Source: Promicromonospora soli (lineage in GTDB: Bacteria > Actinomycetota > Actinomycetes > Actinomycetales > Cellulomonadaceae). Taken from it: DNA of 64,000 nt. Position numbers and translations under genes: made by a program. Positions 1 to 64,000 of the stretch are shown here, one piece after another. Under the pieces are notes generated by a model that worked only from the letters and a program-made list of their open reading frames with translations, was not told where the DNA came from and searched no databases. The stretch covers positions 200,117 through 264,116 of the forward strand of contig NZ_BNAS01000003.1 in assembly GCF_014653785.1 (NCBI RefSeq). Direction: 5' to 3'. Each line of letters begins with the position of its first letter. The stretch's first letter is position 1.

Positions 1-1
1 C

Positions 2-400
2 GGGCACTCGGTCGGCGGGACGAACCCGTCGCTGCTCCGCGCGATCGGGGGCGGTACGGCGACGATCGCGTACGACGTCACGTTCAACCGGGAGGTCATC
101 GGGAGCGTGGGCCGGTACTTCCGGACCGCGGACGACGTCGGCCTGCGTTTCGCAGAGGCCGAGAGCGACCCTGCGGGCTTTGCCGACCTGGGCCAGGCCC
201 TGGCCGAGCGCGCGGCCACGTACGACTGGGACGACGTCGCCGACGGATACGAACAGCTCGCGTTCGACCTCGTAGCACGCAGCACACCAGGTCCGAAGCC
301 GTTCGCGCGGCGCAAGCACGCCCCGCAGTGGGCGACGGACGTCGACCAACCCGGCGGACCAGCCAGCGCCCGCGCCGGCGTTCCCGCCGAACGATCCTGA
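2..400 (+). CDS. Glycosyltransferase (GT-B, DUF1972/rhamnosyltransferase type), 5' end missing
   Basis: The reading frame is open from the left edge, so only the last ~132 residues are seen. The first visible residues, GHSVGGTNPSLLRAI, followed by a YDVTFNREV segment and GRYF, match the C-terminal donor-binding half of DUF1972-containing glycosyltransferases that act in rhamnose-type polysaccharide assembly. The last ~30 residues are Pro/Arg/Ala-rich and look disordered. It ends 13 bases before the CDP-alcohol phosphotransferase start and probably heads or belongs to that operon. The sugar donor and acceptor cannot be told from the sequence. Confidence 0.75.
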   Translation, partial: GHSVGGTNPSLLRAIGGGTATIAYDVTFNREVIGSVGRYFRTADDVGLRFAEAESDPAGFADLGQALAERAATYDWDDVADGYEQLAFDLVARSTPGPKPFARRKHAPQWATDVDQPGGPASARAGVPAERS

Positions 401-413
401 GGGGCCAGCCCTG

Positions 414-1145
414 ATGAACACAGCCATCCGTGAGCCGTACGGCGAGGTACTCGCCCGACTCGGCACAGCGCAGAAGGGTGCCGCCCGCGGAGCCCCGGCA
501 TATTCCCGGTTCGTGAACCGCCGCATCGGCAGATACCTCGCGGCGGCCGCGTACCGGGCGGGACTCTCCCCGAATGCGGTCACGGGCGTGAGCGCGCTGT
601 TCACGTTCAGCGGTATCGCGTTGCTGATCGCGCTGCCGCCCTCGTGGGGTCAGGGTGCGGCCGTCACCGTGCTGCTCGTCCTCGGCTATGCCTGGGACTC
701 GGCCGACGGGCAGGTCGCGCGGCTGACCGGTCTTGGTAGCCCGGCGGGCGAATGGCTCGACCACGCCGTCGACGCGGTCAAGGTGGTGACCCTCCCGCTC
801 GCGCTCGCGGTGGGCCTCGCGGTGCATGACACAGCGGCGCCCGCCTGGCTGCTCGTCCCTCTTGTCTCCGCGATCACCAGCAGCGTCCTGTTCTTCGCGA
901 TGATCTTGACCGAACAGCTCCGCCGGGCGCACGGCGTACAGTCGCAGGCACCGACCGGCGGCCGGTTCCCGTGGCTCCGGTCCGTCCTGGTGCTGCCGAC
1001 CGACTACGGCGTCCTCTGCTGGACGTTCCTGCTGCTCGGTGCGCCGACGGCCTTCCTCTGGGTGTACGCGGCGATCACCGCCTGCACGACAGCGTTCCTG
1101 GGTCTGGCCCTGGTCAAGTGGTTCCGCGAGGTCCGCGACCTATGA
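414..1145 (+). CDS. CDP-alcohol phosphatidyltransferase family membrane protein
   Basis: 243 residues. The complete family signature D-x2-DG-x2-AR-x8-G-x3-D-x3-D is present from D95 to D120, including both terminal catalytic aspartates, in a protein with about six hydrophobic segments. Family members transfer a phospho-alcohol from a CDP-alcohol to an acceptor and release CMP at the membrane. It shares an ATGA overlap with a cytidylyltransferase that could make its CDP-alcohol donor. Inside a glycan locus this suggests addition of a polyol- or aminoalcohol-phosphate to the polysaccharide or its lipid carrier rather than phospholipid synthesis; that role is inference. ATG start, preceded by a GAGGGG-like purine stretch. 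Confidence 0.85.
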   Translation: MNTAIREPYGEVLARLGTAQKGAARGAPAYSRFVNRRIGRYLAAAAYRAGLSPNAVTGVSALFTFSGIALLIALPPSWGQGAAVTVLLVLGYAWDSADGQVARLTGLGSPAGEWLDHAVDAVKVVTLPLALAVGLAVHDTAAPAWLLVPLVSAITSSVLFFAMILTEQLRRAHGVQSQAPTGGRFPWLRSVLVLPTDYGVLCWTFLLLGAPTAFLWVYAAITACTTAFLGLALVKWFREVRDL

Positions 1146-1588
1146 ACGTCGTGGGCTACGCACCGGGCGCCTGGGACTTGTTCCACGTGGGCCACCTGAA
1201 CGTCCTGCGGCATGCCCGGGGCAGCTGCGACTACCTGGTGGCCGGGGTGGTCGACGATGAGATGCTTGAGCTCGCCAAGGGGCGCCGTCCGGTGATACCT
1301 GTGGTCGAGCGCGCGGAGATCGTGCGCCACGTCGTGTACGTGGACGAGGTGTTCGTCGAGACGCAGCCCGACAAGGTCGAGACATGGCGCCGGCGGCCCT
1401 TCGACGTGTTCTTCAAGGGCGACGACTGGAAGGGCACGGCCAAGGGGCGTGACCTTGAGCGCAGGTTTGCCGACGTCGGGGTGGAGGTCGTCTACTTTCC
1501 GTACACGGTGCATACGTCCAGCACGGTCCTACGGCGCGCGCTCGAGCTGCTCGAGGGCGATGTGACCGGCAGGAGCGAGGTGCTGTGA
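1142..1588 (+). CDS. Nucleotidyltransferase of the glycerol-3-phosphate cytidylyltransferase (TagD) type
   Basis: 148 residues, close to the usual TagD length. The HxGH nucleotide-binding motif is at residues 15-18 (HVGH) and the C-terminal TSSTxLRR segment matches the ISTT-type motif of this family. The likely reaction is CTP plus a polyol or alkyl phosphate giving a CDP-alcohol and pyrophosphate in the cytosol. The ATG start lies in an ATGA overlap with the upstream CDP-alcohol phosphotransferase, so the two are translationally coupled and likely act in series. The alcohol cannot be named: glycerol 3-phosphate is the default guess, but ethanolamine phosphate or ribitol phosphate relatives are close. 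Confidence 0.85.
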   Translation: MNVVGYAPGAWDLFHVGHLNVLRHARGSCDYLVAGVVDDEMLELAKGRRPVIPVVERAEIVRHVVYVDEVFVETQPDKVETWRRRPFDVFFKGDDWKGTAKGRDLERRFADVGVEVVYFPYTVHTSSTVLRRALELLEGDVTGRSEVL

Positions 1589-2475
1589 GCGTGGTGCTGC
1601 CCGCGGGGTACCACGACGTCGTTCTCGTCGTCGTCAACTACGGCTCGTCCCGCCTGCTCGCGACGAACCTGCCTCGGACCACCGGTAGGAGCGGTGTGCG
1701 CGTGGTCGTCGTCGACAGCTTCAGCGGCGCGGGGGAGCGTGCGGCCGTGACCCGCCTGGCCGCCGCCCACGGGTGGGAGCTCCTGGCACCCGATACGAAC
1801 GTCGGGTTCGGCGGCGGCTCCAACCTCGGCGCCGCGCGCGCGGTGGCGGTCGGAGCCCGGGTGCTGGTCTTCCTCAATCCCGACGCGTGGACGGACCCGG
1901 CCGGGCTCGCGGCGCTCGCCGCGGCGGCGCGGTCGCAGGACCGGGTGCTCGTTGCGCCGCGGATCCACCGGCCAGACGGCAGCGTGTACTCACGCGGCCT
2001 GACCTACCTGCACCGCGCGGACGGCACCATGAGGGGCCGCCGCACGTCGCCCGACGACGTGCCGTGGCTCAGCGGGGCGTGTCTGGCGGTCGGGGCCCGG
2101 CTCTGGGAAGAGCTCGGCGGGTTCGACGAGGACTACTTCCTCTACTGGGAGGACGTCGACCTGTCGTGGCGGGCGGTGGCGCTCGGGGCGCGGCTCGAGG
2201 TGGTCGACGGCGCCCACGTGGTGCACGACGAGGGCGGCACCCAGGAGTCCCGGGGTCGCGCCAAGAGCGAGACGTACTACCGGTACGACATCCGCAACCG
2301 GATGGTGTTCGCCCGCAAGAACCTGGGCCCGGCCGACGTGCGCCGGTGGCGGCGCGCCCTGCCCCGGGCCGCCCGGGCGGTGGCGCTGCGGGGCGGGCGC
2401 AGACAGTTCGTGCAGGGCATCGGGCCGTGGCGCGGCGTCGCCCGGGGCATGGTGGAGGCGCTCGGCGTCCGATGA
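1585..2475 (+). CDS. Glycosyltransferase family 2
   Basis: 296 residues with a GT-A fold pattern: N-terminal VVLVVVNYGSS strand, a LNPDAW metal/nucleotide site near residue 95 and a later EDYFLYWEDVDLSWR block typical of rhamnosyltransferase-like GT2 enzymes. It probably transfers a hexose or deoxyhexose from a nucleotide sugar onto a lipid-linked glycan at the inner membrane face. The GTG start lies in a GTGA overlap with the cytidylyltransferase, making it the last gene of this operon. It converges on the flippase gene with only 23 bases between the two stops. There is no clear terminator in the gap. Confidence 0.85.
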   Translation: MSVVLPAGYHDVVLVVVNYGSSRLLATNLPRTTGRSGVRVVVVDSFSGAGERAAVTRLAAAHGWELLAPDTNVGFGGGSNLGAARAVAVGARVLVFLNPDAWTDPAGLAALAAAARSQDRVLVAPRIHRPDGSVYSRGLTYLHRADGTMRGRRTSPDDVPWLSGACLAVGARLWEELGGFDEDYFLYWEDVDLSWRAVALGARLEVVDGAHVVHDEGGTQESRGRAKSETYYRYDIRNRMVFARKNLGPADVRRWRRALPRAARAVALRGGRRQFVQGIGPWRGVARGMVEALGVR

Positions 2476-2498
2476 GCTCGGGCGCCGTGGGCGTCATC

Positions 2499-3809
2499 TC
2501 ATGCGCTCTCTCCGAGCCTTCGGCGCACCCACAGCGCGTTGGGGACCACCTGGCACAGCAGCACCGAGACCGACGTCGCCCATACCGGGCCGGCCGCGCC
2601 GAGGTACGGGATCGACCACCATGCCAGGCCCAGGTTCAGGGGCACCATCAGCACGATCGGCAGCACCTGGGCGCGCAGGCCCGCGGCGTCGGTCATGTAC
2701 ATGCCGACCGGGTACTTGGCGGCCTGGACGACCACGAACACCACGAACGCCGCGACGAGCGGGAGGCCGAGACCGAACTCGCCGTCGGTCACCAGCGGGA
2801 CCAGGAACGGGAGCAGCACCGCCAGCAGCAGGGCCAGCACGATTCCCGCCGCGACGAAGACCAGCGAGGCCCGGAACGGCGAGGCTTTGACCGACCGGCT
2901 GCGGGCCTGCGCGAAGTGCGGCCAGAGGGCGAGGCCTGCCGTCGCCACGGCGGCGAGCACGACGCCGAAGAGCTGGGCGGCGAGGTTGTACCGCGCCAGC
3001 TCGACGGGCGTGCCCTGGTGGCTCAGCAAGATCCGGCCGGTCTGCATGGCGATCGGCAGGGAGATCATCTGCACCAGCATCGGCCAGGCGACGTCGAAGA
3101 CCCGCACCCCGGCCACCGACCGCACCCGCGGGACGTCCCGGAGCGCCGCGCCGACCTGCGGGCGGACCAGGCGAGCGCCGGTGACCAGGAGCACCACGGC
3201 CACGATCGCCGCTGCCGCATAGGACGCGACGGCCAGCAGGGACCCTGAACCGTTACCCACCTCGAGGACGATGAGCACGCCGGCCATGACGAGCGGTGCG
3301 GTAAGCCCGGTGAGCGCGGTCTGCAGCGGGTTGCGGCCGAGCCCCACCAGGATCCGGGAGCCGACACCCCACGGCAGCGCCAGGCCGAGAATCATGACGC
3401 ACACCGTGGCGGTGACCGCGCCGCCCTCCAGCAGGCCCGGACCCAGGACCACGGGCCACCAGCCGAGCACGCCCAGGAGGACGCCGATCGCCGCGATCGT
3501 GAGGCCGGAGCAGACCAGGACCCGGAAGGCGCTGGTCAGCGTCCTGCGGACGTCGGGATCCGTGCTCGCCCGGTCCGACGACGCCAGCACGTTCACCACC
3601 ACGGCGGCCATCCCCAGGTCCGCGAACGGGATCAGGGCGGGCAAGGACGCCAGGAGTCCGTACTGGGCGTACTGCGCGACGCCGAACTGCTCGATGATCA
3701 GGCGCGCGGTCACCATCCCGAGCAAGCCGGAGAGGCCGGTCACCATCACCTGGACCACCGCGCTGCTCCCGACGGAGCGCCAGGGCGCGCCCGTCCGGGC
3801 CCTGGTCAC
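2499..3809 (-). CDS. Oligosaccharide flippase (Wzx-type, polysaccharide biosynthesis/MATE-like)
   Basis: 436 residues from the chosen GTG, with about 12-14 hydrophobic segments spread over the whole length. The N-terminal pattern (VQVMVTGLSGLLGMVTARLIIEQFG as a first helix pair, then FADLGM) is typical of Wzx/RfbX-like exporters, which flip undecaprenyl-linked repeat units. The GTG at 3809 forms a GTGA overlap with the upstream glycosyltransferase stop and is preferred over an ATG 25 codons upstream that would add an Arg-rich segment overlapping that gene. It is the last gene of a three-gene operon behind two glycosyltransferases. A second flippase is at 35501. Confidence 0.85.
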   Translation of the reverse strand: MTRARTGAPWRSVGSSAVVQVMVTGLSGLLGMVTARLIIEQFGVAQYAQYGLLASLPALIPFADLGMAAVVVNVLASSDRASTDPDVRRTLTSAFRVLVCSGLTIAAIGVLLGVLGWWPVVLGPGLLEGGAVTATVCVMILGLALPWGVGSRILVGLGRNPLQTALTGLTAPLVMAGVLIVLEVGNGSGSLLAVASYAAAAIVAVVLLVTGARLVRPQVGAALRDVPRVRSVAGVRVFDVAWPMLVQMISLPIAMQTGRILLSHQGTPVELARYNLAAQLFGVVLAAVATAGLALWPHFAQARSRSVKASPFRASLVFVAAGIVLALLLAVLLPFLVPLVTDGEFGLGLPLVAAFVVFVVVQAAKYPVGMYMTDAAGLRAQVLPIVLMVPLNLGLAWWSIPYLGAAGPVWATSVSVLLCQVVPNALWVRRRLGESA

Positions 3810-4819
3810 GCGCGCACCCCGGACCCGGCCCGGGACAGCGCCGCACGATAGACGGCCAGGTGCGCCGCTCCGGCGCCGGTCCACTCGCGTGCGCCGAGGT
3901 CCGGTGCGGCTGTACGTGGCTCACGCGCGGCGGACAGCGCCGCGAGGAGCGCGTCGCGCGTCAGGTCACCGGCGAAGGTGTGGATCCAGCCCGGGCCGAC
4001 CTCCGCGGCAAGGTCGGCGTTGACCGGCGTGTCCGGGACCAGGACGGGCCGGTCGAGCGACAGCGCGGCCAGCACGGTCCCCGAGTTGTGCATGAACCGG
4101 TACGGGAGCACGACCAGCTCCGCGGCCGTCACGGTTGCGACGAGCTCGTCGTCGGACAGGAAGCCGAACCGCAGGGTGACCCGCGGGTCGCCGTCCGCCA
4201 GCGTGGTGATGGTGGCCGCAAGCTCGTGGGTCGACGCCGCCCCCGCGATCCCCAGTGTGACCGAGCCGTCGGCGACTGACCGGAACGCCTCGACAAGCCC
4301 CTCGACCCCCTTGTACCGGCGGACGAGGCCGACGTACTGGAGCCGGCCGGGGAGCATCGTCGAGCGGGGACCGGTGTACCAGTCGCGGTAGTGCCCGTGC
4401 GGGATGGTGGTCGCCGGTCCGGGGGACTCCGTGCGGTCGTTCAGCAGGATCCGATGCGTGGTCAGCCGGTCGAACCAGCGCAGCAGCGCGCGCTGGAGCC
4501 GGCCGGCGTCGGCCGGGAGCTCGACGTTGTGCACCGTGCGGACCATCGGCGTGCGGGTGACGGTGAGGCGAACGAGCAGGAGCGCCGCGAGCACCCAGCG
4601 GCCGAGCACACCGGCCCGTCGCCCGCCGCCCAGGCCGATGACTGTCTCCGGCCAGTGCAGGTGTACCAGGGAGTACCGGCCGAACAGGGCGGCTCGGTAG
4701 GAGAACGTGACGACCTCGACGCCCGGAGTCCGGCGCAACGCCGCGGTGAGCATGGTGATGTACGGGTTGGTGGTGCTGCTTGGTTCGCGGTTCGACGTCA
4801 GGACCCGGACGGTGCTCAT
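3806..4819 (-). CDS. Glycosyltransferase (GT-B, family 4/1-like)
   Basis: 337 residues. It starts MSTVRVLTSNREPSSTTNPYI, has an HLHWPE segment after the first Rossmann half, a QYVGLVRRYKGVEGL linker of the donor domain and a late VVLPYRFMHNSGTVLAAL block, as in family 4 enzymes. Probably an inverting or retaining transferase using a nucleotide sugar at the cytosolic membrane face. The start is fixed by the ATGA overlap with the upstream glycosyltransferase; the stop is in a GTGA overlap with the flippase. Substrates are unknown. Confidence 0.8.
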   Translation of the reverse strand: MSTVRVLTSNREPSSTTNPYITMLTAALRRTPGVEVVTFSYRAALFGRYSLVHLHWPETVIGLGGGRRAGVLGRWVLAALLLVRLTVTRTPMVRTVHNVELPADAGRLQRALLRWFDRLTTHRILLNDRTESPGPATTIPHGHYRDWYTGPRSTMLPGRLQYVGLVRRYKGVEGLVEAFRSVADGSVTLGIAGAASTHELAATITTLADGDPRVTLRFGFLSDDELVATVTAAELVVLPYRFMHNSGTVLAALSLDRPVLVPDTPVNADLAAEVGPGWIHTFAGDLTRDALLAALSAAREPRTAAPDLGAREWTGAGAAHLAVYRAALSRAGSGVRA

Positions 4820-6030
4820 ACGGAGCTCCCGGAGGGCGCGACGGCGCCGGCGGCGGTGCGGTAGAGGCCTTCCACGACGTCGGGCAGCCGGGACGCAGAC
4901 CATCGGCCGGACGGCGTGCCCGGTGCGGTGGCGGCCTCCGCGAGGCGGGCCGCGAGCTGGCCGACGACATCGCCCGCCAGCTCTGCGGGGCGCGCGTTGG
5001 CTCCGGCGAGGAGCGGTACTCCGCCGAGCGGCAGGCAGACCACCGGGCGCCCGAGCGCGCTCGCTTCGGCCGCCACCCAGCCGGCCTGGTCGTGCATCGA
5101 GGGGAACAGCATCGCATCGCACCCGGCGATCGCGTCGAGGACCTCGGCCCGCGGCCGGTGCCCGTGGAAGACGACGCGGCCGGCGACAGCGCGTCGCTCG
5201 GCGAGCCGCCCGAGCGCCGGGCGCTCGTACCCCTCGCCGTAGACGTGCAGCTCCCAGCCGGGGGTACGGGCGAGCGCCTCGATCGCGAGGCGGCAGCCCT
5301 TCCAGGCCAGGAGCCTGCCCACGAAGACGGCCCGGCGGGGCCGTTCCGCCGACTCGGGCCGAGTCGGCCGGGCCCGACCGGGCAGGTCGTCGTCGAGCGC
5401 GGCGTTCGATTCCACGACGACGTGGCGAGCCCGGCGGAACCGCCGCGCCACCGACTCGTTCTGCACGACGACGACGGCAGCGCGCCGGGCGGCGGCGTCG
5501 CCCCACAGCGCCCGCAGCGGCGCGGTGAGCACCCCGCGGAGGAGCTCGGTGATCGTGCCGCGGACCCCCAGCCACCGGGAGAGCCGGAAGGGCACGGTGC
5601 TCGCCCCGCCGACCGGCCCCCAGACGACGGGGAGGTCACGGACCCGGGCCAGCCCGCAGGGCAGCCAGTCGTTCGCGAACGTCACGTGGTGGCCGACGTC
5701 GAACGGCGTGGCGCGGTGCAGCTCGGCGGCCCGGCGTGCCAGTGCGCGCTGCCAGAGCACGTAGTACCAGTACACGTCGCTGCCGCGGCGCTTGCGGGCG
5801 AGCACCCGCTCGGACAGATCGAGGTATTCGACGGTCAGGTTCCGGGCGAGGTCCGGGTCGCGCTCGAGCTCGGCGGCGACGGCCGGGGCGAACCGGTGCC
5901 GGGTGATCACATGCACCCGGTGGGACCTGGCCGCCGCGCGGGCGAACGCCCAGCCGGCGGCAGCCTCCGGCTCGTCGCCGGGCCCGCAGGCATAGGCGCT
6001 GACCAGGACACGCGGGTGAACCTGCTGCAC
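4816..6030 (-). CDS. Glycosyltransferase family 4
   Basis: 404 residues with a two-Rossmann GT-B layout: N-terminal VLVSAYACGPGDEPEAA donor/acceptor loop, WGPVGGAS, then AVFVGRLLAWKG at the start of the nucleotide-sugar domain and a late FPSMHDQAGWVAAEASALGRPVV block holding the E-x7-E-like motif. The GTG start at 6030 is the first gene of a leftward operon (GT4, GT4, flippase) and diverges from a GT2 gene. A TTCACCC sequence lies just inside the coding region (codons 4-6); it may be chance, because it is not in the register seen at other promoters of the locus. Confidence 0.85.
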   Translation of the reverse strand: MQQVHPRVLVSAYACGPGDEPEAAAGWAFARAAARSHRVHVITRHRFAPAVAAELERDPDLARNLTVEYLDLSERVLARKRRGSDVYWYYVLWQRALARRAAELHRATPFDVGHHVTFANDWLPCGLARVRDLPVVWGPVGGASTVPFRLSRWLGVRGTITELLRGVLTAPLRALWGDAAARRAAVVVVQNESVARRFRRARHVVVESNAALDDDLPGRARPTRPESAERPRRAVFVGRLLAWKGCRLAIEALARTPGWELHVYGEGYERPALGRLAERRAVAGRVVFHGHRPRAEVLDAIAGCDAMLFPSMHDQAGWVAAEASALGRPVVCLPLGGVPLLAGANARPAELAGDVVGQLAARLAEAATAPGTPSGRWSASRLPDVVEGLYRTAAGAVAPSGSSV

Positions 6031-6117
6031 GAGTCTCGACTCTCCGGAGGGTCAGGGGGCGGGCCACGCTACGGTAACTGCCGGATCAGTCGTCGTGGTG
6101 CCGGGAAAGGGGTGATT

Positions 6118-7089
6118 GTGGTGCGCACTGCAGGGACGGAGCGGTTGGTCGTCGCCGTGCTCACCTACCGTCGCCCGGGGCGGATCGCTGCACTGGTCCC
6201 GGTGCTCGTAGAGCAGGCTGCCGCCCTGACCCGCCGGTTCGAGGGGGTCGCGGCGAGCGTGCTGGTGGTCGACAACGACGCGGCCGGCACGGGCGTCGCC
6301 GCGGTGGCGGAGGCGGCGCAGGCCACCGTCGTGCCCGTGACCGCAGTGATCGAGCCCGAGCCGGGCATCTCGGCCGCGCGCAACCGTGCGTTGCGCGCCT
6401 CGGGTGACCAGGACCTGCTCGTGTTCGTGGACGACGACGAGCTGCCGCACACCGACTGGCTCCATGCCCTGTACACGACGTACCGCTCGACGGGGGCGGC
6501 TGCCGTCGCAGGGCCGGTGGTGTCCCGGTACGACGTCGAGCCCGACCCGTGGGTCATCGCGGGCGGGTTCTACGACCGCGGCCATCGCCTAGGACTGCAC
6601 AGCGGGGACACGGTGCCGAGCGCCGCGACGAACAACCTTCTGCTCGACCTGCGCGTGGTGCGGCGGGCCGGCCTGGCGTTCGACCCGGCCCTCGGCCTCT
6701 CCGGCGGCGAGGACACGCACTTCACCAGCTCGCTGACCGCCGCGGGCGGGCGCATCGTCTGGTGCGCCGAGGCCGTCGTGTCCGACGTAGTGCCCGCCGA
6801 CCGGCTCACCCGTTCCTACCTCCTGGCGCGTACTGCCGGGCTCGCAAGCTCCACGGTGGGCGCGGCGCTGCTGCTTGCGCCCGGCCGCGGACGGCGGACC
6901 GCCCTGCGGGCGCGAGTCCTGTGCGCCGGGCTGGCCCGGGGTGCGCTCGGGGCGTTGCAGGTCGCGAGGGCGGCGCTGCAGGGCGACGTCGCAGGGAATG
7001 CGCGTGGTCGGCGATCCCTCGCCAGGTCGCGAGGGGAGCTGCGCGCCGCCTCCGGGAGGGTGCTGCTGCCGTACGCCCGGTCCGGGTGA
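6118..7089 (+). CDS. Glycosyltransferase family 2
   Basis: About 323 residues. Visible GT-A motifs: VVAVLTYRRP at the N terminus, EPGISAARNRALR, the FVDDDELPH metal site near residue 105 and SGGEDTHF further on; the C-terminal third has two hydrophobic stretches and an Arg-rich tail. An AAAGGGG ribosome site at 6106-6112 supports GTG 6118 (or GTG 6121) over GTG 6112, which overlaps that site. It stands alone, divergent from the 4816-6030 operon. Probably adds one sugar of the repeat unit; substrate unknown. Confidence 0.8.
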   Translation: MVRTAGTERLVVAVLTYRRPGRIAALVPVLVEQAAALTRRFEGVAASVLVVDNDAAGTGVAAVAEAAQATVVPVTAVIEPEPGISAARNRALRASGDQDLLVFVDDDELPHTDWLHALYTTYRSTGAAAVAGPVVSRYDVEPDPWVIAGGFYDRGHRLGLHSGDTVPSAATNNLLLDLRVVRRAGLAFDPALGLSGGEDTHFTSSLTAAGGRIVWCAEAVVSDVVPADRLTRSYLLARTAGLASSTVGAALLLAPGRGRRTALRARVLCAGLARGALGALQVARAALQGDVAGNARGRRSLARSRGELRAASGRVLLPYARSG

Positions 7090-7134
7090 ACTCGGGCGGA
7101 ACACCGGCCCGTCGGCATGGCGCACGGTTACGCT
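7084..7134 (+). promoter_or_regulatory. Putative promoter of the 7143 gene with one GGGTGA box
   Basis: GGGTGA occupies 7084-7089, overlapping the previous stop codon. TACGCT at 7129-7134 is a TAnnnT-type -10 element 8 bases before the ATG at 7143. If transcription begins near 7141, the box sits at about -57, the register seen for GGGTGA boxes at 43747, 18824 and 17141. Only one half-site is visible, so support is weaker than for the paired sites. Confidence 0.4.
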
Positions 7135-7142
7135 CCGGGTTC

Positions 7143-7808
7143 ATGCCTGCATCCCCGCGCATCAGCCGTCGTCTGCTTCTTGTTGCCCTCGGCGCGCTCG
7201 TCCTGGTGGCCGTCGTCGCCGCGGCGGTGTTGTCGCTGCGGCCGGACGGCGGGCCTGCGGCCGGTGCGACGGGCTCGGCGAGCCCGGCTGCGTCGTCGGG
7301 TGCGGATGGCGGGGCCGACGGCGAGGACGGGCCGGGCACCGAGCCGTCCAACGGCGGCGGGACCGACGCCGAGCCGGAGCCCGGGGCGGACGAGGGCGCG
7401 GCCCCCGAGCCGCGGGAGACGCTGGACCCCGCGCCGTTCGGTGCCGTCGCGACACCCGAGCCCGGCGTGACCGTGACCGTGCCGTCCGTCGAGGAGGTGA
7501 CCGGGGAGGCGAACGTCCCGGGCGAGGTGGGCGGCCCGGCGCTGCGGTTCACCGTCGAGCTCACGAACGGCACCGGCGAGGTGCTGGACCTGCGGACGGT
7601 GGTCGTGAACGCCTACTACGGACCCGACCGCACACCGGCCACGCCGCTGCTCAAGCCGGGCGGCCGGGCGTTCGAGTCGGAGGTCGGCGCCGACGACGCG
7701 GCCCGCGGGGTGTTCGTCTTCAGCGTCCCGCCCGAGTCCCAGGACCGGGTCGAGCTCGAGATCGACCCGGGGGTCGGCGCGGCGATAGTCGTGTTCACCG
7801 GAGCCTGA
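7143..7808 (+). CDS. Membrane-anchored or secreted protein of unknown function, acidic linker
   Basis: 221 residues. Arg-rich N terminus followed by one hydrophobic segment (residues ~10-30) with no lipobox and no clear signal peptidase site, so a signal anchor is as likely as a cleaved signal. Residues ~35-100 are a low-complexity Gly/Ala/Pro/Glu/Asp linker. The C-terminal ~120 residues hold a beta-sandwich-like domain (RFTVELTNGTGEVLDL, FVFSVPPESQDRVELEIDPG) resembling the DUF4352/telomeric-repeat-binding-like extracellular immunoglobulin-type domains. I do not recognise the family. ATG 7143 probably gives an almost leaderless message. Related domain architecture occurs in the 59-61 kb proteins. 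Confidence 0.65.
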   Translation: MPASPRISRRLLLVALGALVLVAVVAAAVLSLRPDGGPAAGATGSASPAASSGADGGADGEDGPGTEPSNGGGTDAEPEPGADEGAAPEPRETLDPAPFGAVATPEPGVTVTVPSVEEVTGEANVPGEVGGPALRFTVELTNGTGEVLDLRTVVVNAYYGPDRTPATPLLKPGGRAFESEVGADDAARGVFVFSVPPESQDRVELEIDPGVGAAIVVFTGA

Positions 7809-7817
7809 GCCCGGAGA

Positions 7818-7871
7818 TCACCCCTGAGTTCACCCCGGTTTGACTGTGCCGGCTGCCGTGTCCGCTATTAG
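7818..7871 (+). promoter_or_regulatory. Putative promoter of the 7956 gene with paired TCACCC boxes
   Basis: TCACCC occurs at 7818-7823 and 7830-7835, a direct repeat with a 12-base period. A TATTAG sequence at 7866-7871 could be the -10 element, giving a start near 7878, which places the boxes at about -60 and -48. This matches the arrangement at 24243 and 28901. The message would carry a ~77-base leader before the GTG at 7956, which has its own ribosome site. A further GGGTGA is at 7878-7883. Confidence 0.5.
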
Positions 7872-7955
7872 CGTATTGGGTGATCAGTCCTACAGGTCCA
7901 TATCGTCCGGCAGCTGTGCGGTCCGGCGGGTCCATGTCTCCCCAGTGAGGTTCTC

Positions 7956-10900
7956 GTGTCCCATCGCAGCCTGCCCGGCCGGAGAGTCTCTGCCGTCCTC
8001 GCGAGCATCACGCTCGTCGTCACGTCGCTCGTGACCACGCCGTCGGCGTCCGCCACCGAGGTCGCCCAGGTGGCCGCGGAGGTCGTGGAGCCGGCGTCCG
8101 ACCCGGTCTCCGTGTCCGCCGACGCTCTGCCGACCGTGCAGGTCGACGGCATCGTGTGGAAGCAGGTCATCGTCGGCGACACCGTGTACGTGGGCGGCGA
8201 GTTCGCGAACGCCCGGCCCGCCGGTGCCGCGCCCGGCACGAACCTGGTGCCGCGCACGAACCTGCTCGCCTACGACCTGGCGACGGGCGTGCTGGACACC
8301 TCGTTCAACCACACGCTCAACGGCAACGTCACCGACCTGGCCGCTTCCCCGGACGGGACGCGGCTCTACGCGGTCGGCAGCTTCACCACGGTCGACGGCG
8401 TCACCCGCAGCCGCATCGCCGCGTTCAACCTGCCGAGCGGCACGCTGAACACGTCGTTCGCCCCGAACATGAACGGCAACACGAAGTCCGTCGCGGCCAC
8501 GAACACGACGGTCTACGCGGGCGGGTACTTCTCCGCCGTCAACGGCCACACGCGCTACCGGGTGGCGGCCATCAACGCCGCGAACGGCGTCCTGCGCCCC
8601 GGGTTCGTCCCGGTTGTCGACGACCGCCAGGTGCAGTCGATAGTCGTGGCCCCGGACGAGCAGTCGGTGGTGATCTCGGGGACGTTCACCTCGGTCAACT
8701 CCGACACCGCCAACTCCTACGGCATCGCGTGGCTCGACGCCGCCACGGGCGCCAACCGCACGCTGCCCGTCAACTCGCGGGTGCGCAACGCCGGCGACAA
8801 CTCCAGCGTCTTGCGCGTGGCGACCACCGGCGACGCCTGGTACGGCGTCGGCTGGCACTACGGCAGGGGCGGCACCACCGAAGGCACGTTCAAGGTCAGC
8901 TGGACCGACGGCACGCTGATCTGGATCGAGGACTGCCACGGCGACACGTACGACGTGGCCCCGCTGGGCGACGTCGTCTACACCGCGAGCCACAAGCACT
9001 ACTGCGGCAACAGCGGCGGGTTCCCGCAGACGGACCCCTGGACCTTCTACCACTCGACCGCCTGGACCGACGAGGTCCGGGGCACCAACACCAAGGACAT
9101 CTACGGCTACCCCGACCACCCGGGCACACCGCGTCCGGAACCGCTGACCTGGTACCCCCAGACCGATGTCGGGACGTACTCCGGGAAGAGCCAGGCCGTC
9201 TGGACGGTCACCGGCAACGCGGACTACGTGCTGTACGGCGGCGAGTTCCCGAAGGTGAACGGCGTCGCGCAGCAGGGCCTGGTCCGGTACACGAAGCGCA
9301 CTGCAGCGCCGAACGCCTCCGGCCCGGTGCCCTCCGGCGCGGACCTCAACCCACCGGTGGTCTCGGTGTCGGCGGGCACCGTCCGGGTCGGCCTGAACAC
9401 CACCTGGGACCGTGACGACGAGGCCCTCACCTACCGGGTCTACCGCGACTCCGACTCGGCTGCGCCGATCTTCGAGGAGACGATCTCCACCAAGTTCTGG
9501 CAGCCGGAGACACGGACCGTCCGGGACACCGGCCTCGTCCCCGGCTCGAGCCACCGATACCGCCTGACCGTCACGGACCCGTGGGGCAACGTGAAGCGAT
9601 CGGAGTGGATCGACGTCACGGTGTCCGACGCCCCCCGCAGCGACTACGCCGACACCGTCGTCCAGGACGGGGCCACCCACCTGTGGCGCCTCGGCGAGCC
9701 CGCCGGCTCGACCACGACTTACGACTGGGCGGGCGCAGGCGACATGACGGTGCCGACGAGCGTTCAGCTCGGTACCACCGGTGCGATCGCGGATGACCCG
9801 AACACCGCGGTGACGTTCCAGAACACCTCGTCGAGCAGGCTCGTCTCGCCGGCCCGGGTCGCCGGCCCGGACACCTTCTCGATCGAGACGTGGGTCAAGG
9901 GCACCGGAACCGGCAGGATCGTCGGCTTCGCCAACAGCAACAGCGCCACGGGCACGTCCAGCTCCTACGACAGGCACCTTTACATCGACTCCGGTGGTCG
10001 GATCACCTTCGGTGTGTACCCCGGGCAGGTCCGCACGCTCCGGTCTCCGGCACCCGTCAACGACGGCGCCTGGCACCACGTGGTCGGCACGCTCGGAGCC
10101 GGCGGCATGCAGCTGTTCGTCGACGGCGTCCAGGTCGGCACCCGGACCGACACCACCAGCGGGCAGTCCTACAGCGGCTACTGGCGGATCGGCGCCGACA
10201 CCCTGAGCAGCTGGCCCAACCGCCCGCTCCTGAGTGACCGGTTCGCGGGCTCGATCGACGATGTCGCGATCTATCCGACGGCGCTGTCCACGGCCACCGT
10301 CCTCGACCACTACACGGTGGCCGCCAACGGCCGCCCGAACCGTCCGCCCGTCGCGGCGGCGTCGGCGAGCATCAACGGCTTCGACCTGACGGTGGACGGC
10401 ACCGGGTCCTCCGACCCGGACGGCCCGATCTCGTCCTGGCACTGGAACTTCGGCGACGGCGCGACGGGCTCCGGCCCGGAGGCGACGCACACCTACGCCG
10501 AGCCCGGCACGTACACCGTGACCCTCACGGTGACCGACCCCGACGGCGCGACCGACCAGGACACGCTGCAGGTCGAGGCCACGGCTCCCGCGGAGTTCGC
10601 CACCGACGGCTTCGGTCGCAACGTGGCCGGCAGCTGGGGCACTGCCCCGGTGGGCGGCGCCTGGACACTCTCCGGCACGGCGTCGAGCTTCTCGGTCGCC
10701 GGCGGTGAGGGCCTCATGGCGCTTCCCACGGCCGGGACGAACCGGAAGGCCCAGCTGCAGGGCGTCTCCGCCGAGGACGTCGAGATCAGGAGTGTGCTCT
10801 CTCTCGAGGAGATCTCCGACGGCGGCGGCACGTTCGTCTCCCTCGCGGGGCGCACGAGCGGCTTCTCCAGCGAGTACCGGGCCAAGGTCTGGGTCAAGTC

Positions 10901-11231
10901 GACCGGTGCGGTCCAGCTTCAGCTCAACGCCCTGCAGTCCGGGGAGACGACGCTGGCCGCCGCGAACATCACCGGCCTGAGCGTCGGGGCCGGTGAGCGG
11001 CTCGCGGTCCGGATGCAGGTAACGGGCTCGTCGCCGACGACGATCCGGGCGAAGGTATGGGCCGCCGGGACCGCCGAGCCGGCCGCCTGGCAGCTCACGA
11101 CGACCAGCTCGACCCCCGAGCTGCAGGACGCCGGAGCCGTCGGCTACGCGGTGAGCAACGCGGGCAGCGTCACGACCGGCGCGAACGTGGTCAGGCTGGA
11201 CGACTTCTGGGCGGGGCCGCTCGCACCGTGA
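7956..11231 (+). CDS. Large secreted beta-propeller / LamG / PKD protein
   Basis: 1091 residues. Signal peptide at ~1-33 ending SASA. Residues ~65-450 hold delta-60/WD-like repeats (LTTSF-type units such as [15 protein letters not shown], and [20 protein letters not shown]). A fibronectin-III-like domain follows at ~463-561, a concanavalin-like LamG domain at ~568-788 and a PKD domain at ~798-878 ([19 protein letters not shown]). A beta-rich C-terminal domain fills ~881-1091. No LPxTG motif or anchor is visible, so it is probably released or held by binding surface glycan. GTG start with a GTGAGG ribosome site 5 bases upstream. It is coupled by a GTGA overlap to the Wzy-like gene, tying it to polysaccharide export. 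Catalytic function is not evident. Confidence 0.85.
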
Positions 11232-12484
11232 CGTCCACCCGGGTCGTGCCGGTCCCAGTCCTCCCGTCCCGTGAGGGACAGGGGGGCTGGGCCGTCGTCA
11301 CGACCGGGCTGGCGGTGCTCTGCGTCGTCCTCACGGGCATGCGCTGGGACCTCTCCTTCGGCCTGACGGCGGGACTCGCCCTCGCCCTGGTGCTCCTGCC
11401 GCTGTGGGCGCCCTGGGTGCACAGCTCGCGATGGGTCACCTGGATAGCCGTCCTGGCGGGGGTCGGGGCCGCATGGAGCGTCTGGCTCACGGTCTGGCAC
11501 AGCAGCTCGCGGACCGTCTTCACCGTCGGCCTCCTGGAGTCGGTCTTCCTCGTGCTGGGGCTGGCGTGCGGGATCGGCGCCGCGATCTGGGCGCGCAGCC
11601 GCACCTCGGTGTGGGCGGTGGGGGCCGCGTTCGGCGTCGGGCTGCTGCTCGGCGTCAACCCGTCCGGTGAGATGTTCGCCGAGAACCCCTGGCGGTTCGG
11701 GTTCTCGCTACCGGTCACCGTCATCGTCCTCGCCGTCGCGGCGCGGTGGCGCAGCAGGTGGGTCGACGTCATCGCCGTGCTCGCGCTCGCCGGTGGCTCC
11801 GTCGTCAGCGGCGGGCGCTCCACGACCGCGATCCTTCTCATGGTCGCGCTGCTCGTGCTGTGGCAGGCGTGGGGGAAGCCGGCGTCGTCCGGGCTCGCGG
11901 CCCTGCGGACGGTGATCCTGTTCGGGACGCTCGCGTTCGGCACGTACTTCGCGCTCCAGGCCGCGATCCTGGATGGTGCGCTCGGCGAGAGTGCACAGGA
12001 CCGTACAGAGCTCCAGCTGGCGACGTCGGGCACCCTGATCACCGGCGGGCGGCCGGAGATCGGGGCGACCGTCGCACTGATGGGCTCCTCCCCGGGAGGG
12101 TTCGGTGGCGGGACCGTCCCGTCCATGGCAGATGTCCTCGTGGCCAAGTCCGGCATGGCCGCCCTCGGGTACGAGCCGAACAACGGATACGTGGAGAACT
12201 ACCTGTTCGGCAGCGGGTTCGAGCTGCACTCCGTGATCGGCGACCTGTGGGCCTGGTGCGGCATCCCGGGACTCGCTCTGGCCGTCGTGCTGCTGGCGTT
12301 CTTCGTCGCCCGCACCGCGGTCCTCACCACGGGACGAGCCGCTTCCGCGCTGCTCCTGTTCCTCGGGGTGAAGTCGGTCTGGAACCTGTTGTTCGCTCCG
12401 CTGGAGAGCGCGTTGACCGTCTTCATCCTTGCCGTGGCGCTGATGGCGCCCCTGGTTCGGCAAGTGCGGCAGGCAGCGCCGTGA
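11228..12484 (+). CDS. O-antigen ligase / polymerase-like (Wzy-type) membrane protein
   Basis: 418 residues with roughly ten to twelve hydrophobic segments and one long extracytoplasmic loop (around residues 240-330) containing Arg/Glu/Ser-rich sequence, the usual layout of Wzy polymerases and WaaL ligases. A Wzy_C-like context is seen after residue ~225 ([20 protein letters not shown]). The expected role is joining lipid-linked repeat units on the outer face of the membrane. The GTG start is in a GTGA overlap with the secreted propeller gene, and its stop overlaps the acyltransferase start. Ligase and polymerase cannot be separated by sequence inspection. Confidence 0.75.
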
Positions 12485-13551
12485 CCGGCCCGGCGGTGCG
12501 TGAGGTCTGGATCGATGCGGGCCGTGGGATCGCGGTCCTCCTAGTGGTGCTGTACCACGCGGCGCGCTGGTTCGGCGTGGCCGAGTGGGAGCAGGTCAAC
12601 GACTACGTGTCCTCCGTGCGCATGCCGTTCTTCTTCATGATCTCGGGCATGCTCGCGTACCGCATCGGCGTGGCCGGCCTGGCCGGGACGACCTGGCGGA
12701 CGCTGTGGGACCGGCGGCTGCGCCTCTACCTGTGGGTGTTCGTGATCTGGGAGGTCATCGGCACCGCGTGCTACCTGATCGGGTTCGCCCTGCGCGGGAG
12801 TCCGCTCGGGTTCGGCCCGATGCTCCGCGACCTGCTGCTGGCTCCGGTCCGCCCTCAGTTCGAGCTGTGGTTCATCTGGGCGCTCGCGCTCTTCTGCGTC
12901 ACCGCACGGCTGCTGCGGTCCCTTGACTGGCGATGGCACCTCATGGTCGCAGTGGTCCCGTCGGTGATCGCGCTCACGGACGGCTTCGACCTCGGCAACG
13001 TCGGGTGGAACGGTGCGCTCAAGTACTACGCGTTCTTCGTGTGCGGCATGCACCTGCGCGAGCCGCTGCTCCGGTTCGCACGGACGCCCTGGCAGGCGAG
13101 GGCGTCGCTGTCGCTCGTATGGGCGCTCCTGGCCGCGGCCGTCGAGGTGTCCGGGCTCCGGTCCGTCGTCGGCGTGTACTTCGTCCTGTGCGTCGTCGGG
13201 ATCCTCGCCGGCGTCGCACTCGGTACCTTCCTTGCCCGGAGCGCCGTCCTGGCGCGGATCGGGTCGACGACGCTGCCCGTCTACCTCGGTCACACCCCGG
13301 TGATCATCTTGGGGTCGTCCCTGGTGGTCGCCCTCACCGGATCGGCGGCCCCGCCGGGCATGCCCGGACTCCTTCTGGTGCCGGCGGCCGCGGCGGCCGC
13401 GATCGGGCTGTCGTGGCTCACGCACAGGTGGACCGCGTCGGGCCCGCTGCGCTACCTCTACGCCATCCCGGACCGGCTCGGCTGGAAGCAGGAGCGGCCG
13501 GGTGCCGAGGCGATGACACTGCACGACAAACCGGGCGTACCAGACGCTTAG
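12481..13551 (+). CDS. Acyltransferase family 3 membrane protein
   Basis: 356 residues, about ten hydrophobic segments. The N terminus VWIDAGRGIAVLLVVLYHA carries the R-x10-H signature of family 3 acyltransferases (R in GRG, catalytic H in LYH), followed by the VSSVRMPFFFMISGM segment typical of the family. Such enzymes acetylate sugars of surface polymers from a cytosolic acyl donor. The GTG start lies in a GTGA overlap with the Wzy-like gene. The stop overlaps the stop of a LysE-type gene remnant on the other strand. No SGNH domain is attached, unlike the 55667 relative. Confidence 0.85.
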   Translation: MTGPAVREVWIDAGRGIAVLLVVLYHAARWFGVAEWEQVNDYVSSVRMPFFFMISGMLAYRIGVAGLAGTTWRTLWDRRLRLYLWVFVIWEVIGTACYLIGFALRGSPLGFGPMLRDLLLAPVRPQFELWFIWALALFCVTARLLRSLDWRWHLMVAVVPSVIALTDGFDLGNVGWNGALKYYAFFVCGMHLREPLLRFARTPWQARASLSLVWALLAAAVEVSGLRSVVGVYFVLCVVGILAGVALGTFLARSAVLARIGSTTLPVYLGHTPVIILGSSLVVALTGSAAPPGMPGLLLVPAAAAAAIGLSWLTHRWTASGPLRYLYAIPDRLGWKQERPGAEAMTLHDKPGVPDA

Positions 13552-13622
13552 GCCTTTGCGCTGCCCTGGAGCGCGAGGCTCGTACCGAGGCCGACCATGG
13601 CGGCCCCGCCGGTGACGCTCAG
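13548..13622 (-). pseudogene. 3'-terminal remnant of a LysE-family exporter gene
   Basis: Read on the minus strand this stretch gives LSVTGGAAMVGLGTSLAL, then QGSAKA and a stop. It matches the last 24 residues of the intact LysE-type protein at 51149-51793 at 19 of 24 positions. The DNA at 13551-13623 and 51152-51224 agrees at about 62 of 73 bases in the same orientation. Nothing of the rest of the gene is present: the sequence upstream (minus strand) passes directly into the stop of a glycosyltransferase gene, whose TGA lies inside the repeat. It is best read as a junction scar, not a functional gene. Confidence 0.8.
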
Positions 13623-14740
13623 GGCGCCCCCAGCGCGATGACCTCACGCGAGAACAGCCACGCGTCCGCCTCCAGGCGGGAGTCCTGCAGCGGCAGCGAC
13701 GCGCGGACGGCGCCGGGGTCGAGCGGCCTGCGCATCGCCTCGGCGACGACCGGGGCGAGCAGCTCGCCCACGGAACCCGCCGGGATGACGCCGTGCCCGT
13801 AACGCCGGAGCCAGTCCGCGATGCCGGTCTCGTCGGTCGTCACGACCGTGCAGCCGTGCGCGAGGCCCTCGACGATCGGGAGCCCGACCTGCTCACGCCA
13901 GGCCCCCTGCCGGCGGGACGGGAGCACCACGACGGATGCGCGGCGCAGCTCCGCGTGCACGACGTCGCGCGGCGGGTCCGCGATGACGCGGATCCGGCCG
14001 TCGGCTCGAGCCGCCGCGCGGGCCTCGTCGAGCAGCGCGCCACGGCCGACCACGGTGAGGACGGCGTAGGGCATCCGGTTCCGGACCTGGGCCCACGCGG
14101 CGAGGACCGAGTCGAACCCCTTGCGCACCGACAGGTCGCCCAGGAACAGCAGGCGACCCGGCACCTTCGTGCCGTCGAGCAGGCACTCGCACACGGCCGG
14201 CAGCGCCTCGACCGTGGTCCAGCGCGGCCCGCGCCGCTCGGCGATGCCGAAGACCGTGCCGTAGAGCTGCCGTGCGGTCTCCGTGCCGAACGCGACCCGG
14301 TCGACGCGCCGCCAGACCCAGCGGGCGAGGACCAGGTCCAGGTACCTGCCCAGCCGAGGCCACAAGGCGGTCGGCCTGGGCAGCGTGCGGGGGTCGAGGT
14401 TGCCGATCGCGTAGGTGACGATCCTGGTCCGACGCCGCCGCACCAGGTCGCTCACGAGCAGCGCGGCCAGGACGACGGCGGACCGCCGGACGCAGTCGAT
14501 GGCTGCGGGCTCGTTGATCTCGACGATCTCGTACCCGCGGCGGGCGACGAGCCACGCGCAGCGCAGGTCTCCCGCCTGCTCGGGGCGGACCTGCTCCGCC
14601 AGGTCCTCGTCGAAGTCGTACCGGTTCTCCTGGTACAGGATGTCGGCCGGGGCCAGCGCGAGGGCACGTTCGAGATGAGCGGTGCGGAGCGTCTTGTAGA
14701 CACGCCCGTCGCGCGTCCTGCCGTCAGCCGGCGCGCTCAT
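13619..14740 (-). CDS. Glycosyltransferase (GT-B, family 4)
   Basis: 373 residues. N-terminal half includes YKTLRTAHLERALALAP and IVTYAIGNLDP; the donor domain begins GRLLFLGDLSVRKGFDSVL and continues to VLPSRRQGAWREQVGLPIVEGLAHG, which contains the conserved glutamate of the family. It overlaps the 3' end of the chain-length/kinase gene by 17 bases and so is last in that operon. The stop codon falls inside the LysE-derived repeat, so this gene marks the left edge of the block between the two repeats. Substrate unknown. Confidence 0.8.
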   Translation of the reverse strand: MSAPADGRTRDGRVYKTLRTAHLERALALAPADILYQENRYDFDEDLAEQVRPEQAGDLRCAWLVARRGYEIVEINEPAAIDCVRRSAVVLAALLVSDLVRRRRTRIVTYAIGNLDPRTLPRPTALWPRLGRYLDLVLARWVWRRVDRVAFGTETARQLYGTVFGIAERRGPRWTTVEALPAVCECLLDGTKVPGRLLFLGDLSVRKGFDSVLAAWAQVRNRMPYAVLTVVGRGALLDEARAAARADGRIRVIADPPRDVVHAELRRASVVVLPSRRQGAWREQVGLPIVEGLAHGCTVVTTDETGIADWLRRYGHGVIPAGSVGELLAPVVAEAMRRPLDPGAVRASLPLQDSRLEADAWLFSREVIALGAP

Positions 14741-16427
14741 CGGCCGTCCCGAGGTCGGGGACGACGGCGGTCCCGGGATGTTGGACGGGACTCGGCCGCG
14801 ACCCGGGTCCCGGGATGCCGCCGGGACCGGGAACGACGCCGGGTCCGGTGCTCCCGGGGCCGGGCACGATGCTGGCTCCGGGGGACTTGTCCGGGTCCAG
14901 GACGACGGCGGGACCCGGACGGGGCGCGGTTGCCGGCGCGATGCCCGGACCGGGGATGCCGCCGGTGCCGGGACCGGTCGCGCCGCCCGGAGCCGGGACG
15001 ATGCTGATCGAGCCGGTGAGCGACGGCAGGTCCAGCGTCTCGTTGCGGCGCACGCCCGGCAGCACGCGGGGCCATCGGCGTCGTGTCGAGCTGTAGCCGT
15101 AGTAGGTACCGCCCGGGCCGGACCGGGGCGCGAACGCCAGGATGAAGCCGAGCACCCGGGCCTCGACCCCGGCGAGCGCCCGCAGCGCCTGGCTGAGCTG
15201 CGGCCGTCGTACTCGGCGGGCGCCGACCACGACGACCACGCCGTCGGCCATCGTGGAGAAGACCGCCGCGTCGGAGACGGGGAGCAGTGGCGGTGCGTCG
15301 ATGACGACGACGTCGTAGGTGGAGCGCGCGGCGGCGATCAGGTCCCGCGTGGCGTCCGAGGCGATGAGCTGGTGCGGGTTCGGCGGGATCGGGCCGAGCG
15401 GGAGGACGTCGAGCGGACCAGGGCCGTACCGCTGGACCAGGTCGGTCATGGCGGCGCGTCCGACCAGGACCGTGGTGAGCCCGGCGGCGTCCTCCAGCCC
15501 CAGCGTGGGCGCGATCGACGGGCGCCGCATGTCGCCGTCGATCAGCAGGACGCGGCTGCCGCTCTCGGCGAAGGTCGACGCGAGGTTGATCGCCGTCGTC
15601 GACTTGCCCTCGCCGGGCACGCTCGAGGTCACGACGAGAACCCTGGCGGGCGTGGTCGCGTCGACGTACGACAGGTTGGTCTGGACGCGTCGGTAGGCCT
15701 CGGCCCGAGTGCTGAGCGGGTCGTGGGTCGCCGGTACCCGGGCGACCTTGCGCTTGACCAGCGGGATCGAGCCGAGCAGCGCGGTGCCCTCCGACACCGT
15801 CTCCAGGTCCCGCGCCGAGCGGACCCTGGTGTCGAGGACCGCCCACAGCAGCACGAACGCGACGCTGATCGCGAGGCCGCCGGCCCCGCCGGCGGCCGTC
15901 AGCAGGCGTGTCCTGGGGGCGGACGGGAACTGGGGGGTCTCCGCCGGGGAGACGACCGTGACCTCGATGCTCTGCTCGCCCGTCGGGGCGGCCGGAGAAA
16001 GGTCCACGACGGTGGTCGAGAGCTGCTGCGCGACGGCGTCGGCGATCTGCGCGGCGGTCTCCGGAATGCCGTGGTCGACCTTGATCTCGATGATCGAGGT
16101 GTTCAGCGGGGAGTCGGCGGAGACGATGGTGGCGAGGTAGCGGCCGGTGACGTCCGGGCCGAGGTCCCGGGCCACGGGGTCGAGCACGACCGGCATGTCC
16201 GTGAGCGCGGCGTACGACTCGATCAGGTTCTTCACGTAGGTGGAACCCTGCAGCAGGTCGCTGGTGGACTCACCCGTGTTGAGCGACACGTAGACCTTGG
16301 CGGTCGCGGTGTAGGTCGGCGGCGTCGACGAGGCCCAGGCGAAGGCGGCGAGTGCCCCGACCAGCGCGGAGCAGACGATCACCACCCAGCGCCGTCGCAG
16401 CACGTTCGCGTATTCGACGAGTTCCAC
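14724..16427 (-). CDS. Chain-length regulator fused to bacterial tyrosine kinase (Wzc/CpsCD-type)
   Basis: 567 residues. Residues 1-~190 are a Wzz domain: first transmembrane helix near 15-35, second near 175-195. The kinase half carries Walker A (SSVPGEGKST, ~267), Walker A' (LLIDGDMRRPS, ~299) and Walker B (VVVIDAPPLLPVSDAA, ~376). It controls chain length and export by cycles of oligomerisation and autophosphorylation, opposed by the phosphatase encoded just upstream. Oddity: instead of the usual C-terminal tyrosine cluster, only a short YYGYSS segment near 447 is seen, followed by ~100 residues of Pro-Gly-rich repeats of the PGPG type. A GGGAGGCAGG ribosome site precedes the ATG. Confidence 0.9.
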   Translation of the reverse strand: MELVEYANVLRRRWVVIVCSALVGALAAFAWASSTPPTYTATAKVYVSLNTGESTSDLLQGSTYVKNLIESYAALTDMPVVLDPVARDLGPDVTGRYLATIVSADSPLNTSIIEIKVDHGIPETAAQIADAVAQQLSTTVVDLSPAAPTGEQSIEVTVVSPAETPQFPSAPRTRLLTAAGGAGGLAISVAFVLLWAVLDTRVRSARDLETVSEGTALLGSIPLVKRKVARVPATHDPLSTRAEAYRRVQTNLSYVDATTPARVLVVTSSVPGEGKSTTAINLASTFAESGSRVLLIDGDMRRPSIAPTLGLEDAAGLTTVLVGRAAMTDLVQRYGPGPLDVLPLGPIPPNPHQLIASDATRDLIAAARSTYDVVVIDAPPLLPVSDAAVFSTMADGVVVVVGARRVRRPQLSQALRALAGVEARVLGFILAFAPRSGPGGTYYGYSSTRRRWPRVLPGVRRNETLDLPSLTGSISIVPAPGGATGPGTGGIPGPGIAPATAPRPGPAVVLDPDKSPGASIVPGPGSTGPGVVPGPGGIPGPGSRPSPVQHPGTAVVPDLGTADERAG

Positions 16428-16502
16428 GTCCTGCCTCCCTGTTTCCGTATGGCCTGTGGTCCGGATGCCCCGGCGGTCGGTGCGTCCCCTCGTCGGTCCG
16501 GC

Positions 16503-17141
16503 TCAGGGCCGGCCGAGCTGCGAGGAGTGCCGCGGCTGGGCCAGCTGTGCGCCGGTGCGTGGGCTCGGCGCGCTCAGGAGCCAGGGCTGCCTGCCTGTGC
16601 CGAGCACGCCGCAGACGGTGTCGGTGGCCGACCAGATCCGCTCGAACACGCGCCGGAAGGCCATCTCGCCGCGCCCGTAGGGGTCCTCGATGTCGAGGTC
16701 GCGGTTCCACGCCGAGTGGTTCAGGCGTTCCAGGCTCACTAGCTCGGGGACCCGAACCCACCGGGTCGCGTCGTCGGTCGCCGAGCGCGGGCCGGGCGAC
16801 GTGCTCAGGACGTGGGCGAGCTCGAGCAGGGTGAACGTCCGCCGGACGGCCTCCGGCACGGCCCGCACCACCGCCGAACGCTGCGCGCGCGTCATCGTGA
16901 TGATCACGGCGGCCGTGCGGATCATCTCCGGAGTGAGCTGGCGCGCGGTGAACTGGCTGCTGTCGAGCCCACGGGACTTCAGCAGATCGCCCATGTGGGG
17001 TGCGATCGGCTCGTGCGCCCTTGCGCGCACGCCGGCGCTGCTGATCTGGACGGTGCCGTCCGTCCGAGCCAGGAGCAGGCGTGCCAGGACGGGGGAACGA
17101 CAGATGTTCCCCGTACATACCGCAAGGATGGTGGTGGCCAT
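16503..17141 (-). CDS. Low-molecular-weight protein tyrosine phosphatase (Wzb-type)
   Basis: 212 residues. The P-loop C-x5-R-S is CTGNICRS, C9 to R15, right at the N terminus, and a DPYGRGEMAF segment supplies the general-acid aspartate. It should dephosphorylate the BY-kinase encoded 75 bases downstream, completing the Wzb-Wzc switch of capsule/EPS synthesis. It is longer than typical 150-residue family members, with an extra C-terminal ~30 residues. The ATG at 17141 is near a predicted transcription start (~17144) with two upstream boxes, so the message is nearly leaderless. It is probably the first gene of an operon with the kinase and a glycosyltransferase. Confidence 0.9.
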   Translation of the reverse strand: MATTILAVCTGNICRSPVLARLLLARTDGTVQISSAGVRARAHEPIAPHMGDLLKSRGLDSSQFTARQLTPEMIRTAAVIITMTRAQRSAVVRAVPEAVRRTFTLLELAHVLSTSPGPRSATDDATRWVRVPELVSLERLNHSAWNRDLDIEDPYGRGEMAFRRVFERIWSATDTVCGVLGTGRQPWLLSAPSPRTGAQLAQPRHSSQLGRP

Positions 17142-17150
17142 GGTGTGTCA

Positions 17151-17213
17151 AGCATGCCGTGGCCTTATGTCCTGGTAGTAGCCGATCAGCGTAGTTTCAC
17201 CTGAAGATCACCC
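17151..17213 (-). promoter_or_regulatory. Putative promoter of the phosphatase-kinase operon with paired GGGTGA-type boxes
   Basis: On the minus strand GGGTGA (17213-17208) and AGGTGA (17202-17197) form a direct repeat with an 11-base period. CATGCT (17156-17151) is a possible -10 element, placing the start near 17144 and the boxes at about -69 and -58. The same orientation and register recur at 43747 and upstream of 18824. Confidence 0.5.
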
Positions 17214-17246
17214 TTTTGCGCCCCGGAGACCGTCGGCTGTCTTGCG

Positions 17247-18824
17247 TCAGTAGGCCCCGCGCCCCGTGACCACGGCGCGAGCGGTCTGGGCGAGGATGAG
17301 CAGGTCCATGAAGGGCGTCCAGTTCTCGGCGTAGTAGACGTCGAGCCGCACCGCCTCGTCCCAGGGCAGGTCTGACCGGCCGGAGACCTGCCACATGCCC
17401 GTCATGCCGGGCTTGACGAGAAGCCTGCGCTGCATGCGCTCCTCGTAGGCGGCGACCTCGTGCGGCAGCGCCGGCCGGGGGCCCACGAGGCTCATCTGAC
17501 CGCTCAGCACGTTGAAGAGCTGGGGCAGCTCGTCGAGCGAGTACCGGCGCAGGACCCTGCCCACACGGGTGATGCGCGGGTCGGAGCGCATCTTGAACAG
17601 GGGACCCGCTGCTTCGTTCCCCGTGGCCAGCGCCAGCACCTCACGGTCGGCACCGACGTGCATGGTGCGGAACTTGACCATCCTGAAGATCTTGCCGCCG
17701 CGCCCCACCCGTTCCGACAGGTAGAACAGGCCGCCCTTGCTGGTCAGCACCACGGCCAGACCCACACCGACCAGCACCGGGGACACGAGCAGCGTGAGGA
17801 GGGCAGCCAGCGACCAGTCCATGACCTGCTTCACGTGGAACTTGTGCCCTTCGAACCGGGGCGCCGCCACATGCAGCAGCGAGATGCCCGACGCCGGGGA
17901 CACCGTGACGCGCGAGACGGCGAGGTCGGAGAGCTCTGCCGTGAGCATGAGGTCCACCCCTGCCCGCTCGAGCTGCCAGGCGAGGCGGCGGACGACCTCG
18001 GTGGTGATCCGGCCGGACGCGCTCACCGCGACGGCACTCGCGCGGACCAGCGCCGCCGCCTCGCCGACGCGGGACAGGTCGCCCAGGATCGGGACGCCGG
18101 CCACCTCGTCGCCGGGGAGCGTGTCCCGGGGCAGCGAGGTGTCGGGCGCCTGCATCCCGTCCGCCCACCCGTCGGACGGGATGCAGGCGCCCACCGCCAC
18201 GAGTCCCCGCTCGGGAGCGTCGTTGATCAGGCGCACCACCCGCTCGGCCTGCTCGCGGTGCCCGACCACCAGGACGGCGGTCATGCAGCTGCTGCCCTCG
18301 CGCCGGGCTCGCAGCACCGATTGCCGCCAGGCGTATCGCGACGCGATCAGCCCGGCGAGTCCCAGCGGGACCGCGATGGTCTGCGGGAGCACATCTCGCG
18401 CCTCGGCGAAGCTGGTGAGCCACGCGGTCAGGACGAGCACGCTCACGGACGTCCACGTCGCGCTGAGGATCCGCCGGTACTCGGTGAGGTCGCGGCCGAC
18501 CACACGCAGGTCGTACGAGTTGCTCGCGGCCAGCGCCCCGATCCACACAGCTGCGACCAGGGCCGGCACGATGACCGACCGCAGGGCGTTCGGGGAGCTC
18601 GGGGCGCCGAACAGAGGGGTGGCATCGAGAACATAGGCGACGACCGCCGCGCCAACCACAACCAAGGCGTCCGTGAATCGGAGCCGCGCTTGATAACGCG
18701 CCTGCCACGCCGGCCGGCCGAGCGCCGCACGGATATCGTGAAATCCGCGCGCGGGGCGTTCTTTCATCCGCACGCCGGTCATAGGGTGAATCCCGAATTC
18801 GCCGCCTAGTGTCTGGCTTGCCAC
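17247..18824 (-). CDS. Undecaprenyl-phosphate sugar phosphotransferase (polyprenyl glycosylphosphotransferase)
   Basis: 525 residues. Four to five transmembrane helices in the first ~160 residues, a soluble Rossmann-like middle domain, one further helix near 315 and a C-terminal bacterial sugar transferase domain with MVKFRTMHVGAD, RRYSLDELPQLFNVLSG, VGPRPALP and KPGMTGMWQVSGRSD. It transfers a sugar-1-phosphate to undecaprenyl phosphate and so starts the repeat unit. GTG 18824 is chosen because an AAAGGA ribosome site lies 6 bases upstream; a longer frame has no such support. It is monocistronic and appears to have a ~150-base leader. Confidence 0.9.
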   Translation of the reverse strand: MASQTLGGEFGIHPMTGVRMKERPARGFHDIRAALGRPAWQARYQARLRFTDALVVVGAAVVAYVLDATPLFGAPSSPNALRSVIVPALVAAVWIGALAASNSYDLRVVGRDLTEYRRILSATWTSVSVLVLTAWLTSFAEARDVLPQTIAVPLGLAGLIASRYAWRQSVLRARREGSSCMTAVLVVGHREQAERVVRLINDAPERGLVAVGACIPSDGWADGMQAPDTSLPRDTLPGDEVAGVPILGDLSRVGEAAALVRASAVAVSASGRITTEVVRRLAWQLERAGVDLMLTAELSDLAVSRVTVSPASGISLLHVAAPRFEGHKFHVKQVMDWSLAALLTLLVSPVLVGVGLAVVLTSKGGLFYLSERVGRGGKIFRMVKFRTMHVGADREVLALATGNEAAGPLFKMRSDPRITRVGRVLRRYSLDELPQLFNVLSGQMSLVGPRPALPHEVAAYEERMQRRLLVKPGMTGMWQVSGRSDLPWDEAVRLDVYYAENWTPFMDLLILAQTARAVVTGRGAY

Positions 18825-18981
18825 GTCGAATCCTTTCTTCCCTCTATGAAGGGGCGGTTCTTGAACGCGTTGAATCACGGCACGACTGCACGACGGCCAC
18901 GCCGGACGGGCGGCCCTGGCCTGGTCAAGACGCTTGTCGGCGCTGTTCGCGCCTGGATGTTCTTCTCTTTCTCTGAGCTCA

Positions 18982-19043
18982 ATATTAGGAGCCTTGATAC
19001 ATTCTGTCGCCGCGTGCGAACCCTTTCACCCGAGTGTTCACCC
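18982..19043 (-). promoter_or_regulatory. Putative promoter of the initiating sugar transferase with paired GGGTGA boxes
   Basis: On the minus strand GGGTGA is at 19043-19038 and 19031-19026 (12-base period). TAATAT (18987-18982) is the best -10 element in the region, predicting a start near 18975, so the boxes are at about -68 and -56. The gene-free stretch 18825-19138 is less GC-rich than its surroundings; 18825-18975 would be the transcribed leader and shows no evident riboswitch or attenuator fold. The part beyond the boxes (19044-19138) holds no convincing gene. Confidence 0.55.
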
Positions 19044-19138
19044 ATTTCCTGAAAGGGCGAAGAACGGAGGTCAGGAATGTCGACGATTTTTCATCCGCCG
19101 GAGTTTCGTCATGGAAGAAATGAAATGACCGATGAGCT

Positions 19139-19768
19139 TCAATTGCGAGGTGTGGAACGTGACGGCGCCTCACGCAGCACGCCGCCGGACTCGGTGAACT
19201 CGTCGCCGGTCGTGGGGCAGCGCCAGCTGTCCGGTCCCGTGCGTTCCAGGGGCACGCCGGCGCGGCCCACCCACCGGATGCGCTTCGCAGGTACCCCGGC
19301 GACGAGCGCGAAGTCCGGCACGTCCGCAGTCACGACCGCGCCGGCCGCCACGGTGGCCCACCGGCCGATCGTCACGGGCGCCACGCACACTGCCCGGGCC
19401 CCGATAGCGGCACCGGTCCGGATCGTGACGCCGACCGCCTGCCAGTCGTCGTTGGTCTTGACCGTGCCGTCCGGTGTGACAGCCCGCGGATACAGGTCGT
19501 TGGTCAGAACGGCGGCAGGACCGACGAAGACGCCGTCCTCCAGCACTGCGGGCTCGTAGACGAGGGCGTAGTTCTGCAGCTTGCAGCCGTTGCCGATCCG
19601 CACCCCCGGCCCGACGTACGCGCCGCGCCCCACTGTGCATCCGGAACCGACGACGGCGTCCTCCCGGACCTGGGCGAGGTGCCAGATGGTTGTGCCGTCA
19701 CCAATTGTCGCCCGCTCGTCGACGTCGGCCGACTGGGCCACGTGCGCTGGGGTCGTGTCCGTGATCAT
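19139..19768 (-). CDS. Left-handed beta-helix N-acetyltransferase (WbpD/WlbB-like)
   Basis: 209 residues. Hexapeptide repeats run from ~15 to ~150 (IGDGTTIWHLAQV, VGSGCTVGRGAYVGPGV, IGARAVCVAPVTIG, and the closing GVPAKRIRWVGRAG). The N-terminal order and the C-terminal extension with a CPTTGDEF segment are typical of acetyltransferases that act on 3-amino sugars of UDP-hexuronates (WbpD/WlbB). The likely donor is acetyl-CoA, but the neighbouring acyl carrier protein raises the option of an ACP-borne donor. It is the last gene of the 22965-19139 operon, 15 bases after the ACP gene. It could complete the 3-amino sugar pathway suggested by the oxidoreductase at 41011 and the aminotransferase at 34323. 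Confidence 0.8.
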   Translation of the reverse strand: MITDTTPAHVAQSADVDERATIGDGTTIWHLAQVREDAVVGSGCTVGRGAYVGPGVRIGNGCKLQNYALVYEPAVLEDGVFVGPAAVLTNDLYPRAVTPDGTVKTNDDWQAVGVTIRTGAAIGARAVCVAPVTIGRWATVAAGAVVTADVPDFALVAGVPAKRIRWVGRAGVPLERTGPDSWRCPTTGDEFTESGGVLREAPSRSTPRN

Positions 19769-19783
19769 GGCGGCCTCGATGGG

Positions 19784-20089
19784 TCAGCGTGTCCTGGCGC
19801 GGACGAACTCGTGCAGGGTGCCAGCGGTCTCCAGCAGCCCGCCGGTGACCTCGTCGTCTTCGACCGTGATGCCGAACCGGTCCTCGAGCGCCGTCAAGAG
19901 CTCCAGCACCGCCAGCGAGTCCAGCTCCGGCAGCGTGCCGAAGAGGGGCGTGGCGGCGTCGAACGTGCCGACGCGATCCTCGATCCCGAGGATGGTGCCG
20001 ACCACGTCCAGTACGTCGGCGAGGGTCACTTCACCAGCGATGCCGCCTGTCACGGCGCCGACCGGGGTGTGTGTCACGTCGCTGCTCAT
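19784..20089 (-). CDS. Acyl (peptidyl/aminoacyl) carrier protein
   Basis: 101 residues, slightly long for an ACP because of a ~20-residue N-terminal extension. The attachment site is ELDSLAVLELL with S58 as the phosphopantetheine serine; the following acidic helix (DRFGITVEDDEV) is typical. An AGGAGAA ribosome site precedes the ATG. It lies between a WbpD-like acetyltransferase and a PLP decarboxylase plus AMP-forming ligase, so its thioester cargo is probably loaded by that ligase, as DltA loads DltC. The cargo is unknown. Confidence 0.85.
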   Translation of the reverse strand: MSSDVTHTPVGAVTGGIAGEVTLADVLDVVGTILGIEDRVGTFDAATPLFGTLPELDSLAVLELLTALEDRFGITVEDDEVTGGLLETAGTLHEFVRARTR

Positions 20090-20110
20090 CGTGTTCTCCT
20101 GTCTGGGTGA

Positions 20111-21364
20111 TCAGACCAGTACCTCGGCGGGCGCCGAGTGGCTGAGGAACGCGGTCGGGCTGGCGGTCAGGCCGTAGGCCCCCGCCTGGAGCACCACGAC
20201 GAGGTCGCCGGGCTCTGCCCGGGGCAGCGGGACGTCGTCCGCCAGGAGGTCGAGCGGCGTGCACAGGCAGCCGACGACGGTCACCTGCTCCACGTCGTGC
20301 GCTGCCATGCGGTTGCCGACGAGTACCGGATAGTTGCGCCGGATCACCTGCCCGAGGTTCCCGGACGCGGCGAGCTGATGGTGCATACCGCCGTCGACCA
20401 CCAGGTAGGTGCGTCCTCGCGACACCTTGCGGTCGATCACGCGGGTCACATAGCAGCCGGCCTCGCCGACGAGGTATCGGCCGAGCTCGATGTGGACGTC
20501 GGCGTCCGGCAGCGCCGGGCCGATCCGATCGCCGACCACCGCCGCGAGACTCTCGCCCACCCGGCCCAGGTCGACCGGCCGGTCCTTCGGGAAGTAGGGG
20601 ATGCCAAGGCCGCCGCCGAGGTTGACGTATCGCACGGTGCTGGGTGAGTGCTCGGCGAGAGCGATCACGAGGTCCGCCGTGGCGCCCTGGGCGTGGGCGA
20701 TCAGCTCCGCATCGAGGTTCTGCGACCCGGCGAAGACGTGGAACCCGACCATGTCCACGCCCGTCGTCGACAGGTAGCGGAGCAGGTCAGGGACCTGTTC
20801 CGCATCGACGCCGAACTGCTGCGGGCCACCGGACATGCGCATCCCGGAGCCGCGCACCGCGAAGTCGGGGTTCACGCGGACCGCTACGCGCGGGACGATG
20901 CCGAGCTCGTTGCCGGCTGTGACGACGCGGCGGGCCTCGGTCTCCGACTCGAGCTCGATCAGCACGCCCGCCGCGACCGCGGAACGGATCTCCTCCGGCG
21001 TCTTGCCGGGGCCGGCAAAGCTGATGTGCGCCGGGTCGGTCCCCGTGTCGAGGGCGGTGCGCATCTCCTGCGCCGAGGCGACGTCGAGCGCGTCGACCAG
21101 CCCGGCTAGGTGCTGCACGACGGCGGGCATCGGGTTGGCCTTGACGGCGTACCCGAGACGCACCGCGTCGCCGAGGGCGGTCCTGACCTCGTGGACGCGG
21201 TCCGTGATGCGCTGCCGGTCGTACGCGAAGAACGGCGTGGACCCCACCCGGGCGGCCAGGCGCCCCAGGGTCACCCCGCCCACGACGACCTCGTCGCCCG
21301 ACACCGGCAGCGCCGCGACCGCCGGGTGCGGTGTCGCGGCGGGAGCGAACACCTGCGCCGTCAC
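20111..21364 (-). CDS. PLP-dependent (ornithine/diaminopimelate-type) decarboxylase, exosortase-A-associated subfamily
   Basis: 417 residues with the alanine-racemase-fold decarboxylase motifs: the PLP lysine in GYAVKANPMP (K75), FAGPGKTPEEI, HVFAGSQNLD, the phosphate-binding NLGGGLGIPYF and ELGRYLVGEAG in place of the usual EPGR motif, then VVDGGMHH. The order and sequence resemble the decarboxylase that accompanies an AMP-forming ligase near exosortase A genes in PEP-CTERM systems (recognition from memory). Its GTG start overlaps the ligase stop (GTGA), so the two are coupled. Likely product: a diamine or an amine derived from an amino acid used to decorate the polymer. The substrate is not known. 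Confidence 0.8.
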   Translation of the reverse strand: MTAQVFAPAATPHPAVAALPVSGDEVVVGGVTLGRLAARVGSTPFFAYDRQRITDRVHEVRTALGDAVRLGYAVKANPMPAVVQHLAGLVDALDVASAQEMRTALDTGTDPAHISFAGPGKTPEEIRSAVAAGVLIELESETEARRVVTAGNELGIVPRVAVRVNPDFAVRGSGMRMSGGPQQFGVDAEQVPDLLRYLSTTGVDMVGFHVFAGSQNLDAELIAHAQGATADLVIALAEHSPSTVRYVNLGGGLGIPYFPKDRPVDLGRVGESLAAVVGDRIGPALPDADVHIELGRYLVGEAGCYVTRVIDRKVSRGRTYLVVDGGMHHQLAASGNLGQVIRRNYPVLVGNRMAAHDVEQVTVVGCLCTPLDLLADDVPLPRAEPGDLVVVLQAGAYGLTASPTAFLSHSAPAEVLV

Positions 21365-22965
21365 TGGGGCACCTGCTCAGTGACCTGGGCGCGGATCGCG
21401 GTACGGTCCAGCTTGCCGTTGGGGTTCCGGGGCAGCGCAACCGCCGGGCGAACCTCTGCGGGCAGCATGAACGTCGGGAGCGACTGGCGCATCTCCTTGA
21501 GCAGCCGGTCCGTGTCGAAGGGCTCCGGTGCCGCGGCGACGAGAACGATCCGCTGGCCCAGGCGGGCGTCGGGCACACCGAGGGCGACCGCCTCGCGCAC
21601 GAGGCCCGTGCCGAGCGCCGCTTCCTCCACCTCGGTAGGGCTCACGCGGTACCCGGAGGTCTTGATCATCTCGTCGGTACGACCAACGAAGTAGAGGTAC
21701 CCGTCCGCGTCCTGCACGACCGTGTCACCGGACCACACGGCCGGCTCCGGTACCGCACGCCAGGCTTCGTCGTACCCGGGCACGGGGCGGAACCGCGCGG
21801 CCGTGCGCTCCGGGTCGTTCCAGTAGCCGAGTGCGACAAGGCTGCCGCGGTGTACGAGCTCTCCGGGCTCGTCGGGGGCGCAGCGGGTGCCATCCGGGCG
21901 TAGCACCAGGACCTCCGCGTTCGGGATGGCCCGGCCGATCGAGTCGGGGCGCAGATCGACCTGGGCGGGGTCCAGGTACGTGGAGCGGAACGCCTCTGTC
22001 AGCCCGTACATCAGGTACGGCGCAGCCTCGGGGAACAGGTCGCGCAGCTCGCGCAGGAGCGTGCTGGGCATACGCCCGCCCGTGTTGGCGAAGTACCGCA
22101 GCGCCTTCCGTGCGGGTGGTGGCCAGTCCACCGTCGCGAGCTGCGTCCACAGGGGCGGTACGCCCGTGATGCCGGTGACCCCGTACCGCTCGCACGTGGT
22201 GGCCACGGCGCGGGGATGCAGGTAGTCGAGCAGCACCGCGTGGGCTCCGACGGCGAAGGTGGTCGTGAGCTGGCTGAGGCCCGCGTCGAAGCTCAGGGGC
22301 AGCACCGCCAGGAGCACGTCGTCGGCGGTGTTGCCCAGGTAGCCAGAGACGCTGGTCGCACCCACGAGCAGGTTGCGGTGCGACAGGACCACACCCTTGG
22401 GTGAGCCCGTGCTGCCGGACGTGTACAGGATCGCCGCGATGTCGGTGTCGGGGCCGGGCCGCGGGCGGTCCGGGAGCGAGGCGGCGGCGAGGTCCGGGTC
22501 GGCCACTGGTGCGGAGGCCCAGCGGTGCGACGTCACGCCGGGCAGGCCCTCCGTGTCGGCCCCGCTGTCGGGCTGGTCCACGAGCAGCACGGCGGTCAGC
22601 CCGGTGTCACGGAGCTGGTCGCCCACGGCGGCCAGCCGGCCGGGCGAGGTGACCAGCACGCGCGCGCCCGAGTCGCGAACGACGTGTGCCACCTGCTTGC
22701 CCTTGAGCAGCGGGTTGACCGGGACGAACACTCCACCGGCCACCGAGGTGCCCCACAGCGCGGCGACCGTCTCGAACCGCTTCTCCAGATATACCGCCAC
22801 CCGGTCGTGGCGGGCCACGCCGAGCTCGGCGAGCTGCGCGCCGGCCTGCCGCGCGGCCTGCCACAGCTGCGCGTACGTCAGGGTCGCGTCGCGGGCGGAC
22901 AGGGCGGGGGCGCCGGGGCTAACCCGCGCCTGCTGCTCCAAGTGGTGATGGATTGCGGTTGTCAC
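21361..22965 (-). CDS. AMP-forming acyl/aminoacyl ligase (ANL superfamily), exosortase-A-associated subfamily
   Basis: 534 residues from GTG 22965. Motifs seen: YTSGSTGSPKGVVL (A3), YGLTEAFRSTY (A5), GDTVVQDADGYLYFVGR (A7), and the A10 lysine in NPNGKLDRTAI. The enzyme should form an acyl- or aminoacyl-adenylate and load CoA or, given the gene order, the ACP two genes downstream. GTG 22965 is preferred to GTG 22974 because TAACGT (22978-22973) is placed as a -10 element for a leaderless message beginning there and the TCACCC box then falls at -51. It is the first gene of a four-gene operon. Confidence 0.8.
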   Translation of the reverse strand: MTTAIHHHLEQQARVSPGAPALSARDATLTYAQLWQAARQAGAQLAELGVARHDRVAVYLEKRFETVAALWGTSVAGGVFVPVNPLLKGKQVAHVVRDSGARVLVTSPGRLAAVGDQLRDTGLTAVLLVDQPDSGADTEGLPGVTSHRWASAPVADPDLAAASLPDRPRPGPDTDIAAILYTSGSTGSPKGVVLSHRNLLVGATSVSGYLGNTADDVLLAVLPLSFDAGLSQLTTTFAVGAHAVLLDYLHPRAVATTCERYGVTGITGVPPLWTQLATVDWPPPARKALRYFANTGGRMPSTLLRELRDLFPEAAPYLMYGLTEAFRSTYLDPAQVDLRPDSIGRAIPNAEVLVLRPDGTRCAPDEPGELVHRGSLVALGYWNDPERTAARFRPVPGYDEAWRAVPEPAVWSGDTVVQDADGYLYFVGRTDEMIKTSGYRVSPTEVEEAALGTGLVREAVALGVPDARLGQRIVLVAAAPEPFDTDRLLKEMRQSLPTFMLPAEVRPAVALPRNPNGKLDRTAIRAQVTEQVPQ

Positions 22966-22972
22966 GCAGTTC

Positions 22973-23069
22973 ACGTTACGACTCGGGTGTCATTCCGGGA
23001 GGCCGAGAAAGGGTGAATGCGGCCGGAAAGCGGGTGAACAAGCGGGGCTTGGGTGAATTCGCGAGGTGA
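22973..23069 (-). promoter_or_regulatory. Putative promoter of the ligase-decarboxylase-ACP operon with four TCACCC-type boxes
   Basis: On the minus strand TCACCC occurs with its first base at 23016, 23037 and 23056, and TCACCT at 23069, i.e. at about -51, -72, -91 and -104 from GTG 22965. TAACGT (22978-22973) is a plausible -10 element 7 bases before that GTG. The 21- and 19-base steps correspond to about two helical turns. The gene-free region runs 22966-23199; its distal part is the repeat array at 23051-23150. Confidence 0.5.
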
Positions 23070-23150
23070 ATCGGCGTGGGCTAATTGTTTGCGGGTCGGA
23101 TCGCATGGGTTAAATTCGGAAGGGTTAAAGTGCGAGGGCTAAATCCGGGA
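23051..23150. repeat. Seven-copy imperfect tandem array with 13-15-base units
   Basis: Units start at 23051, 23064, 23078, 23093, 23107, 23122 and 23136. Each begins GGGTGAAT, AGGTGAAT, GGGCTAAT, GGGTCGGA, GGGTTAAA, GGGTTAAA or GGGCTAAA, followed by a CG-containing spacer. Successive steps are 13, 14, 15, 14, 15 and 14 bases. The first two units are also copies of the GGGTGA box, so the rest may be decayed or variant boxes. The region lies between the ligase promoter and the end of the GNAT-like gene and has stops in all frames on inspection. It is too short in unit for a CRISPR. Confidence 0.7.
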
Positions 23151-23199
23151 GGCATTGTCCCGGCCGGTCTCGCGGTGGTGAGATGCTTCTCGCCGCACC

Positions 23200-24066
23200 T
23201 CACCACGGGACCTGGGTCAGCTCGCTGTACAGGTAGGTGACCGACTCGGGCGGTTCGCCGGACCGGCTCAGGTACATCGCAGGCCGCTGTGCGGACAGCG
23301 GCACGGAGTGCCACGGGCGGGGGCCGCTGACGCGGTTCTGCACCAGTGTGAACGGCAGCCCGTGCGCGAGCAGGATGTGCCGGTACACCGCGGGTGCCAC
23401 GGTGCCGAAGAGGTCGCGGTCGCTCACATGGATCACGGACGCGAAGAGGCGGAGCCTCTTGCGGCGGACCGCGCGGAACACCACCCAGCACGGTCTCCCG
23501 TCCACCATGGCCACGACGTGCCGGGCGGCGGCCGAGTCCGCGTGGTCGCGGTAAGCGGCCAGGTCAGCGCCGGTGAGAGTGGCCTCGATGGCTGCACGCC
23601 CGGTGACCAGGCGCACGCCCCGCGCGGGCAGGGGCAGGTTGACGACCAGCGCGCCAGAGGTGTCCAGGTGGCGAAAGCCGAGCCGCTCGTCCAAGGGGAC
23701 CACGGTGCCGCTCGGGGACAGGTCGGTGAGCTCGCGGTCGCGCTGCGCGACCATCGCGCGCACCAGCCGCAGCGAGTGCTGGCGGAACTCGTCAAGGACG
23801 CACCACGCCGCGAGGTTGCACACCGCGCGCCGCCGGTCCGTGCCGCCGGTCTCGGAGTACAGCGCCGCGTACACACCCACGACCAGGCCGTCGGACTCGA
23901 GCAGGAACCCGTGGTCGGAGTGGTTCGTGGTCCACGTGGGACGCAGCGATCGTGCCCATTGTCCGGGTGTGAGGGTATTGTCCAGATGTGTACTGAGAAA
24001 TACGCCTACGCGCGAAAGATCGCCCGTCGTGATCGGGGTGAGCGCGACCTCTTTGGAATGTGCCAC
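23200..24066 (-). CDS. GNAT-like acyltransferase / hypothetical protein
   Basis: 288 residues from GTG 24066. It reads LTPITTGDLSRVGVFLSTHL, then GFLLESDGLVVGVYAALYSE and a WCVLDEFRQHSLRLVRAMV segment that resembles the acetyl-CoA loop and helix of GNAT proteins; a second GNAT-like half follows. Distant resemblance only, so the fold is a moderate-confidence call. CATACT (24079-24074) is a possible -10 element 7 bases before the start, and a TCACCC box lies at -52, indicating a leaderless, separately regulated gene. Its place beside the ligase/decarboxylase/ACP operon suggests a role in transferring the activated group to a sugar. Confidence 0.6.
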   Translation of the reverse strand: MAHSKEVALTPITTGDLSRVGVFLSTHLDNTLTPGQWARSLRPTWTTNHSDHGFLLESDGLVVGVYAALYSETGGTDRRRAVCNLAAWCVLDEFRQHSLRLVRAMVAQRDRELTDLSPSGTVVPLDERLGFRHLDTSGALVVNLPLPARGVRLVTGRAAIEATLTGADLAAYRDHADSAAARHVVAMVDGRPCWVVFRAVRRKRLRLFASVIHVSDRDLFGTVAPAVYRHILLAHGLPFTLVQNRVSGPRPWHSVPLSAQRPAMYLSRSGEPPESVTYLYSELTQVPW

Positions 24067-24073
24067 GTCCGCG

Positions 24074-24118
24074 AGTATGACCCCAGTAATTCGCTGCGGG
24101 AGGCCGTGCGCGGGGTGA
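24074..24118 (-). promoter_or_regulatory. Putative leaderless promoter of the GNAT-like gene with TCACCC box
   Basis: The minus strand carries TCACCC from 24118 to 24113, 52 bases before GTG 24066, and CATACT (24079-24074) as -10 element. A looser TCACCG is at 24150-24145. The divergent gene at 24243 has its own pair of boxes in the same intergenic region. Confidence 0.45.
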
Positions 24119-24180
24119 AAGGCACGAGGCAGGGGAATTTCATCCGGTGATTTCCCTTGCCGTGGCTGCCTGCGCATTTC

Positions 24181-24236
24181 TCACCCGTGCGTTCACCCGT
24201 TGCGGGGTGTGTTCGGCATGTAAAAGCGGTCACTAT
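24181..24236 (+). promoter_or_regulatory. Putative leaderless promoter of the 24243 gene with paired TCACCC boxes
   Basis: TCACCC at 24181-24186 and 24193-24198, a 12-base direct repeat, stands at -62 and -50 from the GTG at 24243. CACTAT (24231-24236) is followed by exactly 6 bases and the GTG, the geometry expected for a leaderless transcript. Box positions, -10 sequence and gap are matched almost base for base by the 28901 promoter on the other strand. Confidence 0.65.
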
Positions 24237-24242
24237 CGGTTG

Positions 24243-25505
24243 GTGGAGATCAACGAACGGGCCGGGTCAGCTCATGTGGCCCACGTGCTGCTGGTCGCAC
24301 CCGCGTGCGACGGCAACGACGTGGGCGAGTCCTGGCTCGCCTACCAGTGGGCGCACCTGCTGTCGCAGCGGTTTCACGTGACCCTGCTGTCGACCTACAA
24401 GAAGGGCCACGTACCGCCGTCGCAGCAGCTACCAGCGGTCCGGGTCGTGGAGTGGGCGGAGCCCCCGCTGGTGCATCGAGCCGAGCGGCTGAACAGCCTG
24501 CTCCAGCCGGCGTACGCGCCGTTCTACTCGCGGGCCCGGCGCTATGTAAGGAAACGGCTCGCGGCGGGTGACCGGTTCGACGTGGCACACCAGGTGACGC
24601 CCGTTGCGATGCGCTATCCGTCACCCGTCGTCGGCCTCGGCATCCCCCAGGTGGTCGGGCCGGTCGGCGGCAGCCTGGAGTCCCCGCCCGCGTTCGCCCG
24701 GGAGGAGGTCGTCCGGTGGTACCAGCGGCTCCGCAAGCTGGACCGGCTGCGGCTGAAGTACGACCCCCTCCTGCGCGCTACCTTCGAGTCCGCCGACTGC
24801 GTGGTGGGGATCGCCCCGTACGTGCGGGAGGTCCTCGGCGACCTGCGGCTGCGACGGTTCGAGATCCTCCGCGAGGTGGCCCTCCACGCGGTCCGGCCCC
24901 CGATCGACCGCAGCGGCCGCTCCGGCCCCGTGCGCCTGCTGCACGTGGGACGGCTGGTGCGCACCAAGGGCGCCCGCGACGTGATCCGTGCGATGGCCGC
25001 GCTGCGCGACCTGCCGGTGGTGCTCGACGTGGTCGGCGACGGCAACGACCGGCAGGCGTGCGCCGACCTGGTGCGTGAGCTGGGGCTGGCGGACCGGGTG
25101 ACGCTGCACGGAGCGGTGCCGCGCGCCGAGGTGGACCGTTTCTACGAGCGGGCCGACGTCTTCGTCTTCCCGAGCTACCGGGAGCCGGGCGGCGCCGTCG
25201 CGCTCGAGGCGATGGCGCACGGGCTACCGCTCGTCGTGTGCGACCGCGGCGGGCCGGGAGCGAACGTGACCGACGCCTGCGCGGTCCGGCTGCCCGCCGA
25301 GTCGCCGGACCAGCTCGCCCGCGACGTGGCCGCCGCGGTGCGCCGCCTGGTCACCGACCCCGACCTGCGGCTGCGCATGGGTGCTGCGGCCCGCGAGCAC
25401 GCGGCGGCCGCGCACCTGTGGGACACGCGGGTGGACCAGATGGTCGCGCTCTACGAACAGGTCGCCGCGTCGCGGCCGTCGACCGCGGCACGGGCCACCG
25501 GATGA
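24243..25505 (+). CDS. Glycosyltransferase family 4
   Basis: About 420 residues. GT-B features: LLVAPACDGNDVGESW at the N terminus, VGPVGGSLESPPAF, a second Rossmann half opening RLLHVGRLVRTKGARDV, and VFVFPSYREPGGAVALEAMAHGLPLVV with the E-x7-E motif. GTG 24243 is chosen from the leaderless promoter geometry; in-frame GTG codons at 24276 and 24285 are alternatives because no clear ribosome site precedes any of them. Its stop overlaps the beta-helix gene start (ATGA). Diverges from the GNAT-like gene. Confidence 0.8.
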   Translation: MEINERAGSAHVAHVLLVAPACDGNDVGESWLAYQWAHLLSQRFHVTLLSTYKKGHVPPSQQLPAVRVVEWAEPPLVHRAERLNSLLQPAYAPFYSRARRYVRKRLAAGDRFDVAHQVTPVAMRYPSPVVGLGIPQVVGPVGGSLESPPAFAREEVVRWYQRLRKLDRLRLKYDPLLRATFESADCVVGIAPYVREVLGDLRLRRFEILREVALHAVRPPIDRSGRSGPVRLLHVGRLVRTKGARDVIRAMAALRDLPVVLDVVGDGNDRQACADLVRELGLADRVTLHGAVPRAEVDRFYERADVFVFPSYREPGGAVALEAMAHGLPLVVCDRGGPGANVTDACAVRLPAESPDQLARDVAAAVRRLVTDPDLRLRMGAAAREHAAAAHLWDTRVDQMVALYEQVAASRPSTAARATG

Positions 25506-26494
25506 GCGAGGACGACCGGCGTGCCACGATGGGCCGCATCGACACTCCATCCTGGCGGGTGGCGCTCCGGTGGACCGTCGGCGCGCTGGTCGCCGTTCTG
25601 CTCACGACGCTGGGACCGGTGCCTCCGGCCTCGCCTCCTGACGTGCCGGAAGCGCCGGGGGCGTCCGACGGCGGGGACACACCGTCGGCCGTCGGGGACG
25701 GCGTGCCGATCACCTTTCCCACGGCCACGACCGCGGGGCTGCCCGAAGGATGGTCGCCGCGGCGCACCCACACCGGGGACCTGCGGATCAGTGAGGCCGG
25801 GACCGTGGTGCAGGACCTGCGGATCACGGACGGCACCATCTACGTCGAGGCGAAGAACGTGACGCTGCGGCGCGTGCACGCCGTCGGGTCGAACGTGGTG
25901 AACGACGTGGGCGACACCTGCGGGTCGGGCCTGGTGATCGAGGCGTCCCGGTTCGAAGCGGGGTCCGAGCCGACGCGGGACTCCGACCTGTCGGTCATCG
26001 GGAACGGCGGGTTCACCGTGCGCAACGTGGTGATCGACGGTCTCCCGGAGGGGATCCGGGTCGGCGCCAAGAAGTGCGGCGACGTCGTCGTGGAGCGGTC
26101 TTTCATCCGGGTGATCCCGCCGGAGATCTGTCAGGACTGGCACGGTGACGGCATCCAGGGTTACGGCGGCGGGAGCGTGACCGTCAAGCAGACCCGGATC
26201 GTCATGAGCGAGACCACGGACTGCTCCGGGACCGCGCCGTTCTTCTACCCGAGCGGCCAGGGCAACACGTCGCTGAACGTCGACGGGCTCCTGGTCGAGG
26301 GCGGCGGCTACGCGTTCCGCGCGGGTACGCCGGGAACCGTGCGCAACCTGCAGGTGGTGCGCGACAGCTGGGGCTACGGGCCGGTCGACGTCCTGTGCTC
26401 GGCCCTCGGCGACTGGCAGGCGCACGTCGTGACGGTCAGCGACGGCCGGACTGCCCCTGGGGACGCCATCGAGTGTGGCGGCAGCGGGACCTGA
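25502..26494 (+). CDS. Secreted right-handed parallel beta-helix protein
   Basis: 330 residues. Signal anchor/peptide at ~20-45, a short Pro-rich linker, then a domain whose phrasing (LRITDGTIYVEAKNVTLRRV, SVIGNGGFTVRNVVIDGLPEGIRV, VTVKQTRIVMS) repeats like the coils of pectate-lyase-type beta-helices. Two cysteines in GDTCGSG and KKCGD and two more near the C terminus could form disulfides outside the cell. It may bind, trim or modify the exported glycan; no catalytic residues can be assigned. ATG lies in an ATGA overlap with the glycosyltransferase. It converges with 26501, leaving six bases and no terminator. Confidence 0.7.
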   Translation: MSEDDRRATMGRIDTPSWRVALRWTVGALVAVLLTTLGPVPPASPPDVPEAPGASDGGDTPSAVGDGVPITFPTATTAGLPEGWSPRRTHTGDLRISEAGTVVQDLRITDGTIYVEAKNVTLRRVHAVGSNVVNDVGDTCGSGLVIEASRFEAGSEPTRDSDLSVIGNGGFTVRNVVIDGLPEGIRVGAKKCGDVVVERSFIRVIPPEICQDWHGDGIQGYGGGSVTVKQTRIVMSETTDCSGTAPFFYPSGQGNTSLNVDGLLVEGGGYAFRAGTPGTVRNLQVVRDSWGYGPVDVLCSALGDWQAHVVTVSDGRTAPGDAIECGGSGT

Positions 26495-26500
26495 GCTGTC

Positions 26501-27352
26501 TCACACCCGGGAGCTCGTGTCCCGCTCCCACGTGGTGAAGTCGCCCGCGCGCACCGCCGCGCGGGCGCGGGCGCGCCCGGCGAGCACGACGCCGAGAAAG
26601 ACGGGGACCCGCGGTGCCAGGCCCGGCCGCTCTCGCACGACCCGCCAGAGGTCGCCGAGGCTCGTGCGCGCCTCGGCCCCGCGGAGGCCGGCGCGGTCCG
26701 CCTGGACGTTGCCGGTGGTCACGCGCGCACGCCGGCGCACGAGGTCGCGCACGGTGCGTGCCGGGTGCACGACGACGGCGACGTCCTGCACGACGGCGCG
26801 CTCCGCCGGTGCGAACGCCTCGGAGAGCACCAGGTCGTCGGCCATCATCTCCGGCAGCGCACCGACCCGGCGCGCCCCGTCCTCGGACACCGCCAGGGCC
26901 CCGCGCCCGAACAGGCCCGAACGCACTGTGGGCAGCGCCTCCCAGACGTCGTAGTACCAGCGGGCGAGCAGCGTGACTCCCGTACGGGGCATGGTCCGTC
27001 GTGGCGCCGCGACGGCAGCGCTCCCCGGGCCCACCGCGGTCGCGAGCCGGGCCACGCCGTCAGCGGTGATCTCGACGTCGGCGTCCAGGTACACCCGCGG
27101 GAAGGTCCGGGCCACCTGGTCGGCGGCGCGCAGCGCACGCGCCTTGGAGGCCTCGGCCAGGTCGAGCACGGTCACCGGGTACCGTGCGGCCACGCGCGCG
27201 GTCTCGTCCGTGCACCCGTTGCACGCGACCACCGTCTCGAACCGGCCGGGTTCGGCGCACAGCGCGTCCAGGAGGCGGCCGATCGTCCGCTCCTCGTCGT
27301 GGGCGGGAATGATCACGGACGCGACGGGCCACTGGGCCTCAGGGCCACTCAT
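26501..27352 (-). CDS. Glycosyltransferase family 2
   Basis: 283 residues. VASVIIPAHDEERTIGRLLDAL at the N terminus, TVVACNGCTDETARVA, a YLDADVEIT metal-binding site and a PEMMADDLVLSEAF block near 180 are typical of dolichyl-phosphate-mannose-synthase-like GT2 enzymes. Last gene of a three-gene operon (deacetylase, GT2, GT2); the ATG is fixed by an ATGA overlap with the preceding gene. No transmembrane helix is clear, although the region 240-265 is hydrophobic and Arg-flanked. Confidence 0.8.
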   Translation of the reverse strand: MSGPEAQWPVASVIIPAHDEERTIGRLLDALCAEPGRFETVVACNGCTDETARVAARYPVTVLDLAEASKARALRAADQVARTFPRVYLDADVEITADGVARLATAVGPGSAAVAAPRRTMPRTGVTLLARWYYDVWEALPTVRSGLFGRGALAVSEDGARRVGALPEMMADDLVLSEAFAPAERAVVQDVAVVVHPARTVRDLVRRRARVTTGNVQADRAGLRGAEARTSLGDLWRVVRERPGLAPRVPVFLGVVLAGRARARAAVRAGDFTTWERDTSSRV

Positions 27353-28248
27353 CGGGGCAGCACCGTGTCGCTCGCCCCGAGCACGGCCGGACGCACGGCC
27401 GGGCGCACCAGTGCCCGCAGTGTCGGCCACGACGCGCGGTGGCCGAGCAGGCCGCGCCGGAGCTCGACGAGCAGGGTCAGCGCGTAGTACAGCCAGGCGG
27501 CCCCCGTGCCGCGGCGGCGGCGGATCAGGCGCACCCGGTTCAGCATCTTCATGGTGTGCGTCTCGTGGCTCGTGCCGGAACCTTCGCCGATATGCATGCC
27601 GCCGGCCTCCGGTGCGTAGACGGTGACCCAGCCGCGGTCGCGGGCACGGAGAGCGAAGTCGGTCTCCTCGGAGTAGAGGAAGTACGACTCGTCGAATCCG
27701 CCCACGGTGTCGAAGCACTCCCGGTCCACGAGCCAGATCGCGCCGACCGCCCAGTCCACCGGGTGCTCGGTGGCGTAGGCCTGCGGGTCCTCGATCCGCT
27801 CTGAGAGCAGCGGCACACCGGTGAAGCTCAGCCCTCCGGCGCGGGCGAGGGTCGGCGTCCGGCGCAGCGTCGGGGACAGGTTCCCGTCGGCCTCTCGGGT
27901 GCGCGGCGCCACGATGCCGACGCCCGGCCGGCGCAGCACGCGGAGCATCCGGGGCACGGCTTCGGCGTCGAGCTCCACGTCCGGGTTGAGCACGAGGATC
28001 GCGTCCGTCTCCGGTGCGTGCCGCACGGCCCGGTTCATGCCGGCTCCGTAACCGTCGTTCACGCTCTCGACGACCGTGCAGTCGCCCCGCTGACGCAGCA
28101 GCGCAGGGGTACCGTCGGTCGACCCGTTGTCGACGACCACCGTCGTGTACGGCACGTCGCCGAAGGCACGGGGCAGGCTGTCCAGCAGGGCGTCCACGTG
28201 CTGGGCGCTGTTGTACGTCACGACGACCGCGGCGACCTGTGCCCCCAT
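27349..28248 (-). CDS. Glycosyltransferase family 2, rhamnosyltransferase-like
   Basis: 299 residues. AAVVVTYNSAQHVDALLDSL, TVVVDNGSTDGT, ILVLNPDVELD and VGGFDESYFLYSEETDF are the classic blocks of rhamnosyltransferase-type GT2 proteins, as also seen at 1585. It overlaps the deacetylase stop (TGATG) and the following GT2 start (ATGA). Likely adds a (deoxy)hexose to the lipid-linked repeat unit in the cytosol. Confidence 0.85.
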   Translation of the reverse strand: MGAQVAAVVVTYNSAQHVDALLDSLPRAFGDVPYTTVVVDNGSTDGTPALLRQRGDCTVVESVNDGYGAGMNRAVRHAPETDAILVLNPDVELDAEAVPRMLRVLRRPGVGIVAPRTREADGNLSPTLRRTPTLARAGGLSFTGVPLLSERIEDPQAYATEHPVDWAVGAIWLVDRECFDTVGGFDESYFLYSEETDFALRARDRGWVTVYAPEAGGMHIGEGSGTSHETHTMKMLNRVRLIRRRRGTGAAWLYYALTLLVELRRGLLGHRASWPTLRALVRPAVRPAVLGASDTVLPR

Positions 28249-28901
28249 CAGCGGAGCCCCTTGACGAACGTCCGCGCCGAGTCTGCGAGCCGCACGGCGT
28301 AGCGGTCGCCGTGCCGGAGCCAGGCGGCGACGTCGTCCGCCGTGTCGGCGGCACGGATGCTGAACCTCGCTTGGCGCCAGGTGCCGGGCCGGGCCAGCGC
28401 CCGGTCGCTCGTGTAGACCCGGGTGTAGTGCAGTCGGCGCAGCGCGGCCAGGGTCGCGCGGTCGTACCGGCCGAGCGGGCACGCCGCCGAGCGCACGGGC
28501 TCGCCCAGTACCTCCTCGAGCCGACGGCGGGCCACCACGAGCTCCTCGTGCTGCTCCGCCGGGCTCAGCCGGCGCCACACCCGGTGGTGCATCCCGTGCG
28601 ACCCGACACCCATCCGGGCCCGGCGCAGCCGGTGCAGATCGTCGGCCGACAGCGAGCCGGTGTGGCCGAGCCGGCCCGCGATGACGAAGAAGTCGGCCAC
28701 CCGCCCCCGGTCCACCAGCTCCGGCAGCGCCACGTCGACGTCGGATGTGTTGCCGTCGTCGAAGCTGAGCCGCACCTCCGTACGCTCCGCCACCTGGTCG
28801 AGGACGCGACGGAAGGTGTCGATCCCGATCCAGTAGGCAGCCTCCGCGGCAGGGACGCTTTTGGAGGGCGTCCCGATACCGTGAATGCAGATATTGATCA
28901 T
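28248..28901 (-). CDS. Polysaccharide deacetylase (NodB-type)
   Basis: 217 residues. LSFDDGNTSD supplies the catalytic-base and metal aspartates (DD), and GSHGMHH supplies the H-x3-H metal pair; a CPLGRYD segment fits motif 3. There is no signal peptide, so it may act on cytosolic lipid-linked sugars, or export may use another route. The expected reaction is removal of an N- or O-acetyl group from a sugar. ATG 28901 directly follows a predicted -10 element by 6 bases, so the message is likely leaderless. First gene of the 28901-26501 operon. Confidence 0.85.
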   Translation of the reverse strand: MINICIHGIGTPSKSVPAAEAAYWIGIDTFRRVLDQVAERTEVRLSFDDGNTSDVDVALPELVDRGRVADFFVIAGRLGHTGSLSADDLHRLRRARMGVGSHGMHHRVWRRLSPAEQHEELVVARRRLEEVLGEPVRSAACPLGRYDRATLAALRRLHYTRVYTSDRALARPGTWRQARFSIRAADTADDVAAWLRHGDRYAVRLADSARTFVKGLR

Positions 28902-28907
28902 TTGTTC

Positions 28908-28963
28908 ATCGTGAACGACTCGGTGCCGTTACGGAATGCGGAGCCGGGTGAATGTACGGGTGA
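28908..28963 (-). promoter_or_regulatory. Putative leaderless promoter of the deacetylase operon with paired TCACCC boxes
   Basis: Minus strand: TCACCC from 28963 and from 28951, a 12-base direct repeat at -62 and -50 from ATG 28901. CACGAT (28913-28908) is followed by 6 bases and the ATG. Compared with the 24243 promoter the box spacing, box-to-start distance and -10 gap are identical, and the -10 differs at one base. Confidence 0.65.
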
Positions 28964-28985
28964 TCAATGGAGCGCACCGACACGC

Positions 28986-30296
28986 CTATCCCGGTGTGCG
29001 CAGCGCTCCGGTCAGGCCGACCAGCAGGAAGAGCGCGCCCATGGTCATGGGAAACGCGAAGGCGTCGAAGAAGAACAGGCTGACGAACCCGACGGCCACC
29101 GCCGCGATGAGCGCCAGTGCGAGGTCGTGCAACCTGGTATCGGCTCCCGCGCTGCGTGCGCGCAAGCGCATGAGCTCCCGGATCGTTGCCACTGCGAGGC
29201 CGCAGAACAGGAGGGTGCCCACCACCCCGATGGTCACCAGGAGCAGCAGGTACTGGTTGTCGAAGATCCGGTAGGTGGGCAGGAACGTGCCGAGTCCTCG
29301 TCCGAAGAGCGGATCGCGTGCGATGAAATCGCCCGCCAGTGCGAACGACCCGGTCCGGGAGACGACGCTCGGGTCCTCGGCGGCGCCGGTGAACAGTCCG
29401 AGGATCGACGACAGCATCCCGGGGGCGACGACCGCCCCGACGACGGCGCTCACCGCCGTGAGAGCGAGCATGGCGCGGCGGCGCGCTCCCTTCCAGCCGA
29501 TCATCAGGATCACCAGGCCGACGCCCGCTCCGATGTAGGCGGACCGGGAGCCCATGGCTGGCACCAGCGCGAGCGTCGCGGCCGCGGGAGCCCAGCGCAC
29601 CACGGCACGGCGCTCGGTGTGCTCGAAGCCGACGTGCAGCGTCAGTGGCAGCAGCATGGTGACGAGCACGCCGAACTCGATGGGGTGGGCCGCCGTACCC
29701 TGCGGCCGGATGAGCCCGTTGCGCTGCCCGAGCTCGTAGGGCGTGGTGAGGGTCAGTCCAGGGAGGGAGATCCGGTCCACGAACAGCTCGCCGACCGCGA
29801 ACTGCGCGAGCCCCAGCACGGCCAGCGCGCCGCCCGCGAGGGCCAGCCGCCACACGAGCGTGTCGACCCGCTCCGGTGAGGCGATCCCGTCGTGCGCCAG
29901 GAGCAGCGTGCCCGACCACGCCAGCAGCGCCAGGACTGCCACGTCCGCCGGGCTCGCCTCGCCGGCGACCATCGGCTGCGACATCGCGATCACGTACGAG
30001 ACCCCGACGGCGAACAGGAACGCGCCGAGGGCGATCCGGACCGGCCGGGCGCGCGGCGGGGCGGGCTTGGCAGCGGCCACCCGCAGGAGGACCCACACCA
30101 GCAGGCTGCCGAGCCCGAACACCATCGACGGCGCGCCCGCGCTACCGAGGGGCCCGATGACGAGCTTCGACGGTACGGCGAACAGCAGGACCAGGTAGAT
30201 CGACAGCCACGTGACCGCGTCGAAGGGCACGCCGCGCCGGCCCTGCCCCGGCGCGGCATGACGCACGGACGCGGTCGTCCGGGTCTGCGTCACCAC
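28986..30296 (-). CDS. O-antigen polymerase/ligase-like (Wzy-type) membrane protein
   Basis: 436 residues with about twelve hydrophobic segments. The GSRSAYIGAGVGLVILM stretch and the following RTGSFALAGDFIARDPLFGRGLGTF periplasmic-type loop correspond to the Wzy_C/ligase signature region. It should polymerise or transfer lipid-linked units outside the membrane. GTG 30296 (or 30293) is one base past the stop of the chain-length gene, so both are in one operon. An earlier in-frame ATG would add ~80 residues of Pro/Arg/Ser sequence lying antisense within the upstream gene's coding frame and is not credible. Second such protein in the locus after 11228. Confidence 0.8.
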   Translation of the reverse strand: MVTQTRTTASVRHAAPGQGRRGVPFDAVTWLSIYLVLLFAVPSKLVIGPLGSAGAPSMVFGLGSLLVWVLLRVAAAKPAPPRARPVRIALGAFLFAVGVSYVIAMSQPMVAGEASPADVAVLALLAWSGTLLLAHDGIASPERVDTLVWRLALAGGALAVLGLAQFAVGELFVDRISLPGLTLTTPYELGQRNGLIRPQGTAAHPIEFGVLVTMLLPLTLHVGFEHTERRAVVRWAPAAATLALVPAMGSRSAYIGAGVGLVILMIGWKGARRRAMLALTAVSAVVGAVVAPGMLSSILGLFTGAAEDPSVVSRTGSFALAGDFIARDPLFGRGLGTFLPTYRIFDNQYLLLLVTIGVVGTLLFCGLAVATIRELMRLRARSAGADTRLHDLALALIAAVAVGFVSLFFFDAFAFPMTMGALFLLVGLTGALRTPG

Positions 30297-30297
30297 G

Positions 30298-31083
30298 TCA
30301 CCGGGTCTCGGCGCGGGATGCCTTGGCCGGGACGTCGTCCGGGTGCCGCTCGCGGGTGTCTCGGGGCGGGTTGCTCCACTGCGGGGGGACGCTTGGCGGG
30401 AACCGCCCGGCCGGCTCGGAGAGCCGGAGCTCGGCCGGCAGGGGGCCGATGACGGGCGGCCCGGTGACCGGTTCCCGTTTCCTAGTCCTGCGGCTGCGGA
30501 GAATCCCGTCGAGCGCCACGGCGACGACGCCGGTGACAACGAGGCCGGCGCCCACGGCAGCGATGAGCATACGGACCGTGCCGCTGTTGTCCGCCTCGGC
30601 CTCCTCGTCCTTCGCGAGCACGAGCGTCGACACGATGGAGTCCTGCGGCACGTCCACCTCGTCCTGGAGGCGCTGGAGCTCGACGGGGATGGACGCGGTG
30701 AGCAGGTCCAGCGTCTCGAGGGTGCTTTGCGGGCTCGCGTCGGTCACGTCGACGGAGATCACCGGCCCGCGCGTGGACTCCTCGATGGCCACGACGTACT
30801 CGGCGTCGGACGACCCGGAGGTGAACCTGGCTTGGGCGACGTCGCTCTCGTAGTACGCGACCACCACGCGGGCCGGCAGGTCGAGCCCGCTGAGCGCCAG
30901 GAACGGGTTGCCGCCCTCGCCGACGGCCTGCTCGGAGGGCACCAGAAGGACCAGCGCGCGTGCGGTGTACACGGGCGGGGACACGACGGTTGCACCCCAG
31001 GCCAGTGCCGCGGTCGCGAGCAGCCCCATCACTGTCACCAACCACTGGTGGCGCAGGGCTGGCATCACGTCGAGGAATGGCAT
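30298..31083 (-). CDS. Chain-length determinant (Wzz/polysaccharide co-polymerase) protein
   Basis: 261 residues. Transmembrane helices near 17-37 and 185-207 flank an extracytoplasmic region that begins VVSPPVYTARALVLLVPSEQ, the usual Wzz layout. The C-terminal ~55 residues are a Pro/Arg-rich cytosolic tail with no kinase. It probably sets polymer length together with the Wzy-type protein one base downstream. Ribosome site AAAGGG is 7 bases before the ATG. Divergent from a related gene at 31208. Confidence 0.75.
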   Translation of the reverse strand: MPFLDVMPALRHQWLVTVMGLLATAALAWGATVVSPPVYTARALVLLVPSEQAVGEGGNPFLALSGLDLPARVVVAYYESDVAQARFTSGSSDAEYVVAIEESTRGPVISVDVTDASPQSTLETLDLLTASIPVELQRLQDEVDVPQDSIVSTLVLAKDEEAEADNSGTVRMLIAAVGAGLVVTGVVAVALDGILRSRRTRKREPVTGPPVIGPLPAELRLSEPAGRFPPSVPPQWSNPPRDTRERHPDDVPAKASRAETR

Positions 31084-31122
31084 TTGTTCACCCTTTCTGG
31101 GCGTATCACACTGCGCTCGACA

Positions 31123-31183
31123 AAGGTATCGTGCCGAGGGACGGAAAAGGAATGAGTCGTGGAATTTACACGCGAATTCACCC
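31123..31183 (-). promoter_or_regulatory. Putative promoter of the chain-length/polymerase operon with GGGTGA box
   Basis: Minus strand GGGTGA (31183-31178) and a degenerate GTGTAA 12 bases on (31171-31166) stand at about -67 and -55 from a start near 31116, predicted from TACCTT (31128-31123). Read on the plus strand, TCACCC lies only 30 bases before the ATG at 31208, too close for the usual register, so the leftward gene is the more likely target. No separate promoter is evident for 31208. Confidence 0.4.
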
Positions 31184-31207
31184 GCTCTGAGAAATGCCGG
31201 AGATCCG

Positions 31208-31864
31208 ATGACGCTGTGGGACCTGGTCCGCGCGGCGCTGCGGCGCTGGCCCGTCCTGGTGGTGGGTGCCGTGGCGACGCTTCTGGTCGCGTACGCCACC
31301 ACCCTCGACGACGGCGTCTACTGGAGTCGCACGCAGGTGGTGTTCCTCGCACCGACGAGCAACGCCTACCCGAACGCGCTGAAAACCACCTCCGAGGACC
31401 TGATCATCACGGCCGGCGTGGTTGCCAAGGGGGTCGCCGGACCCGGCAAGGTCACCAAGTACGCCTCCCCGGACGCGACGCTCGTCGGCGAGGGCATCCG
31501 CGACGGCTGGTCGATCCGACTGCCGGACACCGGTGGTCAGTGGGCCACCAACTTCGCTCAGCAGATCCTGTACGTCGAGGTCGTGGGCGCGACGGCCGCC
31601 GAGGTCGGAGCGCGGCAGAGGGCGATCATCGAGCAGATCGCGCAGGAGCTGGATCGTCTTCAACGCGACGCCAAGGTGGCGCCCGTCAACGACATCAGCG
31701 TGACGGTCGCCCCGGAGTCGACGGTCGTCCACCAGGTGAAGGGCTCGCGGGCCCGGAGCCTGGGGATGGCCGGCGTGCTCGGCGTCGGTGCCACGTTGGC
31801 TGTCGTGATCATGCTCGAAACGCGCGCACGGCGGCCCCGCACCGCGCCGTCGGCCCCGCGCTGA
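31208..31864 (+). CDS. Wzz-like membrane protein
   Basis: 218 residues. Transmembrane helix near 15-33, an external region with RTQVVFLAPTSNAYPNALKTTSEDLII, and a second helix near 183-203 with a short basic tail. This matches polysaccharide co-polymerase topology, although the sequence is divergent from the protein encoded divergently at 30298. GGAG at 31199-31202 supports the ATG. It is monocistronic and converges with the 42075-31893 operon, leaving 28 bases. It may modulate length or export of the same polymer. Confidence 0.65.
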   Translation: MTLWDLVRAALRRWPVLVVGAVATLLVAYATTLDDGVYWSRTQVVFLAPTSNAYPNALKTTSEDLIITAGVVAKGVAGPGKVTKYASPDATLVGEGIRDGWSIRLPDTGGQWATNFAQQILYVEVVGATAAEVGARQRAIIEQIAQELDRLQRDAKVAPVNDISVTVAPESTVVHQVKGSRARSLGMAGVLGVGATLAVVIMLETRARRPRTAPSAPR

Positions 31865-31892
31865 CGGCCGTTCCGAGCCCGGCGGCGCCGAG

Positions 31893-33110
31893 TCATCCCC
31901 GCGCAGGGCCACGGACCTCGTCCTCCACGATGCGGGCGACCATCTCCTGCGTCGGGCCCCACGACCGGCCGACGACGCCGGCCGCGACCTTGGCGGCGTA
32001 GGCGTCGCGGTCGGGCCGCTCGACGGCGGCGGCGAGCCCGGCGGCGATGCCGGCCGCGGTCGGCTCGGCCCATCCGACGTGCGGGTCGGCCAGGTCCGCC
32101 CGGGCCAACGGCGAGTCGTTGACGACCGGCACGACACCGGCGGCGAGCATCTCCTCCGCCACGAGCGAGATGTTGGTGAACGACATCGCGAGGCCCGCTA
32201 CGACGCGCCCGTACAGGGTGTTGAGCTCTTCCGGCGTCAGGCGCCCGTGGAAGGTCACCGGGAAGGGCAGGTCCGCCGGCCGCGAGCCGTAGACGTGAAT
32301 CTCCTCGTCCGGGTGCGCACGGTGAAAGCGTTCCAGCGCCAGGCGGGCGAGCAGGTAGCCCCGGCGCCCGACGTCCGGCTTGGCGTAGAGGACCACCCCG
32401 GAGCGGGGCGCCTCCGTCTCCGGCAGGTGGTAGGTGTCGGTGTCGCACCCGAACGGGACGACGTCGCTGTCCTGGCCCAGCTCGGACCGGAGGCAGCCGG
32501 CGACCATCTCGCCGAGGGCGATGCGGCGGAACGGGAACCGGTAGGTCATGGCCGCCAGCTCGTACTCCGAGCCGCGCGGGTAGAAGTACGGCTCGTAGTC
32601 CTGCACGAAGTAGAGCCGGTGCGCCGGCTCGACGCTCCGGGAGAGCACGACGTGCGCGGACTCCCACGACGACGCCACCACCGCGTCCACACCGCTGATG
32701 CCGGCGCGCGCGTCCCGGACCTCGGCCCTCACCCCGGGCCAGCCGTGCCGCAGCTCCGCGGTTCGCAGGGCGACGTCCAGCCCGTGCCGGTCGTACAGGA
32801 ACACGACGCAGCGGTGCCCGCGCGCCTCCAGCCCCTCGACCATGCGGAACAGCGTGGTGTGACCGCCCGAGCCGGCCGCGGGAGGGGAGGTCACCCAGCC
32901 CACGACCAACGGCTGGTCCGACGGCGCGGGATCCGGCACCGGGAGCGCCTCCGGGACCGCGCTCGCGACGTCCGCCGGTTCGAGCTGGAAGCTGAGCGAC
33001 CGGGCGTCGGTGGCCCGAAAGGCGCGGGCGGCGACCCGCTGGGCCAGCCCGCTGATCCCCGCACGGCGCAGGCGGCGGATAGTCGCGGCGGTTCTGGTCA
33101 GCCGGTTCAT
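31893..33110 (-). CDS. Glycosyltransferase family 4, WsaF-like rhamnosyltransferase
   Basis: 405 residues. The segments VGWVTSPPAAGSGGHTTLFRM, YFVQDYEPYFYPRGSEY, FGCDTDTYH and the donor-domain region MSFTNISLVAEEMLAAGVVPVV are characteristic of WsaF-type transferases, which add rhamnose in S-layer and surface glycans. Last gene of the nine-gene operon, 16 bases after the GT2 gene, with an AAGGAGA ribosome site before ATG 33110. Confidence 0.8.
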   Translation of the reverse strand: MNRLTRTAATIRRLRRAGISGLAQRVAARAFRATDARSLSFQLEPADVASAVPEALPVPDPAPSDQPLVVGWVTSPPAAGSGGHTTLFRMVEGLEARGHRCVVFLYDRHGLDVALRTAELRHGWPGVRAEVRDARAGISGVDAVVASSWESAHVVLSRSVEPAHRLYFVQDYEPYFYPRGSEYELAAMTYRFPFRRIALGEMVAGCLRSELGQDSDVVPFGCDTDTYHLPETEAPRSGVVLYAKPDVGRRGYLLARLALERFHRAHPDEEIHVYGSRPADLPFPVTFHGRLTPEELNTLYGRVVAGLAMSFTNISLVAEEMLAAGVVPVVNDSPLARADLADPHVGWAEPTAAGIAAGLAAAVERPDRDAYAAKVAAGVVGRSWGPTQEMVARIVEDEVRGPARG

Positions 33111-33126
33111 GTACAGGTCTCCTTGG

Positions 33127-34326
33127 TCACAGGCCGGACGTCGCCCAGCGCAGGTACATCAGCTCGGTCCGCGCGCGGCGGGCCACGCGGCGGACCGCGA
33201 CCCCGGCCCGCCCCGTGACCCACGGCCTCCCGGCCGGTTCGGCCTGCCGCCGCACACGCGCCGTCGAGCGCCACGCGCCCGACGGCGGCCACACGTCGGC
33301 CGCGAGCTCCAGGTAGCCGGCGGGCGAGTCGCCCCGGTCGGCGGCGGCCGCCGCATAGCGCAGCGCGTCGCGGGCGAGCGCGGCGCGTGCCCGGTCGTGC
33401 CGTGCGTCCGCGCCGGTCAGCCGGTCGCCGACATTGGCGAACAGCCGGTCGTACGCGTCCACGCGGGCCCGCAGGTCCAGCAGTGCCCCGGCCCCCTCGT
33501 TCACGCTCAGGCTGCCCGCGTGCTCGCGGTGCAGCGCCTGGTCGGCGCCGCCGACGTAGGCCACGTCGCTGACGGCGGCGAGTCGCAGCCACATCTCCAC
33601 GTCCATCGTGAACCGGAGCTCCGGGTCCAGCGGCCCGAACTCCTTGAGCAGGTCGGAGCGCATGACCACTTCGGGGGAGGTGATGCAGCTGACGCCGGTG
33701 CGACAGCGCTCGTCGAGCCACGCGCGCCCGTCCCAGACCGTCCAGGTCAGATCGCCGAGCGCGGGACGCGCCACCGTCCCGTCGTCGAAGTGCTGCGGGT
33801 GGCCGTAGACCAGCCCGACCTCCGGGTGCTGCTCCATCAGGGCCGCAGCGCGGGCGAGCGCACCGGGCGGCAGCATGTCGTCGGCGTCCAGCCGCACCAC
33901 GAGCTCGCCCGTGCTGCTCTCCCAGCCTCGGTTGAAGGACTCGACCTGCCCGGCGTTGTGCGCGTTCGCGACTATCCGAACGCAGGGGTGCCGGGCGGCC
34001 AGCCCGCGCGCTACGGCGAGGCTGTCGTCCGTCGAGGCGTCGTCGACGATGATCACCTCGACGTCGACGCCCGTCTGGGAGACGAGGCTGCCGACGGTCT
34101 GCGGCAGGAACCGGCCGTAGTTGTAGCAGGGCACCACCACCGAGACGCGGGGCCGGGACTCCGGGAACGACGGCGGCCGCCGGCGGACCACACGTGCTCG
34201 CAGCGGTGAGCGGACCCACCACCCCAGGGCCTGGACGAGCCGGTCCGTACCGCGCCCGCCCGTCGCGTTCCGGTCCACCCAGGCGCGCCACGCGGCGGCA
34301 GCCCGGTCGAGCGCTCCGGTGCTCAT
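33127..34326 (-). CDS. Glycosyltransferase family 2 with long C-terminal region
   Basis: 399 residues. After a ~60-residue basic lead, the GT-A domain shows VSVVVPCYNYGRFLPQTVGSL, IIVDDASTDDS and VVRLDADDMLPP. The metal site (DADD) and MDVEMWLRLA block follow the SpsA-like pattern. The C-terminal ~130 residues are Ala/Arg-rich and helical and have no recognised domain. The start is fixed by an ATGA overlap with the upstream aminotransferase. Confidence 0.8.
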   Translation of the reverse strand: MSTGALDRAAAAWRAWVDRNATGGRGTDRLVQALGWWVRSPLRARVVRRRPPSFPESRPRVSVVVPCYNYGRFLPQTVGSLVSQTGVDVEVIIVDDASTDDSLAVARGLAARHPCVRIVANAHNAGQVESFNRGWESSTGELVVRLDADDMLPPGALARAAALMEQHPEVGLVYGHPQHFDDGTVARPALGDLTWTVWDGRAWLDERCRTGVSCITSPEVVMRSDLLKEFGPLDPELRFTMDVEMWLRLAAVSDVAYVGGADQALHREHAGSLSVNEGAGALLDLRARVDAYDRLFANVGDRLTGADARHDRARAALARDALRYAAAAADRGDSPAGYLELAADVWPPSGAWRSTARVRRQAEPAGRPWVTGRAGVAVRRVARRARTELMYLRWATSGL

Positions 34327-35504
34327 ACGACCACCGCCGGGCGTTCGCGCCGCCCCGTCACAGCGGAGCGCAGCGTGCTGACGACGCGTTCCTGCTGTGC
34401 CGGGGTGATGCCGGGGAACATCGGCAGCGAGAGGATCCGGTCGGCGTGCGCCTCGGCGCGGGGGGCGGTGCCGGGGCCGAAGCCCAGGTGCGCCGTCGCG
34501 GGGAGCAGATGGACCGGGGCAGGGTAGTGGATGCCGTGCCCGATGCCAGCGGCAGCAAGCGCCTCCGACACCGCCGGCCGGTCCGGGGTCCGCACCACGT
34601 ACAGGTGCCACACGTGCGCGGCCCCCGGAAGCTCGCGGGGGGCGACGACCTCCGGGACATCGCCGAACGCTTCCGCCAGCAGGGCGCCGTATCGGGCCGC
34701 GGCGGCCGACCGCTGGGCGTTCCACGCGTCAAGCCTGGTCAGCTTCACGGACAGGACGGCGGCCTGCAGGGTGTCGAGGCGCGAGTTGGTCCCGACGTCA
34801 AGATGCTCGTACCGCCCGATCCCCCCGTGGTTGCGGAGGCGGCGGGCGCGCTGCGCGACGTCGTCGGCGGAGGTCAGGACCGCGCCGCCGTCGCCGAACG
34901 CGCCCAGGTTCTTGCCGGGGTAGAAGCTCGTGGCGGCGACGTCACCCGCCCCGCCGGAGCGGAACCCGTCCCGGCTCGCGCCCTGGGACTGCGCGGCGTC
35001 CTCGACCAGGAGGACGTCGGGCCCCACCACCTCACGCAGCCGCGCCACGGGCGCCATCTGCCCGTACAGGTGGACGGCGACGACCGCCCGCGTCCGCGCC
35101 GTCACCCGCTCGGCGACGTCCTGCGGGTCGAGCAGGAAGTCGTCGTCGACGTCGGCGGGCACCAGCGTCGCACCGCACCGCAGCACGGCTTCCGCTGTCG
35201 CGAAGAACGTGTTGGCCGGGACGATCACCTCGTCTCCCTGGCCGAGCCCCACCGCCGCGAAGGCGATCTCCAGCGCGTCCGTCCCGTTGCCGACGCCGAC
35301 GGCGTGCCGCGCGCCGGAGTAGACGGCGAACTCGCGCTCGAACCGGTCGACCTCCGGTCCCAGCACGAACCCGGATGTGCGCAGGACCTGGTCCCAGGGG
35401 TCGCGGAGCTCGTGCAGGATCTCGTCGGTCTGGGCCTGCAGGTCCAGGAAAGGCACCGGGTTCTGCTGGGGTGCCGGGGGTGTCGTGAGCACGGTCTCGG
35501 TCAT
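34323..35504 (-). CDS. DegT/DnrJ/EryC1/StrS sugar aminotransferase
   Basis: 393 residues. VPFLDLQAQ opening, GNGTDALEIAF, LVEDAAQSQGA with the PLP aspartate and the Schiff-base lysine in SFYPGKNLGAFGDGG. It transfers an amino group, usually from glutamate, to a keto-sugar nucleotide. The sequence type is closest to the 3-amino group (WbpE/WlbC, FdtB), which fits with the oxidoreductase at 41011 and acetyltransferase at 19139; that pathway is inference. ATGA overlaps on both sides. Confidence 0.85.
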   Translation of the reverse strand: MTETVLTTPPAPQQNPVPFLDLQAQTDEILHELRDPWDQVLRTSGFVLGPEVDRFEREFAVYSGARHAVGVGNGTDALEIAFAAVGLGQGDEVIVPANTFFATAEAVLRCGATLVPADVDDDFLLDPQDVAERVTARTRAVVAVHLYGQMAPVARLREVVGPDVLLVEDAAQSQGASRDGFRSGGAGDVAATSFYPGKNLGAFGDGGAVLTSADDVAQRARRLRNHGGIGRYEHLDVGTNSRLDTLQAAVLSVKLTRLDAWNAQRSAAAARYGALLAEAFGDVPEVVAPRELPGAAHVWHLYVVRTPDRPAVSEALAAAGIGHGIHYPAPVHLLPATAHLGFGPGTAPRAEAHADRILSLPMFPGITPAQQERVVSTLRSAVTGRRERPAVVV

Positions 35505-37012
35505 GACGTAGTTCCTCTCGTTCGGGCGGCAGGGACGGCAGGTGCCGCGGCGACCTCCGCCGGAGTCTCGCTCGGCTCGTCGCCCGGCTGGTCGAGGGCC
35601 GCGCGGGCGGCGCGCCAGCGCGGCAGCACCCAGACGACGGTGGTGGCCAGGTAGACGACGAGGGTCGTCGCGCCGCCGAGCAGGTCGCCCAGGAGCTCTC
35701 CGGTCACCCGGTCCGCGACGAACATGCCCGTGAGGACCGCGCACACCGCAGCGAGTCCCGGCACGGCGAGCGCGCGGGCGAGCGCCCCCACCTCGTCCCG
35801 CGATCGGCGCAGCAGCAGGAGGTACGCGGGCACCAGCACGACGACGGCCACGACAGCCTGCGCCACACCGACGCCGACGCCTCCGCCGGCCCGTGCGCCC
35901 ACCACGACGGCGGGGACGAGGGCCACGAGCCAGACCGCTTGCACCACGAGGACGCCGCGGGAGCGGCCCAGCGCGTACAGGTAGCCGGCCAGGACGTCGG
36001 CGATGACACGCACGGCACCGACTGCCGCGAGCGGTACCAGGACCTGCACGGCCGGCTCCCACCGCTCGCCGTAGACCAGCACGACCACCGGGTGAGCCAG
36101 CGCGGCGAGCATGGCGGCAGCGCCGGCTACGGTCCACCACACAGGCCCGACCAGCGGGACCAGCGCGGCCCTGGCGTGCTCGCCCACACGGGAGAAGGCG
36201 GGCAGCGTCACCGACCGCAGCGCCTGGCCGACCAAGGTCATGGGCCATGTCGAGATGTTCGCCGCGAGCACGTAGTACCCCAGCGCGACGGCGCCGGCGG
36301 TGTTGCCGAGCACCACCCGGTCCACCGAGAGCAGCACCCAGGACAGCAGGTTCGCCGCCGCGACGGGCAGCCCGAACGCCAGCACGGACCGCGCGACCGT
36401 CTTGTCCCACGACAGCCGCGGCACCGAGCGCGTCAGCCAGAACTGTGTGGCGACGCCGCACGCCTGGCCGGCGACCCGGCCCACCGCAAGGCCGATCAGG
36501 CCGTGACCGAGCGCCGCCAGGACGAGGGTCACCACGGCGCCGACGCCGAAGTCGATGGCGTTGGAGCGGAACAGACCGCGCTGGTCGAGCCGCCGCTGGA
36601 GTGTGGCGAACGGGACCACGCCGATGCCGGCGAGCAGGAAAGTCCCGGCCAGGATCGCTATCGGCCCGGCGGCGCCGGGGCCACCCATCGCCGTCGCGAG
36701 CGCGGGCGCGGACAGTGCAGCGGCGACAGTCAGGCTGCCTCCGGTGACAAGGCCGAGCACCGCGACCGGACCGGTTCGGCGCGCAAAGTCGGGGCTGCGG
36801 ATCAGGTCGGCGCTCAGGCCGAGGTCCGCCAGCGCCATGACGACGCTCTGCACGGTCAGGGCGATCGCGTAGAGGCCGAACTCCTCCGGCGAGACGATGC
36901 GGGCGACGACGATCCCGAGGCCCAGGTTCCCCAGCCGGACCACCAGCGTGCCGGTGGTACTCCAGCGCAGGGCCCGTGCGACCTGGCCGCTCAGAGGCCG
37001 GTGCTCAGCCAC
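35501..37012 (-). CDS. Oligosaccharide flippase (Wzx, polysaccharide transporter family)
   Basis: 503 residues and about fourteen hydrophobic segments. The N terminus ALRWSTTGTLVVRLGNLGLG with VVARIVSPEEFGLYAIAL is the standard opening of lipopolysaccharide/teichuronic acid exporters (WzxC/TuaB type). Flips lipid-linked repeat units outward. GTG 37012, 7 bases after a GAGG ribosome site, is preferred over ATG 37051, which lies deeper in the upstream gene. Second flippase of the locus; its neighbours suggest it serves the amino-sugar-containing polymer. Confidence 0.85.
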   Translation of the reverse strand: MAEHRPLSGQVARALRWSTTGTLVVRLGNLGLGIVVARIVSPEEFGLYAIALTVQSVVMALADLGLSADLIRSPDFARRTGPVAVLGLVTGGSLTVAAALSAPALATAMGGPGAAGPIAILAGTFLLAGIGVVPFATLQRRLDQRGLFRSNAIDFGVGAVVTLVLAALGHGLIGLAVGRVAGQACGVATQFWLTRSVPRLSWDKTVARSVLAFGLPVAAANLLSWVLLSVDRVVLGNTAGAVALGYYVLAANISTWPMTLVGQALRSVTLPAFSRVGEHARAALVPLVGPVWWTVAGAAAMLAALAHPVVVLVYGERWEPAVQVLVPLAAVGAVRVIADVLAGYLYALGRSRGVLVVQAVWLVALVPAVVVGARAGGGVGVGVAQAVVAVVVLVPAYLLLLRRSRDEVGALARALAVPGLAAVCAVLTGMFVADRVTGELLGDLLGGATTLVVYLATTVVWVLPRWRAARAALDQPGDEPSETPAEVAAAPAVPAARTRGTTS

Positions 37013-38183
37013 CGGAGTGCCTCTCCCGCAGGCGGCCGCGTGCGGTGTCACGGGCGACGAGGGCGGCCGTCCGGCCGAGGGAACCGGCCGAGCGGCGCCC
37101 GGACAGGGCGGCGGAGCGGTAGACCTGCTCCAGCTGCTGCGCGGCGGCAGTCAGGGAGAACCGCTCGGCGACGACACGCCGCCCGAACGCACCGAGGTGC
37201 AGCCGCAGGCCCACATCGTGGACCAGCGGCTCCAGCGCGGCCGACAGGTCCGGCACGCCGGCCCCGCCCGACCCGTACCAGCCCTGGTCGAGGAACGTCG
37301 GGAGCGTCTCCTCCTCCAGGCGGCGCCAGAACCCGAGCTCGCCCTGGACCACCACGGGCTTGCCGAACGCCATCCCGCGGAGCACGGAGCTGCCCATGCC
37401 CAGCACGACGTCTGCCGCGTCGTACGCCGGTCGCGGGTCGTCGAGCGGTCCCGCCACCACCACGGCGCGCCGGCCGAGCGCAGCGTTGACCGCTGCGGCG
37501 CGCGCCGCGACGTCGGCCGACCGCGGGCCTTCCCCCGCCACGAGCAGCCGCAGCGGGCTGGTGCGGCCCGCCCGCTCGATCAGAGTCATCGCCTCGAGAA
37601 CGCCGGCCGTCTTGTCCAGGTCGTCGGAGAGGCGGCAGACCACGGAGAGGACCACGTCGTCGGGTCCGAAGCCCCACCGGTCCCGCGCCGCCGCGCCGCC
37701 CACGCTGCTGGGAGTGTTCGCGATGGTGTCGACCGGCGGCTCCATGAGCCGCACTTGCCGATACCTGGCCGTGGCCTCCTGCGCGAGCCTGCGGGTGCCG
37801 ACGATCAGGGGCACGTGCCGCGGGATGTAGCCGGAGACGTACATCGACAGGGTGGTGACGACGGCGGGCGTCCCCAGCAGCAGGTGCGGCCCGAGGGCGA
37901 CGTCGATCGCCGGGCCCCACTCGTAGGCGTGCACGACGTCGGCGCGCAGCCGGCGCACCGCGGAGACGGCGCGCGCCATGTTCCGGGGCGACGGCCAGGT
38001 CAGGTGGGTCGGGAGCGTCACCATGTCCAGCCCGAACCGGCGGGCGACGTCCCACAGGGCGCCGCCGGGAGGCGCGAGGACGACGACGTCGTGCCCGCGG
38101 GCCGCCGTCTCGCGGGCGAGCTCCAGCGCATTGAGCTGGCTGCCGCCGATCTCCATGTGGTGCACGTACACGACGACCCTCAT
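37005..38183 (-). CDS. Glycosyltransferase (GT-B, family 4)
   Basis: 392 residues. Opens MRVVVYVHHMEIGGSQLNAL, the acceptor-loop signature of family 4 enzymes, continues with HAYEWGPAIDVALG, VVLSVVCRLSDDLDKTAGVL at the donor domain and a GMGSSVLRGMAFGKPVVV block. The start is set by an ATGA overlap with the NeuD-like gene, and the 3' end overlaps the flippase start by 8 bases. Sugar specificity unknown. Confidence 0.8.
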   Translation of the reverse strand: MRVVVYVHHMEIGGSQLNALELARETAARGHDVVVLAPPGGALWDVARRFGLDMVTLPTHLTWPSPRNMARAVSAVRRLRADVVHAYEWGPAIDVALGPHLLLGTPAVVTTLSMYVSGYIPRHVPLIVGTRRLAQEATARYRQVRLMEPPVDTIANTPSSVGGAAARDRWGFGPDDVVLSVVCRLSDDLDKTAGVLEAMTLIERAGRTSPLRLLVAGEGPRSADVAARAAAVNAALGRRAVVVAGPLDDPRPAYDAADVVLGMGSSVLRGMAFGKPVVVQGELGFWRRLEEETLPTFLDQGWYGSGGAGVPDLSAALEPLVHDVGLRLHLGAFGRRVVAERFSLTAAAQQLEQVYRSAALSGRRSAGSLGRTAALVARDTARGRLRERHSGG

Positions 38184-38836
38184 CGCGGTTCCCCCACAGC
38201 CGGGCGGGGTGCCAGCGCGCGCGCCGGCACCCCGGCCCACGTCTCGCCGGCGGGCACGTCGGCGACCACTACGGCTCCCATGCCGACGACGGCGCCGTCG
38301 CCGATGCGCACGCCTGGGCGCACCGCCGCGTTCATCCCGAGGTAGGCCGCCCGGCCGACCCGCACGCCCCCGCCGAGCGAGACGCCGGCGGCGAGCGTGG
38401 CGAAGTCGGCCACGACGCAGTCGTGAGTCACTGTCACGTTGGGCATGGCGACGACGTGCGCGCCGAGCTCGGCGTCCGCGGTGATCGACACGCCGGCCAG
38501 CAGAATCGATCCGACCCCGACCGGGCAGCCGGCAGGGTTGCGTACCGACGGGTCCACGACGGTTGCGAACCGGGCCCACGGTCCCAGGCGTCCTTGCACT
38601 GCGGCACGGGTACGGCTCGGGCCGACACACAGCAGGATGTCGGCCTCGAGGTGGGCCGACGCCTCGGTCACCGGGCCCAGCACCGGCACGCCGCCGATCG
38701 TGGGGGGAAGGTCGGCGTGCCGGTCGTCGAGAACGCCGAGCACCTCGTACCCCGCCTCCGCCGCCAGGGGGAGCACCTCGCGGGCCAGCCCGCTCGCGCC
38801 GATCAGCAGCAGCGGGACTCCACCCCTCGCCGGCAC
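38180..38836 (-). CDS. NeuD/PglD-family sugar O/N-acetyltransferase
   Basis: 218 residues. N-terminal nucleotide-sugar-binding Rossmann part (LLLIGASGLAREVLPLAAEAGYEVLG... then GVPVLG) and a C-terminal left-handed beta-helix (GSILLAGVSITADAELGAHVV, HDCVVADFATLAAGVSLGG) with the catalytic His of VTHDCV. Family members acetylate amino sugars (PglD) or sialic acid (NeuD). Adjacent to a PglE/LegC-like aminotransferase, a 4-acetamido sugar product is likely. GTG start two bases after the aminotransferase stop region. Confidence 0.85.
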   Translation of the reverse strand: MPARGGVPLLLIGASGLAREVLPLAAEAGYEVLGVLDDRHADLPPTIGGVPVLGPVTEASAHLEADILLCVGPSRTRAAVQGRLGPWARFATVVDPSVRNPAGCPVGVGSILLAGVSITADAELGAHVVAMPNVTVTHDCVVADFATLAAGVSLGGGVRVGRAAYLGMNAAVRPGVRIGDGAVVGMGAVVVADVPAGETWAGVPARALAPRPAVGEPR

Positions 38837-38837
38837 G

Positions 38838-39986
38838 TCACTGCCCTCCGTGGTCGCGGAGCACCTGCACCACGCGGTCCAGGTCGTCGTCCGTCATCTG
38901 GTGGAACAGGGGCAGGATCAGCGTGCTGTCCGTGAGCCGCTCGGTCACCGGAAGCGGTGCCTGGACCCTGTCGGCGTGCGCCGGGTGCAGGTGCGCCGCC
39001 ATGATGCCGCGCCGCGCGGAGACCCCCGCCGAGGCGAGCGCCAGGAGCAGGCCTTCCCGGTTCGTCCCGTAGGTGGGCAGGATCTCCAGCCACAGCGACT
39101 GCACGTTGCTCGTGCCCCAGGAGGGATCCTCGACGAGCCGCAGGCCAGGCACACCGGACAGCTCGTCGCGGTAGTGGTCGGCGAGCTGCCGCCGTCGGGC
39201 CACGATCTCGGGGAGGCGGCCGAGCTGCACCAGGCCGACGGCGGCCTGCAGGTCCGTCATGCGGAAGTTGAAGCCGATCTCTCCGTACTCCTCCGGCGGC
39301 GACACGAGGGAGCCGTGCCGGTCCGCCGCCGAGATGCTCATCGCGTGCTCCCGCAGGCGGCGTGCGCGGGCTGCCCACTCCGGGCGGCTGGTGGTGAGCA
39401 TCCCGCCCTCGCCGGTGGTGAGGATCTTGCGGGGATGGAAGGACCAGGCGGCGATCTCGGCGCCCGCCCCGACCGGGCGGTCGAGGTAGGTCGAACCCGC
39501 TCCGCACGCGGCGTCCTCGATCACCACGATGCCGAGCGGGTCGCACAGCTCCCGGATCGGTGCGAGGTCCACCGGCATGCCGCCCTGGTCCACCGCGACG
39601 ACTGCGCGGGTGGCGGGCGTGAGCGCCGCGGCGACCGTCTCGGCGGTGACGTTGCCGGTGACAGCGTCCACGTCGGCGAACACCGGCCGTGCGCCCACGT
39701 ACGTCGGGGCGTTGGCTGTGGCGACGAACGAGAAGGACGGCACGACGACGTCGTCCCCCGGGCGGATGCCCGCGACGACGAGGGCGAGGTGCAGTGCGGT
39801 CGTGCAGCTCGACGTCGCGACCGCGGCGCGGGCCCGCATCGCGCTCGCGAACGCGGTCTCGAACTCGGCGACGCGCGGTCCCTGTGCCACCCAGCCCGAC
39901 TCGATCACCTCGGTGACCGCCGCGACCTCCTCGGCCCCGAGCCATGGCTTCATGACGTTGATGCGCGACGGCGTGACGGCGGTCAT
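38838..39986 (-). CDS. DegT/DnrJ/EryC1/StrS aminotransferase (PglE-like)
   Basis: 382 residues. MKPWLGAEEVAAVTEVIESG, SSCTTALHLAL, VIEDAACGAGS and the PLP lysine in SFHPRKILTTGEGGM. This opening is typical of aminotransferases acting on 4-keto sugar nucleotides. With the downstream PglD-like acetyltransferase it could give a 4-acetamido sugar, but no PglF-type 4,6-dehydratase is in the window, so the keto sugar would have to come from the epimerase-like enzyme next door or from elsewhere. ATGA overlap with the epimerase. Confidence 0.85.
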   Translation of the reverse strand: MTAVTPSRINVMKPWLGAEEVAAVTEVIESGWVAQGPRVAEFETAFASAMRARAAVATSSCTTALHLALVVAGIRPGDDVVVPSFSFVATANAPTYVGARPVFADVDAVTGNVTAETVAAALTPATRAVVAVDQGGMPVDLAPIRELCDPLGIVVIEDAACGAGSTYLDRPVGAGAEIAAWSFHPRKILTTGEGGMLTTSRPEWAARARRLREHAMSISAADRHGSLVSPPEEYGEIGFNFRMTDLQAAVGLVQLGRLPEIVARRRQLADHYRDELSGVPGLRLVEDPSWGTSNVQSLWLEILPTYGTNREGLLLALASAGVSARRGIMAAHLHPAHADRVQAPLPVTERLTDSTLILPLFHQMTDDDLDRVVQVLRDHGGQ

Positions 39987-41014
39987 GAGGCACCCCCGGC
40001 CGTGGTGGCGGCGAGGGCCGGCGCTTCGGACAGGGACCGCCCCGCGGCAATCTCCTCGCGCAGCGGACGCCACCAGTCGACGAGCAGCCGCAGGCCCTCT
40101 TCCAGCCCGATCTCCGCCTCGAAGCCCAGGTCGTCGCGTGCCGCCGTCGTGTCCGCCAGGCGCCGCACCACGCCGTTGACGGCCCGCTCCGGGCCGTGCT
40201 CCACGGGTAGGTCGGACCCCATGACCCGCAGCAGGGCCTGGGCCAGCTCCAGCAGGCTCGTCTCCGTCCCGCTGGCGATGTTGTACACGCCTTCGGCGAC
40301 GTCGCTGGCCGCGGCGAGCACATTCGCCCGGGCGATGTCCGGCGTGCAGACGAAGTCCATGGTCTGCAGGCCGTCCCCGAAGATCAGGGGCGGACGCCCG
40401 TCGGCGATCCGCTCCATCCAGCGCACCAGCACCTCGGTGTACAGGCCGTGCACGTCCATCCGGGGGCCGTACACGTTGAAGTAGCGCAGCGTCACGTAGT
40501 CGAGGCCGCGCATCGCACGGAACGACCTGGCCAGTCCCTCGTTGAACGTCTTGGCGGCGCCGTAGATCGTGTCGTTGTCGTGATGGTGGTGCCGCTCGGT
40601 GGTGGGGAACTCCTCGGCGAGGCCGTACACCGACGCACTCGACGCCACCACGAGCTTGCTCACGCGATGCTCCGCCGCGGCCTCGACCACGTTGAACGTG
40701 CCGTCGACGAGCACCTCGAGGGCCAGGCGGGGCTCCTCGGCGCACTGGGTGATGCGGATCGCGGCCTGGTGGAACACCAGCTCCTTGCCGCGGGTGAGGT
40801 CGTGCACGAGGTCCCGGTCGCGGATGTCGCCCTCGACGAGGGTGACCCGCCCGTCGGCGAGCGCGTCGTCGAGATTGGCGCGTCGGCCGCGAACCAGGTT
40901 GTCCAGCACGTCGACGTGCGCGGCGCCCGCGTCGAGGAGCTGGTCGACGAGGGTCGACCCGATGGTCCCGGCGCCGCCCGTGACGAGGACGTTGGCGCCC
41001 TTCAGTGTGGTCAT
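39983..41014 (-). CDS. NAD-dependent epimerase/dehydratase (extended SDR)
   Basis: 343 residues. NAD-binding GGAGTIG near residue 14, SSASVYG, the YGAAK catalytic pair, and RYFNVYGPRMD, as in UDP-sugar 4-epimerases. An unusual HHHHDND run sits between the SVYG motif and the Tyr-Lys pair. The RITQCAEEP segment replaces the common VxxS region. Probably interconverts UDP-hexoses or UDP-HexNAc for the repeat unit; a dehydratase role cannot be excluded. ATGA overlaps with both neighbours. Confidence 0.8.
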   Translation of the reverse strand: MTTLKGANVLVTGGAGTIGSTLVDQLLDAGAAHVDVLDNLVRGRRANLDDALADGRVTLVEGDIRDRDLVHDLTRGKELVFHQAAIRITQCAEEPRLALEVLVDGTFNVVEAAAEHRVSKLVVASSASVYGLAEEFPTTERHHHHDNDTIYGAAKTFNEGLARSFRAMRGLDYVTLRYFNVYGPRMDVHGLYTEVLVRWMERIADGRPPLIFGDGLQTMDFVCTPDIARANVLAAASDVAEGVYNIASGTETSLLELAQALLRVMGSDLPVEHGPERAVNGVVRRLADTTAARDDLGFEAEIGLEEGLRLLVDWWRPLREEIAAGRSLSEAPALAATTAGGAS

Positions 41015-42075
41015 GCGGAAAGCTCCAGTTCTCGGTTGGGATCGGGGGTGACGGCGGTGCCGCCGGCGGCGAGGCTCGCCGACGCTGCCTCGAGGACGCC
41101 GAGGACCCGGCGTCCGGCGCGGCCGTCGGTGAGCGGCGCCCGCTCCTGCGTGATCGCGTCGGCCAGCTCGGCGACCATCAGGCCGAGCGCCTCCTGCTCG
41201 GGCAGCGCAGGCGACCAGGTGTCGCCCAGGCGGTACGAGACAGTGGCTGCCCGGCGCTCCTCGCCGTCGGCGGCGATCTGCTCGTAGTTGACGCCCCGGT
41301 CGTAGACGCTGAGCCGCTGCTGCGGGTTGAGGTCGTCCCAGACGAGCGTCCGCCTGGACCCGCCGATCGTGATCCGCCGGATCTTGGTGGGGCTGAGCCA
41401 GTTGACGTGCACGTTGACGACGGCGCCGCTGGCCAGCGGCAGGAAGAGATACCCCACGCAGGCCTTGCCGGTGCCGAGCGGGTCCCCGCCGTGTGCGGCC
41501 ACCGACTCGGGCCGCAGCCCGCCGGGCAGCACGAAGTCCACGATCGACAGGTCGTGCGGTGCCAGGTCCCAGAACACGTCGACGTCGGGCTGGACCAGGC
41601 CCAGGTTGATCCGCACCGAGTCGATGTACAGGATGTCGCCCAGCTCGCCGAGCGAGATCAGCTCGCGGATCTTGCGCACCGCCGGCGTGTAGCAGAACGT
41701 GTGGTCCGTCATGAGGACCAGGCCCCGTTCGCGGGCCTCGGCGACCATCTCGTCCGCTGCGGCCGCGCTGTCCGCGATCGGCTTCTCGACGACAACGTGC
41801 TTGCCGGCACGCAGAGCAGCCATGGCTATCGCGTGGTGCGTACGGGCGGGGGTGGCGATGGCCACGGCGTCGATGTCGTCCCGGTCGAGCAGGGCGGCGA
41901 GCGACGTCTCGACGTCCACCCGGCCGTTCACGCCCGCGACCCGGGCAGCACGGTCCGCGTCGAGGTCGCACACCGCCGCCAGCTCCCAGCGGTCCGACGA
42001 CGCGAAGTTGCGTGCCAGGTTGGGGCCCCAGTAGCCGGCACCCACTACGGCTGCCCGCAGACTTTTCTGGTCCAT
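41011..42075 (-). CDS. Gfo/Idh/MocA-family sugar-nucleotide oxidoreductase (WlbA/WbpB-like)
   Basis: 354 residues. GAGYWGPNLARNF dinucleotide fold at the N terminus, AIATPARTHHAIAMAAL, VEKPIADSA with the EKP motif and LMTDHTFCYTPAVRKIRELI, all typical of UDP-HexNAcA 3-dehydrogenases such as WlbA/WbpB. Oxidation at C3 would feed the aminotransferase at 34323 and the WbpD-like acetyltransferase at 19139. ATG 42075 has an AGAAGG ribosome site 5 bases upstream and is first in the nine-gene operon. Confidence 0.85.
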   Translation of the reverse strand: MDQKSLRAAVVGAGYWGPNLARNFASSDRWELAAVCDLDADRAARVAGVNGRVDVETSLAALLDRDDIDAVAIATPARTHHAIAMAALRAGKHVVVEKPIADSAAAADEMVAEARERGLVLMTDHTFCYTPAVRKIRELISLGELGDILYIDSVRINLGLVQPDVDVFWDLAPHDLSIVDFVLPGGLRPESVAAHGGDPLGTGKACVGYLFLPLASGAVVNVHVNWLSPTKIRRITIGGSRRTLVWDDLNPQQRLSVYDRGVNYEQIAADGEERRAATVSYRLGDTWSPALPEQEALGLMVAELADAITQERAPLTDGRAGRRVLGVLEAASASLAAGGTAVTPDPNRELELSA

Positions 42076-42136
42076 GCTGCCTTCTTCCGGTATCAGCTCG
42101 GATCGACTCGGAGAATTCCTTCGCTGGCTGAAGATC

Positions 42137-42234
42137 AATGTAGGTCCCGGCTCCGCGGCGCACCGGCCGGTGCGTTTGAAATCACCCTTGGCTGGTCCGT
42201 ATTCATCCGCCCGGCCGTCTTCACCCACGGGTGA
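42137..42234 (-). promoter_or_regulatory. Putative promoter region of the nine-gene sugar operon with multiple boxes
   Basis: Minus strand: GGGTGA (42187-42182), GGATGA (42208-42203) and GGGTGA (42226-42221) lie at about -57, -78 and -96 from a start near 42130 predicted by TACATT (42142-42137). A TCACCC in the opposite sense (42234-42229) makes a palindrome with the third box, TTCACCC-AC-GGGTGAA at 42220-42235. A further TCACCC overlaps the neighbouring stop codon at 42277-42282. The gene-free stretch is 42076-42276. Confidence 0.5.
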
Positions 42235-42276
42235 ATATGAATGCGAGAGCGCAACATTAATCCTGGCAAGCGGTAT

Positions 42277-43500
42277 TCACCCGTGGTTCTCGGGAATTGC
42301 CTCGGCGCGACCCGTCAGGCCGTCGAACACCCGCACGTAGGTCTCGGCCTGACGGCGCCAGGAGAGCTCGCCCACGATCCGCTCCCGCCCGATGCGGCCC
42401 ATCACACCGGCGCGCTCCGGGTCGTCGAGGATCTCGAGGATCGCGTCGCCCAGGTCCGCGGGATCGTTCCCCGCGACGTATCGCGCGGCGGCGCCCGCGC
42501 TGCGGCGGGTCTCGGTCAGGTCCGTGGCCACGACCGGCAGCTCGTGCGCCATGTACTCGAGGGTCTTGTTCATGGTGGAGCGGTCGTTGAACTCGTTGGG
42601 CGGGTCGGGCGTGACTCCCAGGTCGGCGCTCGACAGCCACCGGCCGATCGCCGCGTGGTCCACCCGTCCGGTGAACTGCACCCAGGGGTCCAGGCCCCGA
42701 CGCGTACAGTCCGCGCGCAGGTCTTCCAGCGCGTCGCCGAAGCCGAGCAGCGCGAAGCGCACCTCGGTGCGGCCGCGGCGGTGGATCACGTGGTCCGCCG
42801 CGGCGAGCAGCCGGTCGACGCCGTCCTGTGCGCCCATGATCCCGACGTAGGCCACGAGGTGCTTCGCCTGGTCACGGGCACCGGGTTCCGGGTCGCCGCG
42901 CCGCATGAGACCGGCGTCGGGCGTGCTCAGCACCACCGAGCTGCGGCGCGGGTCGACGCGGCCGCGCCGCTGCGCGATCGCCTGGTAGGAGCCGTTGGTG
43001 GAGATCACGTGGTCCGCGCTGCGGTAAGTGGCCCGCTCCAGCAGCAGCAGCGCCCGGTACAGCAGGCCCCCCCGGCCGAACTTCGCGACGTACACCTCAG
43101 GGCACAGGTCGTGCTGGTCGTAGACGAAACGCACCCCGCGTCGCAGCCGCCACACCCACGCGAGCAGCCAGTAGGTGTCCGGCGGGTTGCACGCCTGGAT
43201 CACCTGGAACGGGGCGTCCCGGTGCACGCGCGCCGCCGCGCGCGCCGTCCGCCACCAGCAGGCGGCGAACTCACGCACGTAGCCCAGCGGGCCCTGTGAC
43301 TCCGGCGGGGCCGGGTAGGAGTAGACGGTGGTCTGGTCGATCCGAGACCGGCTGGGCTCGTCCCGGTTCTCCTGTGGGCAGATCACGCTCACCCGGTAGC
43401 CGGCGTCCGTCAGGGCGCGGCACTCGGACCGCACTCTGCGGTCGAGCCGAAACGGCAGGTTCTGGATGATGACCAGAACGTGTGGAGCGACGGAATACAT
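42277..43500 (-). CDS. Glycosyltransferase family 4
   Basis: 407 residues. Begins VLVIIQNLPFRLDRRVRSECRAL, then VIQACNPPDTYWLLAW, FVYDQHDLCPEVY and a donor domain starting LVAYVGIMGAQDGVDRLL, with FNDRSTMNKTLEYMAHELPVVA near the end; this is a common EPS glycosyltransferase subtype (WcaI/FucA-like). Likely monocistronic and possibly leaderless: ATG 43500 has a TCACCC box 52 bases upstream. Divergent from the large DUF4082 protein gene. Confidence 0.85.
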   Translation of the reverse strand: MYSVAPHVLVIIQNLPFRLDRRVRSECRALTDAGYRVSVICPQENRDEPSRSRIDQTTVYSYPAPPESQGPLGYVREFAACWWRTARAAARVHRDAPFQVIQACNPPDTYWLLAWVWRLRRGVRFVYDQHDLCPEVYVAKFGRGGLLYRALLLLERATYRSADHVISTNGSYQAIAQRRGRVDPRRSSVVLSTPDAGLMRRGDPEPGARDQAKHLVAYVGIMGAQDGVDRLLAAADHVIHRRGRTEVRFALLGFGDALEDLRADCTRRGLDPWVQFTGRVDHAAIGRWLSSADLGVTPDPPNEFNDRSTMNKTLEYMAHELPVVATDLTETRRSAGAAARYVAGNDPADLGDAILEILDDPERAGVMGRIGRERIVGELSWRRQAETYVRVFDGLTGRAEAIPENHG

Positions 43501-43506
43501 GATCGA

Positions 43507-43552
43507 AGTGTTGACACAGGAATTGCCAGGCAGAAACCTGGGGAGAGGGTGA
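43507..43552 (-). promoter_or_regulatory. Putative promoter of the 43500 glycosyltransferase with TCACCC box
   Basis: Minus strand TCACCC (43552-43547) is 52 bases before ATG 43500; AACACT (43512-43507) is a weak -10 candidate six bases before the ATG. A second, imperfect box (AGGTGA on this strand, 43569-43564) is in reverse sense. The intergenic space is 43501-43746. Confidence 0.4.
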
Positions 43553-43678
43553 ATATGGGGTTTTCACCTCTGACGGATTTCTTGGCTTCTGGGGCGATAT
43601 GGACCAGATTCGGTGCTTTCTTCAGAGGGCATTTCTCTGCCCGGTGCATTTGTGAAGGAATGGGCTGTTCCTGGGAGC

Positions 43679-43740
43679 GGGTGAACCGCGGGTGATACAC
43701 GCTCTCCGCACAGCGCCGACGGCTATTGCGCTCCTAAAGT
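43679..43740 (+). promoter_or_regulatory. Putative leaderless promoter of the DUF4082 protein gene with paired GGGTGA boxes
   Basis: GGGTGA at 43679-43684 and 43690-43695 (11-base period) stand at -68 and -57 from GTG 43747. TAAAGT at 43735-43740 is followed by exactly 6 bases and the GTG, fitting a leaderless message. This is the cleanest example of the reverse-orientation class of boxes. Confidence 0.6.
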
Positions 43741-43746
43741 GGCGAT

Positions 43747-46700
43747 GTGGGCACCTCTCAGGAAATTCCGCAATCTCGGTCCCGCCGCGGCCTTCGGCCC
43801 CTGGCGGTCTTCGTCGTGGGCGCATTCGTCCTGTCGTCGGCGCAGCTGGCGGTCGTTCCGGCCGCTACCGCTGCCGACCCGTGCGCTCCCGGGGGCAACG
43901 CTGTTGTCTGCGAGAACTCGAAGCCGGGCACGTCCCCCCAGGTGTGGGACATCGATGGCGCGGGAGACCCAAGCATCCAGGGGTTCGCCACCAAGATGAG
44001 CGTCGACACGGGAAACCGGGTCGAGTTCAAGGTCAAGACCAACGCGCGGGCGTACACGATCGACGTCTTCCGCACGGGCTGGTACCAGGGGCTCGGGGCG
44101 CGCAAGGTAGCCCAGGTCACGCCGAGCGCCGCACTGCCGCAGAACCAGCCGGAGTGTGCCTGGGACGTGACCACCGAGCTGGTCGACTGCGGGAGCTGGG
44201 CCGTGTCGGCGGCTTGGGACGTCCCGGCCACCGCAGTGTCCGGGGTGTACATCGCGCTCCTGACCCGGACCGACACCGGCGGACAGAGCCACATCACGTT
44301 CGTCGTGCGTGACGACGGGTCCACCTCCGACATGGTCTTCCAGACGGCGGACACCACGTGGCAGGCCTACAACACCTACGGCGGCTCCAGCTTCTACCAG
44401 GGCGGCGCCAACGACCGGGCCTACAAGCTGAGCTACAACCGCCCGTTCAACACACGCGGGCTGCAGGCCGGCCGTGACTTCTACTTCAGCGCCGAGTACG
44501 CGATGGTCCGGTTCCTGGAGCAGAACGGCTACGACGTCACCTACATCGCGGGGGCGGACACCCACCGCGACGGGGCTCGGCTGCTGAACCACGACGCGTT
44601 CCTGTCGGTGGGCCACGACGAGTACTGGTCCGGCCCGCAGCGAGCGGCCGTCGAGAAGGCCCGCGACGCCGGGGTGCACCTCGCCTTCTTTGCCGGCAAC
44701 GAGGTCTACTGGCGTACGCGCTGGGAGCCGTCCGTGGCCGGCCCGGCGGCCGACTACCGCACCCTCGTGTCGTACAAGGAGACCTGGGGCCGCGCCAAGA
44801 TCGACCCCTCCACCGAGTGGACCGGGACGTGGCGGGACCCGCGGTACGCGAGCAAGGCTGCGGGGGCAGGCCTCCCCGAGAACGGCCTCATCGGCACCCT
44901 GTACACGACCAACTATTCGGACCTGCCCGTCACTGTCCCGGCCGAGGAGGGCAAGCTGAGGATCTGGCGGGGCACGTCGCTGGCCTCCCTTGCCGCCGGG
45001 ACCTCTCAGGCGCTGGCGCAGCACACGGTCGGGTACGAGTCGAACGAGGACCTCGACAACGGCTTCCGGCCCGAGGGTCTGATCCGGATGTCGAAGACCG
45101 TGGGCAACGTACCCGAGTACCTGCAGGACTTCGGCAACACGGTGGCGCCCGGCGTGACCACGCACACGATCACGATGTACCGGGCCCCGAGCGGCGCGCT
45201 GGTGTTCTCGGCCGGCACGGTGCAGTGGTCGTGGGGCCTGGACCAGGAGCACGACGGGAGCGGCGCCCCTGCGGACGCCCGGATGCGCCAGGCGACGGTC
45301 AACCTGTTCGCGGACATGGGCGTGCAGCCGGACACCATCGCGTCCGGCATCACCCCTGCGACGCAGACGACGGACGCGACCGGGCCGACGACGCAGATCC
45401 AGAGCCCGGCAGCGCAGGCGTCCTTCAGCGGCGGGGCCAAGGTCACCGTCACGGGCACGGCCACGGACGTCGGTGGCAGGGTGGCCGGCGTGGAGGTGTC
45501 GCTGGACGGCAAGACGTGGCACCCCGCCCAGGGCCGCGCGAGCTGGCAGTACACCGGCCAGGTCTTCGGGTCGGGCCCGGTCCAGGTCCGTGCCCGCGCG
45601 ATCGACGACAGTGCGAACATCGGGGCCGCCGCGTCCGTAGGCGTCCAGGTGACCTGCCCCTGCACGGTGTTCGGCGACACGACGCCCGCGAACGGGGCGG
45701 CGAGCGACACGTCGGCGGTCGAGCTGGGCCTGCGGTTCGTCGCGGCGGCCGACGGCTACGTGAGCGGCGTCCGGTTCCACAAGGACGCGGCCAACAAGGG
45801 CGTGCACTACGGCACGCTGTGGAACGCGGCCGGCCAGCAGCTGAGCCGCGTCCAGTTCACCGGTGAGACGGCGTCCGGGTGGCAGAAGGCGTCGTTCACC
45901 ACGCCGGTCCCAGTCGTCGCGGGTCAGAAGTACATCGTGTCCTACACCGCACCCCTCGGCCGGTACAACGTGACCAGCGGGGCGTTCCTCGCCCGGGGGC
46001 GCGACGCCGGTCCGCTCACCGTCGAGGGCGGCTTCGGCGTCGCTCCGGCAGGCCTCTACGGCTCGCCCGGAACCGTCCCGACGCAGTCCTGGGAGAACTC
46101 CGCCTACTACGTCGACCCCGTGTTCACATTCACGGACACCTCGCCGCTGGTCGTCACGGCGCGCGCCCCCGTCTCCGGGGAGGTCAGCGTGCCCCTGAAC
46201 GCCCCGGTGCGCGCCACGTTCTCCAAGAGCGCCGTCGCGTCCTCGATCGACTTCGCGGTGACCGACGAGGCGGGTACGAGGGCCCCCGGGGTCGTGTCGT
46301 ACGACGCGCCCACGCGCACCGCGACCTTCACCCCGTCGGCGCCCTGGGCCGGGTTCGTCACGTACACGGTGACGGTCACCGCCCGGTCCGCCGAGGGCAC
46401 CGCGCTGTCCGCCGGCGGGACCTGGAGCTTCCGTACCGTCCGACCGCCGTCCGCGGCGTGCCCGTGCGGCCTGTTCGAGGACACCGTAGTGCCGGACATC
46501 ACCGCGGATGCCGACAACGACGCCGTCGTGCTGGGCATGCGCTTCTCGCCGAGGGTGAACGGCAAGATCGTCGGGATGCAGTTCTGGAAGTCGACGCAGA
46601 TGGTCGGCCCGTTCGCGACCACCCTGTGGGGGCCGAGCGGGCAGGTGCTCGCTCAGGCGACGGTCACGAACTCGGTCCCGCAGGGCTGGCAGGACGTCGC

Positions 46701-47691
46701 GTTCGCCACTCCTGTCGACGTGACTGCCGGGCAGGTGTACACGGTGGGCTACCGTGCGCCGACCGGCAAGTATCCGGCCACGCTCGGGGCGCTCGGCGCC
46801 CCGCGCACCGTCGGCAGCCTGAGCACGCCGCAGAACGCCGGTGTGTACGTCTACGGCTCGGGGCGTCCGACGACGGCGACCTCGACGTCCTACCTCGTCG
46901 ACGTGCAGTTCCAGCCAAACCCGGCCGTACCGGTGGTCGTGTCGCGGACGCCGTCCGCCGACGCGGTCGACGTGCCGGTGGGCACCGACCTGTCGGTCAC
47001 GGTGTCGCAGCCGCTGGCCTCCGCGGGAACAACACTGACGCTGACCGGCCCCGACGGTCAGCCCGTGCCAGGCACCCTTTCCGTCAACGACGCGACGGCG
47101 ACCCTGGCGCTCCCGGACCTCTTGCCGGGGGCGAGCTATACGGCGAAGTTCACCGGGAAGACCACCGACGGGTCCTCGGTCGGGCCGGACACGTGGTCGT
47201 TCACCACGAAGGCGCTCGACGGCCAGTGCCCATGCCTGATCTTCGGCGGCGACGTGCCGCCCATCGCGGCGGCCGACGACGGCGCGGCCGTGGAGCTCGG
47301 CACCCAGTTCTCCGCGAACCGCAACGGCGTGGTCCGCGCGGTGCGGTTCTACCGGGGTGCTGGGAACACCGGCCCGCACACGGTGTCGGTGTGGTCGGCC
47401 GGCGGCACTCGCCTGGCAACCGCCCAGGCGCCGTCGGGCGGGGGCGACGGCTGGCAGACGGTCCAGCTGCCGACGCCGGTGACGATCACGGCGGGGACCA
47501 CGTACGTCGTCTCCTACCTTGCGCCGAACGGCCACTACGCCGCGGGGCACAACTACTTCGCGCAGCCGCGCACCGTCGGTCCGCTGACGGCGCCGGCGAA
47601 CGCCGGCCGCTACCTGTACGGTGGCGGGTTCCCGCAGTTCTCGTGGCAGAGCGCCGGGTACTGGGTCGATCCGGTGTTCACGGACCAGTGA
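43747..47691 (+). CDS. Large secreted protein: N,N-dimethylformamidase-beta-like domain, Ig-like and three DUF4082 domains
   Basis: 1314 residues. Signal peptide ends near residue 42 (ATAA). Residues ~45-500 match the glutamine-amidotransferase-like beta-subunit domain of N,N-dimethylformamidase (VFRTGWYQGLGARKV, SVGHDEYWSGPQRAAV, GNEVYWRTRWE). An Ig-like domain follows (~551-635), then DUF4082, Big_5-like, DUF4082, Big_5-like, DUF4082 (about 637-795, 798-898, 903-1058, 1060-1155, 1160-1314). DUF4082 modules start with a Cys-x-Cys or Cys-x-hydrophobic-Phe pattern. True amidase activity is doubtful; a glycan-binding or glycan-processing exoprotein is more likely. GTG start from the leaderless promoter geometry. 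Four bases before a lipoprotein gene. Confidence 0.8.
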   Translation: MGTSQEIPQSRSRRGLRPLAVFVVGAFVLSSAQLAVVPAATAADPCAPGGNAVVCENSKPGTSPQVWDIDGAGDPSIQGFATKMSVDTGNRVEFKVKTNARAYTIDVFRTGWYQGLGARKVAQVTPSAALPQNQPECAWDVTTELVDCGSWAVSAAWDVPATAVSGVYIALLTRTDTGGQSHITFVVRDDGSTSDMVFQTADTTWQAYNTYGGSSFYQGGANDRAYKLSYNRPFNTRGLQAGRDFYFSAEYAMVRFLEQNGYDVTYIAGADTHRDGARLLNHDAFLSVGHDEYWSGPQRAAVEKARDAGVHLAFFAGNEVYWRTRWEPSVAGPAADYRTLVSYKETWGRAKIDPSTEWTGTWRDPRYASKAAGAGLPENGLIGTLYTTNYSDLPVTVPAEEGKLRIWRGTSLASLAAGTSQALAQHTVGYESNEDLDNGFRPEGLIRMSKTVGNVPEYLQDFGNTVAPGVTTHTITMYRAPSGALVFSAGTVQWSWGLDQEHDGSGAPADARMRQATVNLFADMGVQPDTIASGITPATQTTDATGPTTQIQSPAAQASFSGGAKVTVTGTATDVGGRVAGVEVSLDGKTWHPAQGRASWQYTGQVFGSGPVQVRARAIDDSANIGAAASVGVQVTCPCTVFGDTTPANGAASDTSAVELGLRFVAAADGYVSGVRFHKDAANKGVHYGTLWNAAGQQLSRVQFTGETASGWQKASFTTPVPVVAGQKYIVSYTAPLGRYNVTSGAFLARGRDAGPLTVEGGFGVAPAGLYGSPGTVPTQSWENSAYYVDPVFTFTDTSPLVVTARAPVSGEVSVPLNAPVRATFSKSAVASSIDFAVTDEAGTRAPGVVSYDAPTRTATFTPSAPWAGFVTYTVTVTARSAEGTALSAGGTWSFRTVRPPSAACPCGLFEDTVVPDITADADNDAVVLGMRFSPRVNGKIVGMQFWKSTQMVGPFATTLWGPSGQVLAQATVTNSVPQGWQDVAFATPVDVTAGQVYTVGYRAPTGKYPATLGALGAPRTVGSLSTPQNAGVYVYGSGRPTTATSTSYLVDVQFQPNPAVPVVVSRTPSADAVDVPVGTDLSVTVSQPLASAGTTLTLTGPDGQPVPGTLSVNDATATLALPDLLPGASYTAKFTGKTTDGSSVGPDTWSFTTKALDGQCPCLIFGGDVPPIAAADDGAAVELGTQFSANRNGVVRAVRFYRGAGNTGPHTVSVWSAGGTRLATAQAPSGGGDGWQTVQLPTPVTITAGTTYVVSYLAPNGHYAAGHNYFAQPRTVGPLTAPANAGRYLYGGGFPQFSWQSAGYWVDPVFTDQ

Positions 47692-47695
47692 CGAC

Positions 47696-48496
47696 ATGAA
47701 CCCCAGGAGAACTCGCACGGCCCCGAAGAGGGGCCGCCTGGCCGCGCCGCTGCTTGCCGCCGCGCTGCTGACCGCCTGCACGGCCGGGCCGGGCCAGGGA
47801 CCGGATGACGGCCCCGCCTCGGAGCCGGGCCCCAGCGCGGTCCGGACGACCCCGCCGGCAGAACGGGGCGAGGCCGGCTCGGGCACGGCTGGACCGGACG
47901 ACGCGGACCCGGGCGACGCGGATCCGGACAAGGCTGGACCGGACAAGGCTGGACCGGACACCGCCGAGCCAGGCACGGCCGACCCGGACACGGCCGACCC
48001 GGACGCCGCAGGAGAGCCCACGCCGACTCCGAGCGGGCGCAGCGGTGGCCAGAGCGGGGGCGAAGGTAGCGAGGTGGCTCCGGCCGGGTCGCAGGACCGG
48101 TCTCCGGGCGACAGCCTGGGTGACACCCCGGTCCCGTCCGCCGGCCGGCTGAGCACGGCTCTGCGGACGGGAAGCGCCGCGGGCCTCGTCCGGGGCTTCC
48201 CCGACGACGTGGTGCTGGTTCCCGCCGGCGCCAAGGTGGCTTCCAGCTCCGTTACCGGGTCGGACGGCCGGTACCAGGTGACGCTCGACGCGGCCGTGGA
48301 CGCCGCCTGCACCGACGTCCTGCTCGACTACCGCGTCTGGTTCACGACCGGGGGCTTCGCCGAGACCGGCACGACCACCCGCCCGGGCCGCACGACGGTG
48401 GAGCTCGAGCGGAACGACGGCAGCGTCATGCTGGGCACCGCCCGGAGTTCCGCCGGGTGTGAGGTCACGGTGTTCGCCACGCTGTCGGCGCGGTGA
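47696..48496 (+). CDS. Lipoprotein with acidic repeat linker
   Basis: 266 residues. Lipobox LLTAC with Cys27 after a basic N terminus and hydrophobic core, so it should be lipidated and face outward. Residues ~40-130 are Asp/Pro/Gly/Ala repeats (PDKAGPDKAGPDTAEPGTAD) built from a 15-base unit repeated exactly twice and then variants. The C-terminal ~110 residues form a globular beta-rich domain with cysteines (AACTDVLL, SSAGCEVTV) of no known family. ATG begins four bases after the DUF4082 protein stop, so it is co-transcribed and may anchor or assist that protein. Confidence 0.75.
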   Translation: MNPRRTRTAPKRGRLAAPLLAAALLTACTAGPGQGPDDGPASEPGPSAVRTTPPAERGEAGSGTAGPDDADPGDADPDKAGPDKAGPDTAEPGTADPDTADPDAAGEPTPTPSGRSGGQSGGEGSEVAPAGSQDRSPGDSLGDTPVPSAGRLSTALRTGSAAGLVRGFPDDVVLVPAGAKVASSSVTGSDGRYQVTLDAAVDAACTDVLLDYRVWFTTGGFAETGTTTRPGRTTVELERNDGSVMLGTARSSAGCEVTVFATLSAR

Positions 48497-48510
48497 GCAA
48501 GGTGGCCAAG

Positions 48511-48577
48511 GCGCGGTGATCCACCGCGCGCCGGCGCACCTGTCCGGCGCCGCGGCGCCAGCGGAGCCTGGGGCTCC
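48511..48577. terminator. Hairpin cluster between convergent genes
   Basis: Three inverted repeats lie in the 83-base gap: GCGCGGTG-atc-CACCGCGC (48511-48529), GGCGCC-gc-GGCGCC (48546-48559) and GGAGCC-tgg-GGCTCC (48563-48577). None is followed by a T-run, but GC-rich hairpins without U-tracts are usual in actinobacteria. They could end transcription from both sides. Confidence 0.6.
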
Positions 48578-48579
48578 CG

Positions 48580-49608
48580 TCACTCCACGACGCTGGGGGA
48601 CCAGGCCTGCGGGATCGCGACGGCCGGGTCGGCCGTTCCGTCGGCGGTCAGGGACCAGACATCCGTGGTGCCCGGTTCGTCGGCGCGGGGCAGACCGTAG
48701 AGAAGGGTCACATCGTCGAGCCAGGCGATCTGGTCGTCCACCGACCGCTGCTCGGCGTCGAGCACGGTGACCGTCATCGTGGCCAGGTCGAGCACCGCCG
48801 GGGTCCAGTGGGGTGTCACGTCACCGGGCTTGCGGGCGTCGTGCTTGAAGGCCAGCCGGGTCCCGTCGGGGGACAGCGAGGGGCACTCCACGCCGTCGAG
48901 CAGGGTCACGAGCGTGCGCTCGGCGAGGTCGCCGCGGACGAGCCAGGTGCGCCCCTCGGACCGCGACTGGACCGTGGCATAGAAGTACCGTGCGTCCACG
49001 AAGGTCACACCCCATACGTTCCGGTCGACAGGGGCCAGCCGCTTGCCATCGGCGAGGAGCGTGAAGTCCTCGAGGTTGCCGGACACGTCCGCCCCGTCCG
49101 CGCCGTGCACCGTCGTCTCCGTGGAGAAGCCGGTCGCTGCGTAGGAGTGGCCCGTCACGAACGAGGTGGTGGCGACCAGGCCGTCCGGCGACAGCCGGGT
49201 CCGGCTCGGCATGCCGGGCAGGGGCCAGCTCGCCGTGGTGCGCCATGCGGCGTCGAGCACCTCGGCCTCGTACGTGGTGACGACGCCGCGGCGCGTGCGC
49301 AAGCAGACGGTCGTCTCGCCGTCGGAGTCCACGCGGTCGCACACGGCAGGCGTGACCTCACGGGGGCCGGACAGGTCGTCCAGGGCGACGGCCGCCACCC
49401 TGCCGTACAGGTCGCCCGGGGCGGTGCCACGGAACAGGACGTGCGGGCCGTCCAGCACGCCCTCGGCCATCTCGACCTGGGTCGGGGCCGCATGCTCGGC
49501 CCGCGCCTGGCGGACCTGGGCCGCGACATACCAGCCGGTGCCGGCCAGCACCACGAGGACCAGCACGGCGAACGACGTCCGACGGCGGATGGCGGGGCTC
49601 CGGTTCAC
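48580..49608 (-). CDS. Membrane-anchored TolB-like beta-propeller protein
   Basis: 342 residues. One N-terminal transmembrane anchor (~12-32), then repeated blade-like segments: SRTRLSPDGLVATTSF, FTLLADGKRLAPV, CPSLSPDGTRLAFKHD, QIAWLDDVTLLYGL, ending VWSLTADG. The SPDG repeats are the hallmark of TolB/WD40-like propellers. It probably acts outside the membrane as a binding scaffold. The GTG start lies in a GTGA overlap with the MFS stop, so the two are co-expressed. Confidence 0.75.
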   Translation of the reverse strand: MNRSPAIRRRTSFAVLVLVVLAGTGWYVAAQVRQARAEHAAPTQVEMAEGVLDGPHVLFRGTAPGDLYGRVAAVALDDLSGPREVTPAVCDRVDSDGETTVCLRTRRGVVTTYEAEVLDAAWRTTASWPLPGMPSRTRLSPDGLVATTSFVTGHSYAATGFSTETTVHGADGADVSGNLEDFTLLADGKRLAPVDRNVWGVTFVDARYFYATVQSRSEGRTWLVRGDLAERTLVTLLDGVECPSLSPDGTRLAFKHDARKPGDVTPHWTPAVLDLATMTVTVLDAEQRSVDDQIAWLDDVTLLYGLPRADEPGTTDVWSLTADGTADPAVAIPQAWSPSVVE

Positions 49609-50984
49609 GCCGGGGCCTCCTCGACCAGATCAGGGTCCCGTTCCAGACGGCCGCCTCGCATCAGGTAAGCACACACCGGAACCGCGACCAGCAGGGCTGC
49701 AGCCGCGATCCACAGCGCGTCGACGCGGCCGGACGCGTACCACAGCACGCCGAACCCTGCCGATGCGACCATCCGTGTGACCGCGGTGACCGTCTGCGCG
49801 GTGCCGATCGCGGTGGCCCGGACCGACGTCGGTACCAGCGCGCTGGTCAGGGCCGCGAGGACGCCGTCGGTCGTGGCGTAGAAGGTGCCGAGGAGCACGA
49901 GCGCTGCCACGGTCGTGGTCGCGCCGGGGAACGGGGCGGCCGCACAGGCGTAGGCGCCGACCAGCAGCAGGTGCCCCCAGACCAGGACCCGGGCGCGGCC
50001 GACGCGGTCTGCGAGCCGGCCGACCGGTGCGGCGAGCAGCATGTACACGGCGTTCGTCCCGACGTAGAGCAGCGGGAACCACTGCGTAGCGAACCCGTCG
50101 CGGTCCTGCAGCGCGAGGTAGACGAACCCGTCGCCGACTGTCAGGAGGCCGAGGAGCCCGGCGACGACCAGCAGCCGCACGGTGGCCCCGCGGCGCAGGA
50201 AGGCCCAGGAGAAGGGGCGTCCGGTCAGCTCCAGGCCGCCCGGCGCGTCGCACGTGCACCCCTTGCACTTGGGCAGGCCGCGGTCCTCGCGAGTCCGATG
50301 GGTCCGCAGCCAGGCCGCGCGCCGCGGTCGGAGGTCCGGGACGAGGAGCACGAGGGCGCCGACTCCGAGCACCGCCGCGCCGAGCGAGACCACGAAGACC
50401 GTCGTATAGCCGTCCGGCACAGCCCACAGGACCACGAACGCGAGCAGCGGTCCGAGGGCAGCGCCCGCGGTGTCCAGCGCCCGGTGCACCCCGAAGGAAC
50501 GCCCGAGGTTGCGGGGGTTCGACGACGCGGCGATCAGCGCGTCCCGCGGGGCCGTGCGTATCCCCTTGCCGACCCGGTCCGCCACGACGAGCGACGCGAC
50601 CCCCGGGAGGCCCGAGGCGAACAGCAGGCCTACGCGGGTGAGCGCCGACAGGCCGTAGCCCACGGCGGCCACCCACTTGGGCCGGTCGGTGCGGTCGGCG
50701 GCCCAGCCGCCCGCCACCCGGACCAGGGCGCCCGCGCCCTGTACGAGCCCGTCGACGATGCCGTAGGCGACCACCGACATGCCGAGCGCTGCCGTGACGT
50801 ACAGCGGGAGGATCGCGGCGACCGCCTCCGAAGAGACGTCCGTCAGGAAGCTGACCACGCCGAGCGTCACAACGGTGGACGAGACCCGGCCGGCGCGCCG
50901 GCGGCCGGCGTCCGGCCGGCCGCGAGCCGGGGCGCTCGTCGGTCCGCTGGCCTCTCCAGGTGCGGCACGAACTAGCCCTGACAT
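49605..50984 (-). CDS. Major facilitator superfamily transporter
   Basis: 459 residues, twelve predicted helices. The DRTDRPKWVAAVGYGLSAL loop after helix 2 carries the MFS motif A pattern and GIRTAPRDALIAAS resembles a subgroup of uncharacterised drug-type exporters. An odd cysteine cluster, KCKGCTCD (C-x2-C-x-C), lies in the central cytosolic loop and could bind metal. ATG 50984 with a GGAG ribosome site is used; a GTG at 50885 would remove a Pro/Arg-rich tail. Operon with the TolB-like protein. Confidence 0.8.
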   Translation of the reverse strand: MSGLVRAAPGEASGPTSAPARGRPDAGRRRAGRVSSTVVTLGVVSFLTDVSSEAVAAILPLYVTAALGMSVVAYGIVDGLVQGAGALVRVAGGWAADRTDRPKWVAAVGYGLSALTRVGLLFASGLPGVASLVVADRVGKGIRTAPRDALIAASSNPRNLGRSFGVHRALDTAGAALGPLLAFVVLWAVPDGYTTVFVVSLGAAVLGVGALVLLVPDLRPRRAAWLRTHRTREDRGLPKCKGCTCDAPGGLELTGRPFSWAFLRRGATVRLLVVAGLLGLLTVGDGFVYLALQDRDGFATQWFPLLYVGTNAVYMLLAAPVGRLADRVGRARVLVWGHLLLVGAYACAAAPFPGATTTVAALVLLGTFYATTDGVLAALTSALVPTSVRATAIGTAQTVTAVTRMVASAGFGVLWYASGRVDALWIAAAALLVAVPVCAYLMRGGRLERDPDLVEEAPA

Positions 50985-51044
50985 GGTGCTCCAGCGGATC
51001 TCGGCTCACGCGGCCCGTGTGGGCAGATGGTGCGATGCCCTGCC

Positions 51045-51106
51045 AGGTTACGAGCGACCCGGCCCGTCGTGGCGTGTCAGGCCCGGGTGAACTGGGTTTC
51101 TCACCC
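51045..51106 (-). promoter_or_regulatory. Putative promoter of the MFS operon with two opposed boxes
   Basis: Minus strand TCACCC (51090-51085) and GGGTGA (51106-51101) are at about -52 and -68 from a start near 51038 predicted by TAACCT (51050-51045). Each box is in the register typical for its own orientation. The gene-free stretch 50985-51148 holds no other feature. Confidence 0.4.
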
Positions 51107-51148
51107 CGTCACAGGGGACGCGGGAGCGGCGGGTGCCGAGGCACGCCC

Positions 51149-51793
51149 TCAGGCCTTGACTGTGCCCTCGAGCGCGAGGCCGGTGCCCAGGCCGACCATG
51201 GCGACTCCGCCGGTGACGCTCAGGTGGTCGAGCCGCTTCGGGTTGCGTGAGAACCAAGCGCGGGCCTGGCCCGCGATCAACGCCAGGATCGAGTCCTGGC
51301 AGAGGGCCAGCGCGCTGAAGAGCAGGCCGAGGAACAGCAGCTGCGGCGTCGCGGGAGCGGCGTCGTTCATGAACTGCGGGAGGAACGCCGCGAAGAACAC
51401 GATGGTCTTCGGGTTGGTCGCGCCCACGACGAAGCCTGCCCAGACCGCACGCCACGGGCTGCCTGGACGAGCCTTGTCGGGTGTGGTCAGGGCGAGCCGG
51501 GCATCGGCGCGATGCCGGATCGCCTGGACGCCGAGATAGATCACGTACGCCGCGCCGACGAGCTTCAGCACGGTGTAGGCGGTGGCGGACGCCTCGACCA
51601 GGGCGCCCAGCCCGATCGCCACGCACGCCACCTGGACGAGCAGGCCGAGCGCGTTGCCGGTCACCGACAGGAGCGCGTCCCGGCGTCCGACCGTCAGGGC
51701 CCGGCCGATCGCGAACAGCACGCTGGGTCCGGGCAGCGCGATGAAGACGACGGACGCTGCGAGGAAGGCGGCGAGCTGAGTGGCGGTGGGCAT
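51149..51793 (-). CDS. LysE-family amino acid exporter
   Basis: 214 residues with six hydrophobic segments. The opening FLAASVVFIALPGPSVLFAI with the PGP motif, VGATNPKTIVFFAAFLPQF and the overall size are diagnostic of LysE/RhtB exporters. Its last 24 codons are duplicated at 13548-13622 (see pseudogene). It lies immediately to the right of the polysaccharide locus and marks the right end of the block between the two direct repeats. The substrate is not predictable. Confidence 0.9.
   Translation of the reverse strand: MPTATQLAAFLAASVVFIALPGPSVLFAIGRALTVGRRDALLSVTGNALGLLVQVACVAIGLGALVEASATAYTVLKLVGAAYVIYLGVQAIRHRADARLALTTPDKARPGSPWRAVWAGFVVGATNPKTIVFFAAFLPQFMNDAAPATPQLLFLGLLFSALALCQDSILALIAGQARAWFSRNPKRLDHLSVTGGVAMVGLGTGLALEGTVKA
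51152..51224 (+). repeat. Right copy of a direct repeat shared with 13551-13623
   Basis: This 73-base stretch at the 3' end of the LysE-type gene aligns without gaps to 13551-13623 at about 62 of 73 positions, the longest identical run being in the second half (ccgaccatggcg and ccgccggtgacgctcagg). Both copies are in the same orientation, 37.6 kb apart. Beyond 51224 and 13623 the sequences diverge completely. Confidence 0.75.
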
Positions 51794-51934
51794 GAACTCA
51801 GCGTAGCGACCGGCTCGCCGGTGGTCGTCGGTATTCGTCGAAGATGGGAACCTGCTGGAGGAGCGCCGGTCGCACGCGCGGCCGGGCCGAAAACAGGGTG
51901 AACCCGCGCCGTCGTCGGGCATAGCGTCGGGGCC

Positions 51935-52708
51935 GTGAGCGACGAGGTGAGCACCACGACGAGCGACGACCCGCGCGACGGCCTGTTCCCCGAGAGCGTG
52001 GCCGCCGGCTACGACGGCCCGGGCGGGGCGAACGCGCCAGAGGCCGTGCACCCGGCGGTCGACCTGCTGGCCGACCTGGCCGACGGCGGCCCGGCGCTGG
52101 AGCTCGCGATCGGGACCGGCCGGATCGCGGCGCCGCTGTCGGCGCGCGGCGTACCCGTGAGCGGCATCGAGCTGAGCCGGGCCATGGCCGCCCGGATCGG
52201 TGAGAAGCCCGGCGGCGCGGACATCGACGTCACGATCGGCGACATGACCTCCACCCGCGTGCCGGGCGAGTTCTCGCTGGTCTACCTGGTCTTCAACACC
52301 ATCGCCAACGTGACCTCCCAGGACGGGCAGGTCGACGTCTTCCGCAACGCGGCGGCACACCTGCGGCCCGGGGGTCTGTTCCTCGTCGAGGTGGGCATCC
52401 CGGACCTGCGGCGTATGCCGCCCGGTCAGGACACGGTGCCCTTCACCGTGGCGCCCGACGCCGGCGGCGGGTACATCGGCTTCGACCGCTACGACGTCGC
52501 GACGCAGCTCTTCACGTCGAACCACGTGACCGTGACGCCTGACGGCGGCGAGTTCCGCGTGGTCCCGTTCCGGTACGCGTGGCCCGCCGAGATGGACCTC
52601 ATGGCGCGGATCGCCGGGATGCGGCTCAAGCACCGCTGGGCGGACTGGGACCGGTCGCGATTCGAGCACGAGAGCACCAAGCAGGTGTCGGTGTGGGAGA
52701 AGGTCTGA
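51935..52708 (+). CDS. Class I SAM-dependent methyltransferase
   Basis: 257 residues. The SAM-binding motif I is ALELAIGTGRIAAPLSARG, followed by GIELSRAMAARI (acidic residue for the ribose) and GDMTSTRVPGEFSLVYLVFNTI. Substrate unknown; relatives are annotated only as methyltransferase domain 25 proteins. TAGCGT (51922-51927) is a -10-like element 7 bases before GTG 51935, so the message may be leaderless. Stands alone between the LysE and helicase genes. Confidence 0.85.
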   Translation: MSDEVSTTTSDDPRDGLFPESVAAGYDGPGGANAPEAVHPAVDLLADLADGGPALELAIGTGRIAAPLSARGVPVSGIELSRAMAARIGEKPGGADIDVTIGDMTSTRVPGEFSLVYLVFNTIANVTSQDGQVDVFRNAAAHLRPGGLFLVEVGIPDLRRMPPGQDTVPFTVAPDAGGGYIGFDRYDVATQLFTSNHVTVTPDGGEFRVVPFRYAWPAEMDLMARIAGMRLKHRWADWDRSRFEHESTKQVSVWEKV

Positions 52709-52755
52709 CGCCGACCGAGTCCGCGCGGGGCTTCGGCAGTGTCAGTCAGCGCACA

Positions 52756-52761
52756 TAGGCT
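52756..52761 (+). promoter_or_regulatory. Possible -10 element of pcrA
   Basis: TAGGCT (TAnnnT) ends 8 bases before ATG 52770, indicating a leaderless or very short-leader transcript. No -35 box is convincing. Confidence 0.35.
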
Positions 52762-52769
52762 TGGGGACG

Positions 52770-55490
52770 ATGACTTCCCTCTTTGACAGCCTCTCTCTGC
52801 CCGGCGTCGACCCCGCGTCGCCCGGCACTCTGTCGCGCCTGCCGAGCACGGCACCGCAGTGGGACGACGACGGTGCGACCGCCGGCGATCCGGGCGAGGC
52901 GGCTCTGCCCGCGGAGCCGGACTGGCTGGAGGGCCTGCCGCACGAGTCCGAGGCGCCGCGCGCTCGCGGTGCGTACGCGCACCTCGACCCGGACGCGCTG
53001 CTGGACGGACTGAACCCGCAGCAGCGGGCCGCCGTCGTGCACGAGGGCGGGCAGCTGCTCATCGTGGCCGGTGCCGGGTCGGGCAAGACGCGCGTGCTGA
53101 CGCATCGCATCGCGTACCTGCTGGCCACCGGGCGGGCGCGGTCGGGCGAGATCCTCGCGATCACGTTCACCAACAAGGCCGCGGCCGAGATGCGCGAGCG
53201 GGTCGTCGGCCTGGTGGGCCCGTCGGCGGCGCGCATGTGGGTGTCGACGTTCCACTCGGCGTGCGTGCGGATCCTGCGGCGTGAGGCGACGACCCTGGGG
53301 CTGAGGTCCAGCTTCAGCATCTACGACGCCGCGGACAGCCAGCGCCTCATCACGCTGGTGACGCGCGAGCTCAACCTCGACCCCAAGAAGTACCCGGCCC
53401 GCGGGCTGTCGAACAAGATCAGCGACCTGAAGAACGAGCTGGTCGACCCCGAGACGTACGCGCGGCAGGCCGGCGCGAACGCCACGGAGGAGGCGCGCGC
53501 CGAGGCCGCCTCGGCGGCGGCGGGCGGCATCCGCCGGCCCTGGGGCGGGCAGTCGGCGGACGAGCGGAACACGGCGACGCCGAAGTTCGACCAGGTCCTG
53601 GCCGACGTCTACGCGCGGTACCAGGCGCGTCTCGCGCAGGCGAACGCCCTCGACTTCGACGACATCATCATGACGACGGTGAACCTGCTCCAGGCCTTCC
53701 CGAACGTCGCGGAGCACTACCGCCGCCGGTTCCGGCACGTCATGGTGGACGAGTACCAGGACACCAACCACGCGCAGTACACGCTGGTCCGGGAGCTGGC
53801 AGGGGTCGGCACCACCGACGACTCCGGGCTGGACCCGGCCGAGCTCACCGTCGTGGGCGACTCCGACCAGTCCATCTACGCCTTCCGTGGCGCCACGATC
53901 CGCAACATCCTCGAGTTCGAGAAGGACTACCCGAACGCCACCACGATCCTGCTGGAGCAGAACTACCGCTCCACGCAAAACATCCTGAGCGCAGCCAACG
54001 CGGTGATCTCCCGCAACGCCGGCCGCACGCCCAAGCGCCTGTGGACCGACTCGGGGGCAGGTGCCAAGGTCGTTGGCTACGTGGCGGACGACGAGCACCA
54101 GGAGGCGCGGTTCGTCGCCGACGAGATCGACAAGCTGGGCGACGCCGAGGACGTCCGCCCGGGCGACGTGGCGATCTTCTACCGGACCAACGCGCAGTCG
54201 CGGGCGCTCGAGGAGGTACTGGTCCGGGTCGGCCTGCCGTACAAGGTGGTGGGCGGCACGCGGTTCTACGAGCGCCGCGAGGTCAAGGACGCCGTCGCCT
54301 ACCTGCGCGCGCTGGCCAACGAGGACGACGACGTGAACTTGCGCCGCATCCTCAACGTGCCCAAGCGCGGGCTGGGGGACCGTGCCGAGTCGCTCGTGGC
54401 GTCGTTCGCCGAGCGGGAGCGCATCTCGTTCGGCGCCGCCCTCGAGCGCGCCGACGAGATCCCCGGCATGACCAACCGCTCGCTCAAGCCGCTGCTCGCC
54501 TTCCGCGACATGATGCGGGAGCTGCGTGCCCTGGTCGACCAGGGCGCCCCGCCCGCCGAGGTGCTTGGTGCTGTGCTCGACCGCACCGGCTACCTCGCCG
54601 AGCTCCGCGCGAGCGACGACCCGCAGGACGAGGGCCGCGTCGAGAACCTGGCCGAGCTGCACGCCGTCGCCGTCGACTTCGGCGACACCGATCCCGAGGG
54701 TTCGCTGGCGGACTTCCTCGAGCGCGTCTCGCTGGTCGCGGACAGCGACCAGATCCCCGACGAGGACGTGGCGGACGGTGCCGCGGAAGAGGCGCCCAAG
54801 GAGAACCAGGGCGTCGTCACGCTCATGACCCTGCACACCGCCAAGGGCCTGGAGTTCCCCGTCGTCTTCCTCACGGGCATGGAGGACGGCACGTTCCCGC
54901 ACATGCGCTCGCTGCACGACGACGACGAGCTCGCCGAGGAGCGCCGCCTCGCCTACGTGGGCATCACCCGGGCGCGCGAGCGGCTGTACATCACGCGGTC
55001 GTCGATGCGGGCCGCCTTCGGCATGTCCAACGAGTTCCCCGAGAGCCGGTTCCTGCAGGAGATCCCCGAGGAGCTGTGGGACTGGCGGCGCCGGGAGTCG
55101 TCGACGGCGGCGATCCGTGCCGGCCGCGGCGGCTGGAGCGGCGGATACGGGTCCGGGGGGTACGGCTCCGGCGGGCGCGGCTCGGGCACGGGCTCGACGT
55201 GGTCCGCGGGCCGGTCGGCGACCACGCGCACCGGCACGACGGCAGCGTCGGGCAACGGGCAGACCAACGCGTTCGCGCCGCAGAAGAAGGCGCCAGCGAA
55301 GGGCGGGTTCGGCGGGATCAACGTCCAGAAGAACATCCCCAGCCTGGAGATCGGCGACCGCGTCACGCACGACTCGTACGGGCTCGGCACCGTCGTGGAC
55401 GTCGAGGCCAACGCCGTGGTCAAGATCGACTTCGGCAGCAACGGGACCAAGCGCATAGCGCTGAAGTACACGGCCGTCACCAAGCTCTGA
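52770..55490 (+). CDS. pcrA: ATP-dependent DNA helicase PcrA/UvrD
   Basis: 906 residues. SF1A motifs in order: LNPQQRAAV (Q motif, ~85), Walker A VAGAGSGKTR (~100), FTNKAAAEMR, VDEYQDTN (motif II), GDSDQSIYAFRGA (III), NYRST, LMTLHTAKGLEF (V) and YVGITRAR (VI). It unwinds DNA 3' to 5' in mismatch and excision repair and in removing transcription-replication blocks. The C terminus has a Gly/Ser-rich linker, then a basic Tudor-like domain ending in YTAVTKL, as in actinobacterial PcrA. About 80 residues precede the Q motif. TTG 52761 is an alternative start. Confidence 0.95.
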   Translation: MTSLFDSLSLPGVDPASPGTLSRLPSTAPQWDDDGATAGDPGEAALPAEPDWLEGLPHESEAPRARGAYAHLDPDALLDGLNPQQRAAVVHEGGQLLIVAGAGSGKTRVLTHRIAYLLATGRARSGEILAITFTNKAAAEMRERVVGLVGPSAARMWVSTFHSACVRILRREATTLGLRSSFSIYDAADSQRLITLVTRELNLDPKKYPARGLSNKISDLKNELVDPETYARQAGANATEEARAEAASAAAGGIRRPWGGQSADERNTATPKFDQVLADVYARYQARLAQANALDFDDIIMTTVNLLQAFPNVAEHYRRRFRHVMVDEYQDTNHAQYTLVRELAGVGTTDDSGLDPAELTVVGDSDQSIYAFRGATIRNILEFEKDYPNATTILLEQNYRSTQNILSAANAVISRNAGRTPKRLWTDSGAGAKVVGYVADDEHQEARFVADEIDKLGDAEDVRPGDVAIFYRTNAQSRALEEVLVRVGLPYKVVGGTRFYERREVKDAVAYLRALANEDDDVNLRRILNVPKRGLGDRAESLVASFAERERISFGAALERADEIPGMTNRSLKPLLAFRDMMRELRALVDQGAPPAEVLGAVLDRTGYLAELRASDDPQDEGRVENLAELHAVAVDFGDTDPEGSLADFLERVSLVADSDQIPDEDVADGAAEEAPKENQGVVTLMTLHTAKGLEFPVVFLTGMEDGTFPHMRSLHDDDELAEERRLAYVGITRARERLYITRSSMRAAFGMSNEFPESRFLQEIPEELWDWRRRESSTAAIRAGRGGWSGGYGSGGYGSGGRGSGTGSTWSAGRSATTRTGTTAASGNGQTNAFAPQKKAPAKGGFGGINVQKNIPSLEIGDRVTHDSYGLGTVVDVEANAVVKIDFGSNGTKRIALKYTAVTKL

Positions 55491-55654
55491 CCCGCGCCGC
55501 TGGTGCCGGGGGCGGTCCCGTAGTTATGAGGGTGCGCACTGGTGCGGAGATCCGCTAGCAACTGACCGAGCTCACGCCGGGCACGCCCGCACCTGACCGA
55601 ATCCGGCGTCCGGCCAACTTCGCATCCGGGCTTCTTCACCCCGGCGAGGTTCGG

Positions 55655-55660
55655 TACGGT
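55655..55660 (+). promoter_or_regulatory. Probable -10 element of a leaderless acyltransferase gene
   Basis: TACGGT is followed by exactly six bases and ATG 55667. The rest of the 176-base gap after pcrA (55491-55666) shows no gene. A TCACCC at 55636-55641 lies at only -31 and does not fit the register of the polysaccharide promoters. Confidence 0.45.
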
Positions 55661-55666
55661 CCGCCT

Positions 55667-57703
55667 ATGGTCCTGACCGACGACGTCCGGCCCGCCCCGG
55701 TCGCCGGAACCGTCGCCGCACCGGTCTCGGTCGCCGGTCCGGCTGCCGCACCGGCTGCCGCACCGGCTGCCGCACCGACTGCCGCTGCGGTCCCCGCCTC
55801 TCAGCCCGGGTCGGCGATCGTGCACGGCCCCCGGATACCGGGCCTCGACGGGCTGCGCGCGGTCGCCGTGCTCGCCGTCGGGGCGTTCCACCTGGCACCC
55901 GCGTGGGTGCCGGGCGGATTCCTCGGCGTGGACGTGTTCTTCGTGGTCAGCGGGTTCCTCATCACGACGCTGCTGCTGCGGGAGGTCGAGAGCACGAGCT
56001 GGATCCGGCTGCCCCGGTTCTGGTTGCGCCGGGCGCGCCGCCTGCTGCCCGCACTCGGGCTCGTGCTGGTGGCGAGCATCCCGGTCGCGCGGCTGGTCGA
56101 GCCGGACCTCACGGTCGGAATCGGGCGCCAGCTGCTGGGCGCGCTGACGTTCAGCACCAACTGGGTCGAGATCGCGGCTGGCACCGACTACTTCGACGAG
56201 TCCCAGCCGGAGCTGCTGCGCATCCTGTGGTCGCTCGCGATCGAGGAGCAGTTCTACCTGGCCTGGCCGGTGCTGCTGGTGCTCCTGCTGATCACCGTGC
56301 GCTCCGCGGACCGGCGGGTGCGCGTGGTCACGGCGGCTGCACTCGTTTCCGTGCTGGCAATGACGCTGCTGTTCACCCCGGTGCACGGTGCTGGCGTGGA
56401 CCCGACCCGCGTCTACTACGGCACCGACACCCACGCGTTCGGGCTCCTGCTGGGCGCGGCGGTGACGCTGCGCTGGGCCAAGGCCTCGCCCGTGCTGCAG
56501 GGCGCGCGAGCCCGTGTGCTCCCCCCGCTCGCGCTGGCCGGGCTGATCGCGATGTTCCTGCTGCTGCGCAGCGACTCGCCGCTCACCTACCCGCTCGGGC
56601 TGCTGGCCGCGTCCCTGCTGTCCCTCGTGCTGGTGCTCGCGTGCGGCGCGGCCCGCACCGAGCCCACCTGGTTCACGGCCGCCCTGGAGGCGCCGGTCCT
56701 GCGCTGGGTGGGGGAGCGGTCCTACGGGATCTACCTGTGGCACTGGCCGGTCGCCTGCATCGTCACCGCGGCCGTGGGGGCGCAGCCAGGCACCGCGTGG
56801 TGGGGAGTCGGCACGGGGCTCTCGGTGATGCTCACGTTCCTCGCCGGGGCGGCGTCGTACCGGTGGGTGGAGGCGCCCGTGCGTCGGCTCGGGTTCCGCG
56901 GTGCCCTCCGGGCGCTGCTCGGCGCGGTGCGCTCGACCGCCGTCGTGCCGAAGGGCGTGGTGGTCGTGGCGGTGCTCGCGATCGTCGGCACCGGGGCCGC
57001 CGTGACATCGGCGCCCGAGCGGACGGCGACCGAGCTCGCCATCCAGGCAGGCGTCCAGGCCGGCCTGGACGCGCAGGCAGTGGCCGCGCCGCAAGCTCGG
57101 GACGGGCAGCCGGGCGCTCCGGGACGTCCGGGCGAACCCACCCCGGCGTCGCGCACCGGCGGGCCGGCGGCCGTGCAGCCAGTGCAGCCCGAGCAGAGGC
57201 TGCCCTTCGGGGCGAAGCAGGGCGCGCAGGTCTCGGCCTTCGGCGACTCGGTCCTGGCCGCGGCCACCCCCGCGATCCTGGCGCGCTACCCGCGCGCCCA
57301 GATCCAGGGCGTCGTGAGCACCGACTGGCTCGACGCCGAGCGCATGGTGCGGACCGCGAAGCGCGAGGGCCGCCTGCGCGACACCGTGCTCCTCAACTTC
57401 GGCACCAACTCGGGTTTCCAGCTCAACGGTTCGGTCGACGCCGCCCGGCGCGTGCTCGACATGATCGGACCCGACCGCCGCGTGGTGCTCGTCAACAGCG
57501 TGGGGATCAGCTACTGGGTGCCCGACGCGAACCAGACCCTCGACCGGATCGCCGCCGGCCGCGAGAACGTCGAGGTGGCTGACTGGCACGCGCTCGTCGG
57601 CAGGCGGCCCGGGCTGCTGCACGCGGACGCGACGCACCCGGACCAGGACGGCGTGGAGGCCTACACGGACCTCGTGGAGAGGTCGTTCGCGGCCTTGGAG
57701 TGA
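55667..57703 (+). CDS. OafA/YrhL-type acyltransferase with C-terminal SGNH domain
   Basis: 678 residues. A ~45-residue N-terminal tail is built from 12-base repeats at 55739-55786 (Pro-Ala-Ala-Ala units). The acyltransferase-3 domain has PGLDGLRAVAVLAVGAFH with R and H of the R-x10-H motif, FFVVSGFLIT and about ten helices to residue ~430. After a Pro/Gln linker comes an SGNH domain: VSAFGDSVL (block I), LLNFGTNSG (block III) and DATHPD (Asp-His pair). Such fusions O-acetylate peptidoglycan, wall polymers or exopolysaccharide outside the membrane. Probably a housekeeping surface modifier but may act on the nearby polymer. Confidence 0.9.
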   Translation: MVLTDDVRPAPVAGTVAAPVSVAGPAAAPAAAPAAAPTAAAVPASQPGSAIVHGPRIPGLDGLRAVAVLAVGAFHLAPAWVPGGFLGVDVFFVVSGFLITTLLLREVESTSWIRLPRFWLRRARRLLPALGLVLVASIPVARLVEPDLTVGIGRQLLGALTFSTNWVEIAAGTDYFDESQPELLRILWSLAIEEQFYLAWPVLLVLLLITVRSADRRVRVVTAAALVSVLAMTLLFTPVHGAGVDPTRVYYGTDTHAFGLLLGAAVTLRWAKASPVLQGARARVLPPLALAGLIAMFLLLRSDSPLTYPLGLLAASLLSLVLVLACGAARTEPTWFTAALEAPVLRWVGERSYGIYLWHWPVACIVTAAVGAQPGTAWWGVGTGLSVMLTFLAGAASYRWVEAPVRRLGFRGALRALLGAVRSTAVVPKGVVVVAVLAIVGTGAAVTSAPERTATELAIQAGVQAGLDAQAVAAPQARDGQPGAPGRPGEPTPASRTGGPAAVQPVQPEQRLPFGAKQGAQVSAFGDSVLAAATPAILARYPRAQIQGVVSTDWLDAERMVRTAKREGRLRDTVLLNFGTNSGFQLNGSVDAARRVLDMIGPDRRVVLVNSVGISYWVPDANQTLDRIAAGRENVEVADWHALVGRRPGLLHADATHPDQDGVEAYTDLVERSFAALE

Positions 57704-57760
57704 CAGCTGGAGTGGCAAGCCGGAGTGACGGCTGGCGTGATTCCGCTGGGATGACACGGC
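57695..57760 (+). repeat. Short imperfect tandem repeat at the end of the acyltransferase gene
   Basis: Five units of 12-14 bases start at 57695, 57708, 57721, 57733 and 57747, with the core YGGAGTGACRGC (variants tggcgtgattccgc and tgggatgacacggc). The first unit contains the stop codon of the acyltransferase. The units suggest slippage-type expansion; no function is evident. Confidence 0.55.
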
Positions 57761-57799
57761 TTGGCGCACGCCGCCCGCTTTAGGCCACTATGTGTCGCC

Positions 57800-59161
57800 A
57801 TGAGGATCCTGGTCTCCGCAGGCAGACTGTTCGTGGCGCATTGGCCCGCGCTTCTGACGCTCGGCCTGCTCGGCGTCGCCGTACGCAACGGTGCCATGTG
57901 GGGCGCGGTCGAGCTGAGCCAGTGGAACTCCTTCGTTGCGCAGCTCCTGCTGATCATGAGCCCGCTCGGGTACCTCGTGCCGGTGGTGGGCATGCTGTGG
58001 GTCTGCCGGGACTCGCTGCCGAACCTTCGCGTGCCGGGCCCGACCTCGCCGGGCCCGACCATGCCGTACCCCGGCAGGCCCGGCCACCTGCCCGGCATGC
58101 TCCCCGGCGCGCGCGCCCCGATGATGCCGTCGGAAGGGCGGGAGCGGCGCCTCATCGACGTAGCGCTGTCCGTGCTGGTGCCGTTCCTGGTGGTCTACGA
58201 GGTCGAGGGCCTGATGGACGCCGATCGGGCCCAGTTCGTCAACGAGGCGGCGGCCGACGAGATGTTCAACGACATCTTCACCGCGGAGGGGATCGACTTC
58301 ACCTCCCGGCTCGGCGTCTGGTCCGGTTGGACGCTCGTCGCCATCGTGGCTTGTGCGTTCGTGCTGCGCTGGCTGCTCGGCAGGCTCGAGGGCAAGCTGG
58401 GCTTCCTCGGCATCGCCGTGCTCGGCGGATGCCTCGAGATCTACTGGACCAACCAGGTCGCGGGCCAGATCGAGACCATCGAGCTCGGCCTGTGGAACGT
58501 GGCTGCGGACCGGCAGCTCGTGGCGGCCGCAGTCGGCACTGTCGGCGTCGCGCAGGAGAGCGTCGGCGACGCGGGCAACACCGCCGTGGCATTCCTGGCG
58601 GACGGCATCGCGGCGGTCTTCGAGTCGCTCGACATCGTGCTCATCGCGCCCCTGGCATGGCTCGCGATCGGCGCCGTCGTGCTGGGGCACAAGCTCATGG
58701 AGCCGCCGTCGACCGAGCACCAGTGGCTCGATCGCATGACCTGGCTGCCCGGCGGGCTGCGCTCGCTCCTCGAGTCGCTCACCGAGGACCTGCGGGCCCG
58801 CTTCTCCGCCCTGTGGAACGGCCTGAAGATGATCGTGCACGGCGGCCTCGGCCCCATGCTCGTGTTCTGCCTGGGTTACCTCGTCGTGATGCGGGTGCCG
58901 TACGGCGTCGGCTGGCTTGTGCGTACGGTGACGGGCCCCGTCGAGACCAACACATGGCTCGCCTTCAGCGCCATGGAGGCTGGGGCCGGGCTCGCGATCT
59001 CGCTGGCCCTGGCGGCGGCGCTCATCGCGGCGACGGTCGATGCGCTGGTCGAGCGCGGGCTGGTGGTCCAGGAAGAGGAGGACGACGCCGCGGCCGGCCC
59101 AGCTACGGCACGTCGAACGTCACGTACTCGGGACCACCGAATCCCAGCCGTACCTGCGTGA
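57800..59161 (+). CDS. Multi-pass membrane protein of unknown function
   Basis: 453 residues with about eight hydrophobic segments (around 12-30, 48-72, 120-140, 175-195, 215-230, 275-300, 350-375, 385-440). A Pro/Gly/Met-rich loop lies between helices 2 and 3 (residues ~78-112). I do not recognise the family. CACTAT (57786-57791) is a likely -10 element 8 bases before the ATG. The 3' end overlaps the convergent gene at 59103 by 59 bases. Its neighbours 59103-61239, also membrane-anchored with unknown sandwich domains, may form a functional set with it. Confidence 0.7.
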   Translation: MRILVSAGRLFVAHWPALLTLGLLGVAVRNGAMWGAVELSQWNSFVAQLLLIMSPLGYLVPVVGMLWVCRDSLPNLRVPGPTSPGPTMPYPGRPGHLPGMLPGARAPMMPSEGRERRLIDVALSVLVPFLVVYEVEGLMDADRAQFVNEAAADEMFNDIFTAEGIDFTSRLGVWSGWTLVAIVACAFVLRWLLGRLEGKLGFLGIAVLGGCLEIYWTNQVAGQIETIELGLWNVAADRQLVAAAVGTVGVAQESVGDAGNTAVAFLADGIAAVFESLDIVLIAPLAWLAIGAVVLGHKLMEPPSTEHQWLDRMTWLPGGLRSLLESLTEDLRARFSALWNGLKMIVHGGLGPMLVFCLGYLVVMRVPYGVGWLVRTVTGPVETNTWLAFSAMEAGAGLAISLALAAALIAATVDALVERGLVVQEEEDDAAAGPATARRTSRTRDHRIPAVPA

Positions 59162-59837
59162 TCTTCGCGGCCGGGTCGGCGAGCACGAATGACGTCACGT
59201 CCCACTCCGGCCGCGCGCTGACGAACCCGGCCGCGTCCGGCGTCGAGCAGCGGTTGGAGCTGCCCAGCACGTCCGTGGTCGACTCCCCGTACCGAGTGCC
59301 GTCGTCGGCGACCAGTACGATCTGGCACCCGGAAAGATCGGTCTTGGGCTCGGCGGCGAAGTGCATGCCCACCTCGTACGCGACCGACCCGTCGGGGATC
59401 GTCACGGGGTCGCCCCAGCTCGGCGGGGGCAGCCGGTCCACCTGCTGGATGCTCGTCACTGTCGCGTCGATCTCGCGCAGCACCGTGGTGTTCGCCCGCT
59501 CCGGCACGTCGAGCCCGAGGTCGTAGTATTCGCCCGCCAGGTGCGCCTGCTCACCCACGGCGACCCGCTCCACCTCGTGGTGCAGACCGACCGGCCACCA
59601 GAACGCCCATACCCGGAACGACGACGCCCCGGCGGCCACCGCCATCGCGACCGGCAGCAGCACCAGCCACACGGCGTTGCGCCGCCACCAGCCCTTGCGC
59701 CCCTCCGGCACCGGAACATCGGGCGGAACCGTCCCGGGCAGCATGCCCGGCCGCAGGCTCGGTGGCCATCCCTGATCCGTGCCCGGACCCGCGCCCGGGC
59801 CCATGCCCGACGCCGCCGGGGTCACCAGAGTCGTCAT
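59103..59837 (-). CDS. Membrane-anchored protein of unknown function
   Basis: 244 residues. Cytosolic Pro/Gly-rich N-terminal ~50 residues (PSLRPGMLPGTVPPDVPVP), one transmembrane helix near 54-75 and an extracellular domain with two cysteines (SGCQIVLVADD, SSNRCSTPDA) that could pair. The Met/Pro/Gly-rich tail echoes the loop of the convergent 57800 protein. Last gene of a three-gene operon with ATGA overlaps. Family not recognised. Confidence 0.65.
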   Translation of the reverse strand: MTTLVTPAASGMGPGAGPGTDQGWPPSLRPGMLPGTVPPDVPVPEGRKGWWRRNAVWLVLLPVAMAVAAGASSFRVWAFWWPVGLHHEVERVAVGEQAHLAGEYYDLGLDVPERANTTVLREIDATVTSIQQVDRLPPPSWGDPVTIPDGSVAYEVGMHFAAEPKTDLSGCQIVLVADDGTRYGESTTDVLGSSNRCSTPDAAGFVSARPEWDVTSFVLADPAAKITQVRLGFGGPEYVTFDVP

Positions 59838-60454
59838 CCCTCGCTACCTCCTGCGCTCGCCAGGGCGTACCCCGGCTCCTGGGGCGACACGGTCTCGGTC
59901 GCCTGCCACAGCTCGTCGGCCTCCCGCCCGGAGATCCCGAGGTCCACCACAGCGACGGCGTCGCGCCGCTGGCCCGCGTGCTCCTCGCCTTGGTCGCCGC
60001 GGGCCAGCCGCACGGTCGCACCGTCCAGCGCGTCGCGCGGCACGTCGAAGCAGTACGTGGCGCGCCACGCGTAGCCCGGCTGAGCCTTGGCCAGGATCGA
60101 GCAGCCCGCCTGATCGGTGGGCCAGAACCGACGACCCCGCGCGTCGGTGACCTCCGCCCCGACAAACGTCGTCTCGCCCTGCGTGGCCCGCCAGCTCGCG
60201 TCCACCACGATGAACGTGCCGCCCGCCGCGGCGGCCTCGGCCACCCCGGCCAGTGTGTCGGCGACCCGCACCTCGGTCACGGTGAGCTCCGCATACGTGA
60301 GGTCGAGGACCTCGCCGACCGCACCCTCGACGATGAAGGGCTCGTCGACTCCCGTGTCCTGCGGCACATAGGTCACCAGCGTGCAGCCGGCCACCACCCC
60401 ACCGACGACGAGCGCCGTGCCCTTCCACGTGATCCGACGGCGTCCGTGCCTCAT
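59834..60454 (-). CDS. Membrane-anchored protein of unknown function (DUF4352-like fold possible)
   Basis: 206 residues. Short N-terminal anchor (residues ~10-27, GTALVVGGVVAGCTL) containing a cysteine but no good lipobox. The external part has LTYAELTVTEVRVADTLAG, TFIVVDASWRAT and two cysteines (AGCSILAK, TYCFDVPRD), suggesting a disulfide-bonded Ig-like domain of the DUF4352 type. Middle gene of a three-gene operon; both junctions are ATGA overlaps. Confidence 0.65.
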   Translation of the reverse strand: MRHGRRRITWKGTALVVGGVVAGCTLVTYVPQDTGVDEPFIVEGAVGEVLDLTYAELTVTEVRVADTLAGVAEAAAAGGTFIVVDASWRATQGETTFVGAEVTDARGRRFWPTDQAGCSILAKAQPGYAWRATYCFDVPRDALDGATVRLARGDQGEEHAGQRRDAVAVVDLGISGREADELWQATETVSPQEPGYALASAGGSEG

Positions 60455-61239
60455 GGCTGTCCCGCCTCAGCGCTCGGTCCCGACTGGTTCGAGCCGGCCC
60501 CGGGCCTTTCTGCGTCGACCGGGATCCGTCCGTGGTAGGCGACCTCGTTCGGGAGCCAGTAGCCGTTGTCCAGGCTTACTACGCTCTCCTCGATCCACTC
60601 CAGCTCGATGACCTCGAGGGGGATCGTCCTGCCCGACCACTTGCCGCCCTGCTCCCAGAGCAGCGCCACCCGGTGGGTGACGCCCGGGTTGAAGACGCTG
60701 ATGGTGGTCCCGTCCTTGGCGCTGAGGATCGTCGCGGGCGGAAGCTCGGCCTCTTCGGACGCTCCCAGATCGGCGCTCGCTGCAGGGTCCGCCGACGGGT
60801 CGGCGCCGCCGTCGGGCGCGGTGTCGGCTCCCAGCTCGTCGAGTGCCGCCTTCGGTACGATCGCCACGTTCTGGGGCGCGGGGATCGCCTGGCCGAGAGT
60901 GGCACGGTATTCCGGCACCTCGCCGGTGTTCGTGACTTCGGCGACGACGCCGAGCAGGTGGTTGCCCGGCTTCGGGACGAGGTAAGCGAACTCATCGACG
61001 GTGGCGACCCTGACGACCTTCACCTCGAACGGCCCGACCTCGACCGGAGTGCCGGCCGCGAGCGGGTCGGCGTGCGCCTCCACCTCGCTCCAGGCCCCGA
61101 ACGGGGTGATGGCAACGAGGGCCGCGACGATCCCGGCTCCGACGCGCTGCATCGTCGACATGTCGTCGGCGACGGTCGCGACCACGCGGCGGGCGAGCCG
61201 GAACGCGATGTCGGGACCGTCATTTCGGGCGTGCTTCAT
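60451..61239 (-). CDS. Membrane-anchored protein of unknown function
   Basis: 262 residues from ATG 61239. One N-terminal transmembrane segment (~28-50) then an Ig-like external domain (FEVKVVRVATVDEFAYLVPKP, LLGVVAEVTNTGEVPEY) and an acidic Ala/Asp-rich loop near 140-165. The pattern (VVxVTNTG) again resembles DUF4352-type domains. TACGAT (61253-61248) lies 8 bases before the ATG and may be the -10 box of the operon 61239-59103. A longer frame to 61314 lacks support. Function unknown. Confidence 0.65.
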   Translation of the reverse strand: MKHARNDGPDIAFRLARRVVATVADDMSTMQRVGAGIVAALVAITPFGAWSEVEAHADPLAAGTPVEVGPFEVKVVRVATVDEFAYLVPKPGNHLLGVVAEVTNTGEVPEYRATLGQAIPAPQNVAIVPKAALDELGADTAPDGGADPSADPAASADLGASEEAELPPATILSAKDGTTISVFNPGVTHRVALLWEQGGKWSGRTIPLEVIELEWIEESVVSLDNGYWLPNEVAYHGRIPVDAERPGAGSNQSGPSAEAGQP

Positions 61240-61328
61240 GGCGGACGATCGTAGCGGTGCATTACGGACGATCTGGTTGAAAGTCCGCCGCCGACACAAC
61301 CCATGGCGAAGCACCGGCCACGGGCCTG

Positions 61329-61877
61329 TCAGGCCGCCTCGGCCGGGTTCTCCACGAGGTGACGGATGCGGCCGAGGTCCGCTCCGGCGTCGGACAGGGC
61401 GCGCGCCGCGGGGTTGCGCGTGTCCCGGAGGATGCCGAGAAGGAGGTGTCCGCCGTCGATCGTGGACGACCTGAGCCGGATCGCCTCGCGCAGCGCGAGC
61501 TCGAGCCCCTTCTTCGCGTCCGGGGTGAACGGGATGTGGCCGGGTGACCGACGGCGCCGCGCGGCGCCGGCACGGTCGAGCGCGCCCTCGCCGAAGACGG
61601 CGTCGGTCCGGTCACGGACGGCGTCGAGATCGATGCCGAGCGCGGCGAGCGCATCGGCGTCCAGGGCGTCCCCGGCGCGGATGTCGCGGCGGAGCGTTCG
61701 GACGGCCTCGGTGGTGTCGAGGCCCGATCCCGCGACCGCGGCGACCGCCGGGCCGGGCGTCTCGATGAGGGCGACGAGGACGTGGCGCGAGTCGATCACG
61801 CCGGAGTGCTCGTCCCGGGCGACCTCCTGGGCCTTGACGACGGCTGCGCGCGCCTCCTTGCTGAACCTCTCGAACAT
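61329..61877 (-). CDS. Clp N-terminal domain protein (stand-alone, ClpC/ClpA adaptor-like)
   Basis: 182 residues consisting of two Clp_N repeats: MFERFSKEARAAVVKAQEVA with HSGVIDSRHVLVALIE (first) and FTPDAKKGLELALREAIRL with IDGGHLLLGILRD (second). No AAA+ module follows, so it is not an unfoldase. Stand-alone Clp-N proteins are proposed to bind substrates or modulate Clp machines. It overlaps the HTH gene stop by TGATG and is thus co-translated with it. The region 61240-61328 on its downstream side holds no gene, only a short GC-rich hairpin at the stop. Confidence 0.85.
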   Translation of the reverse strand: MFERFSKEARAAVVKAQEVARDEHSGVIDSRHVLVALIETPGPAVAAVAGSGLDTTEAVRTLRRDIRAGDALDADALAALGIDLDAVRDRTDAVFGEGALDRAGAARRRRSPGHIPFTPDAKKGLELALREAIRLRSSTIDGGHLLLGILRDTRNPAARALSDAGADLGRIRHLVENPAEAA

Positions 61878-62086
61878 CAGATCCTCCTGCTGTGCTTCTT
61901 GTGGACGGCCTGCCGGCTGACGCCGAGCGCGTCGGCGACCTCTTGCCACGACCAGCCGAGGGCTCGTGCGCGCTCCACCTGGAGCGTCTCGAGGCGGTCG
62001 GCCAGCTCGCGGAGGGATCGCACGGCGCGGAGGCCTTCGGTGGGATCGTCCCCGGCCGCGGATGCGGCGAGTGCTTGCTGGGTCAT
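61877..62086 (-). CDS. Small helix-turn-helix DNA-binding protein
   Basis: 69 residues. The C-terminal half SWQEVADALGVSRQAVHKKH is a clear helix-turn-helix; the N-terminal half is a predicted helix that may dimerise. Its ATG lies two bases from a perfect 18-base palindrome, so it is very probably an autorepressor. Small HTH genes coupled to Clp-N genes are common in actinobacteria and likely sense proteotoxic stress or a small ligand; that role is inference. Confidence 0.85.
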   Translation of the reverse strand: MTQQALAASAAGDDPTEGLRAVRSLRELADRLETLQVERARALGWSWQEVADALGVSRQAVHKKHSRRI

Positions 62087-62087
62087 G

Positions 62088-62133
62088 TGTCAACCATGGT
62101 TGACAGAACTCAACCTGTCAACCCCAGTTGACA
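62088..62133 (-). promoter_or_regulatory. Leaderless promoter and two palindromic operators of the HTH/Clp-N operon
   Basis: TGTCAACCATGGTTGACA (62088-62105) is a perfect 18-base palindrome; TGTCAACCCCAGTTGACA (62116-62133) is a near-perfect second copy 28 bases upstream. On the minus strand TTGACA (62121-62116), a 17-base spacer and CATGGT (62098-62093) form -35 and -10 elements, six bases before ATG 62086. The first operator covers the -10 and start site and the second covers the -35, an arrangement for repression by the HTH protein. Confidence 0.75.
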
Positions 62134-62340
62134 AAGGCTGCCCGACCGGCCCGCGTCGAGCCGGTCATCGAGCACGTGACCAGCGAGACGTACACCACAC
62201 GCCGCGGCGAAGCCGACGTCGTCCTTTACAAGGTCTCCGGGGGCGCGCCCACCTGGCCCGGGGCCGACGACGGCAGCGCCACGCAGGAGGTCTCCGCCAC
62301 CGAGCTGGTCTGGGACTTTTTCTCGCGGTGCCGCCGGTAA
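62128..62340 (+). pseudogene. 3' remnant of an LpqC-type (polyhydroxybutyrate depolymerase-like) esterase gene
   Basis: The frame reads EADVVLYKVSGGAPTWPG, then EVSATELVWDFFSRC. This matches the C-terminal end of LpqC/PHB-depolymerase-family esterases, where a GGGHTWPG-like segment carries the catalytic histidine; here the His is replaced (GGAPTWPG). The N-terminal hydrolase domain and the nucleophile are absent; upstream there is only the HTH operator region. A start codon (TTG 62128) exists but a functional 70-residue product is unlikely. Confidence 0.65.
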
Positions 62341-62417
62341 CCGCGCCTCCCTCGACGCCCGTGCCGCCGAGCCGCGGAATACCGCCGCTTCGTTCGGAAG
62401 CACGGGCGATCGAGGGC

Positions 62418-62450
62418 TACTCTGTACCGGGATGTCTTGACGTCGAGACA
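62418..62450 (+). promoter_or_regulatory. Promoter region of sucCD with an 18-base palindrome
   Basis: TACTCT (62418-62423) is a TAnnnT-type -10 candidate. TGTCTTGACGTCGAGACA (62433-62450) is an inverted repeat broken only at one symmetric pair, and the symmetry continues for two more bases on each side. It would cover the first transcribed bases, as for a repressor. It resembles, from memory, operators of the PecS/TamR group of MarR regulators. The gap 62341-62512 holds no gene. Confidence 0.55.
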
Positions 62451-62512
62451 TCGCTTCAGCCGGGCTCCGGGCGACGTCCGAGGGCCGCATCCCGATGGAA
62501 GGACGCAGCAGG

Positions 62513-63679
62513 GTGGACCTGTTCGAATACCAGGCGCGCGACATCTTCGAGAAGCACGGCGTGCCCGTGCTGGGCGGGGTTGTCGCGACGACCCCCGAGG
62601 AGGCTCGCGAAGGCGCCGAGAAGCTGGGCGGCGGAACTGTCGTCGTGAAGGCCCAGGTCAAGACCGGTGGTCGCGGCAAGGCGGGCGGCGTCAAGCTGGC
62701 TCACTCGCCGGAGGAGACCGCTGAGAAGGCCGGCGAGATCCTCGGCATGGACATCAAGGGCCACACCGTGCACCGCGTGATGATCGCGCAGGGCGCCAAG
62801 ATCGCCGAGGAGTTCTACTTCTCGGTGCTCCTCGACCGGTCGAACCGCAACTACCTCGCCATGTGCTCCGTCGAGGGCGGCATGGAGATCGAGCAGCTCG
62901 CCGTCGAGCGTCCTGAGGCGCTCGCCCGCATCGCCGTCGACCCGGCCGTCGGCATCGACGAGGCCAAGGCCGCGGAGATCGTGGACGCCGCCGGCTTCGC
63001 CGAGGACATCAAGGGCAAGGTCGCCGAGGTGATCCGTGGCCTGTGGACCGTGTTCAAGGCCGAGGACGCCACGCTCGTCGAGGTGAACCCGCTGGTCAAG
63101 ACCGAGGACGGCGAGATCGTCGCCCTCGACGGCAAGGTCACGCTCGACGAGAACGCCGGCTTCCGCCACCCGGAGCACGCGGAGCTCGAGGACTCGGCCG
63201 CCGCCGACCCGCTCGAGGCCAAGGCCAAGGAGAACGACCTCAACTACGTCAAGCTCGACGGCGAGGTCGGCATCATCGGCAACGGCGCGGGCCTGGTCAT
63301 GTCCACCCTGGACGTCGTCGCGTACGCCGGTGAGCGGCACGGCGGCGTGAAGCCCGCGAACTTCCTCGACATCGGCGGCGGCGCGAATGCCAAGGTCATG
63401 GCGAACGGACTCGACGTCATCCTGGGCGACGAGCAGGTCAAGGCAGTGTTCGTGAACGTCTTCGGTGGAATCACCGCCTGCGACGAGGTAGCGAACGGCA
63501 TCGTGGGTGCGCTCGACCTGCTGGGCGACCACGCCACCAAGCCGCTGGTCGTCCGCCTCGACGGCAACAACGTCGAGCTGGGCCGTCAGATCCTGGCCGA
63601 GCGCAACCACCCGCTCGTCACCCTTGCCGAGACCATGGACGGCGGCGCCGACAAGGCTGCCGAGCTGGCCAACGCCTGA
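62513..63679 (+). CDS. sucC: Succinyl-CoA synthetase (ADP-forming) beta subunit
   Basis: 388 residues. [20 protein letters not shown] opens the ATP-grasp domain; [20 protein letters not shown] is the ATP-binding loop and [33 protein letters not shown] the C-terminal CoA-ligase part. It joins with SucD to convert succinyl-CoA, ADP and phosphate to succinate, CoA and ATP in the TCA cycle. GTG 62513 is chosen to give the usual (M)DLFEYQ start; a GAAGGA ribosome site lies 9 bases upstream. Forms an operon with sucD. Confidence 0.95.
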
Positions 63680-63719
63680 TTCGCCCGCTGAAGACTTCGA
63701 AAGCAGAGACCACAAGACA

Positions 63720-64000
63720 ATGTCGATCTACCTGAACCAGGACTCGAAGATCATCGTCCAGGGCATCACCGGTGGCATGGGTGCCAAGCACACCGCCCTG
63801 ATGCTCGACTCCGGCGCGCAGATCGTCGGCGGCGTGAACGCTCGCAAGGCGGGCACCACGGTGGAGCACAAGGACCACGAGGGCAACGAAGTGACGCTGC
63901 CCGTCTTCGGCACCGTCAAGGAGGCCATGGCCGAGACCGGCGCGGACGTCTCCGTCGTCTTCGTGCCGCCGGCCTTCACCAAGGACGCGGCCATCGAGGC
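63720..64000 (+). CDS. sucD: Succinyl-CoA synthetase alpha subunit, 3' end beyond the window
   Basis: The first 93 residues are visible: [20 protein letters not shown] contains the CoA-binding Gly-rich loop, followed by [11 protein letters not shown] and [18 protein letters not shown], all standard for SucD. The phospho-histidine region lies outside the window. ATG is 40 bases after the sucC stop; the two subunits act together. Confidence 0.95.

Follow-up and report, generated by a model that had tools for sequence, protein, structure and literature searches.

The intergenic regions of the polysaccharide locus of Promicromonospora soli repeatedly carry the hexamer TCACCC or its complement GGGTGA, which raises the question of whether these boxes are recognized by a single regulator. 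In the window (the whole stretch of 64,000 nucleotides analyzed here), positions 7084-51106 contain 27 TCACCC boxes in 3,636 bp of intergenic DNA versus 31 in 40,387 bp of genic DNA, where "intergenic" is approximate because genes were called by a script of the analysis; the remainder of the window has three boxes in 2,361 intergenic bp. The preliminary description had put the intergenic DNA of the locus at ~2.5 kb, which is too low (nearer 3.6 kb); the boxes that it named are present at their places, and its view that they far exceed chance is borne out. In 400 Markov simulations of the 18 intergenic segments of the locus (3,549 bp), the mean is 2.5 boxes and the maximum is 8, versus 26 observed, and tandem pairs spaced 11 or 12 bp never occurred, versus five observed. 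The whole-window count is 75, versus 46.4 in shuffles. Compared with 66 stretches taken as controls from the same genome (186 kb intergenic), sited to avoid already fetched places, which were mostly places of box hits, the whole window has 30 TCACCC versus 6.4 expected (P ~1e-11) and 19 TTCACCC versus 1.9 expected, and these two words rank first in enrichment among 6-mers and 7-mers, respectively. When 14 hit-chosen or flanking stretches are added to the controls, 285 TCACCC are found in ~234 kb (1.2 per kb), about six-fold fewer than in the locus. Seven Promicromonospora loci together have 74 TCACCC in 10.4 kb of intergenic DNA versus 84 in 131.8 kb of genic DNA, and just one is found in ~1 kb of an Actinoplanes locus whose Wzx is 44% identical.

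Box positions relative to the start codon were compared between the window and five other species of the genus, a set that is not independent of the seven loci because the two overlap: four of the five relatives have contigs equal in length to loci of that set. The positions are conserved in up to six of the six species, and operon-internal genes mostly lack boxes. Some window boxes, e.g., 31178, are not conserved in relatives, and orthologs of seven mapped genes, including 7956 and 17141, were not found in the stretches of the five relatives. Upstream of the polysaccharide deacetylase gene (28248-28901), a 12-bp tandem pair (28946..28963, minus strand) lies at -62/-50 in all six species, also in the alignment, and the predicted -10 element CACGAT (28908..28913, minus strand), six bases 5' of the start codon, is invariant among six aligned sequences. 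The glycosyltransferase gene 24243-25505 is preceded by a 12-bp pair (24181..24198, plus strand) at -62/-50 in the window, G077 and G097 and at -63/-51 in G105, an orthologous start not being found in G117 and G006; here the predicted -10 element is CACTAT (24231..24236, plus strand), again six bases 5' of the start codon, and GTCACTATCG at this element is kept in four of four sequences. The matching layout of these two promoters is exactly as first reported. Upstream of the priming glycosyltransferase gene (17247-18824), a 12-bp pair (GGGTGAA twice in gene direction; 19026..19043, minus strand) is found in all six species at -207 to -237 and also before homologs in other genera. It is followed after 37 bp by a predicted -10 element TAATAT (18982..18987, minus strand), with GCGACA, read by eye, 17 bp upstream of it. 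An 11-bp pair (GGGTGA twice; 43679..43695, plus strand) precedes the gene for a DUF4082/Ig surface protein (43747-47691), at -68/-57 in the window and G077 and at -69/-58 in G006, the gene not being found in the stretches of the other three relatives; the predicted -10 element TAAAGT (43735..43740, plus strand) stands six bases 5' of the start codon. The gene for a secreted propeller/LamG/PKD protein (7956-11231) has the pair TCACCC-N6-TCACCC (7818..7835, plus strand), and its homologs in L269, L296 and L299 have a 12-bp pair as well. The spacings given earlier for these five pairs, 11 bp at 43747 and 12 bp at the others, are correct. For the pair upstream of the low-molecular-weight tyrosine phosphatase gene (16503-17141, minus strand; pair at 17197..17213, plus strand), the 11-bp spacing holds, but one of the boxes is TCACCT rather than an exact TCACCC. 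These results suggest one shared operator of tandem half-sites, one helical turn apart, at several promoters of the glycan locus, as had been proposed.

Other arrangements are also evident. Three boxes (23011..23056, minus strand) lie upstream of the AMP-ligase/decarboxylase/acyl-carrier/hexapeptide-transferase run (22974 to 19139), and two of their positions are kept in all six species, at -62/-41 in four, -63/-42 in the window and -65/-43 in G006. A single box (24113..24118, minus strand), near an uncertain gene start, precedes the minus-strand gene starting near 24066 and is found at -52 or -53 in all six species. In front of the sugar-nucleotide operon that begins at 42075, the boxes (42182..42234, minus strand) include an inverted pair TTCACCC-AC-GGGTGAA, which is present in six of six species (-157 to -159 / -149 to -151 in five, -143/-134 in G117), as is a box at -112; a further box at -133/-134 occurs in five species and is absent from the window. 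Upstream of the glycosyltransferase gene 42277-43500, the box at 43547..43552 (minus strand) is kept at -51/-52 in all six, and five of the six, the window excepted, have a second, everted box 16 bp off. All three species with the MFS gene (49605-50984) have an everted pair GGGTGA/TCACCC with 16-bp spacing upstream of it (51085..51106, minus strand); in the window the pair is at -122/-106, whereas it is at about -106/-90 in the other two. Across the genus loci, box spacing peaks at 11-12 and 21-22 bp for direct repeats and at 16 bp for everted pairs, and inverted boxes are spaced 7-9 bp, start to start; spacings of 17 and 38 bp are likewise common among direct repeats and fit helical phasing less well. 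Besides the tandem pairs, the inverted, everted and 21-22-bp arrangements are conserved, and a group of nine boxes precedes a surface-protein gene. The wzz-like gene (30298-31083) has a box on its ribosome-binding region (31088..31093, minus strand), at -10 in six of six species and with AAAGGGTGAA common to all seven aligned sequences; this box may be nothing more than a ribosome-binding site. Two others (7084 and 42277) lie partly on stop codons. Such cases are what would be expected if the boxes were a product of chance, ribosome-binding sites or coding bias, but they are few, and this explanation is hardly credible for the boxes as a whole, being opposed by the control-genome comparison and the simulations and contradicted by the conserved positions.

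The predicted -10 elements often lie at a fixed distance downstream of the pairs: 32 bp for forward pairs, and 37-39 or 48 bp if the pair is reversed. TAnnnT stands at 32 bp in five of the 38 forward pairs, and L247 has CACGAT there; this count exceeds the number of independent cases because L246/L271 and L296/L299 are homologous. Before the priming glycosyltransferase genes, the distance is 37-39 or 48 bp in most sequences read, and three promoters have an extra helical turn between the boxes and the -10 element. A constant distance from the boxes to the transcription start had been anticipated; judged on the predicted -10 elements, it holds in several promoters and fails in most pairs of the family (at 32 bp, neither TAnnnT nor CACGAT stands in 32 of the 38 forward pairs, and 33 of the 46 reversed pairs have no TAnnnT at 37-39 or 48 bp). 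What is directly seen is that the boxes exist, are enriched, keep their positions and recur at set distances from predicted -10 elements. From this we infer a single protein that would bind cooperatively and activate transcription. Judging from sequence comparison, a single transcription factor, probably an activator, is likely to recognize the boxes as its half-sites and would co-regulate the Wzx/Wzy-type surface-glycan locus and other envelope genes in Promicromonospora and several related genera. Copies of the factor would sit side by side on tandem half-sites that are one helical turn (11-12 bp) or two turns (21-22 bp) apart, and the same factor would also bind inverted or everted half-sites. 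In the best conserved promoters, the pair ends 32, 37-39 or 48 bp upstream of the predicted -10 element, just upstream of the place that a -35 element would have, which makes an activator, contacting RNA polymerase from one helix face, the most likely kind of factor. There is about an even chance that it is an undescribed master surface regulator in this family of actinobacteria, reading TTCACCC half-sites in a two-orientation code in which the -10 element is 32 bp from forward pairs and 37-39 or 48 bp from reversed pairs. Such a regulator would switch on surface proteins, a class A PBP and a lipoprotein as a unit with the exopolysaccharide locus, and some targets would be leaderless. SinR- and MucR-like regulators act on matrix and exopolysaccharide genes through one short half-site in flexible arrangements, and the direct, inverted and everted pairs, the single sites, the nine-box group and the box on the wzz-like ribosome-binding region could similarly be where a repressor or matrix switch binds, silencing surface genes by occupying flexible half-site clusters. 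We regard this as unlikely: the half-site differs from that of SinR or MucR, the predicted -10 elements are free of box overlap at the aligned promoters, and repeated distances, lengthened by one helical turn in three promoters, are seen more typically with activators, so the present evidence leans to activation.

If one activator binds the boxes, to which family could it belong? Tandem direct repeats about one turn apart are the general form of OmpR-family operators, and the 11-12-bp pairs have this form; by this analogy, an OmpR-family regulator is a possible binder. The repeats recognized by Mycobacterium tuberculosis PhoP have a TCAC core, and a regulator that resembles this protein by sequence is encoded in the genome (L112); the sequence after TCAC and the 12-bp spacing of the present boxes differ. 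Those repeats are described as 7-bp direct repeats with a 4-bp spacer (PMC4832192). In Streptomyces coelicolor, the PHO core is given as GTTCACC in 11-nt direct repeats in PMC4415409, and this core is close to TTCACCC. The boxes might then be PHO boxes, through which PhoP/RegX3 (RegX3 being the ortholog of Streptomyces PhoP) would run the glycan locus, for example replacing phosphate-rich wall polymers under phosphate starvation. In both kinds of site, units with a TTCACC core are repeated in tandem, in the same direction and at a distance of one helical turn, some pairs of the genome have 11-bp spacing, and a RegX3-like regulator, named by sequence, lies together with pst genes at C5:363-383 kb. 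This reading is nevertheless improbable. The PHO box, which in this family often stands before pst genes, has GTTCACC at 11-bp spacing. The glycan pairs are found ahead of surface genes, mostly have 12-bp spacing (a minority 11 bp) and carry A/T-TCACCC; the sequence of the best conserved boxes, spaced 12 bp, is AATCACCC or ATTCACCC. GTTCACC-N4-GTTCACC is present in 66 of the 121 family genomes, and 17 of the 30 fetched loci of this kind adjoin a PstS-like gene. Of the 84 genes that follow a 12-bp pair within 450 bp, none has an own-genome pst match, the lone match being an OmpR-family regulator. In favor of the PHO reading, the exact PHO-type pair is found in just two of the 11 own-genus genomes, and therefore the PHO box of the genus is itself less well defined. 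The OmpR-family assignment is tentative; inverted, everted and 21-22-bp arrangements are conserved, the spacing is 12 bp versus the 11-bp PHO period, and PHO-type GTTCACC pairs mark pst genes instead.

Members of the NarL/FixJ family can use mixed site arrangements, and the genome has 33 GerE-domain matches above the cut-off (35 in all), which would be compatible with a NarL/FixJ-type response regulator of BldM-like DNA specificity. According to PMC4125116, BldM of S. venezuelae recognizes TCACcCgnncGgGTGA, and the half-site TCACCC(G) is shared with the present boxes. A BldM class I site is a single inverted pair with N4, whereas here direct repeats predominate (11/12 and 21/22 bp) beside everted (16 bp) and inverted (7-9 bp) pairs, and the inverted N4 arrangement has a count of zero in the census of the window, the seven genus loci and the 66 controls. 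In S. venezuelae, bldM and whiD are divergent neighbors; a corresponding neighborhood with a whiB-type gene was not found, each of the 35 GerE matches being more than 5 kb away from all eight WhiB-family matches, a result that is compatible with a bldM elsewhere in the genome. Binding by such a regulator is thus a doubtful proposition; it overlaps the one-activator explanation except for protein identity, and the probabilities of the two need not sum to one. MtrA, an envelope response regulator, controls mycobacterial wall and division genes (PMC6265350), and an MtrA-like gene, named by sequence, is present in the genome (L109). Its operators also have direct repeats about one turn apart. The sites are given as GTnAC direct repeats in Streptomyces and GTCACAgcg in Mycobacterium, with looser 7-bp half-sites also reported, in PMC13189361; scored against GTnAC rather than these looser half-sites, the present boxes lack the half-site in direct repeat, and G precedes TCAC in just one of 144 boxes. 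Binding by MtrA is very improbable. The factor appears to be distinct from PhoP/RegX3, MtrA and BldM, which fit less well.

In agreement with the earlier claim that the locus has no regulator gene, a Pfam scan of the window proteins found no transcription-factor family (the ORFs at 48074-48496 and the cut-off one at 63720 lay outside the scan). A regulator gene with a convincing autoregulatory pair was not found among the Trans_reg_C and GerE loci of the genome or at C3:184-187 kb. Among 20 Trans_reg_C loci, 11- or 12-bp TCACC pairs occur at the pho locus only, and an upstream 11- or 12-bp tandem TCACCC pair occurs at none of the loci fetched for 30 of the 35 GerE matches. In several genus members, a PspC-type histidine kinase and a GerE regulator (C3:184-187 kb) lie, by coordinates, close to the EPS locus; the apparent everted pair there overlaps the coding start of the kinase, and its boxes are not conserved as a pair in most relatives. 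An OmpR-family gene adjoins a 12-bp pair in L244, and a clear ortholog of it was not found in the present genome (best 42%).

The 12-bp pair is present in all 11 own-genus genomes searched (3-10 per genome) and at 0-6 per genome in 110 others of the family, and 69 of the 90 fetched loci are intergenic. Priming glycosyltransferases account for 14 of the 84 downstream genes (13 distinct, as L238 and L286 are the same place). The preliminary description had named confinement of the motif to glycan genes as a supporting outcome. The motif is not so confined: in relatives, it also precedes genes for surface proteins, an ECF-type sigma factor, a class A PBP and a lipoprotein-like protein. The interpretation given in that description is, as a whole, partly supported. 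By a crude test, signal peptides are predicted for 36 of the 84 downstream genes versus 394 of 1081 controls, without a clear excess. A description of the motif as a glycan-gene operator was not found in the open-licence PMC literature, a mostly title-level search and weak evidence. The boxes offer a concrete predicted operator for how a Gram-positive soil actinobacterium may coordinate its surface glycan with other envelope genes, and the promoters at 24243, 28901 and 18824, being small and well conserved, are ready-made baits for the regulator. The own-genome 12-bp matches include coding ones (L007, L008, L013, L018 and L020), and some intergenic pairs adjoin non-envelope genes, namely those for a helicase, an HxlR regulator, kinase and GmrSD restriction genes, and RecG.

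The proteins of the window (G000:C3:200117-264116) match, by Pfam, a Wzx/Wzy-type exopolysaccharide locus in a genome of 5.38 Mb, with a Wzz/AAA kinase-like protein, a low-molecular-weight phosphatase, a priming sugar transferase, Wzy, Wzx, glycosyltransferases, aminotransferases, a deacetylase and a Wzz-like protein whose match is weak; large secreted proteins lie near both ends. Seven of the 10 Wzx-like loci found in named genomes, at 80-90% identity, are from Promicromonospora, which marks the host as Promicromonospora-like. Genes for an AMP-ligase, a PLP decarboxylase, an acyl-carrier protein and a hexapeptide transferase adjoin one another inside the locus (19139-22974), which suggests a carrier-bound acyl decoration of the glycan.

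With genes called by a codon-composition script of our own instead of a standard gene finder, the half-site TCACCC (the box) is found 27 times in 3,636 intergenic bp of the locus (7084-51106) and 3 times in 2,361 bp of the remaining window. Against 66 control stretches of the same genome, placed to avoid those already fetched, TCACCC is the most enriched 6-mer and TTCACCC the most enriched 7-mer (19 seen vs 1.9 expected). Groups of two or more boxes in a 45-bp span, TTCACCC among them, are at eight places in the window and in 5 of the 66 controls. The abundance of boxes in the locus exceeds chance, as had been claimed: the density is 7.4 per kb, compared with an own-genome background of ~1.2 per kb when 14 hit-chosen or flanking stretches are added to the controls.

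The boxes are also conserved in position. Seven loci of the genus hold 74 in 10.4 kb of intergenic and 84 in 131.8 kb of genic DNA; the count for an Actinoplanes locus is 1 in ~1 kb. We mapped 33 window genes onto 60-kb stretches from five relatives (four apparently shared with the seven-locus set), giving six species, and counted positions from the start codon. All six keep boxes at -62/-50 before the deacetylase gene 28901, at -52 or -53 before 24066, at -112 before operon 42075, at -51/-52 before 43500 (with a second, everted box in five) and at -10 before the wzz-like gene, and a 12-bp pair (box starts 12 bp apart) at -207 to -237 before the priming glycosyltransferase gene 18824. Operon 42075 also has an inverted pair in all six, at the same place in five and shifted in G117, a genus relative. 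Boxes of the AMP-ligase gene are at -62/-41 in four species, -63/-42 in the window and -65/-43 in the relative G006. Among the four species having the start of glycosyltransferase gene 24243, three show -62/-50 and one -63/-51. Gene 43747 has -68/-57 in 3/3 species, one being off by one base, and 50984 an everted pair in 3/3, shifted in the window. The window lacks two boxes kept by relatives (42075 at -133 and 43500 at -67), operon-internal genes are mostly box-free, and 6145, 7206, 7956, 12481, 14740, 16427 and 17141 have no orthologues in the relatives' stretches. Immediately before the wzz-like start, AAAGGGTGAA (31083-31093) is identical in seven sequences and may serve as both ribosome-binding site and operator.

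Direct repeats in the genus loci cluster at spacings of 11-12 and 21-22 bp, with extra peaks at 17 and 38, while everted pairs peak at 16 and inverted pairs at 7-9. The preliminary description expected transcription starts at a constant distance from the boxes. The forward pairs (TCACCC in gene direction) of 24243 and 28901 agree in their predicted -10, each at 32 bp; family-wide, TAnnnT peaks at 32 bp, with 5 of 38 forward pairs (next bins, 2). TAnnnT stands at 37-39 or 48 bp in 13 of 46 reversed pairs. Before the priming glycosyltransferase, the last GGGTGAA is 37-39 bp upstream of TAnnnT in eleven sequences read (two of them, L238 and L286, being one place) and 48 bp, one turn longer, in loci L248, L266 and L273; L295 lacks TAnnnT there, and L302 shows no pair in the direction read. 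Promicromonospora members have, as read by eye, an NNGACA hexamer 17 bp upstream of this -10. In 24243, 28901 and 43747 just six bases separate the predicted -10 from the start codon, and leaderless messages are therefore predicted.

Sequence comparison shows enriched, conserved half-sites and repeated distances to predicted -10 elements. A single factor would bind all boxes, cooperatively on tandem half-sites, and would activate from one helix face. The operator and regulon would be new, the kind familiar.

Per-genome counts of the 12-bp pair, coding matches included, are 3-10 in 11/11 own-genus genomes, 0-6 across 110 further family genomes and 0-7 across 138 genomes from other families of the order. 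We examined 90 loci (30 as supplied by the search and 60 chosen among the matches listed, own genus favoured); 69 are intergenic by our gene calls, one place being counted twice, and 84 genes start no more than 450 bp downstream of them. These include 14 priming glycosyltransferases, 5 members of one surface-protein group (Ig-like match weak), 4 lipoprotein-like proteins, 3 propeller proteins, 3 pectate-lyase-like proteins (by reading of the sequence, without a family call), 2 class A PBPs, 2 ECF-type sigma factors and many singletons of other kinds. Since these genes are of such varied kinds, the predicted regulon extends beyond glycan genes, and the confinement of the motif to them, which would have supported the proposal, does not hold; some pairs may be unrelated to the regulon. 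The ECF-type sigma gene of L246 and L271, which has a long extension at its C-terminus (803 aa in L246), is preceded by a forward 12-bp pair, with TAGTAT exactly 32 bp after the pair.

The description of the window as without a regulator gene is supported: transcription-factor families gave no match among its proteins scanned (E 0.001; one scan at E 1). The regulator could plausibly be of OmpR or NarL type. No autoregulated regulator was found among the own-genome Trans_reg_C/GerE loci examined or at the PspC kinase/GerE locus, and it is possible that a factor from another family binds the boxes. BldM shares the half-site, but its arrangement was not found in the window, the seven genus loci or the 66 controls. 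MtrA sites require GTnAC, according to PMC13189361, and G precedes TCAC in only 1 of 144 boxes, a non-independent set from related species. At 11-bp spacing, GTTCACC pairs are present in 66/121 family genomes but in 2/11 own-genus genomes; a PstS-like gene adjoins 17 of the 30 such loci fetched, and none of the 84 genes downstream of 12-bp pairs is a pst gene. In the own genome, a PspC-domain histidine kinase gene is directly followed by a GerE-type regulator gene (G000:C3:184373-186.4 kb); the kinase has a match in 26/26 genomes searched and lies, by coordinates, near the exopolysaccharide locus in several genus members.

Boxes were also seen at other loci. Nine, including a tandem cluster of five, lie at L086:9716-10137 (C5:89.7-90.1 kb), upstream of a gene (8901-9583, minus strand) whose short secreted product is rich in proline and has a sorting-like C-terminus. 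At L149:8596-8621, TTCACCC-CC-GGGTGAA and then ATCACCC precede a gene (6979-8559, minus strand) for a repetitive secreted protein. Boxes at L088:3098-4242 (C11:3-4 kb) separate an rmlA-like nucleotidyltransferase gene from a divergent LytR-CpsA-Psr gene, a candidate further glycan or wall target. Box pairs of 11 and 22 bp are upstream of two NlpC/P60 wall-hydrolase genes (L097:9575 and L098:2412).
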